Assembly: GCA_028291365.1 (NCBI GenBank)
Contig: JAQGIE010000010.1
Coordinates: 1-40,604, forward strand
Length of the DNA stretch: 40,604 nucleotides
Reading direction: 5' to 3'
From: Rhodospirillales bacterium
Lineage (GTDB): Bacteria; Pseudomonadota; Alphaproteobacteria; BOG-932; Roseiterribacteraceae
Notes under the pieces: model-generated
Told to the model about the DNA's origin: nothing
What the model saw: the letters and a program-made list of their open reading frames with translations, nothing else
Database searches by the model: none
Translations under genes and position numbers: made by a program
Shown: positions 1 to 40,604 of the stretch, piece after piece
How positions within the stretch are numbered: the stretch's first letter is position 1
Layout: the number at the start of each line of letters is the position of its first letter

Positions 1-176
1 GATGCGACGGTTTGCGCCGGCGCATCGCGTGCGAGTAGCTGCCAGGCTGCCGCGAACTCATGATCCCAGTCTCCTGATTGCCCCGGCAGCTCAGGTCCGG
101 TAACCGGGCCGCTGCCCGTGCCGTCATTGGAACCGGCCCGGCCTTGGTGCGTTCACCTTCGGCCGGATCATGCCAA

Positions 177-2726
177 ATGCTCGAAATTGACAAGGCTCGT
201 TCTCGAAAGCCGGCGGATGTCGGACTGACGGGACTGGTCCGCGTGCGCGGCGCGCGCGAGCACAATCTCAAGAGCATCGATCTCGATATTCCCAGGGATG
301 CGCTGGTGGTGTTCACCGGCGTGTCCGGCTCGGGAAAATCCTCGCTCGCCTTCGGCACGCTCTACGCGGAGGCCCAGCGACGGTACCTCGAATCCGTCTC
401 GCCTTATGCGCGGCGCCTGTTTCACCAGATGGCGGTGCCCGAAGTCGACGAGATCGACGGCTTGCCGCCCGCCGTCGCCTTGCAGCAGCAACGCGGTTCG
501 CCGACCACGCGCTCGTCGGTCGGCAGCGTCACGACCCTGTCGAACCTGCTGCGCATGCTCTATTCGCGTGCCGGCGACTATCCGCGCAACCAGCCGCATC
601 TCGATGCCGAAGCATTCTCGCCCAACACGCCGGCCGGCGCATGCGAAACCTGTCACGGGCTCGGCCGCATCCATGACGTCACCGAACGCTCGATGGTGCC
701 CGACCCGTCTCTGTCGATCCGCGAGCGCGCCATCGCCGCCTGGCCGCCCGCATGGCACGGGCAGAATCTGCGCGACATCGTGACGACGTTGGGCTTCGAC
801 ATCGACACACCCTGGCGTGACCTGCCGAAGAAGGATCGCGACTGGCTGCTGTTCACCGACGAACAGCCGACCGTCCCCGTCTATGCCGGATTCACTGGCG
901 CCGAAGTGCGCCGCGCGCTGAAGCGCAAGGAAGAGCCGAGCTACCAGGGCACCTTCACCGGCGCCAAGCGCTACGTGATGCAGACCTTCGCCACCAGCGA
1001 AAGCCCGCTCATGAGAAAGCGTGTGCAGCAATACATGCTGAGCCGCGACTGCCCGACCTGCCGCGGCAAGCGGCTCAAGCGTGCGTCGCTGTCGGTTACG
1101 TTCGCCGGCCTCGACATTGCCGACATGGCGCGGCTGCCGATGAAGCGGCTGGGCGAAACGCTGCACCCCTATGCCACCGGCACGGCCGAGATGCTCGCCA
1201 GGCTCAAGCGCGAGCATCCCGAGAAAGCGATCGTCGTGCAGCGTATCGCTGAGGATCTGTGCGGCCGGCTCGGCGTCGTGCTCGATCTCGGCCTCGGCTA
1301 TCTGGCACTCGATCGCAGCACGCCGACCCTGTCGCCGGGCGAGCTGCAGCGGCTGCGGCTGGCGACGCAGGTGCGCTCGAATCTGTTCGGCGTCGTCTAT
1401 GTGCTCGACGAGCCCTCGGCGGGCTTGCATCCGGCCGACACCGAAGCGCTGCTGACCGCGCTCGAAAAACTGCGCGCCTCGGGCAATTCGCTGTTCGTCG
1501 TCGAGCACGAGATCGACGTGATCCGGCGTGCCGACTGGATCGTCGATGTCGGCCCCGAAGCGGGCGAGCGCGGCGGCCGCATTCTCTATAGCGGTCGGCC
1601 GGAGGGCCTCGCCGAGATCGAAGCGTCGGCGACGCGCCGCCATCTGTTCGCGCCGCCGCCGAGCGAGCATCGCGTGCCGCGCGCGGCGCAGGACTGGCTC
1701 AAGCTCAGCGGCGTCACCCGCAACAATCTCGAAAATCTCGACGCGGCGTTCCCGTTGCACACGCTGACGACGATCACCGGTGTCTCGGGCTCGGGCAAGT
1801 CGACCTTGGCGAGCCAGGTGCTGGTCGAACTCGTCGCCGGGCATCTCGGTCACGAAAATCCGGTCGAGGACGAAGAGGGCGACAATCTCGAGCGTGCGCC
1901 ACCGGCGGTGACCAAAGGCAAGATCGTCGGCGGCATGGGCGCGATCAGACGGCTGGTGCAGGTCGACCAGAAGCCGATCGGCCGCACGCCGCGCTCGAAC
2001 CTCGCGACCTATACCGGCTTGTTTGATCACGTGCGCAAGCTGTTTGCCGCGACCAAGATGGCCAAAGCGCGCCACTACGATGCCGGCCGCTTCTCCTTCA
2101 ACGTCGCCAAGGGACGTTGCCAGACGTGCCAGGGCGAAGGTTTCGTCATGGTCGAGCTGCTGTTCCTGCCCAGCGTCTACGCGCCCTGCCCGACCTGTCA
2201 CGGTGCGCGCTACAACGACAAGACGCTCGAGGTGAAGGTGCGCGACAAGAACATCGCCGACGTGCTCGGGCTGACGGTCGATGCCGCGTACGAGTTCTTC
2301 GCCGGCGAAGCGCAGCTCGAACATTCGCTGTCGGTGATGCGCGAAGTCGGGCTCGGCTATCTGCGGCTGGGCCAGCCCGCCACCGAATTGTCGGGCGGCG
2401 AGGCGCAACGAATCAAGCTCGCGACCGAGCTGCAGCGCATGCAGCGCGGCAGCACGCTCTACGTGCTCGACGAGCCGACCACCGGCCTGCATCCCGCCGA
2501 CGTCGAGAGGCTGCTGACGCAACTCGATGCGCTGGTCGAAGCGGGCAATACGGTGATCGTGATCGAACACGACATGCGCGTCGTCGCGGCCAGCGACTGG
2601 GTGATCGATATCGGCCCAGGCGCCGGCGAAGAAGGCGGCCGCATTGTCGCGGCGGGGCCGCCCGGCGCGGTCGCGAAAGCGAAGGACAGCCGCACGGCGC
2701 CGTATCTGGCGCGGTTTCTCGGCTAG
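177..2726 (+). CDS. uvrA2: UvrA2: class II excinuclease ABC subunit A-like ATPase
   Basis: A DNA-damage-recognition ABC ATPase of the UvrA family, 849 residues from the ATG chosen. It has two ABC modules. The first has Walker [10 protein letters not shown] near residues 48-56, zinc-finger CxxC motifs near 158 and 291, signature LSPGELQR near 385 and Walker [12 protein letters not shown]. The second has Walker [10 protein letters not shown] near 536, a CQTC...CPTC zinc module near 648-675, signature LSGGEAQR near 738 and Walker [12 protein letters not shown] near 760. It is about 100 residues shorter than housekeeping UvrA, and the stretch between the first Walker A and the first zinc finger is short. 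In UvrA2 proteins that is where the UvrB-binding domain is missing. The family is linked to tolerance of DNA damage and DNA-binding drugs, but its role here is not shown. The frame is open upstream to a TTG at 78; the ATG at 177 begins the alignable protein. Confidence 0.9.
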
Positions 2727-2833
2727 GTCAGATCACGCCGAAAACCGCGTCGGCGAGTACTCACAATTCGATATCGAGCAGCCGAACCTATTGCGCCGGC
2801 CGTTGGGAACTGTGGTCTCAGGGATCTGTAGCA

Positions 2834-2873
2834 ATGTTTCGGGGCGGACACATTGTATCACGCCCCGAAACAT
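2834..2873. promoter_or_regulatory. Perfect 13-bp inverted repeat upstream of mlaA
   Basis: Arms ATGTTTCGGGGCG (2834-2846) and CGCCCCGAAACAT (2861-2873) are exact reverse complements around a 14-nt AT-rich spacer. The repeat lies about 110 bp after the uvrA2 stop and about 60 bp before the mlaA start. No T-run follows on either strand, so it is a poor intrinsic terminator. An operator or an mRNA hairpin in the mlaA leader is more likely. Confidence 0.6.
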
Positions 2874-2935
2874 CACGAACACACCCCGAGCGATTTGACC
2901 TTCTAGGTTCGATGCACCCAGCCAGGAGCATCGAG

Positions 2936-3784
2936 ATGACCCAAGCTACGCCGGCCTCTTCACGCAACCGCGCCCGCGGCGCCGCCATGCTCGCGAGTGG
3001 CTTGCTGATGGCATGTGCAACTTCGCTGACCGGTTGCGCGCGGGTTCCGACAGATCCGGAGGCGAGAGTCGAGTTCGACCAGACCGACGATCCCGCGGAG
3101 CCGACCAACCGCGCGATTTTCGCCGCCAATCAGGCGGTCGATCGGAACGCCTTGCAGCCCGTGGCGCGTGCTTACTCGGACAACGTGCCCCGCGTGGCTC
3201 GGAACAGGATTCACAACTTCGTCGAAAACCTCGAACAGCCGGGTGTCGCCGTAAACGATCTGCTGCAGGGCAATCTGTCTCGTGCCTGGACGACCACCGA
3301 GCGCTTCGCAATCAACACGACGGTGGGCGGCGCCGGCTTGTTCGACGCGGCCACCGATTGGGACCGCCCAGCCCACAAAGCAGACTTCGGCCAGACATTG
3401 GGCGTTTGGGGCGCGGGCCCCGGCCCTGCCGTCCAGCTCCCGCTCTTCGGTCCTTCGAACGTCCGCGACAGCGTCGGCAAAGTCGCGGGGCTGGTCCTGA
3501 ATCCCACCACGGCCATTCCTGGTGGTGCCTTCTCCGGGATCGAGATCGCCAGCGGCGGCTTGGGCGTGGTGGACGGCCGCGCCGAGCTGCTCCCCACCAC
3601 CGACGCCATGGAGAAATCGTCGCTCGATTATTACGCGACGCTACGCAGCGTAAGAGCGCAGCAGCGAACTGCGTTCGTCGAAGAAGGCCGACTGGGGAAA
3701 TCCCGAGCGCAATCTGAACGCGAGCAAAGGTCGGCCGAACGCGAGCAAAAGCCGGCGCCGGTCACCGTCGAGATGGCGCGTTGA
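2936..3784 (+). CDS. mlaA: MlaA/VacJ family outer-membrane lipoprotein
   Basis: A lipoprotein of the MlaA (VacJ) family, 282 residues. In the Mla pathway MlaA takes mislocalised phospholipids from the outer leaflet of the outer membrane and hands them to MlaC. The N-terminus has a signal peptide ending in a lipobox (SLTGC, near residue 36), followed by the family core: DDPAEPTNRAIFAANQ, NFVENLEQP with NDLLQG, the FAINTTVGGAGLFDAA region, and DFGQTLGVWG...GPAVQLPLFGPSNVRDS. The C-terminus is a charged tail with a short repeat (EREQ twice). The ATG at 2936 was chosen because AGGAG at about 2923 gives it a ribosome-binding site. No mlaBCDEF genes are in the window, so this is an orphan copy, as is common outside gammaproteobacteria. 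Confidence 0.88.
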   Translation: MTQATPASSRNRARGAAMLASGLLMACATSLTGCARVPTDPEARVEFDQTDDPAEPTNRAIFAANQAVDRNALQPVARAYSDNVPRVARNRIHNFVENLEQPGVAVNDLLQGNLSRAWTTTERFAINTTVGGAGLFDAATDWDRPAHKADFGQTLGVWGAGPGPAVQLPLFGPSNVRDSVGKVAGLVLNPTTAIPGGAFSGIEIASGGLGVVDGRAELLPTTDAMEKSSLDYYATLRSVRAQQRTAFVEEGRLGKSRAQSEREQRSAEREQKPAPVTVEMAR

Positions 3785-3790
3785 GGCGCG

Positions 3791-4081
3791 TCACGCGCTT
3801 CCCAGCGGCACCAGGACCTGCACCGACGGCGGCGCTTGGAGGCGCGGCTTGACCTCCGTCAGGAACGCCCGAAAGTGCGGCGCCGCTTCGTTCTCTTTGG
3901 CGGCCTGCGCACTGACCCAGCGCTCGTAGAGGACAAAGCGCGTCGGATCCGCGTCAACGCTGCCGCCCTCGAATACCGCGCAGCCCGGCATCTCGCGCGA
4001 GCGTTCGATCATCTCGGACAGCAGAGTCTGCACGGCCTCGCATTGGTCGGCATGTGCCTGCAGCGTGATCAGGTAGATCAT
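3791..4081 (-). CDS. ABM-fold (antibiotic biosynthesis monooxygenase-like) protein
   Basis: A 96-residue single-domain protein of the ABM/quinol monooxygenase dimeric alpha-beta-barrel superfamily. Family features are the initial strand MIYLITLQAH, the helix with LLSEMIERSREMPGC, and FVLYERWVSAQAAKENEAAPHFRAFL, where the YERW and H-F positions are conserved. Members oxidise quinols or aromatic compounds without cofactor, degrade haem, or only bind small ligands; no activity can be assigned. It is the last gene of a leftward operon and starts 21 nt after the FAD oxidoreductase stop, so a role in the same catabolic route is inferred. Confidence 0.75.
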   Translation of the reverse strand: MIYLITLQAHADQCEAVQTLLSEMIERSREMPGCAVFEGGSVDADPTRFVLYERWVSAQAAKENEAAPHFRAFLTEVKPRLQAPPSVQVLVPLGSA

Positions 4082-4102
4082 CGACGGGAGCCTTGCTGGT
4101 TT

Positions 4103-5437
4103 CTAGAAATGATGTCGGAGCAGGAGTTCAGCCGCGGCACGTCCGCTTGCGGCGGCACCACCGACCAGTGCCTGATGCAGATAATCGCCGCAGAAATAGA
4201 GCGTGCGCGGCGCCGCCGCTTGCCACGCGCGAAAGCCGGCGACGTGACGGAGATAGCCCGGATAGGGGACCGGCAGCATCGGATCGATCCATTGCGTTTC
4301 CGTCGCGACGCGCTGTTGCTCGAGCGCCGGAAAGAAACGTTGCGCGTCCGCCTGCGCCAACGCCTCCATCTTTTGCTGCCGTCCCTCGCTCGCGAGATCC
4401 ACGGTCGCTTCAGGGCGCAACTCGCAGAACAGGCGCGGCACGTCGCCCGGCACGGATGGAGTCCCGGGGACGGATTCAAAAATCGACAGCGCCGAGGCGT
4501 GATCAGCCGCGAGGAACGTCAAGGAATGTGGCGGAGGCTCGCGCAATGCGTAATGCACGATGCCGAGCGTGTTGTAGCGAACATTTTGGAAGAACGCCGC
4601 CTCGGCAGGATCACCAAACGGCACGACCGCGGCCACCGCAGAGCCGGGCAAGGCACAGACTGCAAACGACGCCTCGATTTCGCTGCGCTCGCCGTTCCGC
4701 TCGACCGTGGCGGTGACGCCGCCGGTTGCGTGCCGCTCAAGGTGCAGCAGGCGCGTCCCGTATCGCACGTCGACCCTTCGCGCGAGCGCTTCGGCAAGCC
4801 GACCGACACCGCCGCGGAAGGTAAAGGCGTGGTGGCCGATCATGTGCGCCGTGGTCAGCAGGAAGAAGGCCGGTCCGACTTCGTCGCACCGCCAGGCCCG
4901 CGCGCCGCGAAAGAGCGGGTCGACGATCCGGTCGACGAAATTGCGACCGACGCGACGGGTGAGATACGCCGCGAGGTCGACGTCGTCCGGTGCCGCATAG
5001 CTGATCCAGTCGTCGGGATCGCCGCGCAGCTTCGCCGCCATGAGATCGGGCAGCAGCCGGACCAGACGTGCGCGCGTCGCCGGCGAAAGCGCCGGGTTGC
5101 GCAACAAACCCAACGACGGGGCGAACGAGGTCTCGTAACGCCGATCGCTTGTCTCGCAAAACATCGTCGCATGGCCGAGCTCGATGCACTCGGACTCGAG
5201 ACCCAGGGCGCGAACCAGGTCCATCACGGAGCGTGAAAACGAATAGAGCAGCCGCGCGCCGCTGGTGACGCGCAGAGGACCGAGCCATAGCTGGCGCGCA
5301 CGTCCGCCCGGCGCGCTTTCCGCTTCGAGCACGATCGGAGCCAAGCCGGCGCGACGCAGATAGAACGCGGCTGTGAGTCCCGCGATGCCGCCGCCCAGCA
5401 CGAGGATCGGCGCCGCGTCGGGCCCCTTGGCCGCCAT
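4103..5437 (-). CDS. FAD-dependent amine oxidase / protoporphyrinogen oxidase-like oxidoreductase
   Basis: A 444-residue flavoprotein of the amine oxidase/protoporphyrinogen oxidase/phytoene desaturase superfamily. The N-terminus carries the Rossmann dinucleotide motif ILVLGGGIAGLTAAFYLR (about residues 11-28), then an acidic strand end LEAE and the GGRAR motif typical of this superfamily. The C-terminus has the second FAD contact, LYFCGDYLHQALVGGAAASG. No haem, carotenoid or quinone pathway genes are nearby, so the substrate is unknown. It sits between the MFS transporter (9-nt gap) and the ABM protein, in one leftward operon with the TonB receptor. That position suggests it oxidises the imported compound or a product of it. 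Confidence 0.75.
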   Translation of the reverse strand: MAAKGPDAAPILVLGGGIAGLTAAFYLRRAGLAPIVLEAESAPGGRARQLWLGPLRVTSGARLLYSFSRSVMDLVRALGLESECIELGHATMFCETSDRRYETSFAPSLGLLRNPALSPATRARLVRLLPDLMAAKLRGDPDDWISYAAPDDVDLAAYLTRRVGRNFVDRIVDPLFRGARAWRCDEVGPAFFLLTTAHMIGHHAFTFRGGVGRLAEALARRVDVRYGTRLLHLERHATGGVTATVERNGERSEIEASFAVCALPGSAVAAVVPFGDPAEAAFFQNVRYNTLGIVHYALREPPPHSLTFLAADHASALSIFESVPGTPSVPGDVPRLFCELRPEATVDLASEGRQQKMEALAQADAQRFFPALEQQRVATETQWIDPMLPVPYPGYLRHVAGFRAWQAAAPRTLYFCGDYLHQALVGGAAASGRAAAELLLRHHF

Positions 5438-5446
5438 GATAGTGTC

Positions 5447-6658
5447 TCAGCCCGCCGTTGCCGTCGCCGCTGCAGCACTGCGCCGCCCAAGCGCGCGCGA
5501 CAGGATCGGCAGCGCAGCCAGGATCGCAACGACGCTGCCAAGCGCGGCGAGCGCGCCGACCGAAGGATAGGACACGTGGTCTGCAACCAGGCCACCAGCG
5601 AGCGCGCCAACGCCGAACGCCAGCCGCTCGAGACCGCCGCACAAGGTTCCCACGCGTCCGAGCGGGTCGAACACCGCAGCCGTGCCCATCAGGTACGAGT
5701 AGAGGAACATCGAAAAGATCCAATAGCCGATCACGCCGCCGGCGAAGACGACCAGCGTGCTGCCATACCCGATCGCCAGACACGACAAGCCGGTCCCGAT
5801 GAGACCGATCCCGAGCGCGACAACGCGATTGGCGCTACCGCCAAACCAAACCGCGAGCGACGTGCCGGCAATGCCGAAGAAAATGCCGATCGACAGCACG
5901 TACACGATCGACCCCGAAGGCAGCCCCTGCTCTCGCGCGATGCGCTCGGCAAACGTCCAGATCGCACCGTTGCCGAACGAGAAACACATCCAGACCGCGA
6001 TCAGCGCGACCGAACCGGGCGGAATGCCGGCACCGCGCACGCGGCCTTCGCTGCGCGCCGGGCGCGTCGGAAAGCCGAACAGCAGCACGGCGAACACGAT
6101 CATGACCGCGGTCAGGGCGAGAAAGATGCCCATCGGTCCGAAATATCGACTGCCGATGGGGAGCACCGACATGCTCCCGACCAGCAACAGAAGCGCACCG
6201 CCATTGCCGGCGGCGTAGACGCGATCGGGGTCGTCGAGCGACGACGCTGCCGCGACCGTGGCCGCGAAGGCGAGCCCGAATCCGAGTCCGGCCACCATGC
6301 CGAGCAGGAGCAAGAGCGGGAACAGTGTCGTCTGCGAAAGCGCCGCACCGGCCAGCCCGACCAGCGCGACGCCGGTCCAGGCCACGCGCCGCGCCGACAA
6401 CGAACCAATCCAAGGCGCGATCACGACCATCGACAGGGCGAGCGCGCCGACCTCGCAGAGGCTGAACAGGCCTGCCTGACTCGCGCTCAGCTTTGCCCCG
6501 TCGATCAGCGCGCCGATCTGAAACGGCATTGCGCTGGTGCCGAGATGTGCGACGGCACTGCCGACCGACATTGCCAGCAGGAGTGACCAGAATCCCCGTG
6601 AGCGACGGGCACGCGGGCTGGCGCTGCTACCCGGCAAGGCTCGGTTTGATTCGTACAT
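5447..6658 (-). CDS. MFS transporter
   Basis: A major facilitator superfamily permease of 403 residues with about 12 hydrophobic segments. The first spans roughly residues 21-40, and a central loop near RPARSEGRVRG separates the two halves. The start MYESNR lies immediately after the TonB receptor stop, so the genes are almost contiguous and translation is probably coupled. MFS carriers move small solutes across the inner membrane by proton coupling. Next to a TonB receptor, this one probably completes import of the same compound, although export cannot be excluded. The substrate is unknown. Confidence 0.85.
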   Translation of the reverse strand: MYESNRALPGSSASPRARRSRGFWSLLLAMSVGSAVAHLGTSAMPFQIGALIDGAKLSASQAGLFSLCEVGALALSMVVIAPWIGSLSARRVAWTGVALVGLAGAALSQTTLFPLLLLLGMVAGLGFGLAFAATVAAASSLDDPDRVYAAGNGGALLLLVGSMSVLPIGSRYFGPMGIFLALTAVMIVFAVLLFGFPTRPARSEGRVRGAGIPPGSVALIAVWMCFSFGNGAIWTFAERIAREQGLPSGSIVYVLSIGIFFGIAGTSLAVWFGGSANRVVALGIGLIGTGLSCLAIGYGSTLVVFAGGVIGYWIFSMFLYSYLMGTAAVFDPLGRVGTLCGGLERLAFGVGALAGGLVADHVSYPSVGALAALGSVVAILAALPILSRALGRRSAAAATATAG

Positions 6659-6660
6659 CG

Positions 6661-8943
6661 TCAGAAGTGATACGCGGCGCTGATGCTGATCGTACGCGGC
6701 TGGAGTGTCGCATACTGGAACGGCTCGTTGCTCACGATGCGCCCCGAAATCTCGGGGCGGGCATCGAACACGTTGTTCAGCTTGAGAAAGACCTCCAGGC
6801 CGCCCTTGCTGAATCCGGTGCGCAGATTGACCACGTGATAGCCGGCGAGATCGCGGAAATTGCCCGCGTCGGGACGGAAGCCGGTCGTCTGTCCGCTGCG
6901 ATACGCCCAGTCGCCGTTGAACAACAGGCGGGCGCCGTTTTGCAACGGAAGCGTGTATTGCGCGAAGAGCGTCGTCGACCAGTCCGGAACACCGGGCAGG
7001 CGATCGCCGCTGCGCGTCTGGTTCTCGAGCAGACCCTGGACCGGCTGTGCTCCGGCGAACCGCGCATGGTTGAAGCCGATGCCCGCGGACATTTCGAAAT
7101 TGGTCCAGGGCTTGGCCTGGAGTTCGAGCTCGGCCCCGGTGACGCCGACGTCGCCGGCATTGCCGATCAGGGTGAAGGCTCCGGTCGCATCGGTGGTGAC
7201 GAACTGAACGTTCGACCAATCGATATGATACACGGCGCCGTTCAGCGTCACGTCGCGGCCGAGCGTCATTTTCCAGCCGAGCTCGTAATTCCACAACTGA
7301 TCGGACCGGTAGGATGGCGCCGTCGCGCTGAATCCGATCGGCTGGTTCGGGCCGCCGGGACGGAAGCCTTGCGCTGCGAGCGCGTAGACGAGCAGCCGAT
7401 CGTTGACCTGCCAGCCCAGCTTGGCGCGGCCGATCATTCCGTCTTCCGAAAATTTGTTGAAGGCTTGCGGACCGGTCGGGCCCTGGCCGAAGAAGTTCTG
7501 CACGACGATCTGCTGCTCGGTCTGCTGGACATTGAACCAGCGCAGGCCGCCGGTCAGCGTCAAGCCCGGCGCGAACTCGTACGACGCCTCACCGAACAAT
7601 GCATCCTGCTGCCGCGAGCCGTAATTGGTGCGGGCGTAGATGCGGTTGTTGGCCGTGCCGGCGGCATTGAATTGCAGGTTGCCGGCCGCATCGGTGACAG
7701 CGACCTGACCGTGACGGCTGGTGTCGCGGTCCTCGTGGAAATAGCCGACATTCCATTGGAACGGCCCGGTGTTGCCCGAGGTCAGGCGAAGCTCGTGCAC
7801 CATCGAGCGGTTCGCTTCGAGCCCGTACGAATCGGTCGGAACGACGCGACCGAACGGCCCGCCATTCACCATGGCGAGACAGGAGCGATCGGCGAGCGCG
7901 CGTTCAGGACAGACGCTGGCGGGAACGCCGGCCAAGCCGAAGATCACGTACCGTGTCTGGTCGACGTTGCGTTCGACGGCACGCCGTTGATAGGTGCCGG
8001 TATAGAGAACGCTGGCCCAGCCGAGATCCTGCTCAACCACCAGATTGCCGATTGCGACTTCGTCGCTGAACGGCGTGCGGATCAGACGAGCGGCGGCCGG
8101 CGCGTCGCTGCCGAAATTCTTGAACACGCTGAAATCCGCACCGGACCTGGCTTTCTGGTAATAGCCGGTCGCGGCCACGGTGGTCGTTTCACCGGTCCAG
8201 CGCAGCGCCAGCCTGCCGCCGTCGATCTCCGATTCGTTGGCGTCGTTTTTGTGCAGGTAGAGCTCGTCGACGTAGCCGTCATTGGCATAGTGGTAGGCAG
8301 ACGCGCGCAACGCCAGCTTGCCTTCGATCAGCGGCTGGTTGACCATCGCGTTGACGGAGCGTTGCAGCCCGCCATGCGCAACGCTGCCGAGCTCCGCTTG
8401 CACCGCGGCGTCGAACGCGTCCGCCTTCGGCTTGGCTGCGATAATGCGGATCGTGCCGCCTGCGGCGCCGCTCCCGTATAACGTGCCCTGCGGCCCCTTG
8501 AGAATTTCGATCCGCTCGACGTCCCACAGCTTGATGTCGGGCTGAGACCCGCCCGGATCGAGCGTCTCGCCGGGGCTGCCGAGCAGCGGGATTTCGTCGA
8601 GATAGACGGCCACCAGCGGTTCGCCGCCGGATTGAATGCCGCGCAGCGAGTACCGGGTGTTGCCGGGCCCCCGGTTGTCCGATTGCGACAGGCTCGGCAC
8701 CGCGAGGAAATAGCTGCTGAAGTCGGTGACGCCGCGCTCGACCATCATGTTGGCCGACAGCACCTGGACCGTTTCGGTTGTCTTCTGCAGCAGCGTCGCG
8801 CGCTTGGTCGCGGTGACCACGACCTCCTCCACGCCGCCTGCCGTCTGCGCGGCAGCGTCGGACGCTGCGAGGCCGAGCGCACACGCGGCGCTGTTTGCGA
8901 GTATGAGGCACAATGCGCGCCGGACGCTTCGGTGACGAATCAA
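6661..8943 (-). CDS. TonB-dependent outer-membrane receptor
   Basis: A TonB-dependent receptor of 760 residues. The signal peptide (about residues 1-29, ending AAAQ) is followed by a TonB-box-like VEEVVVTATK. The plug domain contains YSLRGIQSGGEPLVAVYLDEIP and VERIEILKGPQGTLYGSGAAGGTIRII. A 22-strand-type barrel ends in aromatic SAAYHF. There is no STN domain and no sigma/anti-sigma pair beside it, so it is probably controlled by conventional promoter regulation. No ATG fits the signal peptide. A TTG at 8943 preceded by GGGAGAG is the best start. It is first in the operon TonB-MFS-FAD-ABM and divergent from ubiD. The ligand is unknown; the neighbours suggest an aromatic or unsaturated carboxylic compound. 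Confidence 0.88.
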   Translation of the reverse strand: MIRHRSVRRALCLILANSAACALGLAASDAAAQTAGGVEEVVVTATKRATLLQKTTETVQVLSANMMVERGVTDFSSYFLAVPSLSQSDNRGPGNTRYSLRGIQSGGEPLVAVYLDEIPLLGSPGETLDPGGSQPDIKLWDVERIEILKGPQGTLYGSGAAGGTIRIIAAKPKADAFDAAVQAELGSVAHGGLQRSVNAMVNQPLIEGKLALRASAYHYANDGYVDELYLHKNDANESEIDGGRLALRWTGETTTVAATGYYQKARSGADFSVFKNFGSDAPAAARLIRTPFSDEVAIGNLVVEQDLGWASVLYTGTYQRRAVERNVDQTRYVIFGLAGVPASVCPERALADRSCLAMVNGGPFGRVVPTDSYGLEANRSMVHELRLTSGNTGPFQWNVGYFHEDRDTSRHGQVAVTDAAGNLQFNAAGTANNRIYARTNYGSRQQDALFGEASYEFAPGLTLTGGLRWFNVQQTEQQIVVQNFFGQGPTGPQAFNKFSEDGMIGRAKLGWQVNDRLLVYALAAQGFRPGGPNQPIGFSATAPSYRSDQLWNYELGWKMTLGRDVTLNGAVYHIDWSNVQFVTTDATGAFTLIGNAGDVGVTGAELELQAKPWTNFEMSAGIGFNHARFAGAQPVQGLLENQTRSGDRLPGVPDWSTTLFAQYTLPLQNGARLLFNGDWAYRSGQTTGFRPDAGNFRDLAGYHVVNLRTGFSKGGLEVFLKLNNVFDARPEISGRIVSNEPFQYATLQPRTISISAAYHF

Positions 8944-9159
8944 GTCGCTCTCCCAGTCTCGTGTGACACGCCGCGGACGTGCATGTCGGCCCGAACGGCG
9001 GCGCCTGTTTCCGGCGCTCACCGTCCCCATTCCCTGTTCGTCACCGACGCTAGCATCGGCCGGTCCCGGCGGTTTTTGTGTGACGGTCCTAAATTTGTCG
9101 ATATCGGCCCTTTCGCGCCGCCCCGGCTCGGCGCGGTCGCCGCGCACCCCTATCGTCGG
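8944..9159. promoter_or_regulatory. Divergent promoter region between TonB operon and ubiD operon
   Basis: These 216 bp separate two divergent operons and must hold both promoters. No convincing sigma-70 hexamers or long palindromes could be assigned by eye. The AraC-type regulator encoded at 13116-14231 is the nearest candidate for control of this region, by inference only. Confidence 0.5.
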
Positions 9160-10542
9160 ATGCAGATCAGCGGCGAACCCAGACCCGAGCAGCACGTGCG
9201 CGACTTCATCCAGAACCTCCACGCAAATGGCGAACTCGACATCGTCGAGCGCACCGTCGCGCCGCGATTCGAGATCGCTTCCGTCATCAAGGCTGCCCAA
9301 CTAGCGAGCGAGCGTGCGATCTTCTTCGCGAGCGTCGCCGGCTCGACGCTCCCCGTCGCGGCGAATCTCTACGGCAGCCACGCGCGCCTCTGTCGTTTGA
9401 TCGGCGCCGACGAGCGCGGCTTCTGCCACCGCTGGATCGAATTGACCGACGGCGCGCAGCGTCCGGATCCGGATCGCAGGTCGACACGCACCATCGGTAG
9501 CGACAGCAGCCTGGTCGGCTGCACGCTGAGCGACCTTCCAGCCATCCACTATCACGAGCGTGATGCCGGCCCGTATTTCACGTCGGCGATCTACCTCGCG
9601 CGCGAACCGGACAGCTTGGTTCCCAACCTCTCCTTCCACCGTTCGATGCCGGTCAGCGACTCCGAACTGCGCGTGCGCCTCGGCTCGACGCACGATCTCG
9701 CACGCTACCAGGCCAAGGCCGAGGCACGTGGCGAGGCGCTCGAGGCGGCGCTGCTGATCGGCACGTCGCCGTCGATCTTTCTCGCCGCCTGCGCCTCGCT
9801 GCCCTACGAGTCCAGCGAACTGGATGTCGCGGCAGCGATCGCCGGCGGCCCGATCGAGATGCGCGCCTGCGAGGCGATCGACCTGAATGTACCGGCCGAT
9901 ACGCAGATCGTCGTCGAAGGACGCTTTCTGCCGAACGTGCGCCGGCCAGAGGGACCGTTCGGCGAGTTCATGGGCGCGTACGTGCCGGTCGGAGACAATC
10001 ATGTCTTCGAAGTGCTGCGCGTCACGCGCAAGCGGGACGCGATCTTTCACGCGCTGGTCTGCGGCTCGACCGAGGATTTGCGACCGCTCGAAGCGGCCAT
10101 GGCGGCGCGGGTCTATCGCCACCTCATTGCCACGGTGCCGGGCGTTCTCGACGTCTCCTGTCGTCCCAACGCGATGATCACGATCATCAAGATCCGAAAG
10201 CAATACGAGGGGCACGGCAAGCACGCGCTGCTCGCGGCGCTCGGGTCGAACATGGACTACAACAAGGTCTGCTTCGTCGTCGACGAGGACGTCGACATCC
10301 AGAATCTCGAAGACGTGATGTGGGCCTACATGACGCGCGGTCGGGCCGATACGCGCGCCATGATCCTGCAGGACATTCCGGGTTTCTACCGCGATCCGCA
10401 CAAGGATCACTGGGGCCGTCTCGCGATCGACGCGACGATGCCCTGGGGCCGGCGCGAGGAATTCGAACGCAAACGCATTCCTGGCGAACAGGATGTCCGC
10501 CTCGCCGAGTACCTCGCCCCTTCGGCCCGGCTTCCGCGCTGA
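9160..10542 (+). CDS. UbiD family (prFMN-dependent) decarboxylase
   Basis: A 460-residue UbiD-family protein. The family decarboxylates, reversibly in some cases, aromatic or alpha,beta-unsaturated carboxylic acids using prenylated FMN. The conserved active-site segment RRPEGPFGEFMGAY is present, with the two glutamates at about residues 264 and 269, spaced as in characterised family members. The ITIIKIRKQYEGHGKHALLAAL and VVDEDVDIQNLEDVMWA stretches are also typical. The ATG at 9160 was chosen because homology begins there; the upstream open frame runs through the divergent promoter. The cofactor-making UbiX partner lies two genes downstream, with an aldehyde dehydrogenase between. This is probably a catabolic member and not ubiquinone UbiD. 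The substrate is unknown. Confidence 0.88.
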   Translation: MQISGEPRPEQHVRDFIQNLHANGELDIVERTVAPRFEIASVIKAAQLASERAIFFASVAGSTLPVAANLYGSHARLCRLIGADERGFCHRWIELTDGAQRPDPDRRSTRTIGSDSSLVGCTLSDLPAIHYHERDAGPYFTSAIYLAREPDSLVPNLSFHRSMPVSDSELRVRLGSTHDLARYQAKAEARGEALEAALLIGTSPSIFLAACASLPYESSELDVAAAIAGGPIEMRACEAIDLNVPADTQIVVEGRFLPNVRRPEGPFGEFMGAYVPVGDNHVFEVLRVTRKRDAIFHALVCGSTEDLRPLEAAMAARVYRHLIATVPGVLDVSCRPNAMITIIKIRKQYEGHGKHALLAALGSNMDYNKVCFVVDEDVDIQNLEDVMWAYMTRGRADTRAMILQDIPGFYRDPHKDHWGRLAIDATMPWGRREEFERKRIPGEQDVRLAEYLAPSARLPR

Positions 10543-10581
10543 CTTCAGCGCTCTTCCACTTCCATGCCTTCAGGACACGAC

Positions 10582-12003
10582 ATGATCGAAACGCGCAATC
10601 CCCGCACCGGCCAGATCGATTATCGCTTTCAGCCCGCTGATGCCGCCGCAGTCGCAAGAAGCTGTGCCGAGCTGCGCGAACGGCAGCCGGCTTGGTGGTC
10701 GGCCGGCATCGAGCATCGTGTCGCGACGCTGCGGGCCTGGAAGCGAGAGATCGAAGCGCGGCAGTCGGCGATCGAGGCGGCGCTGACGGCCGACACCGGC
10801 CGGCGCCGGATTTCGCAGGAAGAAATCGGCGCCGTGCTGCACTTCATCGACGGCTACGCCGCGGTCGCACCCAAGTTGCTCGGGCCGATCACCGGCAGGT
10901 CGAGCGCGGCGGCGGATGTCGGCTACGAGCAGCAATACGTGCCCTACCCCGTCGTGGGCGTGATCAGCCCGTGGAATTTTCCGCTCGTCCTGTCCTTCTT
11001 CGATACGATTCCGGCGCTGCTGGCGGGGTGCGCCGCTTTGGTGAAACCGAGCGAGGTGACGCCTCGCTTCGTCGAGCCGCTGCGCGAGTCGATCGCGGCA
11101 GTGCCGGATCTCGCGGCGATCCTGTCCGTCATCCAGGGCGACGCGACGACCGGCGCCACGTTGGTCAGCAACGTCGATGCCGTCGTTTTCACCGGCAGCA
11201 TCGCGACCGGCCAGAAGGTTGGGATCGAGGCGGCTCGCAACTTCATTCCGGCGTTTCTCGAGTTGGGCGGCAAGGATCCGGCGATCGTGCTCGCGAGCGC
11301 CGATCTGGAACGCGCCGCCACCAGCATCCTGCGCAGTTCGGTCTACAACACGGGACAGGTCTGCTACGCGATCGAGCGCGTCTATGTCGACGAACAGGTC
11401 GCCGACCGCTTTACCGACATCCTCGCGCGCCAGGCGCAGACCCTCGACCTGAGCCATCCGGACATGGATCGCGGCCATCTCGGCCCGTTCATCTTCGCGC
11501 GGCAAGCCGAGATCCTGCACGAACAGCTGCGCGATGCGACCGAGAAAGGCGCGCGCATCGTCACCGGCGGCGACATCGAGGAACATGGGGGCGGCTTGTG
11601 GATGCGCGCCACCGTGCTGTCGGACGTCGACCACACGATGAAGGTGATGACCGAGGAGACGTTCGGCCCGGTCGTGCCGGTGATGAAATTCCGCAGCGAG
11701 GACGAGGCGGTGCGGCTCGCCAATGACACGATCTACGGCCTCAGCGGCGCCGTGTTCGCCGGTACCGTCGACGAAGCGACCCGCGTCGCGCGGCGCATCG
11801 ATGCGGGCGGCGTCAGCGTCAACGACGCCGACCTGCCGCGCGCCGTGACCTTCGATGCCGAGAAAATGGCGTTCCGAAAGTCGGGTATGGGCGGCTCGCG
11901 TTATGGCGCCGCGAGCATGCTGCGCTATGTCCGCAAGAAGGCGATCATCAGCAACGAAGGCGCAATTCGCGGGCTGGACAGCCTCGCGGAACTAGGCACC
12001 TGA
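10582..12003 (+). CDS. Aldehyde dehydrogenase (NAD(P)+-dependent)
   Basis: An aldehyde dehydrogenase superfamily enzyme of 473 residues that oxidises an aldehyde to the acid with NAD(P)+. Visible landmarks are the PWNFPL cofactor segment, VVFTGSIATGQKVG, the general-base glutamate in LELGGKD (about residue 227) and the catalytic cysteine in NTGQVCYAIERVYV (about residue 261). The 34-residue spacing is the one expected. TEETFGPVVPV and the GLSGAVF region follow. The ATG at 10582 has AGGA at 10571-10574 as ribosome-binding site. It lies 39 nt after ubiD and 3 nt before ubiX, so the three genes form one operon. The sequence is nearest in look to coniferyl- or semialdehyde-type enzymes, but the substrate is not assigned. 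Confidence 0.88.
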   Translation: MIETRNPRTGQIDYRFQPADAAAVARSCAELRERQPAWWSAGIEHRVATLRAWKREIEARQSAIEAALTADTGRRRISQEEIGAVLHFIDGYAAVAPKLLGPITGRSSAAADVGYEQQYVPYPVVGVISPWNFPLVLSFFDTIPALLAGCAALVKPSEVTPRFVEPLRESIAAVPDLAAILSVIQGDATTGATLVSNVDAVVFTGSIATGQKVGIEAARNFIPAFLELGGKDPAIVLASADLERAATSILRSSVYNTGQVCYAIERVYVDEQVADRFTDILARQAQTLDLSHPDMDRGHLGPFIFARQAEILHEQLRDATEKGARIVTGGDIEEHGGGLWMRATVLSDVDHTMKVMTEETFGPVVPVMKFRSEDEAVRLANDTIYGLSGAVFAGTVDEATRVARRIDAGGVSVNDADLPRAVTFDAEKMAFRKSGMGGSRYGAASMLRYVRKKAIISNEGAIRGLDSLAELGT

Positions 12004-12006
12004 CCC

Positions 12007-12591
12007 ATGGCGTCCGGGGGCAAGCGCCGGATCATTCTCGGCATTTCGGGCGCGTCGGGTGCCTGTTACGGCGTTCGCTTGCTCGACGCGTTGAACGAGG
12101 CGGGTCTCGAGACACACCTGGTGATCTCGAAAGCGGCCGAGACGACCTTGCAGCACGAACTCGCCCTGCGCGGCGCGGACCTTCGGTCCCGGGCGGCCTG
12201 CGCGTACCAGGCGGGCGATATGGCGGCCGCGATTTCGAGCGGCTCGTTCCGAACCATGGGGATGATCGTGGCGCCGTGTTCGATGCGCAGCCTGGCCGAG
12301 ATCGCAGGCGGGGCAACCACGGGCCTGCTGACACGGGCGGCGGACGTCGTGCTGAAGGAACGCCGGCGGCTGGTCCTGCTCGTCCGCGAGACGCCGCTGC
12401 ATACGGGCCATCTGCGTTCGATGCTGCAAGCCTCGGAGATCGGCGCGATCATCATGCCGCCGGTGCCGGCATTTTACGCAAAGCCGCAGAGTGTGGAGGC
12501 GATCATCGACCACACGGTCGGGCGCGTGCTGGACCTGTTCGAGATCGACAACGACTTGCCGGCGCGGTGGGGCGAAACCACGCCCACCTGA
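12007..12591 (+). CDS. ubiX: UbiX/Pad1 family flavin prenyltransferase
   Basis: A 194-residue flavin prenyltransferase. It makes prenylated FMN from FMN and dimethylallyl phosphate, the cofactor needed by UbiD enzymes. Family motifs are ILGISGASGACYGVRLL at the N-terminus (FMN binding), the IVAPCSMRSLAEIAGG segment, VLKERRRLVLLVRETPLH and the IIMPPVPAFYAKP stretch. The start is 3 nt after the aldehyde dehydrogenase stop, which indicates an operon and probable translational coupling. Its presence in the ubiD operon suggests a dedicated cofactor supply. A second, housekeeping copy elsewhere in the genome is possible. Confidence 0.92.
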   Translation: MASGGKRRIILGISGASGACYGVRLLDALNEAGLETHLVISKAAETTLQHELALRGADLRSRAACAYQAGDMAAAISSGSFRTMGMIVAPCSMRSLAEIAGGATTGLLTRAADVVLKERRRLVLLVRETPLHTGHLRSMLQASEIGAIIMPPVPAFYAKPQSVEAIIDHTVGRVLDLFEIDNDLPARWGETTPT

Positions 12592-12651
12592 AGATTTGGC
12601 GTGGTGCCTTTTCGCTCCCGCAAACCGGTATCCACGTCGCCGGAAAACGCG

Positions 12652-13113
12652 CTAGCCGCAGGCTGCTCGCAGGCGTGCCATTTCTTCGCTGTTCAAGATC
12701 GCGGCGGCGTCCGAGCAGCGCACAACATAGGCGTCCAGATTCGCCCGGCCGCTGGCTGCGTCGCCGGCCGCGAGCACCTCGCCCTCGGTGATTGCGCGCT
12801 GCTGCGCCCGTTCGAGGTCCAGCTCGGCGGCGAGCAGGCCGGGGCGCAGCGTCGGGTCGAGTGCAGCCGCTGCGCGCCGCGCCTGGCGGAACTTCGCCAC
12901 AACGTCGTGCCAGCGTGCTGCCGCTTCGAGCATCCGATCGAGCCGCGTTGCATCGATCGGTGCCGCAACCGCACAGAGCAGCAGCAGATTGACGTCGAGC
13001 CCCCACCGATCCTGCAAGGCGATGCACGCGCTGGCGATCCCGGGTTCGCCATAGAGCGCTTCAGCGCGGGACCAGAGCGCGCCGGCGGGGACCTTGCCGA
13101 TCTGCCGCTCCAC
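12652..13113 (-). CDS. TIGR02444-like (DUF2390) protein
   Basis: About 153 residues resembling the TIGR02444/DUF2390 family of uncharacterised proteobacterial proteins. The conserved features are an N-terminal ALYGEPGIASACIALQD followed by WGLDVNLLLLC, then a helical region with an RxLE pattern. Function is unknown. The start is a GTG at 13113, only 2 nt after the TAG stop (13116-13118) of the AraC regulator, so expression is probably coupled to it. Longer versions of this frame run back through the regulator in another frame and are not supported. Confidence 0.7.
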   Translation of the reverse strand: MERQIGKVPAGALWSRAEALYGEPGIASACIALQDRWGLDVNLLLLCAVAAPIDATRLDRMLEAAARWHDVVAKFRQARRAAAALDPTLRPGLLAAELDLERAQQRAITEGEVLAAGDAASGRANLDAYVVRCSDAAAILNSEEMARLRAACG

Positions 13114-13115
13114 CC

Positions 13116-14231
13116 CTACGGCGAATCCGTAGGTGCCGAAGCGCTCTGGCCGTCCGGCTTGTTCGTCTTCGCGCCGAGCCCCGCGCCGGCGCGGCGAGCC
13201 GCTTTCGGAAGCATGCCGTAATACTTCTTGAAGGCAGCAGAGAAGCTCGCCTGGTGCTGATAGCCGACGGCATCGGCGACGGTGCCGATCGACATGCGCT
13301 CCACCGACAGCAAGTGCATGGCTCGCCGCATGCGCTCGTTGAGCGCGAACTCGAACAGGGTGGTGCCGTAGACGAGCTTGAATCCTTTTTTCAGCTTGGT
13401 CGCGTTCGTGCCGACGCTGCGTGCGAGTTCGGCCACAGTCGGGGGCGGTCCGGCGCACGACATGAGAATTCCGCGCGCCGCTTCGAATTTCGCGAGATCG
13501 CGCTCGGTGAAGATTTCCGACAGGCCGGCAGTCAGGTCGGCGTCATGGATTTCGTCGAGCAGCAGGCAGAGCAGTGCGTAGATCTGCGCTTGAACGAACA
13601 GAAGCCGGCGCTTGCCCGTGTAGGGCGGCATGATCAGCTGCCGCGTGATCTCGGCCAGCGCGGGCTTGATCGGCAGCTGGTAGCAGGCAAACCGGCCGGG
13701 CAACTCGTCGAGAAGCACGCCGAGCATCGGGCTCACCGCGCCTGTGCCGGCGATCGCCGCCACGAAATCCGGCCGCAGATACAGGCTGATCAGTCGCCGC
13801 GGGCCGGCGTCGCACCAGACCGTGTAGTCCGCGCCGCGCCCCTGTTTGCACATGACCAGAACCGGGTCCTGCAAATCGACCGGCTCGTCATCTTCACGTC
13901 CGAGCAGGACCGAGCCGGCCAGCGTGATATGACACTCGATGAACCCTTCGGAGGGCACCAGCTCGCTGCGCGGCTCGCGATAGCTGCAGTTGGATACGAC
14001 CACGTAGGCATCGCCGGCGAGATCGAACAGTTCCCAGTAGCCTTCGCCCTCGCCGGGCGGCAACGTGATCGAGGCGCTGACGATGCGCCCGTCGTCGCGC
14101 AGGTCGACCAAGCCGGGTCGCGACCGAAGAACCTGAAAGGCATCGAGCAGCGTCGCATTCCGCCCCGCCAGTTCGGTGCGAAACAAGCCCGCCTGCCTGC
14201 CGCTCGCTTGGATCGCTCGTCGTGTCTGCAT
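13116..14231 (-). CDS. AraC family transcriptional regulator
   Basis: An AraC/XylS-family regulator of 371 residues. The C-terminal DNA-binding region (about residues 255-350) has the two helix-turn-helix units. The first is near TVAELARSVGTNATKLKKGFK. The second shows MSIGTVADAVGYQHQASFSAAFKKYYG, matching the family's G-[YF]-x-[SH]-x-S-x-F-x-x-x-F-[KR] pattern. The N-terminal 250 residues resemble the PchR-type sensing half and would bind an unknown small ligand. The ATG at 14231 is used, with a GC-rich purine stretch before it; a TTG at 14255 is an alternative. It is convergent with the ubiD operon and is a candidate activator of the divergent promoter at 8944-9159. Confidence 0.85.
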   Translation of the reverse strand: MQTRRAIQASGRQAGLFRTELAGRNATLLDAFQVLRSRPGLVDLRDDGRIVSASITLPPGEGEGYWELFDLAGDAYVVVSNCSYREPRSELVPSEGFIECHITLAGSVLLGREDDEPVDLQDPVLVMCKQGRGADYTVWCDAGPRRLISLYLRPDFVAAIAGTGAVSPMLGVLLDELPGRFACYQLPIKPALAEITRQLIMPPYTGKRRLLFVQAQIYALLCLLLDEIHDADLTAGLSEIFTERDLAKFEAARGILMSCAGPPPTVAELARSVGTNATKLKKGFKLVYGTTLFEFALNERMRRAMHLLSVERMSIGTVADAVGYQHQASFSAAFKKYYGMLPKAARRAGAGLGAKTNKPDGQSASAPTDSP

Positions 14232-14349
14232 TCCGCCGCACCCGCCCGCGAGCAACTTGCCCAGGTTCGCGGCCTAACGCCAGTCGCCGGCAATGCTACG
14301 CGTGTAACCAGTTCGTGGACCAAATTGGACCCAAACGGAAGCGAGAGGC

Positions 14350-14395
14350 TGGAGCGGGTGAAGGGAAACGAACCCTCGTCATAAGCTTGGGAAGC
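14350..14395 (-). repeat. Truncated 3' copy of tRNA-Gly(CCC) (putative att site)
   Basis: These 46 nt match 39331-39376 (the anticodon loop to CCA end of tRNA-Gly) with two differences, opposite 39349 and 39362, in the same orientation. The D arm, acceptor 5' strand and most of the anticodon stem are absent, so it is not a functional tRNA. A displaced 3' tRNA end is what site-specific integration into a tRNA gene leaves at the far side of an inserted element. Confidence 0.8.
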
Positions 14396-14870
14396 GAGCC
14401 GGAACATCGCCGGCCAGAGCGTCAGTTCCAAATCTAAGCCCACAAGTTTTCCAGCAAGCTGAGCGCAGCTGCGCGATAGTCCGCCACTTTCGCGCTGCCG
14501 ACGAATGACACCGTCAAGCGAAGACCGAGGGCCAGAGCACCGACGTCTTCGAGCAATCCGAGCCCGAACAGGTATGCAATCCCAAGACAGGCCGGGACGC
14601 GTGCGACGCCGCGACTGTGGCAGCGGCGTGCAGCCAGCCGGATGGCGCGGTCGGCCGACCGGATTCGCACAATCAACATGCGGCGCTGCTGCTCGATCTT
14701 CGCCGTCGCCTCGACGCCGCACCCGACGAGCCGGCCCGCCAGGCCATGCTTATGCGGCTGCTGCGGCTGCGCGGAGCGCTCGACGTATCTGCCGCACAGC
14801 TGAGCGCGGCAGATCGATCGCCGCACCCCGGTTGAGGGTGCGAACCTGGCGGCCACGAAACTGCATCGCG
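14396..14870. other. Stretch with no convincing gene
   Basis: Open frames exist on both strands (for example 14434-14856 minus and 14617-14835 plus). None has a recognisable domain or a clear ribosome-binding site, and their composition looks like chance high-G+C reading. The stretch may hold degraded element DNA next to the tRNA remnant. Confidence 0.5.
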
Positions 14871-14884
14871 TTGATTCACGTCAA
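14871..14884. promoter_or_regulatory. FixK/FNR-type box upstream of the GNAT gene
   Basis: TTGATTCACGTCAA fits the FixK2/FNR consensus TTG(A/C)-N6-(T/G)CAA exactly. Its centre is 60 bp before the GNAT start. With the usual centre at -41.5, transcription would begin near 14919, leaving a short leader that contains the GGAGG ribosome-binding site. Confidence 0.65.
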
Positions 14885-14937
14885 AGTCGGCTAGGCGCGA
14901 TCGGCGCAGGTTCCTGATCTCATAGGCGGAGGATCCC

Positions 14938-15471
14938 ATGCAGCCCCTGACTGTTCCGGCCTGGTCGCGTGACGTCGAACTCGACTCGAACCATGTAGTG
15001 CAGCTACGCCGGATCCGGCCGCAGGATGCCAGCGCGCTGCAGCGCGCCTTCGCGGCGCTCCCCGCCGAAGATGTGCACGAGGCCCTGTACGAGATGTTGC
15101 GCGCGCTGCCTGCGGCCACGGCGGCGCAGCTCGCCGCCAACGACCGTGCGCGCGCCGTGACGGTGATCGCGACCGAACCCGCGCGCGACGTCATTATCGG
15201 CTTTGCGCGTACGGTGCCGATCGATCACACATCGGGCGAGGCCGGCGACGTGCTGCTTCTCGTTGCGCATCCATGGCGTTCGATCGGGCTTGAGGCAGCG
15301 CTGCTCCGGGAGCTCGCGATCGAAGCCGATGCGATCGGCTATTGCCGTCTGCAGGCATCGATGCTCGCGCAGGACGGCTACCACGCCGAGATCTACCGGC
15401 AGCTCGGCTGGCAGATCCACGCAGATCCGGACGATCCGAGGCTGCGCATCGCCGCGCGCGAAATCGGCTAG
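14938..15471 (+). CDS. GNAT family N-acetyltransferase
   Basis: A 177-residue protein with a GNAT acetyltransferase fold. Its elements in order are an initial VVQLRRIRPQDASALQRAF, a central strand pair with VIIGFARTVPI and AGDVLLLVAHPWRS, the acetyl-CoA-binding stretch IGLEAALLRELAIEADAIGYCRLQASML, and YRQLGWQIHAD at the end. This is the pattern of the acetyltransferase domain also attached to acyl-CoA synthetases (Pat-like), but here it stands alone. The substrate, protein or small molecule, is unknown. GGAGG lies just before the ATG. It is first in a plus-strand run with the universal stress protein and D-lactate dehydrogenase, behind a FixK-type box. That suggests induction at low oxygen. 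Confidence 0.75.
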   Translation: MQPLTVPAWSRDVELDSNHVVQLRRIRPQDASALQRAFAALPAEDVHEALYEMLRALPAATAAQLAANDRARAVTVIATEPARDVIIGFARTVPIDHTSGEAGDVLLLVAHPWRSIGLEAALLRELAIEADAIGYCRLQASMLAQDGYHAEIYRQLGWQIHADPDDPRLRIAAREIG

Positions 15472-15475
15472 ACGA

Positions 15476-15496
15476 GGCTAAGCGCCTCGCTTAGCC
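15476..15496 (+). other. Intercistronic hairpin between GNAT and stress protein genes
   Basis: GGCTAAGCG and CGCTTAGCC form a perfect 9-bp stem with a 3-nt loop, starting 5 nt after the GNAT stop. No T-run follows, so it is more likely an RNA-processing or stabilising hairpin than a terminator. A weak terminator that reduces read-through is also possible. Confidence 0.5.
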
Positions 15497-15522
15497 GGTC
15501 ACCGCGCTTGAAGAGAACCCCG

Positions 15523-16344
15523 ATGACGTTTCGTACGATCCTCACCCATGTCGCACCGGGCGACGGCACCGCGCGTGCCATTGAACTCGCCTGCGACATC
15601 GCGAGCCGCAGCAACGGCCTGGTACGGGGACTCGCTGCCGGCATGCCTAATTTCACCCTGGCCGGCGGGGTCATGACAGATGTCGCGTTCGTGGAGTTGC
15701 GGGTGCGCGACTTCGAACAAGCGCTCGCTCTCGCCCAGCAGAGCTTCGGGGCGAACATGCAGCACGCGCGCGTCGAACGCGAGCTGTACACTGTGCAACG
15801 TCCGCCGACGCTGGCGTTGCTCGACGAATCGTACAGCGCCGACCTGGTCGTGCTTGGTCGCGGCAGCGCCGGCTCCGACCATCCCGCCTTTCACCTCGCG
15901 CTCGGCGACATTCTGCTCGACAGTGCCGCGCCGGTACTGTTGGCCCCGCGACGGAAAGCCGATCTATCTCGCGTGCTGATTGCATGGCGCGGCACACGGG
16001 AATGCGCACGCGCCATCACCGCTTCGTTGCCGCTGCTGACGCTGGCGGCGCGGGTCGATCTGGTGCGCGTCATCGAAGATTCGGGCTCGGTCAGCGAAGA
16101 GCAGGCGTATGATGACTGCATCGCGCGCCTGCGCCGGCATCAGGTGCTCGTCCATAGCGCGCCGACCCCCGCCGACGGGCTGAGCGTCGCACAACGACTG
16201 TTGCAGGAAGCAGCCCGGCGCGAGGCGGGTCTCATCGTGCTCGGCGCCTACGGACATACGCGGCTGCGTGAATGGGTGTTGGGCGGCGTCACGCGCGATC
16301 TTCTGAACGCGGACGAGGCGCCGGCGCTTTTCTTTGCGCACTGA
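15523..16344 (+). CDS. Universal stress protein, tandem UspA domains
   Basis: A 273-residue universal stress protein made of two UspA-like halves. The N-terminal half begins MTFRTILTHVAPGDG and contains DLVVLGRGSAG. The C-terminal half contains VLIAWRGTRECARAITASLPLL and ends with LIVLGAYGHTRLREWVLGGVTRDLL, the G-2x-G-9x-G-type ATP-binding motif. Such tandem proteins are often induced under oxygen limitation in alphaproteobacteria. The ATG at 15523 was chosen because the domain begins there and GAAGAG precedes it; a TTG at 15508 is the alternative. It probably belongs to the FixK-box transcript that starts before the GNAT gene. Confidence 0.85.
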   Translation: MTFRTILTHVAPGDGTARAIELACDIASRSNGLVRGLAAGMPNFTLAGGVMTDVAFVELRVRDFEQALALAQQSFGANMQHARVERELYTVQRPPTLALLDESYSADLVVLGRGSAGSDHPAFHLALGDILLDSAAPVLLAPRRKADLSRVLIAWRGTRECARAITASLPLLTLAARVDLVRVIEDSGSVSEEQAYDDCIARLRRHQVLVHSAPTPADGLSVAQRLLQEAARREAGLIVLGAYGHTRLREWVLGGVTRDLLNADEAPALFFAH

Positions 16345-16422
16345 CGGAATGCGCGTATCCGGCGGCAACCCCGGCGTGCGCCGCTGGCAGGATCAAACGG
16401 CGCCTTGCAGCGTTCGCGCAGC

Positions 16423-17427
16423 ATGAAAATCGCCTTCTTCAGTACGCAGGCGTACGACAGAGCTTCGTTCGATACCGCTAATCGGACGCGCGGCCACGAA
16501 CTCATTTATCACGCCGATGCGCTGCATGATGGGACGGCCCCGATGGCGGCGTCCTGCGGGGCGGTCTGCGCCTTCGTGAACGATCGGCTCGACGAGCCGA
16601 CCTTGAACGCGCTGGCCCTGGGCGGCACGCACCTCATCGTCCTGCGCTCGGCCGGCTACAACCATGTCGATTTGCCGGCAGCGGCGCGGCATGGCCTGAC
16701 CGTGATGCGCGTGCCGGCCTATTCGCCGCGCGCCGTGGCGGAACATGCGGTTGCGCTGATGCTGACGCTCAACCGCAACATCCATCGCGCCTACAACCGG
16801 GTGCGCGACGGGAACTTCGACTTGAATGGCCTGATTGGGTTTGACATGGCAGGCAAGACCCTCGGGATCGTCGGCACCGGCAAGATCGGTACGGCGCTGG
16901 CCCGGATTTTGACCGGCTTCGACTGCCGGCTGCTCGCCCATGACCCTGTGCAGGCGCCCGACTGCGTTGCGCTCGGCGTGGTCTATGTCGATCTCCCGAC
17001 CTTGCTGGCGCGCGCCGACATCGTCTCGCTGCATTGTCCACTGACATCCGAAACGAGGCACCTGATCGATGCGACGACCATCGCGCAGATGAAGCGCGGC
17101 TCGATGCTGATCAACACGGCGCGCGGTGCGCTGCTAGATACGCGGGCGGTGATCGACGCGCTCAAGACCCGCGAGCACCTGTCGTATCTCGGGATCGACG
17201 TCTACGAAGAGGAAGGCCCGCTCTTCTTCGCTGACCGTTCGTCGACCATCATCCAGGACGACGTGTTTGAGCGCCTGACCACCTTTCCGAATGTGGTGAT
17301 CACCGGGCATCAGGGATTTCTGACACGCGAGGCGCTGGCCGAGATCGCCGCCGTCACGCTGGACAATGTGACCGACTTTGTCGCGGGAAGGCCGCGGATC
17401 GACCGGGTGGTGACATCTCCCGCCTGA
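16423..17427 (+). CDS. ldhA: D-lactate dehydrogenase (2-hydroxyacid dehydrogenase family)
   Basis: A 334-residue NAD-dependent D-lactate dehydrogenase. It reduces pyruvate to D-lactate and so reoxidises NADH when respiration is limited. The nucleotide-binding motif GIVGTGKIG is near residues 146-154. NTARGALLDT carries the substrate-binding arginine. DVYEEEGPLFF is typical of the D-LDH branch and includes the catalytic acid region, and ITGHQGFLTREAL has the catalytic histidine. It lies about 80 nt after the universal stress protein gene on the same strand. Its fermentative role agrees with the FixK-type control proposed for this cluster. The start at the ATG of MKIAFF has only a weak ribosome-binding site. 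Confidence 0.88.
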   Translation: MKIAFFSTQAYDRASFDTANRTRGHELIYHADALHDGTAPMAASCGAVCAFVNDRLDEPTLNALALGGTHLIVLRSAGYNHVDLPAAARHGLTVMRVPAYSPRAVAEHAVALMLTLNRNIHRAYNRVRDGNFDLNGLIGFDMAGKTLGIVGTGKIGTALARILTGFDCRLLAHDPVQAPDCVALGVVYVDLPTLLARADIVSLHCPLTSETRHLIDATTIAQMKRGSMLINTARGALLDTRAVIDALKTREHLSYLGIDVYEEEGPLFFADRSSTIIQDDVFERLTTFPNVVITGHQGFLTREALAEIAAVTLDNVTDFVAGRPRIDRVVTSPA

Positions 17428-17441
17428 GCTGAAACCGCGAT

Positions 17442-17591
17442 CTACCGCGCCTTGGCGGCGTGCTTCGCCTTCGCGCGGCTTGCCGCCTCCCCGTCTCGAT
17501 CGAGCAATGATTCGACCAAGGCCAGCACGCCGAGCAGCATCGGGCCGCTGAAGAGAATTGCGAGCAGGGCAAGGCGTAGCAGCACGCTCAT
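17442..17591 (-). CDS. Small membrane protein, 49 residues
   Basis: A short frame with a strong ribosome-binding site (GAGGAGTG, about 10 nt before the ATG at 17591). The first 30 residues form one membrane segment (VLLRLALLAILFSGPMLLG and on through VLALVESLL). The rest is a basic, lysine- and alanine-rich tail ending KAR. No family was recognised. It is convergent with ldhA, 14 nt apart. A FixK-like palindrome centred about 86 bp before its start would put transcription near 17636, so it may be a low-oxygen-induced small membrane protein. The frame, membrane segment and ribosome-binding site support it; no homologue is known to me. Confidence 0.5.
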   Translation of the reverse strand: MSVLLRLALLAILFSGPMLLGVLALVESLLDRDGEAASRAKAKHAAKAR

Positions 17592-17666
17592 CGCTGACGA
17601 CACTCCTCGTTTACCCGGCCGCTGCCGGCGACCGTTGCATATCGCTTACAGGCTTGCCGATCCGCC

Positions 17667-17688
17667 GGCATTGATCCAACGCAATGCC
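17667..17688. promoter_or_regulatory. FixK/FNR-type palindrome (second)
   Basis: GGCATTG and CAATGCC form perfect 7-bp arms. The core TTGATCCAACGCAA (17671-17684) fits TTG(A/C)-N6-(T/G)CAA. It could serve the small membrane gene to the left or the phosphotransferase gene to the right, though it is some 280 bp from the latter. A weak minus-strand frame (17611-17901) overlaps it and is probably not a gene. Confidence 0.5.
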
Positions 17689-17884
17689 GTCGGGCGCAAA
17701 CAGAGTTTCATACGGAGTCACATTCACGCACGCCGCACTACGGTCCTGCAGGTGGCAGAGCGCAACGCGGAGCTTATCGCGCGTGAGCCTGCACGCGACT
17801 GTTCGATCGTGCGGATCCAACTGATCTGCATCAATGCGGCGCGCGCGCCTACGCACGATGAGGAAATCCTGAGGGAGGAGCCCG

Positions 17885-17944
17885 ATGTTTCGCCAGACCA
17901 TCCTATTCGCCGCGCTCGCACCGGACGACGCGACGCTCGCGTAA
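17885..17944 (+). pseudogene. 19-codon frame resembling a universal stress protein N-terminus
   Basis: A very good ribosome-binding site (GAGGGAGGAG) precedes an ATG reading MFRQTILFAALAPDD and stopping after 19 codons. The start resembles the universal stress protein at 15523 (MTFRTILTHVAPGDG). It may be the stub of a lost second stress protein, or it may now act as a leader peptide for the gene 16 nt downstream. The evidence is short. Confidence 0.35.
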
Positions 17945-17960
17945 ATTTCGGAGCGAAGCC

Positions 17961-19465
17961 ATGTCCGACCTCGACCAGCGCGATGTGATCGGATTCCTCA
18001 GCAATCCCGCCAGCTACGGCGTCGGCGACAGCGTGCAGCGCATCGACACGCATGCCTCGATCGTTTTCCTGGCCGGCGACGCGGCCTACAAGCTCAAACG
18101 CGCCGTCGCCTTCGGCCATCTCGATTTCACCACGCGGGCGCGCCGGCGGCTCGCCTGCGCTGCCGAGGCCAGCATCAACCGCCAGTTCACGCCTGACCTG
18201 TACCGCGCCGCGCGCACGATCCGGCGGAACCCACACGGCGTCCTGCGCTTCGACGGCGACGGGAAGGCGCTCGACTGGGTGGTCGAGATGCGCCGCTTCG
18301 ATCCGCAGCACCAGCTCGACGTCCTGGCCGACCATAATCAGCTGCCCGTGCCGATGAGGATCCAGCTGGCGACGCGCCTGTCCGAGCTGCACGACCGCGC
18401 CGAGATCGCCGCCGATCCGCGCGAGCCGCCGCTCGGCACCAGCGATCTGCTCGCCGGCATCGCCCAGGAACTCGCCCACGCGGTGCCGGTGCTGGATCCG
18501 GCGGCGATTGCACGTTGGCACGACCGCGCGCGCACGGCGGTGGCGCCGCTCGAGCGGCTGCTCGCGGCCCGGCGCGATGCGGGCAAAGTCCGCCGCTGCC
18601 ACGGCGACCTGCATCTCGCCAACTGGTGTCTGCTGGACGGCAAGCCGGCGCCGTTCGACGCGATCGAGTTCAGCCGCTCGCTCGCCACCACCGACATTCT
18701 GTACGACCTCGCCTTCCCACTGATGGACCTGGCGCAGTACGGCCGGATCGAAGCGGCGAACGCGGTCTTCAACCGTTATTTCGACCTGCAGAACGAAGTC
18801 GGCGGGCTGGCTGCATTGCCGTTGTTCCAGTCGCTGCGCGCAGCGATCCGCGCGCACGTGCTGGCGGCCGCGTCGCAACAGCAGGAACAAGCCGCCTCGC
18901 GCAACCGGCTGATCGGCAGGGCCCGCGCCTATCTGACCACCGCGCTCGAATTCCTTCGCCCCTACCCGCCGCGCCTAATCGCGATCGGCGGCTTCAGCGG
19001 TACGGGGAAATCGACCCTGGCACACGAGATCGCGCCGTGCCTGGGCCTGTCGCCGGGCGCCCGCGTGCTGCGGAGCGACGTGCTGCGCAAACGCTTCCAC
19101 CGCGTCGAGCGGTATCAGCGCCTGCCCGACAGCGCCTATGACGAGAAACTCGACCGCGAAATCTATCGTCGCCTGTGCGGCGAGGCGGAGACCGCGCTTC
19201 GCGCCGGCAGGACGGTGGTCGCCGACGCGTTTTCGCACGCGCTGCCGATCGCACCGCGATGCGCACGGTCCCCGCGAAGGTGGGTGTTCGCGCGCGAATC
19301 CAGCATCGCGGCGCCGGCACCTCGGACGCCGATCTGCGCGTGCTGCAAGAGCAGCTGCGCGCCGGACACGGCGATCTCGACTGGCGCCGCATCGACGCGT
19401 CGACCGACGTGCCGAGCTGCGCCCGGACGGCGCTTCGCACGAGCGAACTGCATCACGCGGTCTGA
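17961..19465 (+). pseudogene. Phosphotransferase-AAA ATPase fusion, frameshifted near its C-terminus
   Basis: A two-domain protein: an aminoglycoside-phosphotransferase-like N-terminal half and a P-loop kinase-like C-terminal half. The first has CHGDLHLANW (His about residue 214) and FDAIEFS about 20 residues later, the expected Brenner motif and metal-binding aspartate. The second has Walker A GGFSGTGKST near 343-352. Near 19228 the frame changes: adding one base after GACGC restores VVADAVFARAADR, the usual family sequence. The restored frame runs through SDADLRVLQEQL and DWRRIDAS to a stop at 19465. Unrepaired, the frame reads to 19475 as unrelated arginine-rich sequence. The restored tail also appears to lack about 15-20 residues before SDAD. 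It is probably inactive in its second domain, unless a sequencing error is involved. GGAG precedes the ATG. Confidence 0.7.
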
Positions 19466-19486
19466 AGCGGCCTAGGCTGTGCGCGA

Positions 19487-19500
19487 TTGCGCCAGATCAA
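19487..19500. promoter_or_regulatory. FixK/FNR-type box upstream of the CBS gene
   Basis: TTGCGCCAGATCAA fits TTG(A/C)-N6-(T/G)CAA. Its centre lies 60 bp before the CBS start, the same distance as the first box from the GNAT gene. A TTAGAT hexamer at 19521-19526 is in the right place for a -10 element. Confidence 0.6.
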
Positions 19501-19553
19501 TGAGGAAGCTGCGCTTTCCGTTAGATGGATAACGCTCAACCCTGGAGGCCAAC

Positions 19554-19911
19554 ATGCGCGCATCCGAATTGATGGAGACCGTCGTCATTTGTACCAAGCC
19601 GAGCAGTACGATCAAACAGGCCGCCGATCTCATGCTGAAGCATCGCGTCAGCGCCCTGCCGGTGGTCGACCCGCGTGACCACGTGATCGGACTCCTCAGC
19701 GAAGGCGATCTCATCCGCCGCGGCGAGTTGGGCAGCGAGCGTTTCGGCGTTCTTCGCTGATCCCGTGACGTTGGCGCGCGAATACGTGCAGGCGCATGCG
19801 AGCAAGGTCAGCGATGTGATGACGACCGACGTCGTGACCGCGACGCCGGAAACGACACTCGCACACCCGCCCGCATCGCCTCAACGGCCATCGGAATGTC
19901 GCCACGACTAG
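19554..19911 (+). pseudogene. CBS-domain protein gene broken by frameshift(s)
   Basis: The first frame encodes one CBS domain, MRASELMETVV through ALPVVDPRDHVIGLLSEGDLIRRGELG, and then stops at 19760. The continuation is in another frame from about 19747: FFADPVTLAREYVQAHASKVSDVMTTDVVTATPETTL, which is the linker and second CBS motif expected in this family. After 19865 the sequence again loses similarity and ends at 19911, so the second CBS domain is incomplete. An intact protein would have about 140 or more residues. CBS pairs bind adenine nucleotides and often occur in low-oxygen stress clusters. GGAGG lies 7 nt before the ATG, so the first 68 residues may still be made. Confidence 0.75.
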
Positions 19912-20039
19912 ACGGTCATGATCTACGATTGAAAAAGCAACTTGGCTACGAGCAGTTGCTCGAGCACGCCGAGGTCACCGAGCAGCTATGTAGCGATCTC
20001 GTTGAGTTTTTTATGCGCCGGCGTAGCTTGAATAAATAA
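19896..20039 (+). CDS. Possible 47-residue protein
   Basis: A short frame reading MSPRLDG, then a charged helix-like stretch LKKQLGYEQLLEHAEVTEQL and ending RRRSLNK. No family was recognised and the ribosome-binding site is weak. Its first 5 codons overlap the end of the CBS remnant. It may be a piece of a lost gene. Confidence 0.25.
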   Translation: MSPRLDGHDLRLKKQLGYEQLLEHAEVTEQLCSDLVEFFMRRRSLNK

Positions 20040-20313
20040 GACGTAACGATGACCGCGTGTATGCCGCAGCGCTAATCGCGGTTGCTTCCGTCGCTAATCG
20101 ACGGAGCTGGTTCTCGTCCCGGTGGCCAACAGCGAACGGATCACGAGGGATAATAGTAAGTCGCGATTGCGCAAAAGTGCTCAGTACAAAAATCATCAAA
20201 CGTACTGAGTGAGGACGGGCATGCCGTTCCGTACTGATGAAGTCTTCGCAGCGAAACGCGCTTGAGTGCGGTCTGTCCATTGATGGAATGGACGGACTCA
20301 GACTTCGAGTGGC
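20040..20313. other. Intergenic stretch with inverted repeat 20180-20209
   Basis: No convincing gene. CTCAGTAC (20180-20187) and GTACTGAG (20202-20209) are perfect 8-bp arms around 14 nt. A further GTACTGA at 20231-20237 repeats the right arm 29 bp on. The spacing suits a protein-binding site better than a terminator. No gene start follows on the plus strand. Confidence 0.4.
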
Positions 20314-20790
20314 TCAGGCTGAGTCCGGCACGGCGACCTCGCCCACGACCAAAGTCGAACGAAGGCTGTTCACGCCCTCGCAGCTGGCGAGCCGGCCGAG
20401 CACGATCCGGTACAGCGAGTCGACCGAGTCGGTGCTCACCTTAAGCAGCAGGTCGCCCGAGCCGGCGATGACGTAGCTCTCGCGGATCTCCGGCGTATCG
20501 CGCAGTGCGCGTTGCAGCGACGCGGTCGCGTCCCGGTGCAGCGGCCGGAAACCTACGCTGACGAACGCGACCACCCGCTTGCCCAGGACGCGTTCGTCGA
20601 TGCGCGCGGCATAGCCCAAGATGACACCATCCGCTTCCAGCCGGCGCAGCCGCGACCGGATGGTCCGGGACGTGGTGACGCCCAGCTCGCGTTGGATCTC
20701 GCCCTGGGTCAGCCGCGCATTGCGTGCGAGCAGCGCCAACAGCTTGCGGTCAAGTTCGTCGAACTTGCGCGCCTGCGGCGCTGGCGCCAT
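20314..20790 (-). CDS. Lrp/AsnC family transcriptional regulator
   Basis: A 158-residue feast/famine regulator. The N-terminal helix-turn-helix region reads DELDRKLLALLARNARLTQGEIQRELG followed by SRTIRSRLRRLEADGVILGY. The C-terminal RAM/AsnC effector domain has VVAFVSVGF, IRESYVIAGSGDLLLKVSTDS and a terminal strand STLVVGEVAV. Effectors are usually amino acids. The ATG at 20790 gives the usual family length; open frame continues upstream to 20868. A perfect 20-bp palindrome lies 81 bp upstream. It follows the TetR gene on the same strand, and with the sarcosine operon next door an amino-acid-sensing role (glycine or sarcosine) is plausible but unproven. Confidence 0.85.
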   Translation of the reverse strand: MAPAPQARKFDELDRKLLALLARNARLTQGEIQRELGVTTSRTIRSRLRRLEADGVILGYAARIDERVLGKRVVAFVSVGFRPLHRDATASLQRALRDTPEIRESYVIAGSGDLLLKVSTDSVDSLYRIVLGRLASCEGVNSLRSTLVVGEVAVPDSA

Positions 20791-20870
20791 CAATGTGGCA
20801 AGCCAGCACGGACCGTTGTCCTTCGCTCCGCTGGGTAGATCGGCTGCGAGCTGCATCGTGACGAACACGT

Positions 20871-20890
20871 ACCATACAGCGCTGTATGGT
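20871..20890. promoter_or_regulatory. Operator palindrome O1 (perfect)
   Basis: ACCATACAGC/GCTGTATGGT is a perfect 20-bp palindrome between the TetR stop and the Lrp gene start. It is the best copy of a motif found also at 21547, 28458 and 37642. Its form (two 8-9 bp arms around a 2-bp centre) is typical of TetR-family operators. Confidence 0.7.
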
Positions 20891-20910
20891 TCAATCGAGA
20901 AGCAGGGAAA

Positions 20911-21516
20911 TCAGCTGTCGAGTTCGACCAGGATTTTGGAATAGAGCGGCAGCAGCTTGTGCCGTTCGGCTTCGGATTCGCGGATCGCCAGCGCGTAATA
21001 GCCGACCTGGTGGAAATAGATTACGCGGGCGCGCACCACCGCCTCTTCCGGCGCGAAACCGAACGAGTTCATCAGGCGCGTCAACGCGGCGATGCGCTTC
21101 TCGTCGATCCGACGCACCGCACGGGCGACCGCGGCGTCCTTGCGGGCCCAGTCGCGCACCGCTGAATCGAAGGCCGGGCTGAACTCCTTTTCCTCGATCC
21201 AGACTTTGGTGACTTCGTTGAAACCGTCCCGGCCGCGCTTCTCCGCCGCTTCGATCGCAAGCAGCAGCGGGCCGGTATTGGTCGCCTCCCAATGATCGAG
21301 CAGCGCGCGCAACAGGTCGTCGCGATCGGTGAAGTGCCAGTAGAAGCTGCCGCGCGTCATCTTGATGTCGCGCGCCAACCGGTCGACTTTCACATGGTCG
21401 ACGCCGCCCTTGAGCAACGCCGCCTTGGCCGCGTGCAGCCAGTCTTCGCGGCTCAGTGGGGGCGGTGCCGTCTTGCTTTTGCTTTTGGCGCGCGGCGCGG
21501 TTTTCTTGGTAGCCAT
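20911..21516 (-). CDS. TetR family transcriptional regulator
   Basis: A 201-residue TetR/AcrR repressor. After a basic N-terminal tail (MATKKTAPRAKSKSKTAPP) comes the DNA-binding domain: LSREDWLHAAKAALLKGG, then VKVDRLARDIKMTRGSFYWHFTDRDDLLRALL, the classic TetR helix-turn-helix ending in YWHF. The C-terminal half is helical and would bind the inducer. ATG 21516 was chosen; an ATG 12 nt upstream is also possible. An imperfect copy of the palindromic operator lies 31-48 bp upstream, consistent with autorepression. The same palindrome occurs before lrp, purU and the ECF sigma gene, so I infer this protein controls all four. Confidence 0.85.
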   Translation of the reverse strand: MATKKTAPRAKSKSKTAPPPLSREDWLHAAKAALLKGGVDHVKVDRLARDIKMTRGSFYWHFTDRDDLLRALLDHWEATNTGPLLLAIEAAEKRGRDGFNEVTKVWIEEKEFSPAFDSAVRDWARKDAAVARAVRRIDEKRIAALTRLMNSFGFAPEEAVVRARVIYFHQVGYYALAIRESEAERHKLLPLYSKILVELDS

Positions 21517-21546
21517 GTGCGCGACCATAGCGTCCAGGACGGCCGG

Positions 21547-21564
21547 CAATCCAGGTCTGTATGG
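21547..21564. promoter_or_regulatory. Operator palindrome O2 (imperfect), before TetR gene
   Basis: CAATCCAG-GT-CTGTATGG matches the consensus CCATACAG-N2-CTGTATGG at 6 of 8 left-arm and 8 of 8 right-arm positions. It lies between the folD stop and the TetR start. Confidence 0.5.
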
Positions 21565-21581
21565 CCGGGTCTTTACGAACC

Positions 21582-22505
21582 TCAGGCGGCTTGGTTGATC
21601 GGATCGTCGGCGAGGCCGAGAGTCGCCGGCGCCAGGCGTGCTGTACTGCCCGCGGCCTGCAGCGTGTTGAGCAGCAGGCAGGCGATCGTCATCGGACCGA
21701 CGCCGCCCGGCACCGGCGTCAATGCGCCCGCGACCTGCGCCGCCGACGGGTCCACGTCGCCGACGATACGGAACTTGCCGCTCGCCGGGTCCTGCACCCG
21801 GTTGATGCCGACATCGATCACGATCGCCCGCGGCTTGACCCAGTCGGGACGCACCAGTCCGGGCTTGCCGACCGCCGTCACGAGAATGTCGGCGCCGCGG
21901 CACAGGAACGGCGTGTCGCGCGTGTGGATATGCGCGACGGTGACGGTGGCCCGCTCGGCCAGCAACAGCGCCGCCATCGGCTTACCGACAATGTTCGAAC
22001 TGCCGAGAACGACCGCGTTCATGCCGGTCAAGTCCGGCGTCACCTGTTTGATCAGCATCAGACAGCCGAGCGGCGTGCACGGCACCAGCGCCGTGGCGTT
22101 CTGCGAGACCTTGCCCGCGTTCAGCGCGTGCAACCCGTCGACGTCCTTGTCGGGATCGATCGCCGCCATCACGCGCAGCGTGTTGACATGATCGGGTAGC
22201 GGTAGTTGCACGAGAATGCCGTCGACGTCGTCTGCTGCATTCCAGGCGGCGATCTGGCCCAGGATCTCCGCCTCGCTCACGCCGGACGGAAACCGCATCA
22301 CGTTCGACACGATCCCGACCTCGGCTGCGCGCTGCAATTTGCTGCGCACATAGACGTGGCTGGCCGGATCGTCGCCCACGAGAATGACGGCAAGCCCCGG
22401 CTTGCGCCCGGTCAACGCCGCAAATTTCGCCGCTGCCTGCGCGACGCGCGCGCGCAGCCGCGCAGCTGCTTCATTGCCGTCGATGCGCAGCGCCGTGCCG
22501 CTCAT
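21582..22505 (-). CDS. folD: Bifunctional methylene-THF dehydrogenase / methenyl-THF cyclohydrolase
   Basis: FolD, 307 residues. It converts 5,10-methylene-THF to 10-formyl-THF with NADP+. Family motifs are all present: HVYVRSKLQRAAEVGI (the catalytic Y-x3-K), ILVQLPLPDHV, DPDKDVDGLH, PCTPLGCLMLI, the Rossmann segment VVLGSSNIVGKPMAALLL, and PGGVGPMTIACLL at the end. The ATG overlaps the soxG stop by 4 nt. It is the last gene of the purU-sox operon. There it would process the methylene-THF formed by sarcosine oxidase, feeding PurU. It may be a second copy besides a housekeeping folD. Confidence 0.95.
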   Translation of the reverse strand: MSGTALRIDGNEAAARLRARVAQAAAKFAALTGRKPGLAVILVGDDPASHVYVRSKLQRAAEVGIVSNVMRFPSGVSEAEILGQIAAWNAADDVDGILVQLPLPDHVNTLRVMAAIDPDKDVDGLHALNAGKVSQNATALVPCTPLGCLMLIKQVTPDLTGMNAVVLGSSNIVGKPMAALLLAERATVTVAHIHTRDTPFLCRGADILVTAVGKPGLVRPDWVKPRAIVIDVGINRVQDPASGKFRIVGDVDPSAAQVAGALTPVPGGVGPMTIACLLLNTLQAAGSTARLAPATLGLADDPINQAA

Positions 22506-23092
22506 GCCGCGACGTCGAATTCACGCGCCGCCTGGACCAGCCAGGTCCAGAGATACGGCGCCAGGCTGCTTTCGACATGCACGTCGAACCGGTCGGCCGC
22601 ACGACGGTGCAACAGCACCAAGGCCTGCCCAAGCAAGGTGCTGGCGCAGGCATCGACGGCGAAGGACGACGGGTCGAGATCGATCGGGCAGCCGCAGGCG
22701 AGCAGGTCAGCGGCAGAGGCACCTTCGATCTCGATCGCGCAACGCGCGGCGGTGAGATCGAACAGGCCGATTTCGTCGTCGCGCGCCGCATCGAGCCGTG
22801 CCAGCAACGACGCGGTCGCATCGCGCGAAGCCAGCGCCAGCCACCGCGACGGCGCGTGCCGGATCCAGGCCGGATCGTCGCCTTCGGCGCGATTGGGCGC
22901 GCGCGGCAAAGTCAGGCCAGTGCGCTGCTCGAACCGTTCCAGCGCCGCCAGATCTGGCGTCGCACGCGGATCGGCAAGGCGAAGCTGTACGTGGCCCAGC
23001 CCCGTCCGTTCGGTGAAGCGCAACGAACGGGCGACATACACGCCCTGCGCGATGCCGATCGGCGCCAGTGGCGACTGGAAAGTCTCAGCCAT
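22502..23092 (-). CDS. soxG: Sarcosine oxidase gamma subunit
   Basis: SoxG, about 196 residues, the small structural subunit of heterotetrameric sarcosine oxidase. Recognisable are the N-terminal MAETFQSPLAPI, VQLRLADPRATPDLAALERFEQRTG, WLALASRD with IDLDPSSFAVDACASTLLGQALVLLHR, and the end SLAPYLWTWLVQAAREF, which follow the subunit's usual order. The ATG at 23092 overlaps the soxA stop by 8 nt and its stop overlaps folD by 4 nt. Position and length, more than single motifs, support the call. Confidence 0.85.
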   Translation of the reverse strand: MAETFQSPLAPIGIAQGVYVARSLRFTERTGLGHVQLRLADPRATPDLAALERFEQRTGLTLPRAPNRAEGDDPAWIRHAPSRWLALASRDATASLLARLDAARDDEIGLFDLTAARCAIEIEGASAADLLACGCPIDLDPSSFAVDACASTLLGQALVLLHRRAADRFDVHVESSLAPYLWTWLVQAAREFDVAA

Positions 23093-26021
23093 GGAGGCGC
23101 GCTCCCTGCGTGTCGTAGAAGACCGGATCGACCACGCGCGCACTCAAGGTGTTGTGCTCGTAGAACAAGGTCACGATCTCGCCGCGACGATCGAGCCCGC
23201 CTTTGAGCAGGCCGAGCCCGATCGAACGATGCAGCACCGGACTGACACAGGACGAGGTGATGCGGCCGTCGAGCAGCGCCGGCGGCTTCTTGCAGCCGGC
23301 CGGCAGCACATGCGCACCGACCGGCAGCGCACGTTCGGGATCGATACTTTCGAAACCGACCAGGCGAAACCGGTCGGCGCGCAACGCGTCCGGCCGCGTC
23401 AGGGAACGCCGTCCGACGAAATCGCTCTGCTTCTTCGCCGGTACCGCGAAGCCGAGATCGGCCGGGATGGTCGTGCCATCGGTGTCGCTGCCGATGTGGA
23501 TGTAGCCCTTCTCGATCCGCAGTCGTAACCAGGTCTCGATGCCGATCGGCGCCACGCCGAACGCTTCGCCGGCCGCAAACAGCGCTTCCCACAAGGCGGC
23601 GCCCGACGACCAGGCGACGCTGACTTCATATTGGACTTCGCCGGTGAAGCTGACGCGCTGCACGCGCGCCTTCATCCCCGCCACCGTGCCCTCGCGCAGC
23701 TGCATGTGGCCGAACACATCCGGTGCGAGATCGATGTCGGTGCCGGCGCGCTGCAACAGATCGCGCGCCGACGGACCTGCAATCGCGATCGTCGCCCAAG
23801 CCGTCGTGAGGTCGCACACCGCGACCTTCAGCTCGGGCCATTCGCATTGCAGCCAGTCTTCGAACCGGGCCGAGATTGCCAATGCCATGCCGCTGGTTGG
23901 GCTGACGAGAAAACGCGTCGGCGTCAGGCGTGCAAAGACACCGTCATCGATCACCGTGCCGTGCTCGTTGAGCATCAGCCCGTAGCGCAGCTTCCCGGGC
24001 TGCAGACTCGACGCGCTGCCGAGATACATGCGGTCGAGGAAAATTCCCGCGTCGGGACCGCAGACTTCGATCTTGCCCAGCGGCGAACCGTCGAACAAGC
24101 CGACCCCGTTGCGCACCGCGCGCCATTCGCGCGCGATCGCCACCTCCTGGGTCTCGCCGGCGCGGAGATAGAATTCGGGCCGCTGCCAGCCGCCGAAATC
24201 TTCAAAATGCGCGCCGAGCTTCACATGGGCCGCATGGGCCGGCAGGTATTTTCGCGGACGGAACAGGTCGCCGCGCGCCGTGCCCGCGATGGCACCGAAC
24301 GTCACCGGCGTATAGGGCGGCCGGAACGTCGTGGTGCCGACGTCAGGGATCGCCTTGCCAACCGCGTTCGCCAATAGCGCCAGCGCGTTCACGTTGCTGG
24401 TCTTGCCCTGGTCGGTTGCCATGCCGGTCGTCGTGTAGCGCTTGAGCAGCTCGACCGAGCAAAAGGATTCGCGCGCCGCCAATTCAATGTCCGCGCTGGT
24501 GACGTCGTTCTGGAAATCGACCCACTGCTTGCCCCGCGCAAGCGCATCGGGCACGCGCCAGTGCGGCTCGATACGCAAGCCCGCCTCGTCTGCGACCTGC
24601 GGCGGCGCAATGACCACCGCGTCATGCCCCGCCCGGCGCGATGCTTCGACGCCGGCACGTGCGCCTTCGGCAAAACACGTGGCGAGATCGAAGGCGCCGT
24701 TGGCGGCACCTGCCACGATGACTGCCTGCACCGGCAGCGCCGGCCTGAAGCAGGATTGCACCTCGTCGAAGCGCAGCTTTCCGCCCGACTGTGAGAAGAG
24801 ATGCACAACCGGCGCCCAGCCGCCCGCCATCAGCACCGCGTCGCAGGCGACGCGACGGCGCCTGCTGTTGTCGTGCGGGACGATTTCGATCCTGTCGACA
24901 CGCATGCGGCCGCCGGTGTCGGCGATCGTCGCACCTGGGATCAATTCGATGCCGCGGCGCGCGCAGCCCGTCTGCAGCTGCGTATCCGGATGCGAGCGCA
25001 CGTCGACGACGATCGGCTTCGCACCCGCAGCCGCCAGGTCGAACGCAGTCTCGTAGGCCGAGTCGTTGTTGGTGAAGACGACCGGCCGCTGTCCGACCAG
25101 CACCGCATGGCGCTGCAGATAGGCACGCGCCGCGCCCGCCAGCATGATTCCCGGACGGTCGTTGTTGGGAAACACCAACGGTCGTTCGATCGCGCCCGTC
25201 GCCAGCACGACCTGTTTGGCCCGTACGTACCAGATGCGCTGGGCGAGTTCGCCGCCGCTGCAACGTTCGGCCAGCGTGACCAGATTGTGATCGTAATAGC
25301 CGAATGCGGTGGTGCGCGGCAGCACGCGCACATTCGGCAGCGCGGCGAGTTGCGCCGCCATGTCATGCAGGTAGAACGGGGCTGGCCGGTCCTCGATCCG
25401 CCCGCCGTGAAAGGCGCTGTCGCCGCCGAGCTCGTCGCGCTCGTCGACCAGCATCACGCGGGCGCCGCTTTGCGCCGCGCTGCGCGCCGCCTGCAATCCG
25501 GCGGGACCGGCGCCAACTACCAGCACGTCGCAATGGGCGTGACGATGCGCATAGCGATCGGGATCCGGCTCGGTCGGTGCGCGGCCAAGACCGGCGGTGC
25601 GGCGGATCATGCCTTCGTAGAATTTCCACGACGGCAGGAAGAACGCCTTGTAGTAGAAGCCCGCCGGCAGAAAGCGCTGGAACAAGCCCAGCACTGCCTG
25701 CAAGTCGAATTGCAGCGACGGAAAGCGGTTCTGGCTGAAGGCTTCGAGCCCGTCGGTCAACGTCACCTGCGTCGCACGCAGATTCGGCGTCGCGTAGGCC
25801 CCCTTCCCCACCGTCACCAGCGCATTAGGTTCGTCGGCGCCGAAGCCAACGATGCCACGTGGCCGGTGCAGCTTGAAACTGCGCGCGACGAGATGTTCGT
25901 CATTGGCCAGCAACGCCGAGGCCAGCGTGTCGCCCGCGAAACCGGTGAAGGCACGGCCGTCGAAGGTGAAACGCAGCTTTTTGGAACGGTCGATCCGGCC
26001 GCCCTGCGCGAGACGGCTCAT
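23085..26021 (-). CDS. soxA: Sarcosine oxidase alpha subunit
   Basis: SoxA, 978 residues, a normal length for this subunit. The enzyme oxidatively demethylates sarcosine to glycine with H2O2 and passes the methyl carbon to THF as 5,10-methylene-THF. In order: an N-terminal ferredoxin-like domain (LRFTFDGRAFTGFAGDTLASALLAN, residues about 16-40), the NAD-binding Rossmann motif CDVLVVGAGPAGLQAARSAAQSGA near 165-190, the remainder of the pyridine-nucleotide domain with VVLATGAIERPLVFPNND, and a C-terminal glycine-cleavage T-protein-like THF domain from about residue 600 (GVGLFDGSPLGKIEV, GLRYG-like LRYGLMLNEHG, QYEVSV). Overlaps of 4 nt with soxD and 8 nt with soxG indicate translational coupling. 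Confidence 0.95.
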   Translation of the reverse strand: MSRLAQGGRIDRSKKLRFTFDGRAFTGFAGDTLASALLANDEHLVARSFKLHRPRGIVGFGADEPNALVTVGKGAYATPNLRATQVTLTDGLEAFSQNRFPSLQFDLQAVLGLFQRFLPAGFYYKAFFLPSWKFYEGMIRRTAGLGRAPTEPDPDRYAHRHAHCDVLVVGAGPAGLQAARSAAQSGARVMLVDERDELGGDSAFHGGRIEDRPAPFYLHDMAAQLAALPNVRVLPRTTAFGYYDHNLVTLAERCSGGELAQRIWYVRAKQVVLATGAIERPLVFPNNDRPGIMLAGAARAYLQRHAVLVGQRPVVFTNNDSAYETAFDLAAAGAKPIVVDVRSHPDTQLQTGCARRGIELIPGATIADTGGRMRVDRIEIVPHDNSRRRRVACDAVLMAGGWAPVVHLFSQSGGKLRFDEVQSCFRPALPVQAVIVAGAANGAFDLATCFAEGARAGVEASRRAGHDAVVIAPPQVADEAGLRIEPHWRVPDALARGKQWVDFQNDVTSADIELAARESFCSVELLKRYTTTGMATDQGKTSNVNALALLANAVGKAIPDVGTTTFRPPYTPVTFGAIAGTARGDLFRPRKYLPAHAAHVKLGAHFEDFGGWQRPEFYLRAGETQEVAIAREWRAVRNGVGLFDGSPLGKIEVCGPDAGIFLDRMYLGSASSLQPGKLRYGLMLNEHGTVIDDGVFARLTPTRFLVSPTSGMALAISARFEDWLQCEWPELKVAVCDLTTAWATIAIAGPSARDLLQRAGTDIDLAPDVFGHMQLREGTVAGMKARVQRVSFTGEVQYEVSVAWSSGAALWEALFAAGEAFGVAPIGIETWLRLRIEKGYIHIGSDTDGTTIPADLGFAVPAKKQSDFVGRRSLTRPDALRADRFRLVGFESIDPERALPVGAHVLPAGCKKPPALLDGRITSSCVSPVLHRSIGLGLLKGGLDRRGEIVTLFYEHNTLSARVVDPVFYDTQGARLHG

Positions 26022-26299
26022 GGCGTTGTCTCAGCCGGCGCGGCGCCCATTTCGTAGACCTGGGTCACCGCATGCGTGACCGTGTCGCGTTCTACGTTGA
26101 ACCACAGGCCGCAGCCCACGACGTGCCGCCAGCGCTCGCGCAACAGGCCTTTGGGATTGGGCTGGAAGAACAGATAAGCGCTCCATTGTTCGTCGCTGAC
26201 CTGTTCCGGCGGGCCTGGACGTTGCACGTGGCTGCGTCCGCCGCAGGCGAACTCGATTTCCGGACGGACACCGCAAAAAGGACAGTCGAGCAGCAGCAT
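26018..26299 (-). CDS. soxD: Sarcosine oxidase delta subunit
   Basis: SoxD, 93 residues, the zinc-containing small subunit. The four zinc ligands known for the family are found at their standard positions: Cys6 and Cys9 in CPFCG, His59 and Cys63 in RHVVGCGLWFN. Between them is the conserved WSAYLFFQPNPKGLLRERW. It lies 11 nt after soxB and overlaps soxA by 4 nt. Confidence 0.95.
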   Translation of the reverse strand: MLLLDCPFCGVRPEIEFACGGRSHVQRPGPPEQVSDEQWSAYLFFQPNPKGLLRERWRHVVGCGLWFNVERDTVTHAVTQVYEMGAAPAETTP

Positions 26300-26310
26300 G
26301 TTCGTACCGT

Positions 26311-27561
26311 TCAGTGCGCGATGCCGGCCGCGGCCGCTTCGTCGATCATCGCGCCGCTGGTGAAGCGCGCGAATCCGAACGGCTTGGCCAGCGGATGCGG
26401 ATCGTCATGGGCGATCGTATGGGCGAAGGTCCAGCCGCCGGCCGGGATCGCCTTGAACCCGCCGGTGCCCCAGCCGCAATTGATGTACAGGCCCGGCACC
26501 GACGTTCGGTCGATGATCGGCGAACTGTCGTGCACGACGTCGACGATGCCGGCCCATTGCCGCATGAAGCGCAGGCGTCCGACCGACGGAAACATGTCGA
26601 CCATCGCCGCAACCGTCTTTTCGACGGTAGGAAAGTTGCCGCGCTGCGCGTAGGACGCGTAGAGGTCGAGCCCGCCGCCGATCACCAGCTCACCTTTGTC
26701 GGACTGGCTGAAATACATGCCGGTCGCGGGCGACAGCACGACCGTGTCGAGCATCGGCTTGACCGGCTCGGAGACGAAAGCCTGCAGCGCGTAGCTGTTC
26801 ACCGGCAGTTCGATTCCGGCCTTGGCCGCCAGCGCCGAGCTGTGCCCAGCGACCGCGATCGCAACTTTGGGCGCCGCGATCGTGCCTTTGCTGGTGACCA
26901 CGCCCGAGATGCGGCCGGCCGCGGTCTCGAAGCCCAGCACTTCGCAATTCTGCACGATGTCGACACCGCGCGCGGCGGCGGCGCGCGCATAACCCCAGGC
27001 GACCGCGTCGTGCCGCGCCGAGCCGCCGCGCGGCTGGTTCATGCCGCCGTAAATCGGAATCCGCGCCGATGGCGAGGCGTCGATGATCGGCACCAGTTTC
27101 TTGACTCGGGCCGCGTCAAGGATTTCGGCGTCGATGCCGTTCAGATGCATCGCCGACGCCCAGCGCGACACGTTTTCCATGTCGTGGCGCGAATGCGCCA
27201 GCAGGATCATGCCGCGCTGGCTGAACATGATGTTGTAGTTGAGCGTACGACTGAGCTTCTCGTAGAGCTTGACCGAGAAATCGTAGAAGGCGGCGCTTTC
27301 GGGAAAGAGGTAATTGGACCTGATGATGGTCGTGTTGCGGCCGGTATTGCCGCCACCGATCCAGCCTTTTTCAAGCACCGCGACGCGCCGCAGCCCGTGA
27401 TTTTCCGCCAGGTAATAAGCGGTCGCGAGCCCGTGCCCGCCGCCGCCGATCACGATCGCGTCGTACGAAGCCTGCGGCTGCTCGACGCCCCAATTCGCCT
27501 GCCAACCGCGATGACCGTTGAGCCCGTGGCGCAGCAAAGCTGCCAACGAATAGCGCTGCAT
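26311..27561 (-). CDS. soxB: Sarcosine oxidase beta subunit
   Basis: SoxB, 416 residues, the catalytic subunit of heterotetrameric sarcosine oxidase. It binds FAD, where sarcosine is oxidised, and covalent FMN, which passes electrons to oxygen. The FAD motif AIVIGGGGHGLATAYYLAE is near residues 35-53, with the ADP-binding acidic strand end VLEKGWIGGGNTGRNT after it. RHDAVAWGYARAA around His184 is the conserved covalent-FMN attachment segment. The C-terminus has YINCGWGTGGFKAIPAGG. Its ATG overlaps the purU stop by one base, so translation is coupled. Confidence 0.95.
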   Translation of the reverse strand: MQRYSLAALLRHGLNGHRGWQANWGVEQPQASYDAIVIGGGGHGLATAYYLAENHGLRRVAVLEKGWIGGGNTGRNTTIIRSNYLFPESAAFYDFSVKLYEKLSRTLNYNIMFSQRGMILLAHSRHDMENVSRWASAMHLNGIDAEILDAARVKKLVPIIDASPSARIPIYGGMNQPRGGSARHDAVAWGYARAAAARGVDIVQNCEVLGFETAAGRISGVVTSKGTIAAPKVAIAVAGHSSALAAKAGIELPVNSYALQAFVSEPVKPMLDTVVLSPATGMYFSQSDKGELVIGGGLDLYASYAQRGNFPTVEKTVAAMVDMFPSVGRLRFMRQWAGIVDVVHDSSPIIDRTSVPGLYINCGWGTGGFKAIPAGGWTFAHTIAHDDPHPLAKPFGFARFTSGAMIDEAAAAGIAH

Positions 27562-28424
27562 CAGCGGAACACCACGGTCTTGTTGCCGTTCAGCAGCACG
27601 CGATTCTCCACGTGCCACCGCACCGCACGCGCCAGCACCACCGATTCGACGTCGCGGCCGAGTTCGACCAGCGTGTCGGGCGTAGCGTTGTGATCGACGC
27701 GCTGCACCTCCTGCTCGATGATCGGACCTTCGTCGAGATGTTCGGTCACGTAATGCGCGGTGGCGCCGATCAGCTTCACACCGCGAGCATGCGCCTGATG
27801 GTACGGCTTGGCGCCCTTGAAGCTGGGCAGGAATGAATGGTGGATGTTGACGATGCGGCCGGCATAGTCGCGGCACATGTCGGTCGACAGGACCTGCATG
27901 TAGCGTGCGAGCACGATCAGATCGATCTTTTCGGCGTCGACGAGGTCGCGCAGCCGCTGTTCCTGCACCCGTTTGGTCTCGGCGGTGACCGGCATGTGAT
28001 GGAATGGAATGTCGTGCCAGGCGGCGAGCTGATAGAAGTCGCGATGGTTCGAGACGACGGCCGGGATGTCGACCTTCAACGTGCCGCTCGACCAGCGATG
28101 CAGCAGGTCGTTCAGGCAATGGCCGAATTTCGACACCATCAGCAGCACGCGCGGACGGTGCCTTGTGTCGGTGAGCCGAATCGTCATGCCGAACCGGTCG
28201 ACCGACGGCGCCAGCAACAGGTCGATCTCGCTTCTTTCCAACGTGCGGGGGCTGGAAAACCGGATCCGCATGAAGAACAGGCCGGTCGAACGGTCGTCGA
28301 ACTGCGCGCTGTCTTCGATGTTGCAACCGGCCTCGAACAAGGAACCGGTGACCGCCGCAACGATGCCGGGCTGGTCGGGGCAAGTGATGGTCAGCACGAA
28401 CTCGCTGGCAGGCACGCTGGACAC
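27561..28424 (-). CDS. purU: Formyltetrahydrofolate deformylase
   Basis: PurU, 287 residues. It hydrolyses 10-formyl-THF to formate and THF. The N-terminus is an ACT domain (FVLTITCPDQPGIVAAVTGSLFEAGCNI). The C-terminal formyltransferase-fold domain has LLMVSKFGHCLNDLL, AVVSNHRDF, MQVLS, VNIHHSFLPSFKGAKPYHQA and IGATAHYVTEHLDEGPIIEQ. The start is taken as GTG 28424 with GGGGAG 6 nt upstream; no ATG fits. It is first in the operon with soxBDAG-folD and would return THF to sarcosine oxidase while disposing of one-carbon units as formate. An operator palindrome lies 34-51 bp upstream. Confidence 0.93.
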   Translation of the reverse strand: MSSVPASEFVLTITCPDQPGIVAAVTGSLFEAGCNIEDSAQFDDRSTGLFFMRIRFSSPRTLERSEIDLLLAPSVDRFGMTIRLTDTRHRPRVLLMVSKFGHCLNDLLHRWSSGTLKVDIPAVVSNHRDFYQLAAWHDIPFHHMPVTAETKRVQEQRLRDLVDAEKIDLIVLARYMQVLSTDMCRDYAGRIVNIHHSFLPSFKGAKPYHQAHARGVKLIGATAHYVTEHLDEGPIIEQEVQRVDHNATPDTLVELGRDVESVVLARAVRWHVENRVLLNGNKTVVFR

Positions 28425-28457
28425 GATGGCTCCCCTGGGGCTCCTTTGATCGCCCGA

Positions 28458-28475
28458 CCATACAGCTCTGTATGG
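28458..28475. promoter_or_regulatory. Operator palindrome O3, before the purU-sox operon
   Basis: CCATACAG-CT-CTGTATGG has both 8-bp arms perfect. It sits in the leader or promoter of purU. A further left half-site, CAATACAG, follows at 28482. It shares the arm sequence with O1 exactly. Confidence 0.7.
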
Positions 28476-28504
28476 GACGTGCAATACAGATCTCCCCAGC
28501 ATCC

Positions 28505-28711
28505 TTACTTCGCGGCGGTCCGCCGTTTCTGGGACGGTTTCGCACCCAGCTTGATCCCGTCCGCCACGCCGCAACGGCGCGGATCGGCGGTGGCGCCGAG
28601 ATCGCCGGTCTTGGGATCGCGGAAACACATCTGGAACGAGCCCATATGCCAGTCGTACTGTCCGACCGCGCGCGTCCGCACGCCCATCTTGGCGAAGAAA
28701 GCGAGCGGGGC
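28505..28711 (-). pseudogene. C-terminal remnant of a gamma-glutamyltransferase gene
   Basis: About 68 residues in one frame resembling the very end of gamma-glutamyltransferases: APLAFFAKMGVRTRAVG, then DWHMGSFQMCFRDPKTG and LGATADPRRCGVADG, close to the family's final GS-x-x-x-DPR segment, followed by a basic tail. Nothing corresponding to the rest of the enzyme (normally over 500 residues) is present; the DUF885 gene ends 34 nt upstream. There is no ribosome-binding site at the internal ATG (28687). I infer a deletion that removed most of the gene. Confidence 0.5.
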
Positions 28712-28744
28712 TGCCGCCCTAAAAAAGAGACGATCGCGCCTAAC

Positions 28745-30436
28745 TCAGCCCTGTTGCTGCTGCGCCACCCAGTGTCTGATTGCAAAATCGACGTCGTCGA
28801 GCGGCAGCGCACCCGCGTCGAGGATCGCATTGTGAAAGCCGATCAGGTCGAACCGGGCACCCAGCTTCGCTTCGGCGGCACGGCGCGCGTCGCGCAGGCG
28901 CAGCGGACCGATCGCGTAGGCCAGCGACTGGCCCGGCCAGCATGTGTAGCGCACCGTTTCGGAAAATGCCTCCGCCGGCGATTGCGGCCCGCGTTCGAGC
29001 ATGTAGCTGCGCGCTTTCTCCAGGTTCCAGCCGAACGCGTTGAGGCCGGTATCGACGACCAGACGCGTCGCGAGAAACATCTGCATCAGCAGGCGTCCAT
29101 ATTCGGCGTACGGGTCTTCGTACATGCCCATCTCATAGCCCAACTCGGCGCCGTATTCGGCCCAAGCTTCGGCGAAGGCGTTGAGATACGGATTGCGCCG
29201 CACCAGCGGACGCGACTCGTCCAGCGTCTGGGTGGCGAAATGCACGTGATGGCCGGGCACGGTCTCGTGCAGCATCAGCGCGGTCGCGACCACCGACACA
29301 CGCTCCTGCGGGTTCGATCCGTTATAGACGTAATAGCCGGCACGATCGCCGTAGGGCAGCGGCGGCTGGTAATAGCCGTAGGTCATGCCCGCTTCGAGTT
29401 CAGGACGCAGCCGCTTCACGTCGGACCTGCCGTAGTCGCGCGTACCGAACAGGCGCGGATAGATCGCCTCGGCCTGCGCCAGCACGGCGCGATAGGTGGT
29501 TTCGATTTCCTCGGGTGTGCTTGTCTTCACCGGCGGTTCGGCCAGCAGATGTTCGAGAAACCGGCGCGCGGTGCCGCTGAATCCCAACCGGCTGCGCACC
29601 GATGCCATGCGCGCTTCGAGTTCGCCAACCAGCTCCAGCCCGGCGCGATGCACCGCGTCGGGCGTCATGTCGAGCGTCGTATTGTGCCGCACCAGCAGCG
29701 CATAGGCATCCTGCCCGCCCGGATACCGGCCGAGCCCGACCGCATCTTCGCCGGGCGGCACCAGCGCGGCGTAGTCGCCGGTGAAATAGGCGCGCAGTTT
29801 TTTCAGCGCCGGGCGAATACGGGTTTCGATCGCGACGTCGGCACCGCCCGCCGCACGCATCAGCGCGGCTTGCGGCAAGCGCGCCAGCCGTTCAGGCGCA
29901 ACGCGCAGATTCTGCGTCAGTGTCGCGTCGAGTCCGTCGAGCAACCGCACGCCGGTTCGATGTGCCGCTTCATGCAGCACGATCCCACGCGCCGCCTGCT
30001 CGCGCAGATTGGCGTCGCAGCCGGCAATCCAGACGCCGTACTGGTCGAGCAGAAGCAGATAGGCATCGGCATCCGGCGCGGTTTCGAACCGGAGATTGCG
30101 GATAATCTCGTGCGCCTGGTTGAGCTGCTTGCCCATCCGGTACGGCGTCACCTGCAGATCGTACCAATGCAGCCCGTCGCGCGCACCGAGCAAGTCGGTC
30201 TCAAAGGTAAGATAGCGGCGCGTCAGCTCGTCTTCGTGCCGAAGGCCCCGCAGCGGCACGAGACGCTGGTGCCAGAAGCGCGCGCGCTCGGCGTCGGCGG
30301 CAACGTCGTCGAAGCGGCACGGCGGCAGGCGGTCGGGCACCCTGCCCTGCAACGCCGCATCGAACACCGAAATCGAGGCGCGATCATCGTACAGCTCGTC
30401 GCCGACCGCGGCGACGGTCGCATCGCGCAAGCTCAT
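28745..30436 (-). CDS. DUF885 family putative metallopeptidase (copy 1)
   Basis: A 563-residue DUF885 protein, a family of putative zinc metallopeptidases with few characterised members. The zinc-site sequence LHETVPGHHVHF (HExxPGHH) is near residue 385. The second conserved block AEAWAEYGAELGYEMGMYEDPYAEYGRL follows, where a glutamate is the likely third ligand. No signal peptide is visible, so cytoplasmic action is likely. The ATG overlaps the stop of the second DUF885 gene by 4 nt. It is the last gene of an operon with an STN-type TonB receptor and an MFS transporter, so cleavage of an imported peptide is a reasonable inference. Confidence 0.85.
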   Translation of the reverse strand: MSLRDATVAAVGDELYDDRASISVFDAALQGRVPDRLPPCRFDDVAADAERARFWHQRLVPLRGLRHEDELTRRYLTFETDLLGARDGLHWYDLQVTPYRMGKQLNQAHEIIRNLRFETAPDADAYLLLLDQYGVWIAGCDANLREQAARGIVLHEAAHRTGVRLLDGLDATLTQNLRVAPERLARLPQAALMRAAGGADVAIETRIRPALKKLRAYFTGDYAALVPPGEDAVGLGRYPGGQDAYALLVRHNTTLDMTPDAVHRAGLELVGELEARMASVRSRLGFSGTARRFLEHLLAEPPVKTSTPEEIETTYRAVLAQAEAIYPRLFGTRDYGRSDVKRLRPELEAGMTYGYYQPPLPYGDRAGYYVYNGSNPQERVSVVATALMLHETVPGHHVHFATQTLDESRPLVRRNPYLNAFAEAWAEYGAELGYEMGMYEDPYAEYGRLLMQMFLATRLVVDTGLNAFGWNLEKARSYMLERGPQSPAEAFSETVRYTCWPGQSLAYAIGPLRLRDARRAAEAKLGARFDLIGFHNAILDAGALPLDDVDFAIRHWVAQQQQG

Positions 30437-32160
30437 GCCGCGAGTTGCGCGATGGTGCGATCGACCTCGGCTTCGACCAGGTTCAGCGGCAAGGCACCCG
30501 GACGCAGCACGGCGTCGTGGAAGCGCCGTATGTCGAACTTCGTGCCCAGCGCGTCGCGCATCCTGGTGCGCAGTCGCATCAGCGCCACGTCGCCGATCTT
30601 GTAGGCCAGCGACTGGGCCGGGATGTCGCAGGAATAACGCACGCTTTCGCTGCGAATCTCGGCGTCGGACATGAACGAGTTTTCGCGCATATAGACGCGC
30701 GCCTGTTCCAGCGACCAGCCCAGCGCGTTCATGCCGGTATCGACGACCAGCCGGCAGGTCAGGAACGCATCCATAACCAGACGACCGAACCGTTCGTCGG
30801 GCAGTTCGTACATGCCCATCTCGCCCGCCAGGGTCGCGGCGTATTCGGCCCAGCCTTCGTTGAAGGCGTTGATGAAGCAATTGGCGCGCAGCGGATGCAG
30901 CCCCTCATTCTCCCACTGCGAGGCGAAATGCAGGTGATGGCCCGGCATCAGCTCGTGATAGTTCAGCGCGCCGAGATTGAAGAGGCCGCGCTGGGTCAGG
31001 TTGCGCGCATTGTAGAGATAGCGTCCGATCGGCTGGTCGGCCTTGGGCGGATCGTAAAAGCCGAACGACATTGCCCCCGCCAGCGAATCCGGCAACGCCG
31101 CAGCATCGTGTCCGGCTTTGGGCTGGAACGAGAAATACGCGCCGAGATGCGGCTTGATCCGTTCGATATAGACGCGAAACAGCCGCGTGACCTCCTCCTC
31201 GTTCGCGGCACGCCAGCGCGGCTGTGCGTCGAGCGACTCGCGCCAGGCCTGGTCGCTGCCGCTGAACCCCGCCTCGGTTCGCGCCGCCTGCATGTCGCTG
31301 CGGATCTGCGCCATCCGGTCAAGGCCCATCGCGTGCACGTCGCGCGCAGTGAGGTCGAGCGTCGTGTGCTGGCGGATCAGCGCCGCATAGATCTCGGGCC
31401 CGTCTCTATACTGCGCCATGCCGACCGTTTCGGGCGCGCGCTGCGCATGGGTTTCGCCGAGCAGCGCAACGAATTCGTCGAATGCGGCGGCGACGTCGCG
31501 CAGGCGCGCAGTGAGTTCGGCCTGGAAGGATGGCGGCACCCGCGCCGGCAGGCGCGCATCCACGACCTGAAGTTCGGCCAGCGCACGTTGCTGCAATCCC
31601 TGCAGCAGCGGCACGGTCTGCACCAGCTGCACTTGCGGCATGTAGGTGCCACCTTCGGCCTGCCCGCGCGTGCGTTCCACCATCTCCCGCACCAGCCGCG
31701 CGAAATCGGCAACGAAGGCGAGATAGCGGTCGAGATCGGCGGCGTCGTGCAGCGCCATCTTCTGCATCGATACCAGCACGTTGCTCAGCACGCCGCCGCC
31801 GCAATAGGGCGTCGGAGCGAACAGGCCGAAGAATCCGACGCCCGCCGGATCGAACACGGTCCCGTACCAATCGTCTTCGCGCGCCCAACGTCCGGCATAG
31901 AGATTGGCGAGCCGCACCGTCAGCGCGAGATCGTGCGGTAGTGACGCGAGATCGAGCTGCGCGATCTCGGCGCCAAGCTTGCGGCCGCGATTGGCCCGGC
32001 GCTGCACCGAATCGAACGAGACGTGAAACAGGGACGGGCGCTGGTTGAGCGCTTGGGCGCCCCATCCCGGCGCTTGCCGCAATTCGCTCCAGGCATCGTC
32101 GACGATGCGCAAAGCGCGTCCGCAATCGTTCGATGGGGCCGCGCCGTGCTGTTCAGTCAT
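30433..32160 (-). CDS. DUF885 family putative metallopeptidase (copy 2)
   Basis: A 575-residue DUF885 protein with the same architecture as its neighbour: NYHELMPGHHLHF as zinc motif, then NEGWAEYAATLAGEMGMYELPDERFGRL, and a shared end region (LVVDTGMNALGW, SLAYKIG, RFHDAVLRPGALPLNLVE). It is clearly a paralogue of the protein encoded next to it but well diverged, so the two may cleave different bonds of one substrate. No signal peptide is seen. ATG 32160 overlaps the MFS stop by 8 nt; an ATG 12 nt upstream is equally open. Neither has a good ribosome-binding site, which fits translational coupling. Confidence 0.85.
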   Translation of the reverse strand: MTEQHGAAPSNDCGRALRIVDDAWSELRQAPGWGAQALNQRPSLFHVSFDSVQRRANRGRKLGAEIAQLDLASLPHDLALTVRLANLYAGRWAREDDWYGTVFDPAGVGFFGLFAPTPYCGGGVLSNVLVSMQKMALHDAADLDRYLAFVADFARLVREMVERTRGQAEGGTYMPQVQLVQTVPLLQGLQQRALAELQVVDARLPARVPPSFQAELTARLRDVAAAFDEFVALLGETHAQRAPETVGMAQYRDGPEIYAALIRQHTTLDLTARDVHAMGLDRMAQIRSDMQAARTEAGFSGSDQAWRESLDAQPRWRAANEEEVTRLFRVYIERIKPHLGAYFSFQPKAGHDAAALPDSLAGAMSFGFYDPPKADQPIGRYLYNARNLTQRGLFNLGALNYHELMPGHHLHFASQWENEGLHPLRANCFINAFNEGWAEYAATLAGEMGMYELPDERFGRLVMDAFLTCRLVVDTGMNALGWSLEQARVYMRENSFMSDAEIRSESVRYSCDIPAQSLAYKIGDVALMRLRTRMRDALGTKFDIRRFHDAVLRPGALPLNLVEAEVDRTIAQLAA

Positions 32161-33454
32161 GCTTTGACTCATCGAGAAGAAGTTTCTTCATGCCGCGCAG
32201 CACCTGCAGGTAGGTGAGCAGCAACAGCGGGGTTGCGATCATGGTGGCGCCGAACAACGCCCAACGCAGCGACTCCGCGCCCGTGGCCGCCGCCAGCGCA
32301 TCGCTGGCGAGCCCGATCGCCATCGGCCCGCCACCCATGCCGATGAAAGCGGCCGAGAACATCACCATCGCCGAGGCGGTGGCGCGCGACGACGGACGTA
32401 CGATCGTCTGCACGGTTGCGGTGATCGGTGCGGTGTAGAGCGAACCGAGCAGTCCGCTGACGCCCGACAGCACATAGGCGAGATCGAGATCGTGCGCGAG
32501 ATACATGCCGGCCTGCGGCACGAAGCCGATCACCGTGCCCCATAACACGATCCGCATCGGCCACAGCGGATGACGCTTCGCCATCCGGTCCGCCAGCAGC
32601 CCGCCGGCCAAGGTGCCGATCAACGTACCGACGCCGCGCGTCGCGGCAATCATCGCGCCAAGCTCGCTGGTGCCGCCGCCGAAACTGCGCTGAAAGAAAG
32701 CGGGCAGCCATTGGCCATGTGCGTAGAGCAGAAACACCGACAGGCCGAAGGCGAAAAAAAGCGGACGAAAGGCCGGGTTGGCCCACAGCTCACCGACGGT
32801 CGAGCGACTGGTTGCGCCCGGGGCGCGAAGCACTTCGGCGTAGCGGCCGCGCGGCGGCTCGCGGAAGGTCAGCAGCAGCAACAGCGACACGAACACGCCC
32901 GGCAGGCCGACGGCCGCAAACGCGGCGCGCCAACCGAACGACTGTTCGAGCCAGCCGCCCAGCGCAAAGGCGGCCATCATCCCGCCGGACGCGCCGACGC
33001 TGTAAATCGCCATCGCGGTCGAACGGCGCGTTGCGGGAAACAGGTCGGCGATCATCGAATGCGATGCGGGCACGCCGCCCGCCTCGCCCGCGCCGACGCC
33101 GATACGCGCGATCAGAAACTGCCAGAAACTTTGCGCCAGGCCGCACAGCGATGCGGCGACGCTCCACACCGCAAGCGATGCGGCCAGGACGAGCTTGCGC
33201 GGATGACGGTCGGACAAGGTGCCCAACGGAATCGCGCAGACCGCGTAGATCGCCGAAAATGCAAACCCCGTCAGCAGCCCGATCTGCGAGTCCGACAGGC
33301 CCAGCTCGGCCTTGATCGGCTGCACCAGGATCGCGAGCAGAAACCGGTCGGCGTAATTGAACCCCATGATCAGGGTCAGCAGCAGCAGCCCGTACCACTC
33401 GACAAAGCTGGGCATGCCGACACGTGCCGTTGTCTCGGACGGCACGTGCGGCAT
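32153..33454 (-). CDS. MFS transporter (spinster-like)
   Basis: A 433-residue major facilitator of the spinster-like type. It has about 12 membrane segments, with GFNYADRFLLAILVQPIKAELGLSDSQIGLLTG at the first loop and the conserved motif GTLSDRHPRKLVL between segments 2 and 3. It starts 14 nt after the TonB receptor stop and overlaps the downstream DUF885 gene. It probably moves the TonB-imported compound from periplasm to cytoplasm, where the two peptidases would act. The substrate is unknown. MPSFVEW, 13 residues in, is an alternative start. Confidence 0.88.
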   Translation of the reverse strand: MPHVPSETTARVGMPSFVEWYGLLLLTLIMGFNYADRFLLAILVQPIKAELGLSDSQIGLLTGFAFSAIYAVCAIPLGTLSDRHPRKLVLAASLAVWSVAASLCGLAQSFWQFLIARIGVGAGEAGGVPASHSMIADLFPATRRSTAMAIYSVGASGGMMAAFALGGWLEQSFGWRAAFAAVGLPGVFVSLLLLLTFREPPRGRYAEVLRAPGATSRSTVGELWANPAFRPLFFAFGLSVFLLYAHGQWLPAFFQRSFGGGTSELGAMIAATRGVGTLIGTLAGGLLADRMAKRHPLWPMRIVLWGTVIGFVPQAGMYLAHDLDLAYVLSGVSGLLGSLYTAPITATVQTIVRPSSRATASAMVMFSAAFIGMGGGPMAIGLASDALAAATGAESLRWALFGATMIATPLLLLTYLQVLRGMKKLLLDESKHD

Positions 33455-33468
33455 GCTTTCGGTACTGC

Positions 33469-35940
33469 TCAGAATTGCACCGCGGCGCGAACGCCAAAGG
33501 TGCGTGGGGGCAGGACCCGGTTGAAATACGGACCGGTCGTCACGTTTGAAAACCCGTTCGCGGCGACGTTGGTGATGTCGTAACTGTCGAACAGATTTTG
33601 GACGAAGAAGGTGAACTGCCAGCTTTTGGATTCGAGGCCGGCGCTGACGTCGAACCGGTCATAGCTCGGCACCGGCAGGAAGGACGCCGGCTTGTTGACG
33701 TTCTCGACCCGCGTCGCGCCGATATAGCGATAGTCGCCGCGCAGCATCAGGTCCCACACCGCGCTGACCGGCATCCGGTAGGTGACGTTCAGGTTTCCGG
33801 TCCATTCCGGCGTATAGGGAAACTTCTCGCCGGCATGATCGAAATTGTTCTGGTCGACATATTTGACGAACTTGGTGTCGGCATAAGACAGCGCGCCGCC
33901 GATGTTGAGTCCGTCGAGCGGCCGCAGCGTCGTTTCCAGTTCGAAGCCCCGCGAGCGGCTGGAGCCGGCATTGTTGATCACCGACGTGTTGATGTTGTCG
34001 ATCTTGGTCAGCGACGTGACCTGCTGGTTGTCGATGTCGATGTAATAGACCGCGGCCCGGATCGAGGCGCGGTTCTGGAAATACGAGCCCTTCCAGCCGA
34101 CTTCGTAGTTGGTCGAGCTTTCGCTGGCGTACGGGATCAGCGCCGATGGTGCCGACGGGAATTTTGGGAAGCCGCCCGCCTTCCAGCCGCGCGAGATGGT
34201 GGCGTAGAGGCGCGTATCCTCGTTCAACGCGTAGGAGATCGAGCCCATCGGCGAGAAGTTGTTGAAGTTCTGCGTACCGGTGGGATTGAACTGCAACAAC
34301 GCCAGCGCCGGTGCATAGCGGCGGCGGAAGCCGCTGATATCGACGATCTCACGGCCATAGCGCAGGCCCGCGGTGAATTCGAAGTCGTCAAACTTGTACG
34401 ACGCCTGGCCGAAGGCGGCGCCGCCGCGGCGCTTCAGCATGATGTCTTCGTTGATCGCGGCATTCTTCAGCAAGGCCGCGTTCCCCGCGGTGAAGGTCTG
34501 GGTGTCGTTGTACCAGGCGAACCGGCGCTGCTCGTGCTCTTCATCAAAGAAGTAGAGACCGCCCATCCATTTCAGCGGACCATCGCCGTCCGATTCCAGG
34601 CGCAGCTCCTGGCTGAACGTGCGCTGGCGCGAATTCAGGTTCCAGTTGGTGCCGGCATAGGTTTCGCCGAACGGGTTGGTGAAAGGCTGCGACAGGTTCG
34701 AGTTGATGCCGTCATTGTCGAGATGAATGTCGGTCTGCGCAAAACGTGCACCGGTGATCGAGGTCAAGGTCGCGCCGCGCAAATTCCACTTCGCCGACAC
34801 CATCACGCCCGACACACGCTGGGTGTCCTTCGGGTGATATTCGCCGAACGTGTCGTAGCAGTTGCAGCCAGCCGGCACGCCGATACCGGCTTCGTTATAG
34901 TGCCGGTAGTACATGTCGCCGGTCACGTTCAGTTCGAAATCGTCGTTAGGGCGCCACACGACCACGGGCCGCACTGCGTAGGAACGCGACGGAGCCTGAT
35001 CGGTATGCAACGTCTGGTTCGTGAGATACCCGTCGGTGTTGCGCACTTCGGCCGAGATGCCTGCGAACAAGGTTCCGCTGACCGGGCCGCGCACCGCGAC
35101 GCGCGCGTGCGACGTGTTTTCGGACCCGTATTCGACCAGCGCCGAACCTTCGAAATCCGGCCCCGGTTTCCTGGTCACAATATTGAGCGCGCCGCCTTCC
35201 GTATTACGGCCGAACAGCGTTCCCTGCGGGCCGCGCAGCACTTCGATCCGGTCGGCGTCGAGAAAGTCGAGATTGAAACCCAGGCTCGACTGGTAGACGC
35301 CGTCGACATAGACGCCGACCGCCGGTTCGAGACCGGCGTTGAAGCCGACGCCGCGCATCGTGATGTAGGTGAAGTCGCCCGACTGCGCCGCGATATTGTT
35401 CTGCGCGAAATACAGACCCGGCACGCGGCCGGCGAGATCGGTCGAGCTGCGGATGTTGGCCGCGTCGAGCTGCGCGCCGCTGATATTGCTGACGGCCATC
35501 GGCACGTCGATCAGCCGCTCTTCGCGTTTACGCGCCGTTACCACCAGCTCTTCCGGCGGCGCTTCGGCGCGCGCCACACGCGGCGGCGCGACGACCGGCG
35601 CTGCGGCACCCGCACGCGCAGGGCGTACGACGACGCTTTTCGCGTCGGTGAACTGGAATTGCAGATTGCTGTCGCGCAGCAATTCACGGAGCGCGTCGGC
35701 GGGTTCGAACGTGCCGCTCAGCTTCCCGCTGCGCAGATCGCGCGGAATCCCCGGTGCCAGCACCACCTGCAGATCGGCCTGGCGGCCGAAGGCAAGCAAG
35801 GCGGTCTCGATCGACTGCGGCGCGATTTCGAATTTCGCCGGTGCCGCCATCGCAACGCCGCCGGCAAACAACATCGCCGTGCCGACCAACAATCCAGCCA
35901 ACGTCCTACGGACGCGCATCCCCGTTCCAGTTCCCGCCAT
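33469..35940 (-). CDS. TonB-dependent receptor with STN signalling domain (FecA-type)
   Basis: An 823-residue TonB-dependent receptor. In order: a signal peptide ending AMAAP (about residue 33); an STN domain at about 35-105 (FEIAPQSIETALLAFGRQADLQVVLA, then FEPADALRELLRDSNLQFQF); a TonB-box-like EELVVTARKREERLIDVP; a plug with ITMRGVGFNAGLEPAVGVYVDGVYQ and IEVLRGPQGTLFGRNTEGGALNIVT; and a barrel ending VRAAVQF. STN domains pass ligand occupancy to a FecR anti-sigma protein, and such a gene with its ECF sigma lies directly upstream. AGGAG precedes the ATG. A small inverted repeat (GACCGG-N5-CCGGTC, 35960-35976) lies in the 80-bp gap after fecR. The barrel is of the general type seen for siderophore, oligosaccharide or peptide receptors, so the ligand is open. 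Confidence 0.92.
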   Translation of the reverse strand: MAGTGTGMRVRRTLAGLLVGTAMLFAGGVAMAAPAKFEIAPQSIETALLAFGRQADLQVVLAPGIPRDLRSGKLSGTFEPADALRELLRDSNLQFQFTDAKSVVVRPARAGAAAPVVAPPRVARAEAPPEELVVTARKREERLIDVPMAVSNISGAQLDAANIRSSTDLAGRVPGLYFAQNNIAAQSGDFTYITMRGVGFNAGLEPAVGVYVDGVYQSSLGFNLDFLDADRIEVLRGPQGTLFGRNTEGGALNIVTRKPGPDFEGSALVEYGSENTSHARVAVRGPVSGTLFAGISAEVRNTDGYLTNQTLHTDQAPSRSYAVRPVVVWRPNDDFELNVTGDMYYRHYNEAGIGVPAGCNCYDTFGEYHPKDTQRVSGVMVSAKWNLRGATLTSITGARFAQTDIHLDNDGINSNLSQPFTNPFGETYAGTNWNLNSRQRTFSQELRLESDGDGPLKWMGGLYFFDEEHEQRRFAWYNDTQTFTAGNAALLKNAAINEDIMLKRRGGAAFGQASYKFDDFEFTAGLRYGREIVDISGFRRRYAPALALLQFNPTGTQNFNNFSPMGSISYALNEDTRLYATISRGWKAGGFPKFPSAPSALIPYASESSTNYEVGWKGSYFQNRASIRAAVYYIDIDNQQVTSLTKIDNINTSVINNAGSSRSRGFELETTLRPLDGLNIGGALSYADTKFVKYVDQNNFDHAGEKFPYTPEWTGNLNVTYRMPVSAVWDLMLRGDYRYIGATRVENVNKPASFLPVPSYDRFDVSAGLESKSWQFTFFVQNLFDSYDITNVAANGFSNVTTGPYFNRVLPPRTFGVRAAVQF

Positions 35941-36020
35941 GCCCCGCTCCTGTTCGCGTGACCGGTTGATCCGGTCTGAAGCTGAGACGCTCGGCCCGCG
36001 CCGATCCGAACTGGCGAACC

Positions 36021-37091
36021 TCAGAATCCGTCGCGGCGATGGGCAAGCACGATGGCCCCGTCACCGTCGACCGTGGCGCGGATCGGAAACGCACTTTCCA
36101 GCGCGCGCGTCCAGCTGCCGAGATCGTTCACTGAAATCGTGCCGGTGTAGCGAATGTCGGCGACGCTCGCGTCGGCGAAACGAACCGGAAGCGCGACGTA
36201 GCGCCGGAGGTCGGCAATCACCGCCCCCAGCGGACGATTGAGATAGCTCGGCCGTCCTTCGCGCCACGTCACCGCGATCGACGGATCGACCGTGCGGATC
36301 GCACTCAGCTCGTCGCGATAGGAAACTTGCTGGCCGGGCGCGAGACGCGCGATCTGGCGCGGCTCGCGGCGCGGCGGTTCGTCCTTGCTGCTGGCATAGG
36401 GCGGCGCCACCAGCACCGCCCCTTGCAGCAAGGTCACGTCGACGCCGCTGTCGGTGAGCTGCACGTCGAATTCGGTGCCGACGGCGCGAATTTCGCCGCC
36501 GCGCGCACGCACGATGAAAGGCCGCGCGGCATCGTGCGCGACGTCGAACAGCGCCTGCCCGCGCATAAGCTGGACGACGCGTTCACGCCGTTCGAACTTC
36601 GCCACCAGTTGCGAGTCGGCGTCGAGCAGCACGCTCGATCCGTCCGGCAAGGTGACGCGCTTCTGCTCGCCCTGGGCGGCGGCGTAGTGCAGCTCGACCG
36701 GAGACGGCGCCCAGATTTCTTCGCGCCACCAGCCCGCGACCGCGAGAAGCAGCAGGCACGCCGCCAGCGCCATCCACGGGCGGTGCGTCGCGCGCGTCGT
36801 GGCCCCAAGACTTGTCCGGCCGAGGCTGGTGCGCCCCAAAAGAAAACGCCCGCGGCGTCTTTCCTCCGCCGCGGGCAGCGCCGTCCAGAAACGCAGCAGC
36901 TCGTCATAGCGGCGCTGTCGTTCCGGCGACGCGTCGAGCCATGCACGCCAATGCGCCCTGGCGGCGGGGTCCGCTTCGGGGGCCTGCAGGCAGGCAAGGC
37001 AGTCGGCGAGCGAAGTCGCCAGCGGATCGCGTGAATCGTCCATCAGTGCAGATGAGACGTTCGGCGACGCCGGATCCGAACTCGCTGTCAT
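36021..37091 (-). CDS. FecR family anti-sigma / sigma-regulator
   Basis: A 356-residue FecR-type inner-membrane regulator. The N-terminal cytoplasmic part contains the DUF4880-like segment (CLACLQAPEADPAARAHWRAWLDASPERQRRYDELLRFW). One membrane segment follows near 105-121 (PWMALAACLLLLAVAGWW). The periplasmic FecR domain shows VTLPDGSSVLLDADSQL, RGQALFDVAHDAARPFIV and VGTEFDVQL. The C-terminal STN-like end interacts with the receptor in characterised systems. A short tandem repeat (GRTSL twice) lies before the membrane segment. The ATG overlaps the ECF sigma stop by 4 nt. Confidence 0.9.
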   Translation of the reverse strand: MTASSDPASPNVSSALMDDSRDPLATSLADCLACLQAPEADPAARAHWRAWLDASPERQRRYDELLRFWTALPAAEERRRGRFLLGRTSLGRTSLGATTRATHRPWMALAACLLLLAVAGWWREEIWAPSPVELHYAAAQGEQKRVTLPDGSSVLLDADSQLVAKFERRERVVQLMRGQALFDVAHDAARPFIVRARGGEIRAVGTEFDVQLTDSGVDVTLLQGAVLVAPPYASSKDEPPRREPRQIARLAPGQQVSYRDELSAIRTVDPSIAVTWREGRPSYLNRPLGAVIADLRRYVALPVRFADASVADIRYTGTISVNDLGSWTRALESAFPIRATVDGDGAIVLAHRRDGF

Positions 37092-37624
37092 GCATGCTCC
37101 GCTTCGAGCCGCGCGGCGCAGCTGGCCAGCGCCCGCAGCGCGTAGCGTCGCGCCATCACTTCGGACAGGTTCATGCGCCGTCCGATCTCGGCAAAGGAAC
37201 AGCCTTCGATGCGGAACAGAAGCAGCGCCTCACGCTCCTTCGGCGCCAGCTCTTCCAGCATGGCGGCGAAGCGTTCGAGATCGTCGCGCGCGAGAAACGC
37301 GGCTTCCGGCGATGGGTGCGTGCCCAGCGCCTCGGCCAGCAGCGGCTCGTCGGCATCGACGGTGCGCCAGCGGCGACGGCGGCGAAGCTGGTCGACGGCG
37401 AGATTTCCGGCAACGCGATAGAGAAAAGCGCGCGGATTGGCGACCGTGCCTTCGCGCATCGCCTGCACCAGGCGCAGGTAGGATTCCTGGGCGACGTCGT
37501 TCGAATCCTGCTCGCAGCCAAGACGCGCGCGCAGAAAAGCGATCAGCCCTAGCCGCTCGTTCTTGCAGACACCATCCTCGCCGCGACGCGGCTTGGCGAC
37601 ATCCAGTGCGATCAGGCTTCGCAT
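37088..37624 (-). CDS. ECF-family RNA polymerase sigma factor (FecI-like)
   Basis: A sigma-70 family ECF factor of about 178 residues. Region 2 includes DVAQESYLRLVQAMREG and PRAFLYRVAGNLAVDQLRRRRR. Region 4 includes LEELAPKEREALLLFRIEGCSFAEIGRRMNLSEVMARRYALRAL. With fecR and the STN receptor it forms a cell-surface-signalling set: ligand binding outside would release this sigma to transcribe the receptor operon. The start is taken at MRSLIAL (37624). An in-frame ATG at 37645 lies inside the operator palindrome, so repressor binding would cover the leader or the start itself. Confidence 0.88.
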   Translation of the reverse strand: MRSLIALDVAKPRRGEDGVCKNERLGLIAFLRARLGCEQDSNDVAQESYLRLVQAMREGTVANPRAFLYRVAGNLAVDQLRRRRRWRTVDADEPLLAEALGTHPSPEAAFLARDDLERFAAMLEELAPKEREALLLFRIEGCSFAEIGRRMNLSEVMARRYALRALASCAARLEAEHA

Positions 37625-37641
37625 CTGCGCGCTCGAACATC

Positions 37642-37659
37642 CCATACAGTCCTGTCTGG
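37642..37659. promoter_or_regulatory. Operator palindrome O4, before the ECF sigma operon
   Basis: CCATACAG-TC-CTGTCTGG has one mismatch to CCATACAG-N2-CTGTATGG. It lies 18-35 bp upstream of the chosen sigma start, in a 57-bp gap after the M20 gene. Confidence 0.6.
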
Positions 37660-37702
37660 TACGGTACGGGCGGCGCGCCGCGTGTCAAGCGCGGCGGTGG
37701 GT

Positions 37703-38878
37703 CTAGCCTTTCGGCAGCGCGGTTTCGGCCAGCTTCGCCCAGTAACTCGCACCAGTCGGTAGAACCGCGTCGTTGAAATCATACGACGGGTTGTGAAGTC
37801 CGTTGGCGTGACGGCCTTCGGTGCCGTTGCCGATCAGCATGTAACTGCCTGCCTTCTTTTCCAGCATGAACGCGAAATCTTCGCCAGCCATGCAGGCGGA
37901 CGCGACCTCGTGCAGCGCATCGGCGCCGACCAGCGCAGCAGCTGCGCGGCGCGCCAGGGCGACGGCGCCGGCTTCATTCACGGTGGGCGGAATGTTCAGC
38001 TGATAGTCGATCGCGACCGTCGCACCGTGCGTCGCGGCGATGCCGGTGACGATCTCGCCGAACAGCGCGTGAACCTGGTGGCGCGCCGCCTTGCTCGTTG
38101 TTCGCACGGTCCCGCGAAACCACGATGTCTCCGGAATGATGTTGTGCGCGCTGCCCGCCTGCAGCTGGGTGACGCTGACCACCACCGCTTCTGCCGGATC
38201 GATCCGGCGGCTGACGATCGATTGCAGCGCACCGACGATCTGCGAAGTGACAAAGACCGGATCAACGCCTTTATGCGGCTGGGCAGCGTGACAGCCTTTG
38301 CCGTGCACGGTGACTTCGAACTGGTCGGTGGCGGCCATCATCGTGCCGTCACGGATCGCAAAATGCCCTTCCGGCAGGCCGGGCCAGTTGTGCATGCCAT
38401 GCACGGTCTCGACCGGGAAGCGCTCGAACAGCCCGTCGGCCAGCATCGCCTCGGCTCCGCCCAGCCCCTCTTCGGCAGGCTGGAAGATGACATAGACTGT
38501 GCCGTCGAAGTTGCGCGTTTCGGCAAGGTAGCGGGCGGCGCCCAGCAGCATCGTCGTGTGCCCGTCATGCCCGCACGCATGCATGCGGCCGGGATTGTTC
38601 GAGCGGTAGGGAACGTTGCCCTCTTCCTCGATCGGCAAGGCGTCCATATCGGCACGCAGGCCAATGGCACGGCGAGAATTGCCAGCGCGGATCACGCCGA
38701 CCACGCCCAGCCTGCCGACCCCGGTAACAACCTCGTCGACCCCGAAGGCGGCAAGCTGCTGCGCCACCAACGCTGCCGTCTCGCGTTCTTCCATGCCCAG
38801 TTCTGGATTGGCATGAATGGTCCGCCGCCAGCGCACCATGTCGTCGGCGAAATGGGCGATGCGATTGTAGACGGGCAT
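37703..38878 (-). CDS. M20 family amidohydrolase / N-acyl-amino-acid hydrolase
   Basis: A 391-residue M20D-type metal-dependent amidohydrolase (hippurate hydrolase, N-acyl-amino-acid hydrolase group). Metal-site motifs are GLRADMDALPIEE, the HACGHDGHTTMLLGAA cysteine/histidine cluster, FQPAEEGLGGA, and a late MAGEDFAFMLE with a C-terminal LHNPSYDFND. The dimerisation-domain segment VHGKGCHAAQPHKGVDPV is present. Such enzymes split N-acyl or N-aroyl amino acids into acid and amino acid. AGGAG lies about 10 nt before the ATG. It ends 43 nt before operator O4 and is co-oriented with the sigma-TonB-peptidase operon, but has no operator copy of its own. Release of an amino acid such as sarcosine is a hypothesis. 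Confidence 0.88.
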   Translation of the reverse strand: MPVYNRIAHFADDMVRWRRTIHANPELGMEERETAALVAQQLAAFGVDEVVTGVGRLGVVGVIRAGNSRRAIGLRADMDALPIEEEGNVPYRSNNPGRMHACGHDGHTTMLLGAARYLAETRNFDGTVYVIFQPAEEGLGGAEAMLADGLFERFPVETVHGMHNWPGLPEGHFAIRDGTMMAATDQFEVTVHGKGCHAAQPHKGVDPVFVTSQIVGALQSIVSRRIDPAEAVVVSVTQLQAGSAHNIIPETSWFRGTVRTTSKAARHQVHALFGEIVTGIAATHGATVAIDYQLNIPPTVNEAGAVALARRAAAALVGADALHEVASACMAGEDFAFMLEKKAGSYMLIGNGTEGRHANGLHNPSYDFNDAVLPTGASYWAKLAETALPKG

Positions 38879-39330
38879 GCGGAAAGGCTCCTGAGACCGG
38901 CGTGCAACGTGTAGACGTTTCGGCCCCGGAGAACCGAACAGCGCACCGCGCCCGGGCGATGGCCCGCAAGTTCGAGATCGGCGACCAGCGGAACGTGTCC
39001 AACCGCGTCCAACCGCAGCGCGCCAGTTCGGCGCCCGAAGGATGGTCTTGGCATTACGACCAGCGGCCGTCGTCGTCGTCGGACAGCTGCCGTCAGGTGC
39101 CCCGCAGGCTGTTCCTGTTGAGGGCCGGGCTTGCTTCCGCTTGAGGCGAAGCGGCTGTTGGTGAAGGCGAGAAAGTGTTCGATCTGGTCCGACGGTACGC
39201 CCTTGAGCACCAACAACTCACGGATCTGACCGCGTCTTATCGTCTGAGTAAGACAGCGTACGCCGGAGGAACCTGACGCCGGCGGAAAGCGCCGATTTTC
39301 CGTAAAACCTTGGCGTGCCTGAAAAGAGCT
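38879..39330. other. Stretch without a supported gene next to tRNA-Gly
   Basis: Frames on both strands (plus 38902-39144; minus from about 39262 leftward, with a coding-like patch IRELLVLKGVPSDQIEHFL) lack clear starts and recognisable domains. In an integrated element an integrase gene would be expected here, beside the tRNA, but none was found. Confidence 0.45.
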
Positions 39331-39404
39331 TGGAGCGGGTGAAGGGAATCGAACCCTCGTCGTAAGCTTGGGAAGCTTCTGCTCTACCATTGAGCTACAC
39401 CCGC
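39331..39404 (-). tRNA. tRNA-Gly (anticodon CCC)
   Basis: A complete 74-nt tRNA with encoded CCA. The acceptor arm begins GCGGGTG and ends CACCCGC followed by T and CCA. The D arm is GCTC...GAGC, the anticodon loop is TTCCCAA (anticodon CCC, reading GGG), and the T arm is AGGGTTCGATTCCCT. Its 3' 46 nt are duplicated at 14350-14395. Confidence 0.95.
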
Positions 39405-39481
39405 AAAGCCCGTGTTTATTGCGGTTTCGCTGAGTCCGGGTCAAGAGCCCGGAGGGCATTCCGGGGCGAACAGGAATGGAA

Positions 39482-39512
39482 CGTGGCGTGGCGGCGCCAC
39501 TTTTACGCCACG
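39482..39512. other. Inverted repeat downstream of tRNA-Gly promoter side
   Basis: CGTGGCGT (39482-39489) and ACGCCACG (39505-39512) are perfect 8-bp arms around 15 nt. A nested palindrome (GTGGC-GGC-GCCAC) occupies part of the same stretch. It lies between the 5' end of the tRNA gene and the small gene at 39592. A T4 run inside the loop makes terminator function ambiguous. Confidence 0.4.
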
Positions 39513-39591
39513 AGGGTTCCGGGCTTGTTCGCGTCGCGACTGGTGCGCAGGATGCGCGTGCCGGAGGGGGCTCCGACCGCACGAGCTGGCC

Positions 39592-39975
39592 ATGGCCAAC
39601 TATTCCGACCGCAACACCGCAGGGACCATCCGGCGCTTCGGCAAGCCGAATCCGGACGCCCCGAAGCCGCCCCTTTCGAACGCGCTCGAGAACGAGCACT
39701 TCCTCCAGGTCTATTGCCTCGAATGTCAGCACGGCAGCGAACCGGTCGATCCGCGGCCGATAGCTGCGAAATACGGGGCGAACTGGACGCTGCACCAACT
39801 CTCGCCGATCTTCGTCTGTACGAAGTGTGGGGTCCGCGGCCGGGTCGAATTTCGGCTGACTTGGCCGCCGGGCTACCCGACGCACAACACCAGCGTCCGG
39901 CCCTACGAGTGGTGGGACGCCCAGCCGGCCCGCGACGTTCTCGACCGCATGAAGAGCCGCGGTCCTGGTCGGTGA
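39592..39975 (+). CDS. Small protein with two CxxC motifs, unknown function
   Basis: A 127-residue protein not matched to any named family. It has two cysteine pairs, CLEC (near residue 41) and CTKC (near 80), about 39 residues apart, which could bind one zinc ion as a zinc ribbon. Between them are short helical and strand segments (PRPIAAKYGANWTLHQLSPIFV), and after them FRLTWPPGYPT and WWDAQPARDVLDRM. The ATG at 39592 follows a weak purine-rich GAGCTGG. Its stop overlaps the next gene's GTG by 4 nt. The frame continues upstream, but nothing there looks conserved. Confidence 0.6.
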   Translation: MANYSDRNTAGTIRRFGKPNPDAPKPPLSNALENEHFLQVYCLECQHGSEPVDPRPIAAKYGANWTLHQLSPIFVCTKCGVRGRVEFRLTWPPGYPTHNTSVRPYEWWDAQPARDVLDRMKSRGPGR

Positions 39976-40145
39976 AGACCTTCCGCGTCCATCTGGGCGT
40001 GAAGAAGAGCCACGCCCTCGCACCGGAGACGGTGAGGGCCGATACGGGCCATGACGCGATCCTTCGAGCGAGAGCCCTGATCGGAAAGCGGCGGGGCGCC
40101 GATTACGCCGACGCGCTCGAAGTGCTGGCGGTTCTCACCGAATAA
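39972..40145 (+). CDS. 57-residue protein, unknown function
   Basis: A small basic protein starting at GTG 39972, which overlaps the stop of the preceding gene (GTGA). Sequence features are KTFRVHLGVKKSHALAPETV, then DAILRARALIGKRRG and ADALEVLAVL. These read as a beta strand followed by two helices. No family was recognised. The overlap and frame suggest it is co-translated with the CxxC protein. Confidence 0.5.
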   Translation: MKTFRVHLGVKKSHALAPETVRADTGHDAILRARALIGKRRGADYADALEVLAVLTE

Positions 40146-40178
40146 ATCAGGAACGTTTGGCACTTATAATTGCGAAAT

Positions 40179-40207
40179 GGAAAGGGCGGCCGAAGCCGCC
40201 CTGTTCC
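40179..40207 (-). terminator. Intrinsic terminator of the ImmA/IrrE-like gene
   Basis: An 8-bp GC-rich stem (GGGCGGC core, 40183-40190 with 40195-40202) closes a TTCG tetraloop on the minus strand. GGAA/TTCC extends it across a one-base bulge, and TTTCC follows the stem on the minus strand. It begins directly after the TAG stop of the leftward gene. It may also stop plus-strand transcripts from the small genes. Confidence 0.7.
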
Positions 40208-40604
40208 TATTGAACCAAGCGAAGCTGCGGCCTCCCAAGGGAAGGGTTGGCCTCGGTTCCGACGATCTCCGGGCGATACATCTCATTGAACTCGCCGGGC
40301 AATATATGCAGCAGCTTCGCCAATTCAGCGATGCTGTAGCCGAGGTGCTTCATATGGAAGCCGATCATCTGCCGCAGAAGCTTCGGGGGTTCTTTCGCGG
40401 GTTCATTCGGTTCGCGCTTGCGATAACCAAGCTTCCCCATTTCCATCCAGAACATTTTGTATTGATACGGCGTGATGAGGTTCAACCGGTTGGCGCGCAC
40501 AGCGAGCGCGGCCATTGATACCTTCCAATACCCCTTCAGGTTGGCGACCTGTCGCAGATCGAAGCGCCTCAATTGGGGGCGAATTTCATCTGCCGGCAGC
40601 AAGA
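40207..40604 (-). CDS. ImmA/IrrE (M78) family protein, C-terminal part
   Basis: About 132 residues read in from the right edge of the window, so the N-terminus lies outside. LPADEIRPQLRRFDL, then LANLKGYWKVSMAALAVRANRL-like VANLKGYWKVSMAALAVRA, followed by ITPYQYKMFWMEMGKLGYRKREP and EPPKLLRQMI, match the region after the HExxH metal site of ImmA/IrrE peptidases. Those are often fused to an Xre helix-turn-helix and cleave or sense phage- or element-borne repressors. The metal site itself is outside the window, so activity cannot be judged. A terminator follows its stop. Confidence 0.7.
   Translation of the reverse strand, partial: LLPADEIRPQLRRFDLRQVANLKGYWKVSMAALAVRANRLNLITPYQYKMFWMEMGKLGYRKREPNEPAKEPPKLLRQMIGFHMKHLGYSIAELAKLLHILPGEFNEMYRPEIVGTEANPSLGRPQLRLVQ

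Follow-up and report, generated by a model that had tools for sequence, protein, structure and literature searches.

The stretch of DNA analysed here (the window, 40,604 bases) carries a gene for a TetR-type regulator, genes for sarcosine oxidation and one-carbon metabolism and an import operon, all on the minus strand, together with four copies of one palindrome regarded as putative operators. The features are as follows; operator scores refer to a weight matrix described below.

20314..20868, minus strand: lrp, Lrp/AsnC-type regulator (Lrp match 1.1e-17, under the curated cut-off)
20872..20889: operator 1, perfect palindrome, between tetR and lrp (28.3 bits)
20911..21516, minus strand: tetR, proposed repressor (PF00440, 5e-10; recognition helix TRGSFYWHF)
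21547..21564: operator 2, 14 of 16 positions, upstream of tetR (20.9 bits)
21582..22505, minus strand: folD (398 bits, cut-off 396)
22502..23092, minus strand: putative soxG, gamma subunit (TIGR01375, 1.2e-29; 103 bits, under the cut-off of 144)
23085..26021, minus strand: soxA, alpha subunit of heterotetrameric sarcosine oxidase (1255 bits, above the cut-off of 1164)
26018..26299, minus strand: soxD, delta subunit (PF04267, 115 bits, cut-off 27)
26311..27561, minus strand: soxB, beta subunit (649 bits, above the cut-off of 529)
27561..28427, minus strand: purU, formyltetrahydrofolate deformylase (above cut-off; start set by eye)
28458..28475: operator 3, perfect, upstream of purU-sox-folD (29.1 bits)
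28745..30436, minus strand: second DUF885 gene (1.1e-106)
30433..32160, minus strand: first DUF885 gene (solved relatives 3o0y, 3iuk, 3u24)
32153..33454, minus strand: MFS transporter (profile matches)
33469..35940, minus strand: TonB-dependent receptor (barrel 7.9e-46, plug 3.8e-16)
36021..37091, minus strand: fecR-type anti-sigma regulator (profile matches)
37088..37624, minus strand: FecI-like ECF sigma factor gene (profile matches)
37642..37659: operator 4, 15 of 16 positions, ahead of the ECF sigma gene (23.7 bits)

The N-terminal DNA-binding domain of the TetR protein matched PF00440 with 39.4 bits (cut-off 24). Its predicted structure (mean pLDDT 90.5) has an all-helical TetR fold with a variable C-terminal ligand and dimer domain. 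The nearest solved chains were QacR, FasR, BioQ and EthR at low identity (14-19% for the three best), and matches in a sequence search of solved structures were mostly limited to the DNA-binding domain. These chains did not suggest a ligand, and naming the inducer from structure was abandoned. For lrp, a start at ~20790 is more likely according to the gene caller. The genes for the ECF sigma factor, FecR and the TonB receptor form one operon, and the N-terminal STN (signalling) match of the receptor is weak with 1.7e-4 and 21.7 bits, under the cut-off of 28.4. An HExxH motif is present in one of the two DUF885 proteins only. No characterised DUF885 function was found in titles and abstracts of the literature or in structure listings.

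With up to three mismatches allowed, the window contains four matches to CCATACAG-N2-CTGTATGG, all of them with at most two, at 20872-20889 (0 mismatches), 21547-21564 (2), 28458-28475 (0) and 37642-37659 (1). Only 0.02 copies were expected, and none of 100 shuffles reached four. The number of copies, their individual match quality and the lack of a comparable copy in the rest of the window agree with the original prediction, while the start that it gave for the first site, 20871, had to be corrected to 20872. Gene order and orientation are also as claimed there, with the copies upstream of same-strand genes, namely lrp, tetR, purU-sox-folD and ECF-fecR-TonB-MFS-DUF885x2.

Across all 271 contigs of the assembly (4,367,869 bases), no site with up to two mismatches exists besides these four, which are confined to one 17-kb stretch; the random scatter through the genome that would have spoken against the prediction was not seen. 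Exact copies of the core ATACA-N4-TGTAT number two in the assembly, both of them in the window, and the reversed pattern, used as control, gave no site there. Three further sites have three mismatches (C23:2280, C34:3005, C233:26438). Two of them are inside predicted genes and the remaining one overlaps the 3' end of a predicted gene and faces a convergent gene. A weight matrix was built on relatives, using 40 sites that precede tetR and excluding rows from the window and the same genus. Operators 3 and 1 scored highest on it, followed by operators 4 and 2 (values above), compared to 10.5 bits for the highest-scoring other position in the window and 9.5-11.7 bits for the three-mismatch sites of the assembly; the 40 rows were gathered via the window consensus (up to three mismatches), so that the matrix is not fully independent and the dyad count below serves as the motif-free test. 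Chance or a repeat element as the origin of the palindromes was ruled out by the counts, the uniqueness in the assembly and permuted-palindrome controls in relatives. A genome-wide regulon was ruled out as well, since the other candidates are three-mismatch sites with low matrix scores, located within genes or at a gene end.

Operator 2 is the putative autoregulation site of tetR. Operator 4, the sole operator before the import operon, lies just downstream of a possible ECF promoter, TTGACA-N16-TACCGT. It overlaps the first ATG (37645) of the longest ECF ORF and, thus, the start at 37624 is more likely. A promoter scan gave a good -35 (TTGACA) but a poor -10 at the ECF site and a weaker pair at the lrp site, and nothing at the set score at the purU and tetR sites. 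A promoter reading of all four sites was dropped, as a good -35 was present at the ECF site only. A gamma-glutamyltranspeptidase remnant read by eye beside operator 3 had no Pfam match and was dropped, too.

Across 98 non-redundant loci of TetR homologues, sequence comparison supports that the half-site of the operator ahead of tetR can be predicted from the recognition helix. Exact ATACA-N4-TGTAT was found in 35 of the 65 TRGS loci compared to 0/33 in the other classes; 46/65 had the core with up to one mismatch and 19/65 did not. ATACG-N4-CGTAT occurred in four of five TKGS loci (0/93 elsewhere), [AG]TAGA-N4-TCTA[CT] in both TGGS loci (0/96 elsewhere) and GACAC-N2-GTGTC in three of 18 SR[ST]S loci (0/80 elsewhere), the other 15 of which lack a recognised palindrome. 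The exact core was absent from all five TRGG loci; L081 has a full site with one mismatch. Without any prior motif, the dyad count placed ATACA-N4-TGTAT on top (35 of 63 loci), while the best unrelated dyad reached 5. The full motif with up to two mismatches lies upstream of tetR in 28 of 96 loci, while up to 100 permuted palindromes gave 0 each. Of the 16 sox-linked TRGS loci, only 5 show the exact core ahead of tetR itself. Because the half-site shifts when the recognition helix of TetR shifts, the comparison points to TetR, and not Lrp or another protein, as the putative binder of the palindromes. This supports the regulator named in the original prediction and speaks against the binding by another protein that it had set as a counter-case.

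The relatives' loci (1.378 Mb) contained 52 sites, 34 of them immediately ahead of tetR and 18 at other places, compared to 0, 1, 0, 0, 0 and 0 for six permuted palindromes. Operators precede soxB in eight loci (L074, L075, L080, L081, L086, L087, L091, L116), purU, a TonB receptor and an S15 peptidase in L076 and L077, M19 and S15 in L082 and L085, MFS-DUF885 in L116 and a TonB receptor in L130. In L093, an operator stands before an ECF sigma gene that precedes soxBA, with ECF-fecR-TonB upstream. The gene classes behind the operator also include M19 dipeptidases and X-Pro peptidases; query proteins for the peptidase and TonB tallies over named loci came partly from the same loci, several of which are near relatives. 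Rieske oxygenase genes follow sites in L077 and, at three mismatches, in L091. Conservation upstream of orthologues was therefore found, as the motif recurs before tetR homologues and, outside this lineage, before soxB, purU, ECF, TonB, MFS-DUF885 and peptidase genes. The predicted set of outer-membrane import, inner-membrane transport, peptide hydrolysis and sarcosine/one-carbon catabolism holds up.

Sarcosine oxidase was present in 26 of 80 named TetR loci, with purU in 11 of these 26; only 13/26 have any site with up to two mismatches. On a tree, the sox label takes 2 changes compared to a shuffled mean of 19.2. MTTB-type methyltransferases (31/80 loci) and FAD oxidoreductases are found beside a sister branch within this TetR family. 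Some TetR homologues (L114, L138, L139, L144, L145) have lrp-type genes close by. In the whole genomes of 15 relatives, 21 sites were found, of which 12 belong to tetR loci and 9 do not; the reversed-pattern control gave 4, and 5/15 genomes had no site. Four of the 9 off-locus sites were examined. One, in Mesorhizobium sp. 1M-11, precedes a predicted gene for a periplasmic binding protein by ~180 bases and another falls inside a predicted gene.

A same-genus relative has kept tetR with a site upstream of the orthologue, and SoxA above the family cut-off was not found in it. The sister genus is represented by two genomes, one of them only 65% complete. Both encode SoxA, and neither a tetR match at E<=1e-20 nor an operator site was found in them. 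Hence, in the genomes of the family Roseiterribacteraceae compared, the motif tracks tetR rather than sox, and the content of the proposed regulon turns over.

Taken as a full mechanism, it is likely (probability roughly 0.78) that TetR represses both the TonB-dependent uptake and hydrolysis of a peptide-like nutrient and sarcosine/one-carbon catabolism. The nutrient perhaps contains sarcosine; its identity is our addition to the original prediction, which named no substrate. The sites and their uniqueness, the co-variation of helix and operator and the recurrent gene classes behind the operator are observations, while we infer binding and repression, the effector and the substrate, DUF885 proteins as peptidases and the order of events, as follows. 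A TetR dimer would bind the four palindromes and repress four start points, those of tetR itself, of the lrp-type gene, of purU-soxBDAG-folD and of ECF-fecR-TonB-MFS-DUF885x2, until an effector inside the cell releases it; the most likely candidates are sarcosine and closely related N-methyl-glycine metabolites or peptides. The outer-membrane TonB receptor would import the peptide-like substrate, with the ECF/FecR pair as an added second, surface-signalled step. The MFS protein would carry the substrate across the inner membrane, and the DUF885 proteins may act on it as peptidases. Sarcosine oxidase, FolD and PurU would convert freed sarcosine to glycine and handle the one-carbon unit. An ECF-dependent promoter within the operon could make its TonB-MFS-DUF885 part independent of TetR. 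Tentatively, the locus may even belong to a widespread undescribed bacterial pathway for sarcosine-containing (N-methyl) peptides. In it, a TetR sensor would stand over TonB-dependent uptake, sarcosine oxidase and peptidases for imide bonds (DUF885, M19, S9/S15 X-Pro types). The TetR family as a whole would then govern the catabolism of N-methyl amino acids, and the identity of one residue of the recognition helix (R, K or G) would read as a code for the half-site (ATACA, ATACG or ATAGA).

A rather unlikely variant, which overlaps with this mechanism except for the effector, is that TetR senses another N-methylated compound (dimethylglycine, N-methylproline, betaine) and that sarcosine is merely a downstream product. 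The methyltransferases and oxidoreductases beside the sister branch and the Rieske genes behind sites in L077 and L091 are consistent with it. However, sarcosine oxidase, often with purU, is the recurrent partner in the window's own TetR branch, and Rieske, MTTB or dimethylglycine-type demethylase genes were not found among the window genes searched, a set that leaves out some small ORFs. It is improbable that TetR controls sarcosine catabolism alone while the import operon serves an unrelated cargo such as a ferric siderophore, with operator 4 as a neighbourhood coincidence or a separate physiological link. The best named family of the TonB receptor is of siderophore type and the ECF/FecR pair resembles ferric-citrate regulators, in each case below the curated cut-offs of those families, and operator 4 is imperfect. 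Still, its score is more than twice the best background in the window, and operators before TonB receptors, ECF and MFS-DUF885 genes recur beside homologous tetR, with peptidases (L076/L077, L093, L116, L130). Binding by another regulator, e.g. the neighbouring Lrp/AsnC protein, would fit the perfect copy upstream of the lrp-type gene and the lrp-type genes near some homologues, but was discarded as very improbable because the half-site varies with the TetR helix, the motif also precedes tetR in loci without a detected lrp-type gene and the sister-genus genomes with sox lack both tetR match and motif.

Under the proposed TetR mechanism, one small repressor and four 18-bp sites offer a simple experimental handle on DUF885, the orphan ECF/FecR/TonB genes and the MFS carrier, whose substrate is predicted to release sarcosine. 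The operator can be used as a probe for regulon members in other genomes, and the co-variation of helix and operator is a natural data set on TetR specificity.

The regulatory device is ordinary, while the combination of regulator and gene set was not found in the literature searched; titles and abstracts mentioned no regulator of TetR type that governs sarcosine oxidase along with these genes. The locus suggests a TetR-type repressor over sarcosine oxidase, in contrast to the activators known in Pseudomonas. Of these, SouR is not a TetR-type repressor. GbdR and SouR of Pseudomonas aeruginosa control soxBDAG in response to N-methyl-glycines; the passages on them describe activators, GbdR of AraC type, and name no TonB receptor, ECF factor or DUF885, whereas the window has all three (PMC12093977). 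In Bacillus thuringiensis, SoxR is a local regulator of the sarcosine oxidase locus and differs from the window's TetR in working with sigma-54 in another host and with another gene set (PMC4941409). With TetR/AcrR repressors such as QacR, FasR and BioQ, the window's TetR shares the N-terminal helix-turn-helix, the all-helical fold and a putative palindromic operator at its own gene, but identity to the three best solved chains is low, as given above. To our knowledge, none of these three regulates sarcosine genes. The import operon resembles FecI-FecR-FecA in that an ECF sigma factor, FecR and a TonB receptor with a weak STN match are encoded in one operon; it differs in that the sigma gene carries a TetR-type operator and the operon runs on into an MFS gene and two DUF885 genes.

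The palindrome CCATACAG-N2-CTGTATGG was found four times in the window in a scan allowing up to 3 mismatches, with 0.02 copies expected. All genes concerned lie on the minus strand, and sites and genes are arranged as follows:

37642-37659: operator 4, 1 mismatch, heading unit 1 (from high to low coordinates ECF sigma, fecR, TonB receptor, MFS, DUF885, DUF885)
28458-28475: operator 3, 0 mismatches, heading unit 2 (purU, soxB, soxD, soxA, soxG, folD)
21547-21564: operator 2, 2 mismatches, heading unit 3 (tetR)
20872-20889: operator 1, 0 mismatches, heading unit 4 (lrp-type gene)

The four copies and the order and orientation of the units behind them are those of the original prediction, and only the start of its first site had to be shifted by one, from 20871 to 20872. 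It had named no other comparable copy, and no fifth one was present in the whole window at up to 3 mismatches. A motif scattered through the genome had been set as evidence against the proposal; copies with up to 2 mismatches in the assembly (4,367,869 bases, 271 contigs) are these four only. Three 3-mismatch copies lie elsewhere, all inside predicted genes or at a gene end, and the reversed palindrome used as control gave no match in the assembly. The exact core ATACA-N4-TGTAT occurs twice in it, both times in the window. The palindrome itself is real.

In profile searches, SoxA, SoxB, SoxD and PurU passed their curated cut-offs and FolD passed one, while the SoxG match fell below its own. 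The STN match of the TonB receptor stayed below threshold; this import operon would thus probably, by way of FecR, use surface signalling. A possible promoter, TTGACA-N16-TACCGT, lies immediately upstream of operator 4, where a bound repressor would block initiation. Of the DUF885 pair, only one protein carries an HExxH motif. A 79-codon open stretch (28508-28744, minus) separates the second DUF885 gene from operator 3; taken by eye for the C-terminus of some larger enzyme, it gave no Pfam match. Operator 4 is immediately preceded by an M20-family amidohydrolase gene of the same strand (37703-38878, minus), and M20-like genes are also present in two of the relatives' loci around tetR homologues (L087, L110). 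A second import-and-catabolism group with no palindrome site nearby (4103-12591; flavin amine oxidase, weak MFS match, TonB receptor, UbiD, aldehyde dehydrogenase, flavoprotein) is accompanied by an AraC-type regulator (13116-14231).

The predicted TetR structure (mean pLDDT 90.5), to which QacR, FasR and BioQ are the nearest solved chains, supports a TetR-type fold. For comparison of its recognition helix with the operator, 385 genomes of the class were searched, giving 43 matches in 38 genomes (E<=1e-20), of which 24 were fetched with flanks in addition to the same-genus one. Loci from named genomes were the best 80 of at least 541 confirmed candidates. After removal of 2 loci repeating named genomes and 6 near-identical ones (L056, L075, L077, L106, L112, L125), 98 remained, window included, and the stretch examined in each ran from 350 bases before the matched TetR region to 60 bases inside it. 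The half-site changes with the helix class, the patterns for TKGS, TGGS and SR[ST]S having been suggested by these same loci:

TRGS, the class of the window: exact ATACA-N4-TGTAT in 35/65, other classes 0/33
TKGS: ATACG-N4-CGTAT in 4/5, other classes 0/93
TGGS: [AG]TAGA-N4-TCTA[CT] in 2/2, other classes 0/96
SR[ST]S: GACAC-N2-GTGTC in 3/18, other classes 0/80

At up to 1 mismatch the core was found in 46/65 TRGS loci, and 19/65 had none in the searched stretch. The exact core was absent from all five TRGG loci, and 15/18 SR[ST]S loci had no recognised palindrome. A motif-free tally of every 5-mer dyad with spacers of 0-12, leaving out the window and its same-genus relative (L072), again ranked ATACA-N4-TGTAT first in TRGS (35/63; best unrelated dyad 5), followed by its own overlapping or tandem variants, and ATACG-N4-CGTAT first in TKGS (4/5). 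The full motif recurs upstream of tetR homologues in 28/96 loci at up to 2 mismatches (permuted palindromes 0) and in 40/96 at up to 3 (permuted mean 0.19, maximum 5). Because the operator co-varies with the recognition helix, which would otherwise be hard to explain, the comparison supports the predicted binding of the palindrome by TetR itself.

The 80 named loci (best 80 of at least 541; 1.378 Mb) contain 52 sites with up to 2 mismatches, 34 of them immediately before tetR and 18 in other places; six permuted palindromes gave 0 or 1 each. Sarcosine oxidase, called where SoxA or SoxB matched across >=200 residues with >=38% identity, occurs in 26/80 of these best loci, together with purU in 11, a TonB receptor in 10, peptidase-type genes in 13 and POT/SNF/MFS-type carriers in 5. 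An MTTB-type methyltransferase without sox was found in 31/80 (TonB receptors 0/31, peptidases 3/31) and neither in 23/80 (TonB 2, peptidases 6). The site at up to 2 mismatches was present in 13/26, 14/31 and 14/23 of them, respectively. These tallies are descriptive, as the receptor, peptidase and carrier queries came partly from the same loci and several loci are closely related. On a tree of the 98 TetRs, sox-linked rows need 2 label changes vs 19.2 in shuffles, 41 rows in no group not being counted.

The most telling cases are those in which the same target-gene classes stand directly behind operators in relatives, with operators ahead of soxB, ECF sigma, TonB receptor and MFS-DUF885 genes:

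Novosphingobium L076, L077: sites in the purU-tetR interval, ahead of a TonB receptor (divergent Rieske oxygenase gene adjoining) and ahead of an S15 X-Pro peptidase
Stella L082, L085: single site between S15 peptidase and M19 dipeptidase, with tetR and soxB diverging nearby
Sphingorhabdus L116: sites before MFS-DUF885 and between M19 dipeptidase and soxB, 3-mismatch site before a TonB receptor
Brevundimonas L130: site ahead of a TonB receptor; MFS, M19 and DUF885 genes in the neighbourhood
Gammaproteobacterial genome L093: site before an ECF sigma gene, then soxB, soxA; upstream of tetR another ECF, fecR, TonB receptor and SNF carrier
Sphingomonas populi L091: site before soxB, 8.5 kb from tetR
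Rudaea L084, Tahibacter L079 (TGGS helix): TAGA-type operator upstream of tetR, S9 dipeptidyl peptidase gene adjoining; in L084 a DUF885 gene as well

Other comparisons make the picture less simple. Three Sphingosinicella loci (L098, L100, L101) have no site at up to 2 mismatches although tetR precedes soxB; in L098 and L100 a 3-mismatch site lies between the two. The same-genus relative retains a 70% identical tetR, preceded by a 2-mismatch site, and no SoxA over the family cut-off was found in it. Two sister-genus genomes (one 65% complete) show the reverse, with SoxA but neither a tetR match at E<=1e-20 nor a site. By this comparison of genomes, the site therefore follows tetR, and the target set changes between lineages. 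A third sister-genus genome has no SoxA over the cut-off, no tetR match and one 2-mismatch site inside a predicted gene. In the same-genus relative, 3-mismatch and 2-mismatch sites (L015:8402 and 8454), 52 bases apart, precede a PAS histidine kinase gene.

Whole genomes of 15 relatives held 21 sites at up to 2 mismatches (reversed control 4), 12 at tetR loci and 9 elsewhere; 5/15 had none. A 1-mismatch site off the tetR locus in Mesorhizobium sp. 1M-11 (L189:5073) precedes two genes predicted to encode periplasmic binding proteins. In a TetR sister branch of Roseobacter-type and related loci (L097, L099, L104-L148), tetR neighbours MTTB-type methyltransferase, FAD oxidoreductase and EutQ-like genes, and tandem sites (up to 3 mismatches) exactly 20 bases apart frequently precede tetR. 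In Aminobacter and relatives (L094-L096, L103, L112, L119; L168, L169), a nucleoside hydrolase gene precedes tetR; in the first six, the operator heads the unit that these two genes form, and an FAD oxidoreductase-type gene lies opposite.

Like proline, sarcosine forms bonds of the imide type. Since the recurring gene company comprises TonB receptors, X-Pro type S9/S15 peptidases, M19 dipeptidases, M3, DUF885, gamma-glutamyltranspeptidase, POT and SNF carriers, sarcosine oxidase and PurU, it suggests uptake and hydrolysis of peptides yielding sarcosine as the controlled process. A TetR-type dimer would repress the four start points until an effector releases it from the operators; for the effector's identity, the substrate and the peptidase role of DUF885 we rely on inference. 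The proposal of one repressor over import, peptide hydrolysis and sarcosine/one-carbon genes is well supported by the relatives' loci.

Among the papers listed in the literature searches, which covered few subscription papers, none concerned a regulator of TetR type that governs sarcosine oxidase along with import and peptidase genes, in line with the earlier remark that no described regulon with such a gene set was known; nor did an earlier description of this TetR family, its operator code or its gene set appear there. In other bacteria, soxBDAG of Pseudomonas aeruginosa is controlled by GbdR (AraC-type) and SouR (PMC12093977), and sox of Bacillus thuringiensis by SoxR with sigma-54 (PMC4941409). 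The proposed device in the window, a local autoregulated TetR repressor, is an ordinary one.

Follow-up and report, generated by a model that had tools for sequence, protein, structure and literature searches.

The window, by which we mean the whole 40,604-nucleotide stretch of Rhodospirillales DNA that was analysed, carries a six-gene operon on the minus strand that encodes, in order, an ECF sigma factor, a FecR protein, an STN-type TonB-dependent receptor, an MFS carrier and two DUF885 proteins (DUF885-A and DUF885-B). The original prediction of six co-oriented genes with overlaps or short gaps was confirmed by their frames, order and Pfam matches, all six frames being intact and all six matches significant. 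The first gene (37088-37645) codes for a FecI-like ECF sigma factor (Pfam Sigma70_r2 1e-11, Sigma70_r4_2 3e-13) that scores over the cut-off for the sigma70-ECF superfamily. It overlaps by 4 nt with fecR (36021-37091), whose product is a FecR-type anti-sigma factor or sigma regulator with a DUF4880 N-terminus (Pfam FecR 1e-20). After a gap of 80 nt follows the receptor gene (33469-35940; Pfam barrel 8e-46, Plug 4e-16, STN 2e-4). The N-terminal STN signalling domain falls under the Pfam cut-off (21.7 vs 28.4 bits) yet is correctly placed and has ECF and FecR genes adjacent, so that the earlier assignment of the receptor to the STN type stands by position and neighbours but not by score. A further 14 nt separate the receptor from the inner-membrane MFS carrier (32153-33454; Pfam MFS_1 8e-52), whose gene overlaps that of DUF885-A by 20 nt. 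DUF885-A (30433-32172; Pfam 7e-106) is, from alignments and an AF2 model, a putative cytoplasmic metallopeptidase, and DUF885-B (28745-30436; Pfam 9e-107) is by alignment its paralogue, the two genes overlapping by 4 nt. The start of DUF885-B is the ATG at 30436, a longer ORF from a TTG at 30880 being an over-extension. A 39-nt direct repeat (74%) before the receptor (35977-36015) and at the fecR start (37047-37085) was considered as a sigma promoter and dropped, since it is at chance level for a 40-kb self-comparison.

A palindrome shared with sarcosine oxidase genes

A palindrome of the CATACA-N4-TGTATG type, CCATACAGNNCTGTATGG, occurs at four sites in the locus, each a candidate TetR-type operator. 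The first, CCAGACAGGACTGTATGG on the minus strand (37642-37659, 1 mismatch), lies in the promoter or 5' end of the ECF gene; it overlaps the annotated ATG at 37645 and the true ECF start is therefore probably the ATG at 37624. An exact copy at 28458-28475 precedes purU-soxBDAG-folD, a site with 2 mismatches at 21547-21564 precedes tetR and a second exact copy at 20872-20889 precedes an lrp-type gene. The whole 4.37-Mb genome holds no further site with <=2 mismatches, and among the relatives from the same family (5 genomes) none other carries palindrome sites. The same palindrome had been proposed to stand before both operons, and it is indeed present there; the tie between the six-gene operon and the sarcosine genes is stronger than was evident at first reading. 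An M20 gene (37703-38878) flanks the six-gene operon, ends upstream of the palindrome and is at most a possible member.

The operon next to DUF885-B reads purU-soxB-soxD-soxA-soxG-folD-tetR, again on the minus strand. PurU, a formyltetrahydrofolate deformylase (27561-28424; TIGR00655), SoxB, the beta subunit of heterotetrameric sarcosine oxidase (26311-27564; TIGR01373), and SoxA, the alpha subunit (23085-26021; TIGR01372), all score above the cut-offs of their models. The gamma subunit SoxG (22502-23092) matches Pfam SoxG at 6e-9 and TIGR01375 at an E value of 9e-30, which is below the cut-off of the latter, and the small zinc-binding subunit SoxD (26024-26311, ends approximate; MLLLDCPFCGVRPEIEF...) was recognised by inspection of the translation. 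With soxB, soxD, soxA and soxG together in one operon, the set is that of a heterotetrameric sarcosine oxidase. FolD, a methylene-THF dehydrogenase/cyclohydrolase (21582-22505; Pfam 6e-59), is followed by the TetR-family regulator (20911-21516; Pfam TetR_N 2e-9), a probable palindrome binder from its orthologues and their operators, and by an Lrp/AsnC-family regulator (20314-20856; Pfam AsnC_trans_reg 2e-12), both on the same strand. Neither betaine/dimethylglycine demethylase nor creatinase was found among the window genes or the annotated genes of related clusters, in which part of the ORFs are annotated, and a supply of sarcosine from betaine or creatine was rejected on this ground. Between DUF885-B and purU lies a pseudogene on the minus strand (28550-28690), the remnant of a gamma-glutamyltransferase (GGT) C-terminus. 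The fragment is too short for a Pfam match and its identity thus rests on tblastn (61% over 46 aa, E 2.5e-12), where the matching protein is the GGT beside DUF885 in a Sphingopyxis sox cluster.

The DUF885 proteins as putative metallopeptidases

The two DUF885 proteins are 32% identical and give whole-protein matches to PF05960 of 356 and 359 bits against a gathering score of 32.4. The alignments contain an invariant putative metal motif, HExxPGHH (H406, E407, P410, G411, H412 and H413) and, downstream, a conserved NEGWAEY. The spacing of this motif differs from that of the canonical HExxH, and DUF885 putatively works like a canonical HExxH peptidase though it is not filed as one. A fold search with the AF2 model of DUF885-A (pLDDT 84) ranked solved DUF885 structures first (Z 28-39), and the next matches were M32, M3 and M2 metallopeptidases with Z 9-12 over ~320-400 residues, scores also seen among helical proteins at large. 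In the model, the fold may resemble these clan MA enzymes. The family is widespread and has three solved structures, which are uncharacterised, and in the open literature searched none of its enzymes turned up with a known substrate. The lack of an assigned substrate there, together with the M20 amidohydrolase immediately upstream, would suit a non-peptide ligand, either a small N-acyl sarcosine or an amide related to it, from which DUF885 or the neighbouring M20 would release sarcosine. We hold this to be very improbable, as several true peptidase families recur in the sister clusters described below, where relatives of the M20 protein numbered 0 in the first locus set and one in a later set.

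Co-localisation in other bacteria

Linkage was determined in genomes drawn solely by similarity to DUF885-A. DUF885 genes of the A/B clade lie within 25 kb of soxB in 11 of 13 cases, versus 2 of 35 for the other DUF885 genes of the same genomes (Fisher p 2.4e-7, computed over related genomes that are not independent). Three of four held-out Sphingomonadaceae genomes likewise have a DUF885-A-like gene within ~20 kb of soxB. A class-wide search found soxB to be common (147 of 385 genomes) and DUF885-A rare; such a search is no direct measure of linkage, which was accordingly taken from genomes chosen by DUF885 or TetR. The Bradyrhizobium and Microbacterium genomes that encode two DUF885-A-like enzymes contain no close SoxB, and a plasmid search with DUF885-A returned relatives that are all more distant (under 40% identity). 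Orthologues of TetR are found within 15 kb of soxB at 15 of 21 loci, where 0.24 would be expected, and most of those away from soxB adjoin DUF885, a TonB receptor and S9/M19/M81 peptidases. In Aminobacter, Tistrella and Paracoccus the subfamily also adjoins FAD-oxidoreductase genes that have nothing to do with peptides; TetR alone therefore does not define the substrate, and we gave up the idea that it occurs exclusively in peptide clusters.

In Sphingopyxis, Erythrobacteraceae and Solimonas the same palindrome precedes soxB, tetR, receptor or amidohydrolase genes. Five plasmid loci, selected solely through their TetR, have it at or beside the promoter of that gene, and neither the Tsuneonella nor the Roseateles cluster showed it at <=1 mismatch. 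Since many of the orthologue loci and the five plasmid relatives share the motif, the TetR encoded at 20911-21516 is the likely binder of the palindrome.

Clusters in Alpha-, Beta- and Gammaproteobacteria join sarcosine oxidase and DUF885 with TonB receptors and with further peptidases, of proline type or otherwise; the sister clusters carry S9, S15, M19, M81, GGT and an Xaa-Pro-dipeptidase-like amidohydrolase. The abundance of proline-type enzymes among them, and several TetR loci that carry DUF885 or S9 peptidases without soxB, could point to general scavenging of oligopeptides or proline peptides, with SoxBDAG induced by peptide-derived imino acids or acting on some other N-substituted amino acid and sarcosine-containing peptides not the main food. 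We consider this unlikely given that SoxB and SoxA score above cut-off in models of sarcosine oxidase itself and that purU, often with folD, both needed for the N-methyl carbon, accompanies soxB/soxA in most clusters.

The ECF/FecR pair was found in the window only and in no sister cluster searched, and the STN domain is absent from the sister clusters examined. The ECF/FecR layer, originally placed at the centre, thus gives way to a conserved core of TetR, peptidases and Sox. This distribution also bears on iron acquisition through a peptidic siderophore, in which the hydrolases would open a ferric peptide. The classical ECF/FecR/STN receptors are of the FecI-FecR-FecA kind, and the best NCBIfam match of our receptor is TonB-siderophor, although below cut-off; with surface signalling missing from the sister clusters and the common operator preceding sarcosine oxidation and one-carbon genes, such a role is quite improbable.

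A proposed regulon for N-methylated peptides

From the genes, the candidate operators, the association of TetR with them and the repeated pairing of peptidases with Sox, all read from sequence, we propose with a probability of roughly 60% that the locus imports and hydrolyses sarcosine-containing or N-alkylated peptides and then oxidises the N-methyl group, in a two-tier TetR regulon. The original interpretation is partly supported. That the hydrolases are peptidases with a sarcosine-linked ligand draws on independent evidence in the shared operator, the conserved DUF885-soxB co-localisation in unrelated bacteria, the proline-type peptidases of sister clusters and the possibly metallopeptidase-like fold; as to the precise ligand, a sarcosine-rich or cyclic peptide is a candidate. 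TetR would repress three units via CCATACAGNNCTGTATGG, namely ecf-fecR-tbdt-mfs-duf885A-duf885B, purU-soxBDAG-folD-tetR and lrp, until relieved by an inducer that may be sarcosine or some other N-methyl amino acid. A peptide bound outside would add a surface signal through the STN-type receptor, FecR and the ECF sigma factor, and would cross the outer membrane via the receptor and the inner membrane via the MFS carrier. Inside the cell, both DUF885 proteins, as putative cytoplasmic metallopeptidases, may cleave bonds resistant to ordinary peptidases, assisted in other bacteria by proline-type peptidases. SoxBDAG would convert the freed sarcosine to glycine and methylene-THF, from which FolD and PurU would yield formate.

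The same gene combination in unrelated bacteria suggests a little-studied route to eating N-methylated peptides; searches of the literature on N-methyl peptide degradation, DUF885 function or a sarcosine-TetR regulon returned nothing relevant. More tentatively, it is possible, if doubtful, that these clusters form an undescribed class of TetR-controlled regulon in Alpha-, Beta- and Gammaproteobacteria for the import and consumption of N-methylated nonribosomal peptides with D-amino acids, of the actinomycin or cyclosporin type, with DUF885 cleaving the N-alkylated bonds and sigma gating in the window. The conserved ties of DUF885 with sarcosine oxidase and a TetR operator would offer it a concrete function, the cleavage of N-alkylated peptide bonds. 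If true, this would partly answer how bacteria recycle peptides that are N-methylated, many being antibiotics, and that resist ordinary peptidases, and an intracellular TetR over a sigma factor that senses the outside would make an unusual two-signal demand for one food.

Comparison with known systems

The microcystin mlr cluster, mlrABCD, resembles the locus in combining peptidases with an MFS carrier. M81 corresponds to the MlrC family and CPBP to MlrA-type proteases. The Roseateles sister cluster has M81 and beta-lactamase-family genes; the window genes scanned include no CPBP, M81 or beta-lactamase family, and relative to the mlr set the window adds a TonB receptor, DUF885 and sarcosine oxidase. 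FecI-FecR-FecA shares with the window an ECF sigma factor, FecR and an STN-bearing TonB receptor within one operon (STN below the Pfam cut-off here), but the window adds the MFS carrier and two peptidase-like DUF885 enzymes downstream and places its sigma gene under a candidate TetR operator common to sarcosine oxidase.

ECF/FecR/TonB sets with peptide ligands have a precedent in the lasso-peptide isopeptidase clusters of astexin and sphingopyxin, where a TonB receptor, a sigma/anti-sigma pair and a peptidase serve a peptide ligand (PMC9266682). The likeness in architecture could suggest a cluster of this type acting on a self-made peptide. The window peptidases are however DUF885 and not S9 isopeptidases, there is the TetR tie to sarcosine oxidation, and no lasso maturation domain (transglutaminase-like protease or asparagine-synthetase-like cyclase) is present in the window genes scanned, which makes the chance of a lasso cluster close to negligible; we rejected it. 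Known sarcosine oxidase operons also have their sox genes under dedicated control, as in the Bacillus thuringiensis sox locus controlled by SoxR/Sigma54 (PMC4941409). They differ from the window-type clusters, in which betaine or dimethylglycine demethylases were not seen, and from the window itself, where an apparent TetR operator joins sox to peptide uptake and peptidases.

Results and Discussion

The original prediction placed an ECF sigma factor, FecR, an STN-type TonB receptor, an MFS carrier and two DUF885 proteins in one surface-signalling import operon, and the six genes indeed lie on the minus strand at the predicted positions with short gaps or overlaps, the start of DUF885-B being corrected to 30436. 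Next on the same strand come purU, soxB, soxD, soxA, soxG, folD and tetR, followed by an lrp/asnC-type gene. The claim that the receptor and sarcosine operons stand under the same palindrome was also confirmed, with sites at 37642 and 28458. Perfect copies of the palindrome CCATACAGNNCTGTATGG stand at 20872 and 28458, and imperfect ones at 37642 (one mismatch) and 21547 (two mismatches). Elsewhere in the 4.37-Mb genome no site has two or fewer mismatches, the best candidates having three, and a reversed control pattern gave no site in the same search. Since all four sites directly precede a gene start (lrp, purU, ecf, tetR), the two operons appear to form a single local regulon. The site at 37642 overlaps the initial ATG of the ECF sigma gene, whose true start is thus probably 37624.

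The probable binder is the TetR protein encoded at 20911-21516, for which we found 20 orthologues in 13 other genomes (36-49% identity, nearly full length). When the window's TetR is counted too, 15 of the 21 genes have a soxB no more than 15 kb away, against 0.24 expected, and the remainder mostly adjoin DUF885, receptors and S9, S15, M19 or M81 peptidases. In the TetR and sister clusters the form CATACA-N4-TGTATG recurs ahead of soxB, of tetR, or of genes for a receptor or an amidohydrolase; at up to one mismatch it was absent from the Tsuneonella and Roseateles clusters. Five plasmid loci (L100-L104; two in Aminobacter, one each in Pseudosulfitobacter, Tistrella and Paracoccus) were picked by TetR alone at 40-44% identity, and in each the palindrome lies in a promoter, either that of TetR or that of the gene immediately preceding it, which ties the operator to this TetR subfamily. 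Their neighbours are FAD oxidoreductases, TRAP or ABC transporters, or nucleoside hydrolases and the sox-peptidase set is not there; the subfamily is therefore broader than the sox-peptidase system.

A first genome collection used similarity to DUF885-A as sole criterion. Clusters in Tsuneonella, Roseateles, three Solimonas genomes, three Sphingopyxis genomes and an Erythrobacteraceae MAG combine soxB, TonB receptors and DUF885, usually with soxA and purU and often folD beside soxB, and with varying sets of MFS carriers, S9 peptidases, a Xaa-Pro dipeptidase-like amidohydrolase, GGT, and M19 or M81. Among the sister genomes and the window's, 11/13 DUF885 genes of the A/B clade lie within 25 kb of soxB and 2/35 of the others do (Fisher p 2.4e-7, the related genomes not being independent). 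The Sphingopyxis panaciterrae DUF885-A-like gene lies away from soxB, and a different DUF885 is about 11 kb from it. In held-out Sphingomonadaceae genomes chosen by DUF885 profile, soxB lay within about 20 kb in 3/4.

While soxB, TonB receptors and DUF885 recur in the sister clusters, searches of these loci for ECF and FecR gave no homologue, and the STN domain was likewise found in 0/8 sister receptors tested. The window therefore looks like a conserved TetR-peptidase-Sox regulon with an added surface-signalling layer. Between DUF885-B and purU (28550-28690), the DNA encodes 46 residues that match, at 61% identity, the C-terminal end of a GGT directly adjoining a DUF885 in a Sphingopyxis sox cluster; this is a pseudogene remnant of a GGT that the ancestral window cluster probably possessed.

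SoxBDAG, FolD and PurU process an N-methyl group. Neither a creatinase nor a demethylase for betaine or dimethylglycine was seen in the clusters. The accompanying enzymes are peptidases, and several belong to the proline type. A Sphingopyxis panaciterrae locus (L090:1-19901) with a window-type TetR and operator encodes a DAO oxidase, a prolyl oligopeptidase, an S15 X-Pro peptidase, M81, M19 and a D-serine-dehydratase-like enzyme, and looks like D- and imino-peptide catabolism. Judged from gene content, the simplest common substrate would be sarcosine-containing or N-alkylated peptides, possibly nonribosomal. The nearest published precedent is the lasso-peptide isopeptidase clusters, with a receptor, a sigma/anti-sigma pair, a peptidase and a peptide ligand (PMC9266682). 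The open-access literature searched gave no account of the TetR/DUF885/sox/receptor combination, which is weak evidence because it covers open-access papers only.

The solved folds closest to the structure model of DUF885-A (30433-32172; mean pLDDT 84) are those of three DUF885 proteins, all uncharacterised (Z 28-39); M32 carboxypeptidases, M3 oligopeptidases and ACE come next at Z 9-12. This likeness supports a metallopeptidase, short of proof because helical proteins in general can reach Z near 12. The conserved motif, HExxPGHH with NEGWAEY, differs from that of canonical HExxH peptidases; a zinc-site study reports that Pfam assigns DUF885 to the Peptidase_MA clan (PMC12572635). By eye, no obvious signal peptide was seen at the N-terminus of DUF885-A or -B (28745-30436), compatible with cytoplasmic hydrolysis once the MFS carrier has imported the substrate. 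Actinobacterial DUF885-A relatives (loci L025-L033 and L038; 36-38%) adjoin a very large ORF (guessed to be an NRPS), an ABC exporter, an oligopeptide-binding protein and a DAO-family oxidase; this neighbourhood may be a biosynthetic cluster with DUF885 acting on its product.

Just upstream of the ECF operon lies an M20 amidohydrolase gene (37703-38878) with no palindrome before it, preceded by a tRNA-Gly(CCC) gene (39331-39404); a UvrA-like ABC ATPase ORF (78-2726) lies close to the contig end. A second set at 4103-14255 comprises an amine oxidase, MFS, TonB receptor, UbiD, aldehyde dehydrogenase, UbiX-like flavoprotein and AraC regulator, and appears to serve the catabolism of aromatic or alkenoic acids as a separate unit.
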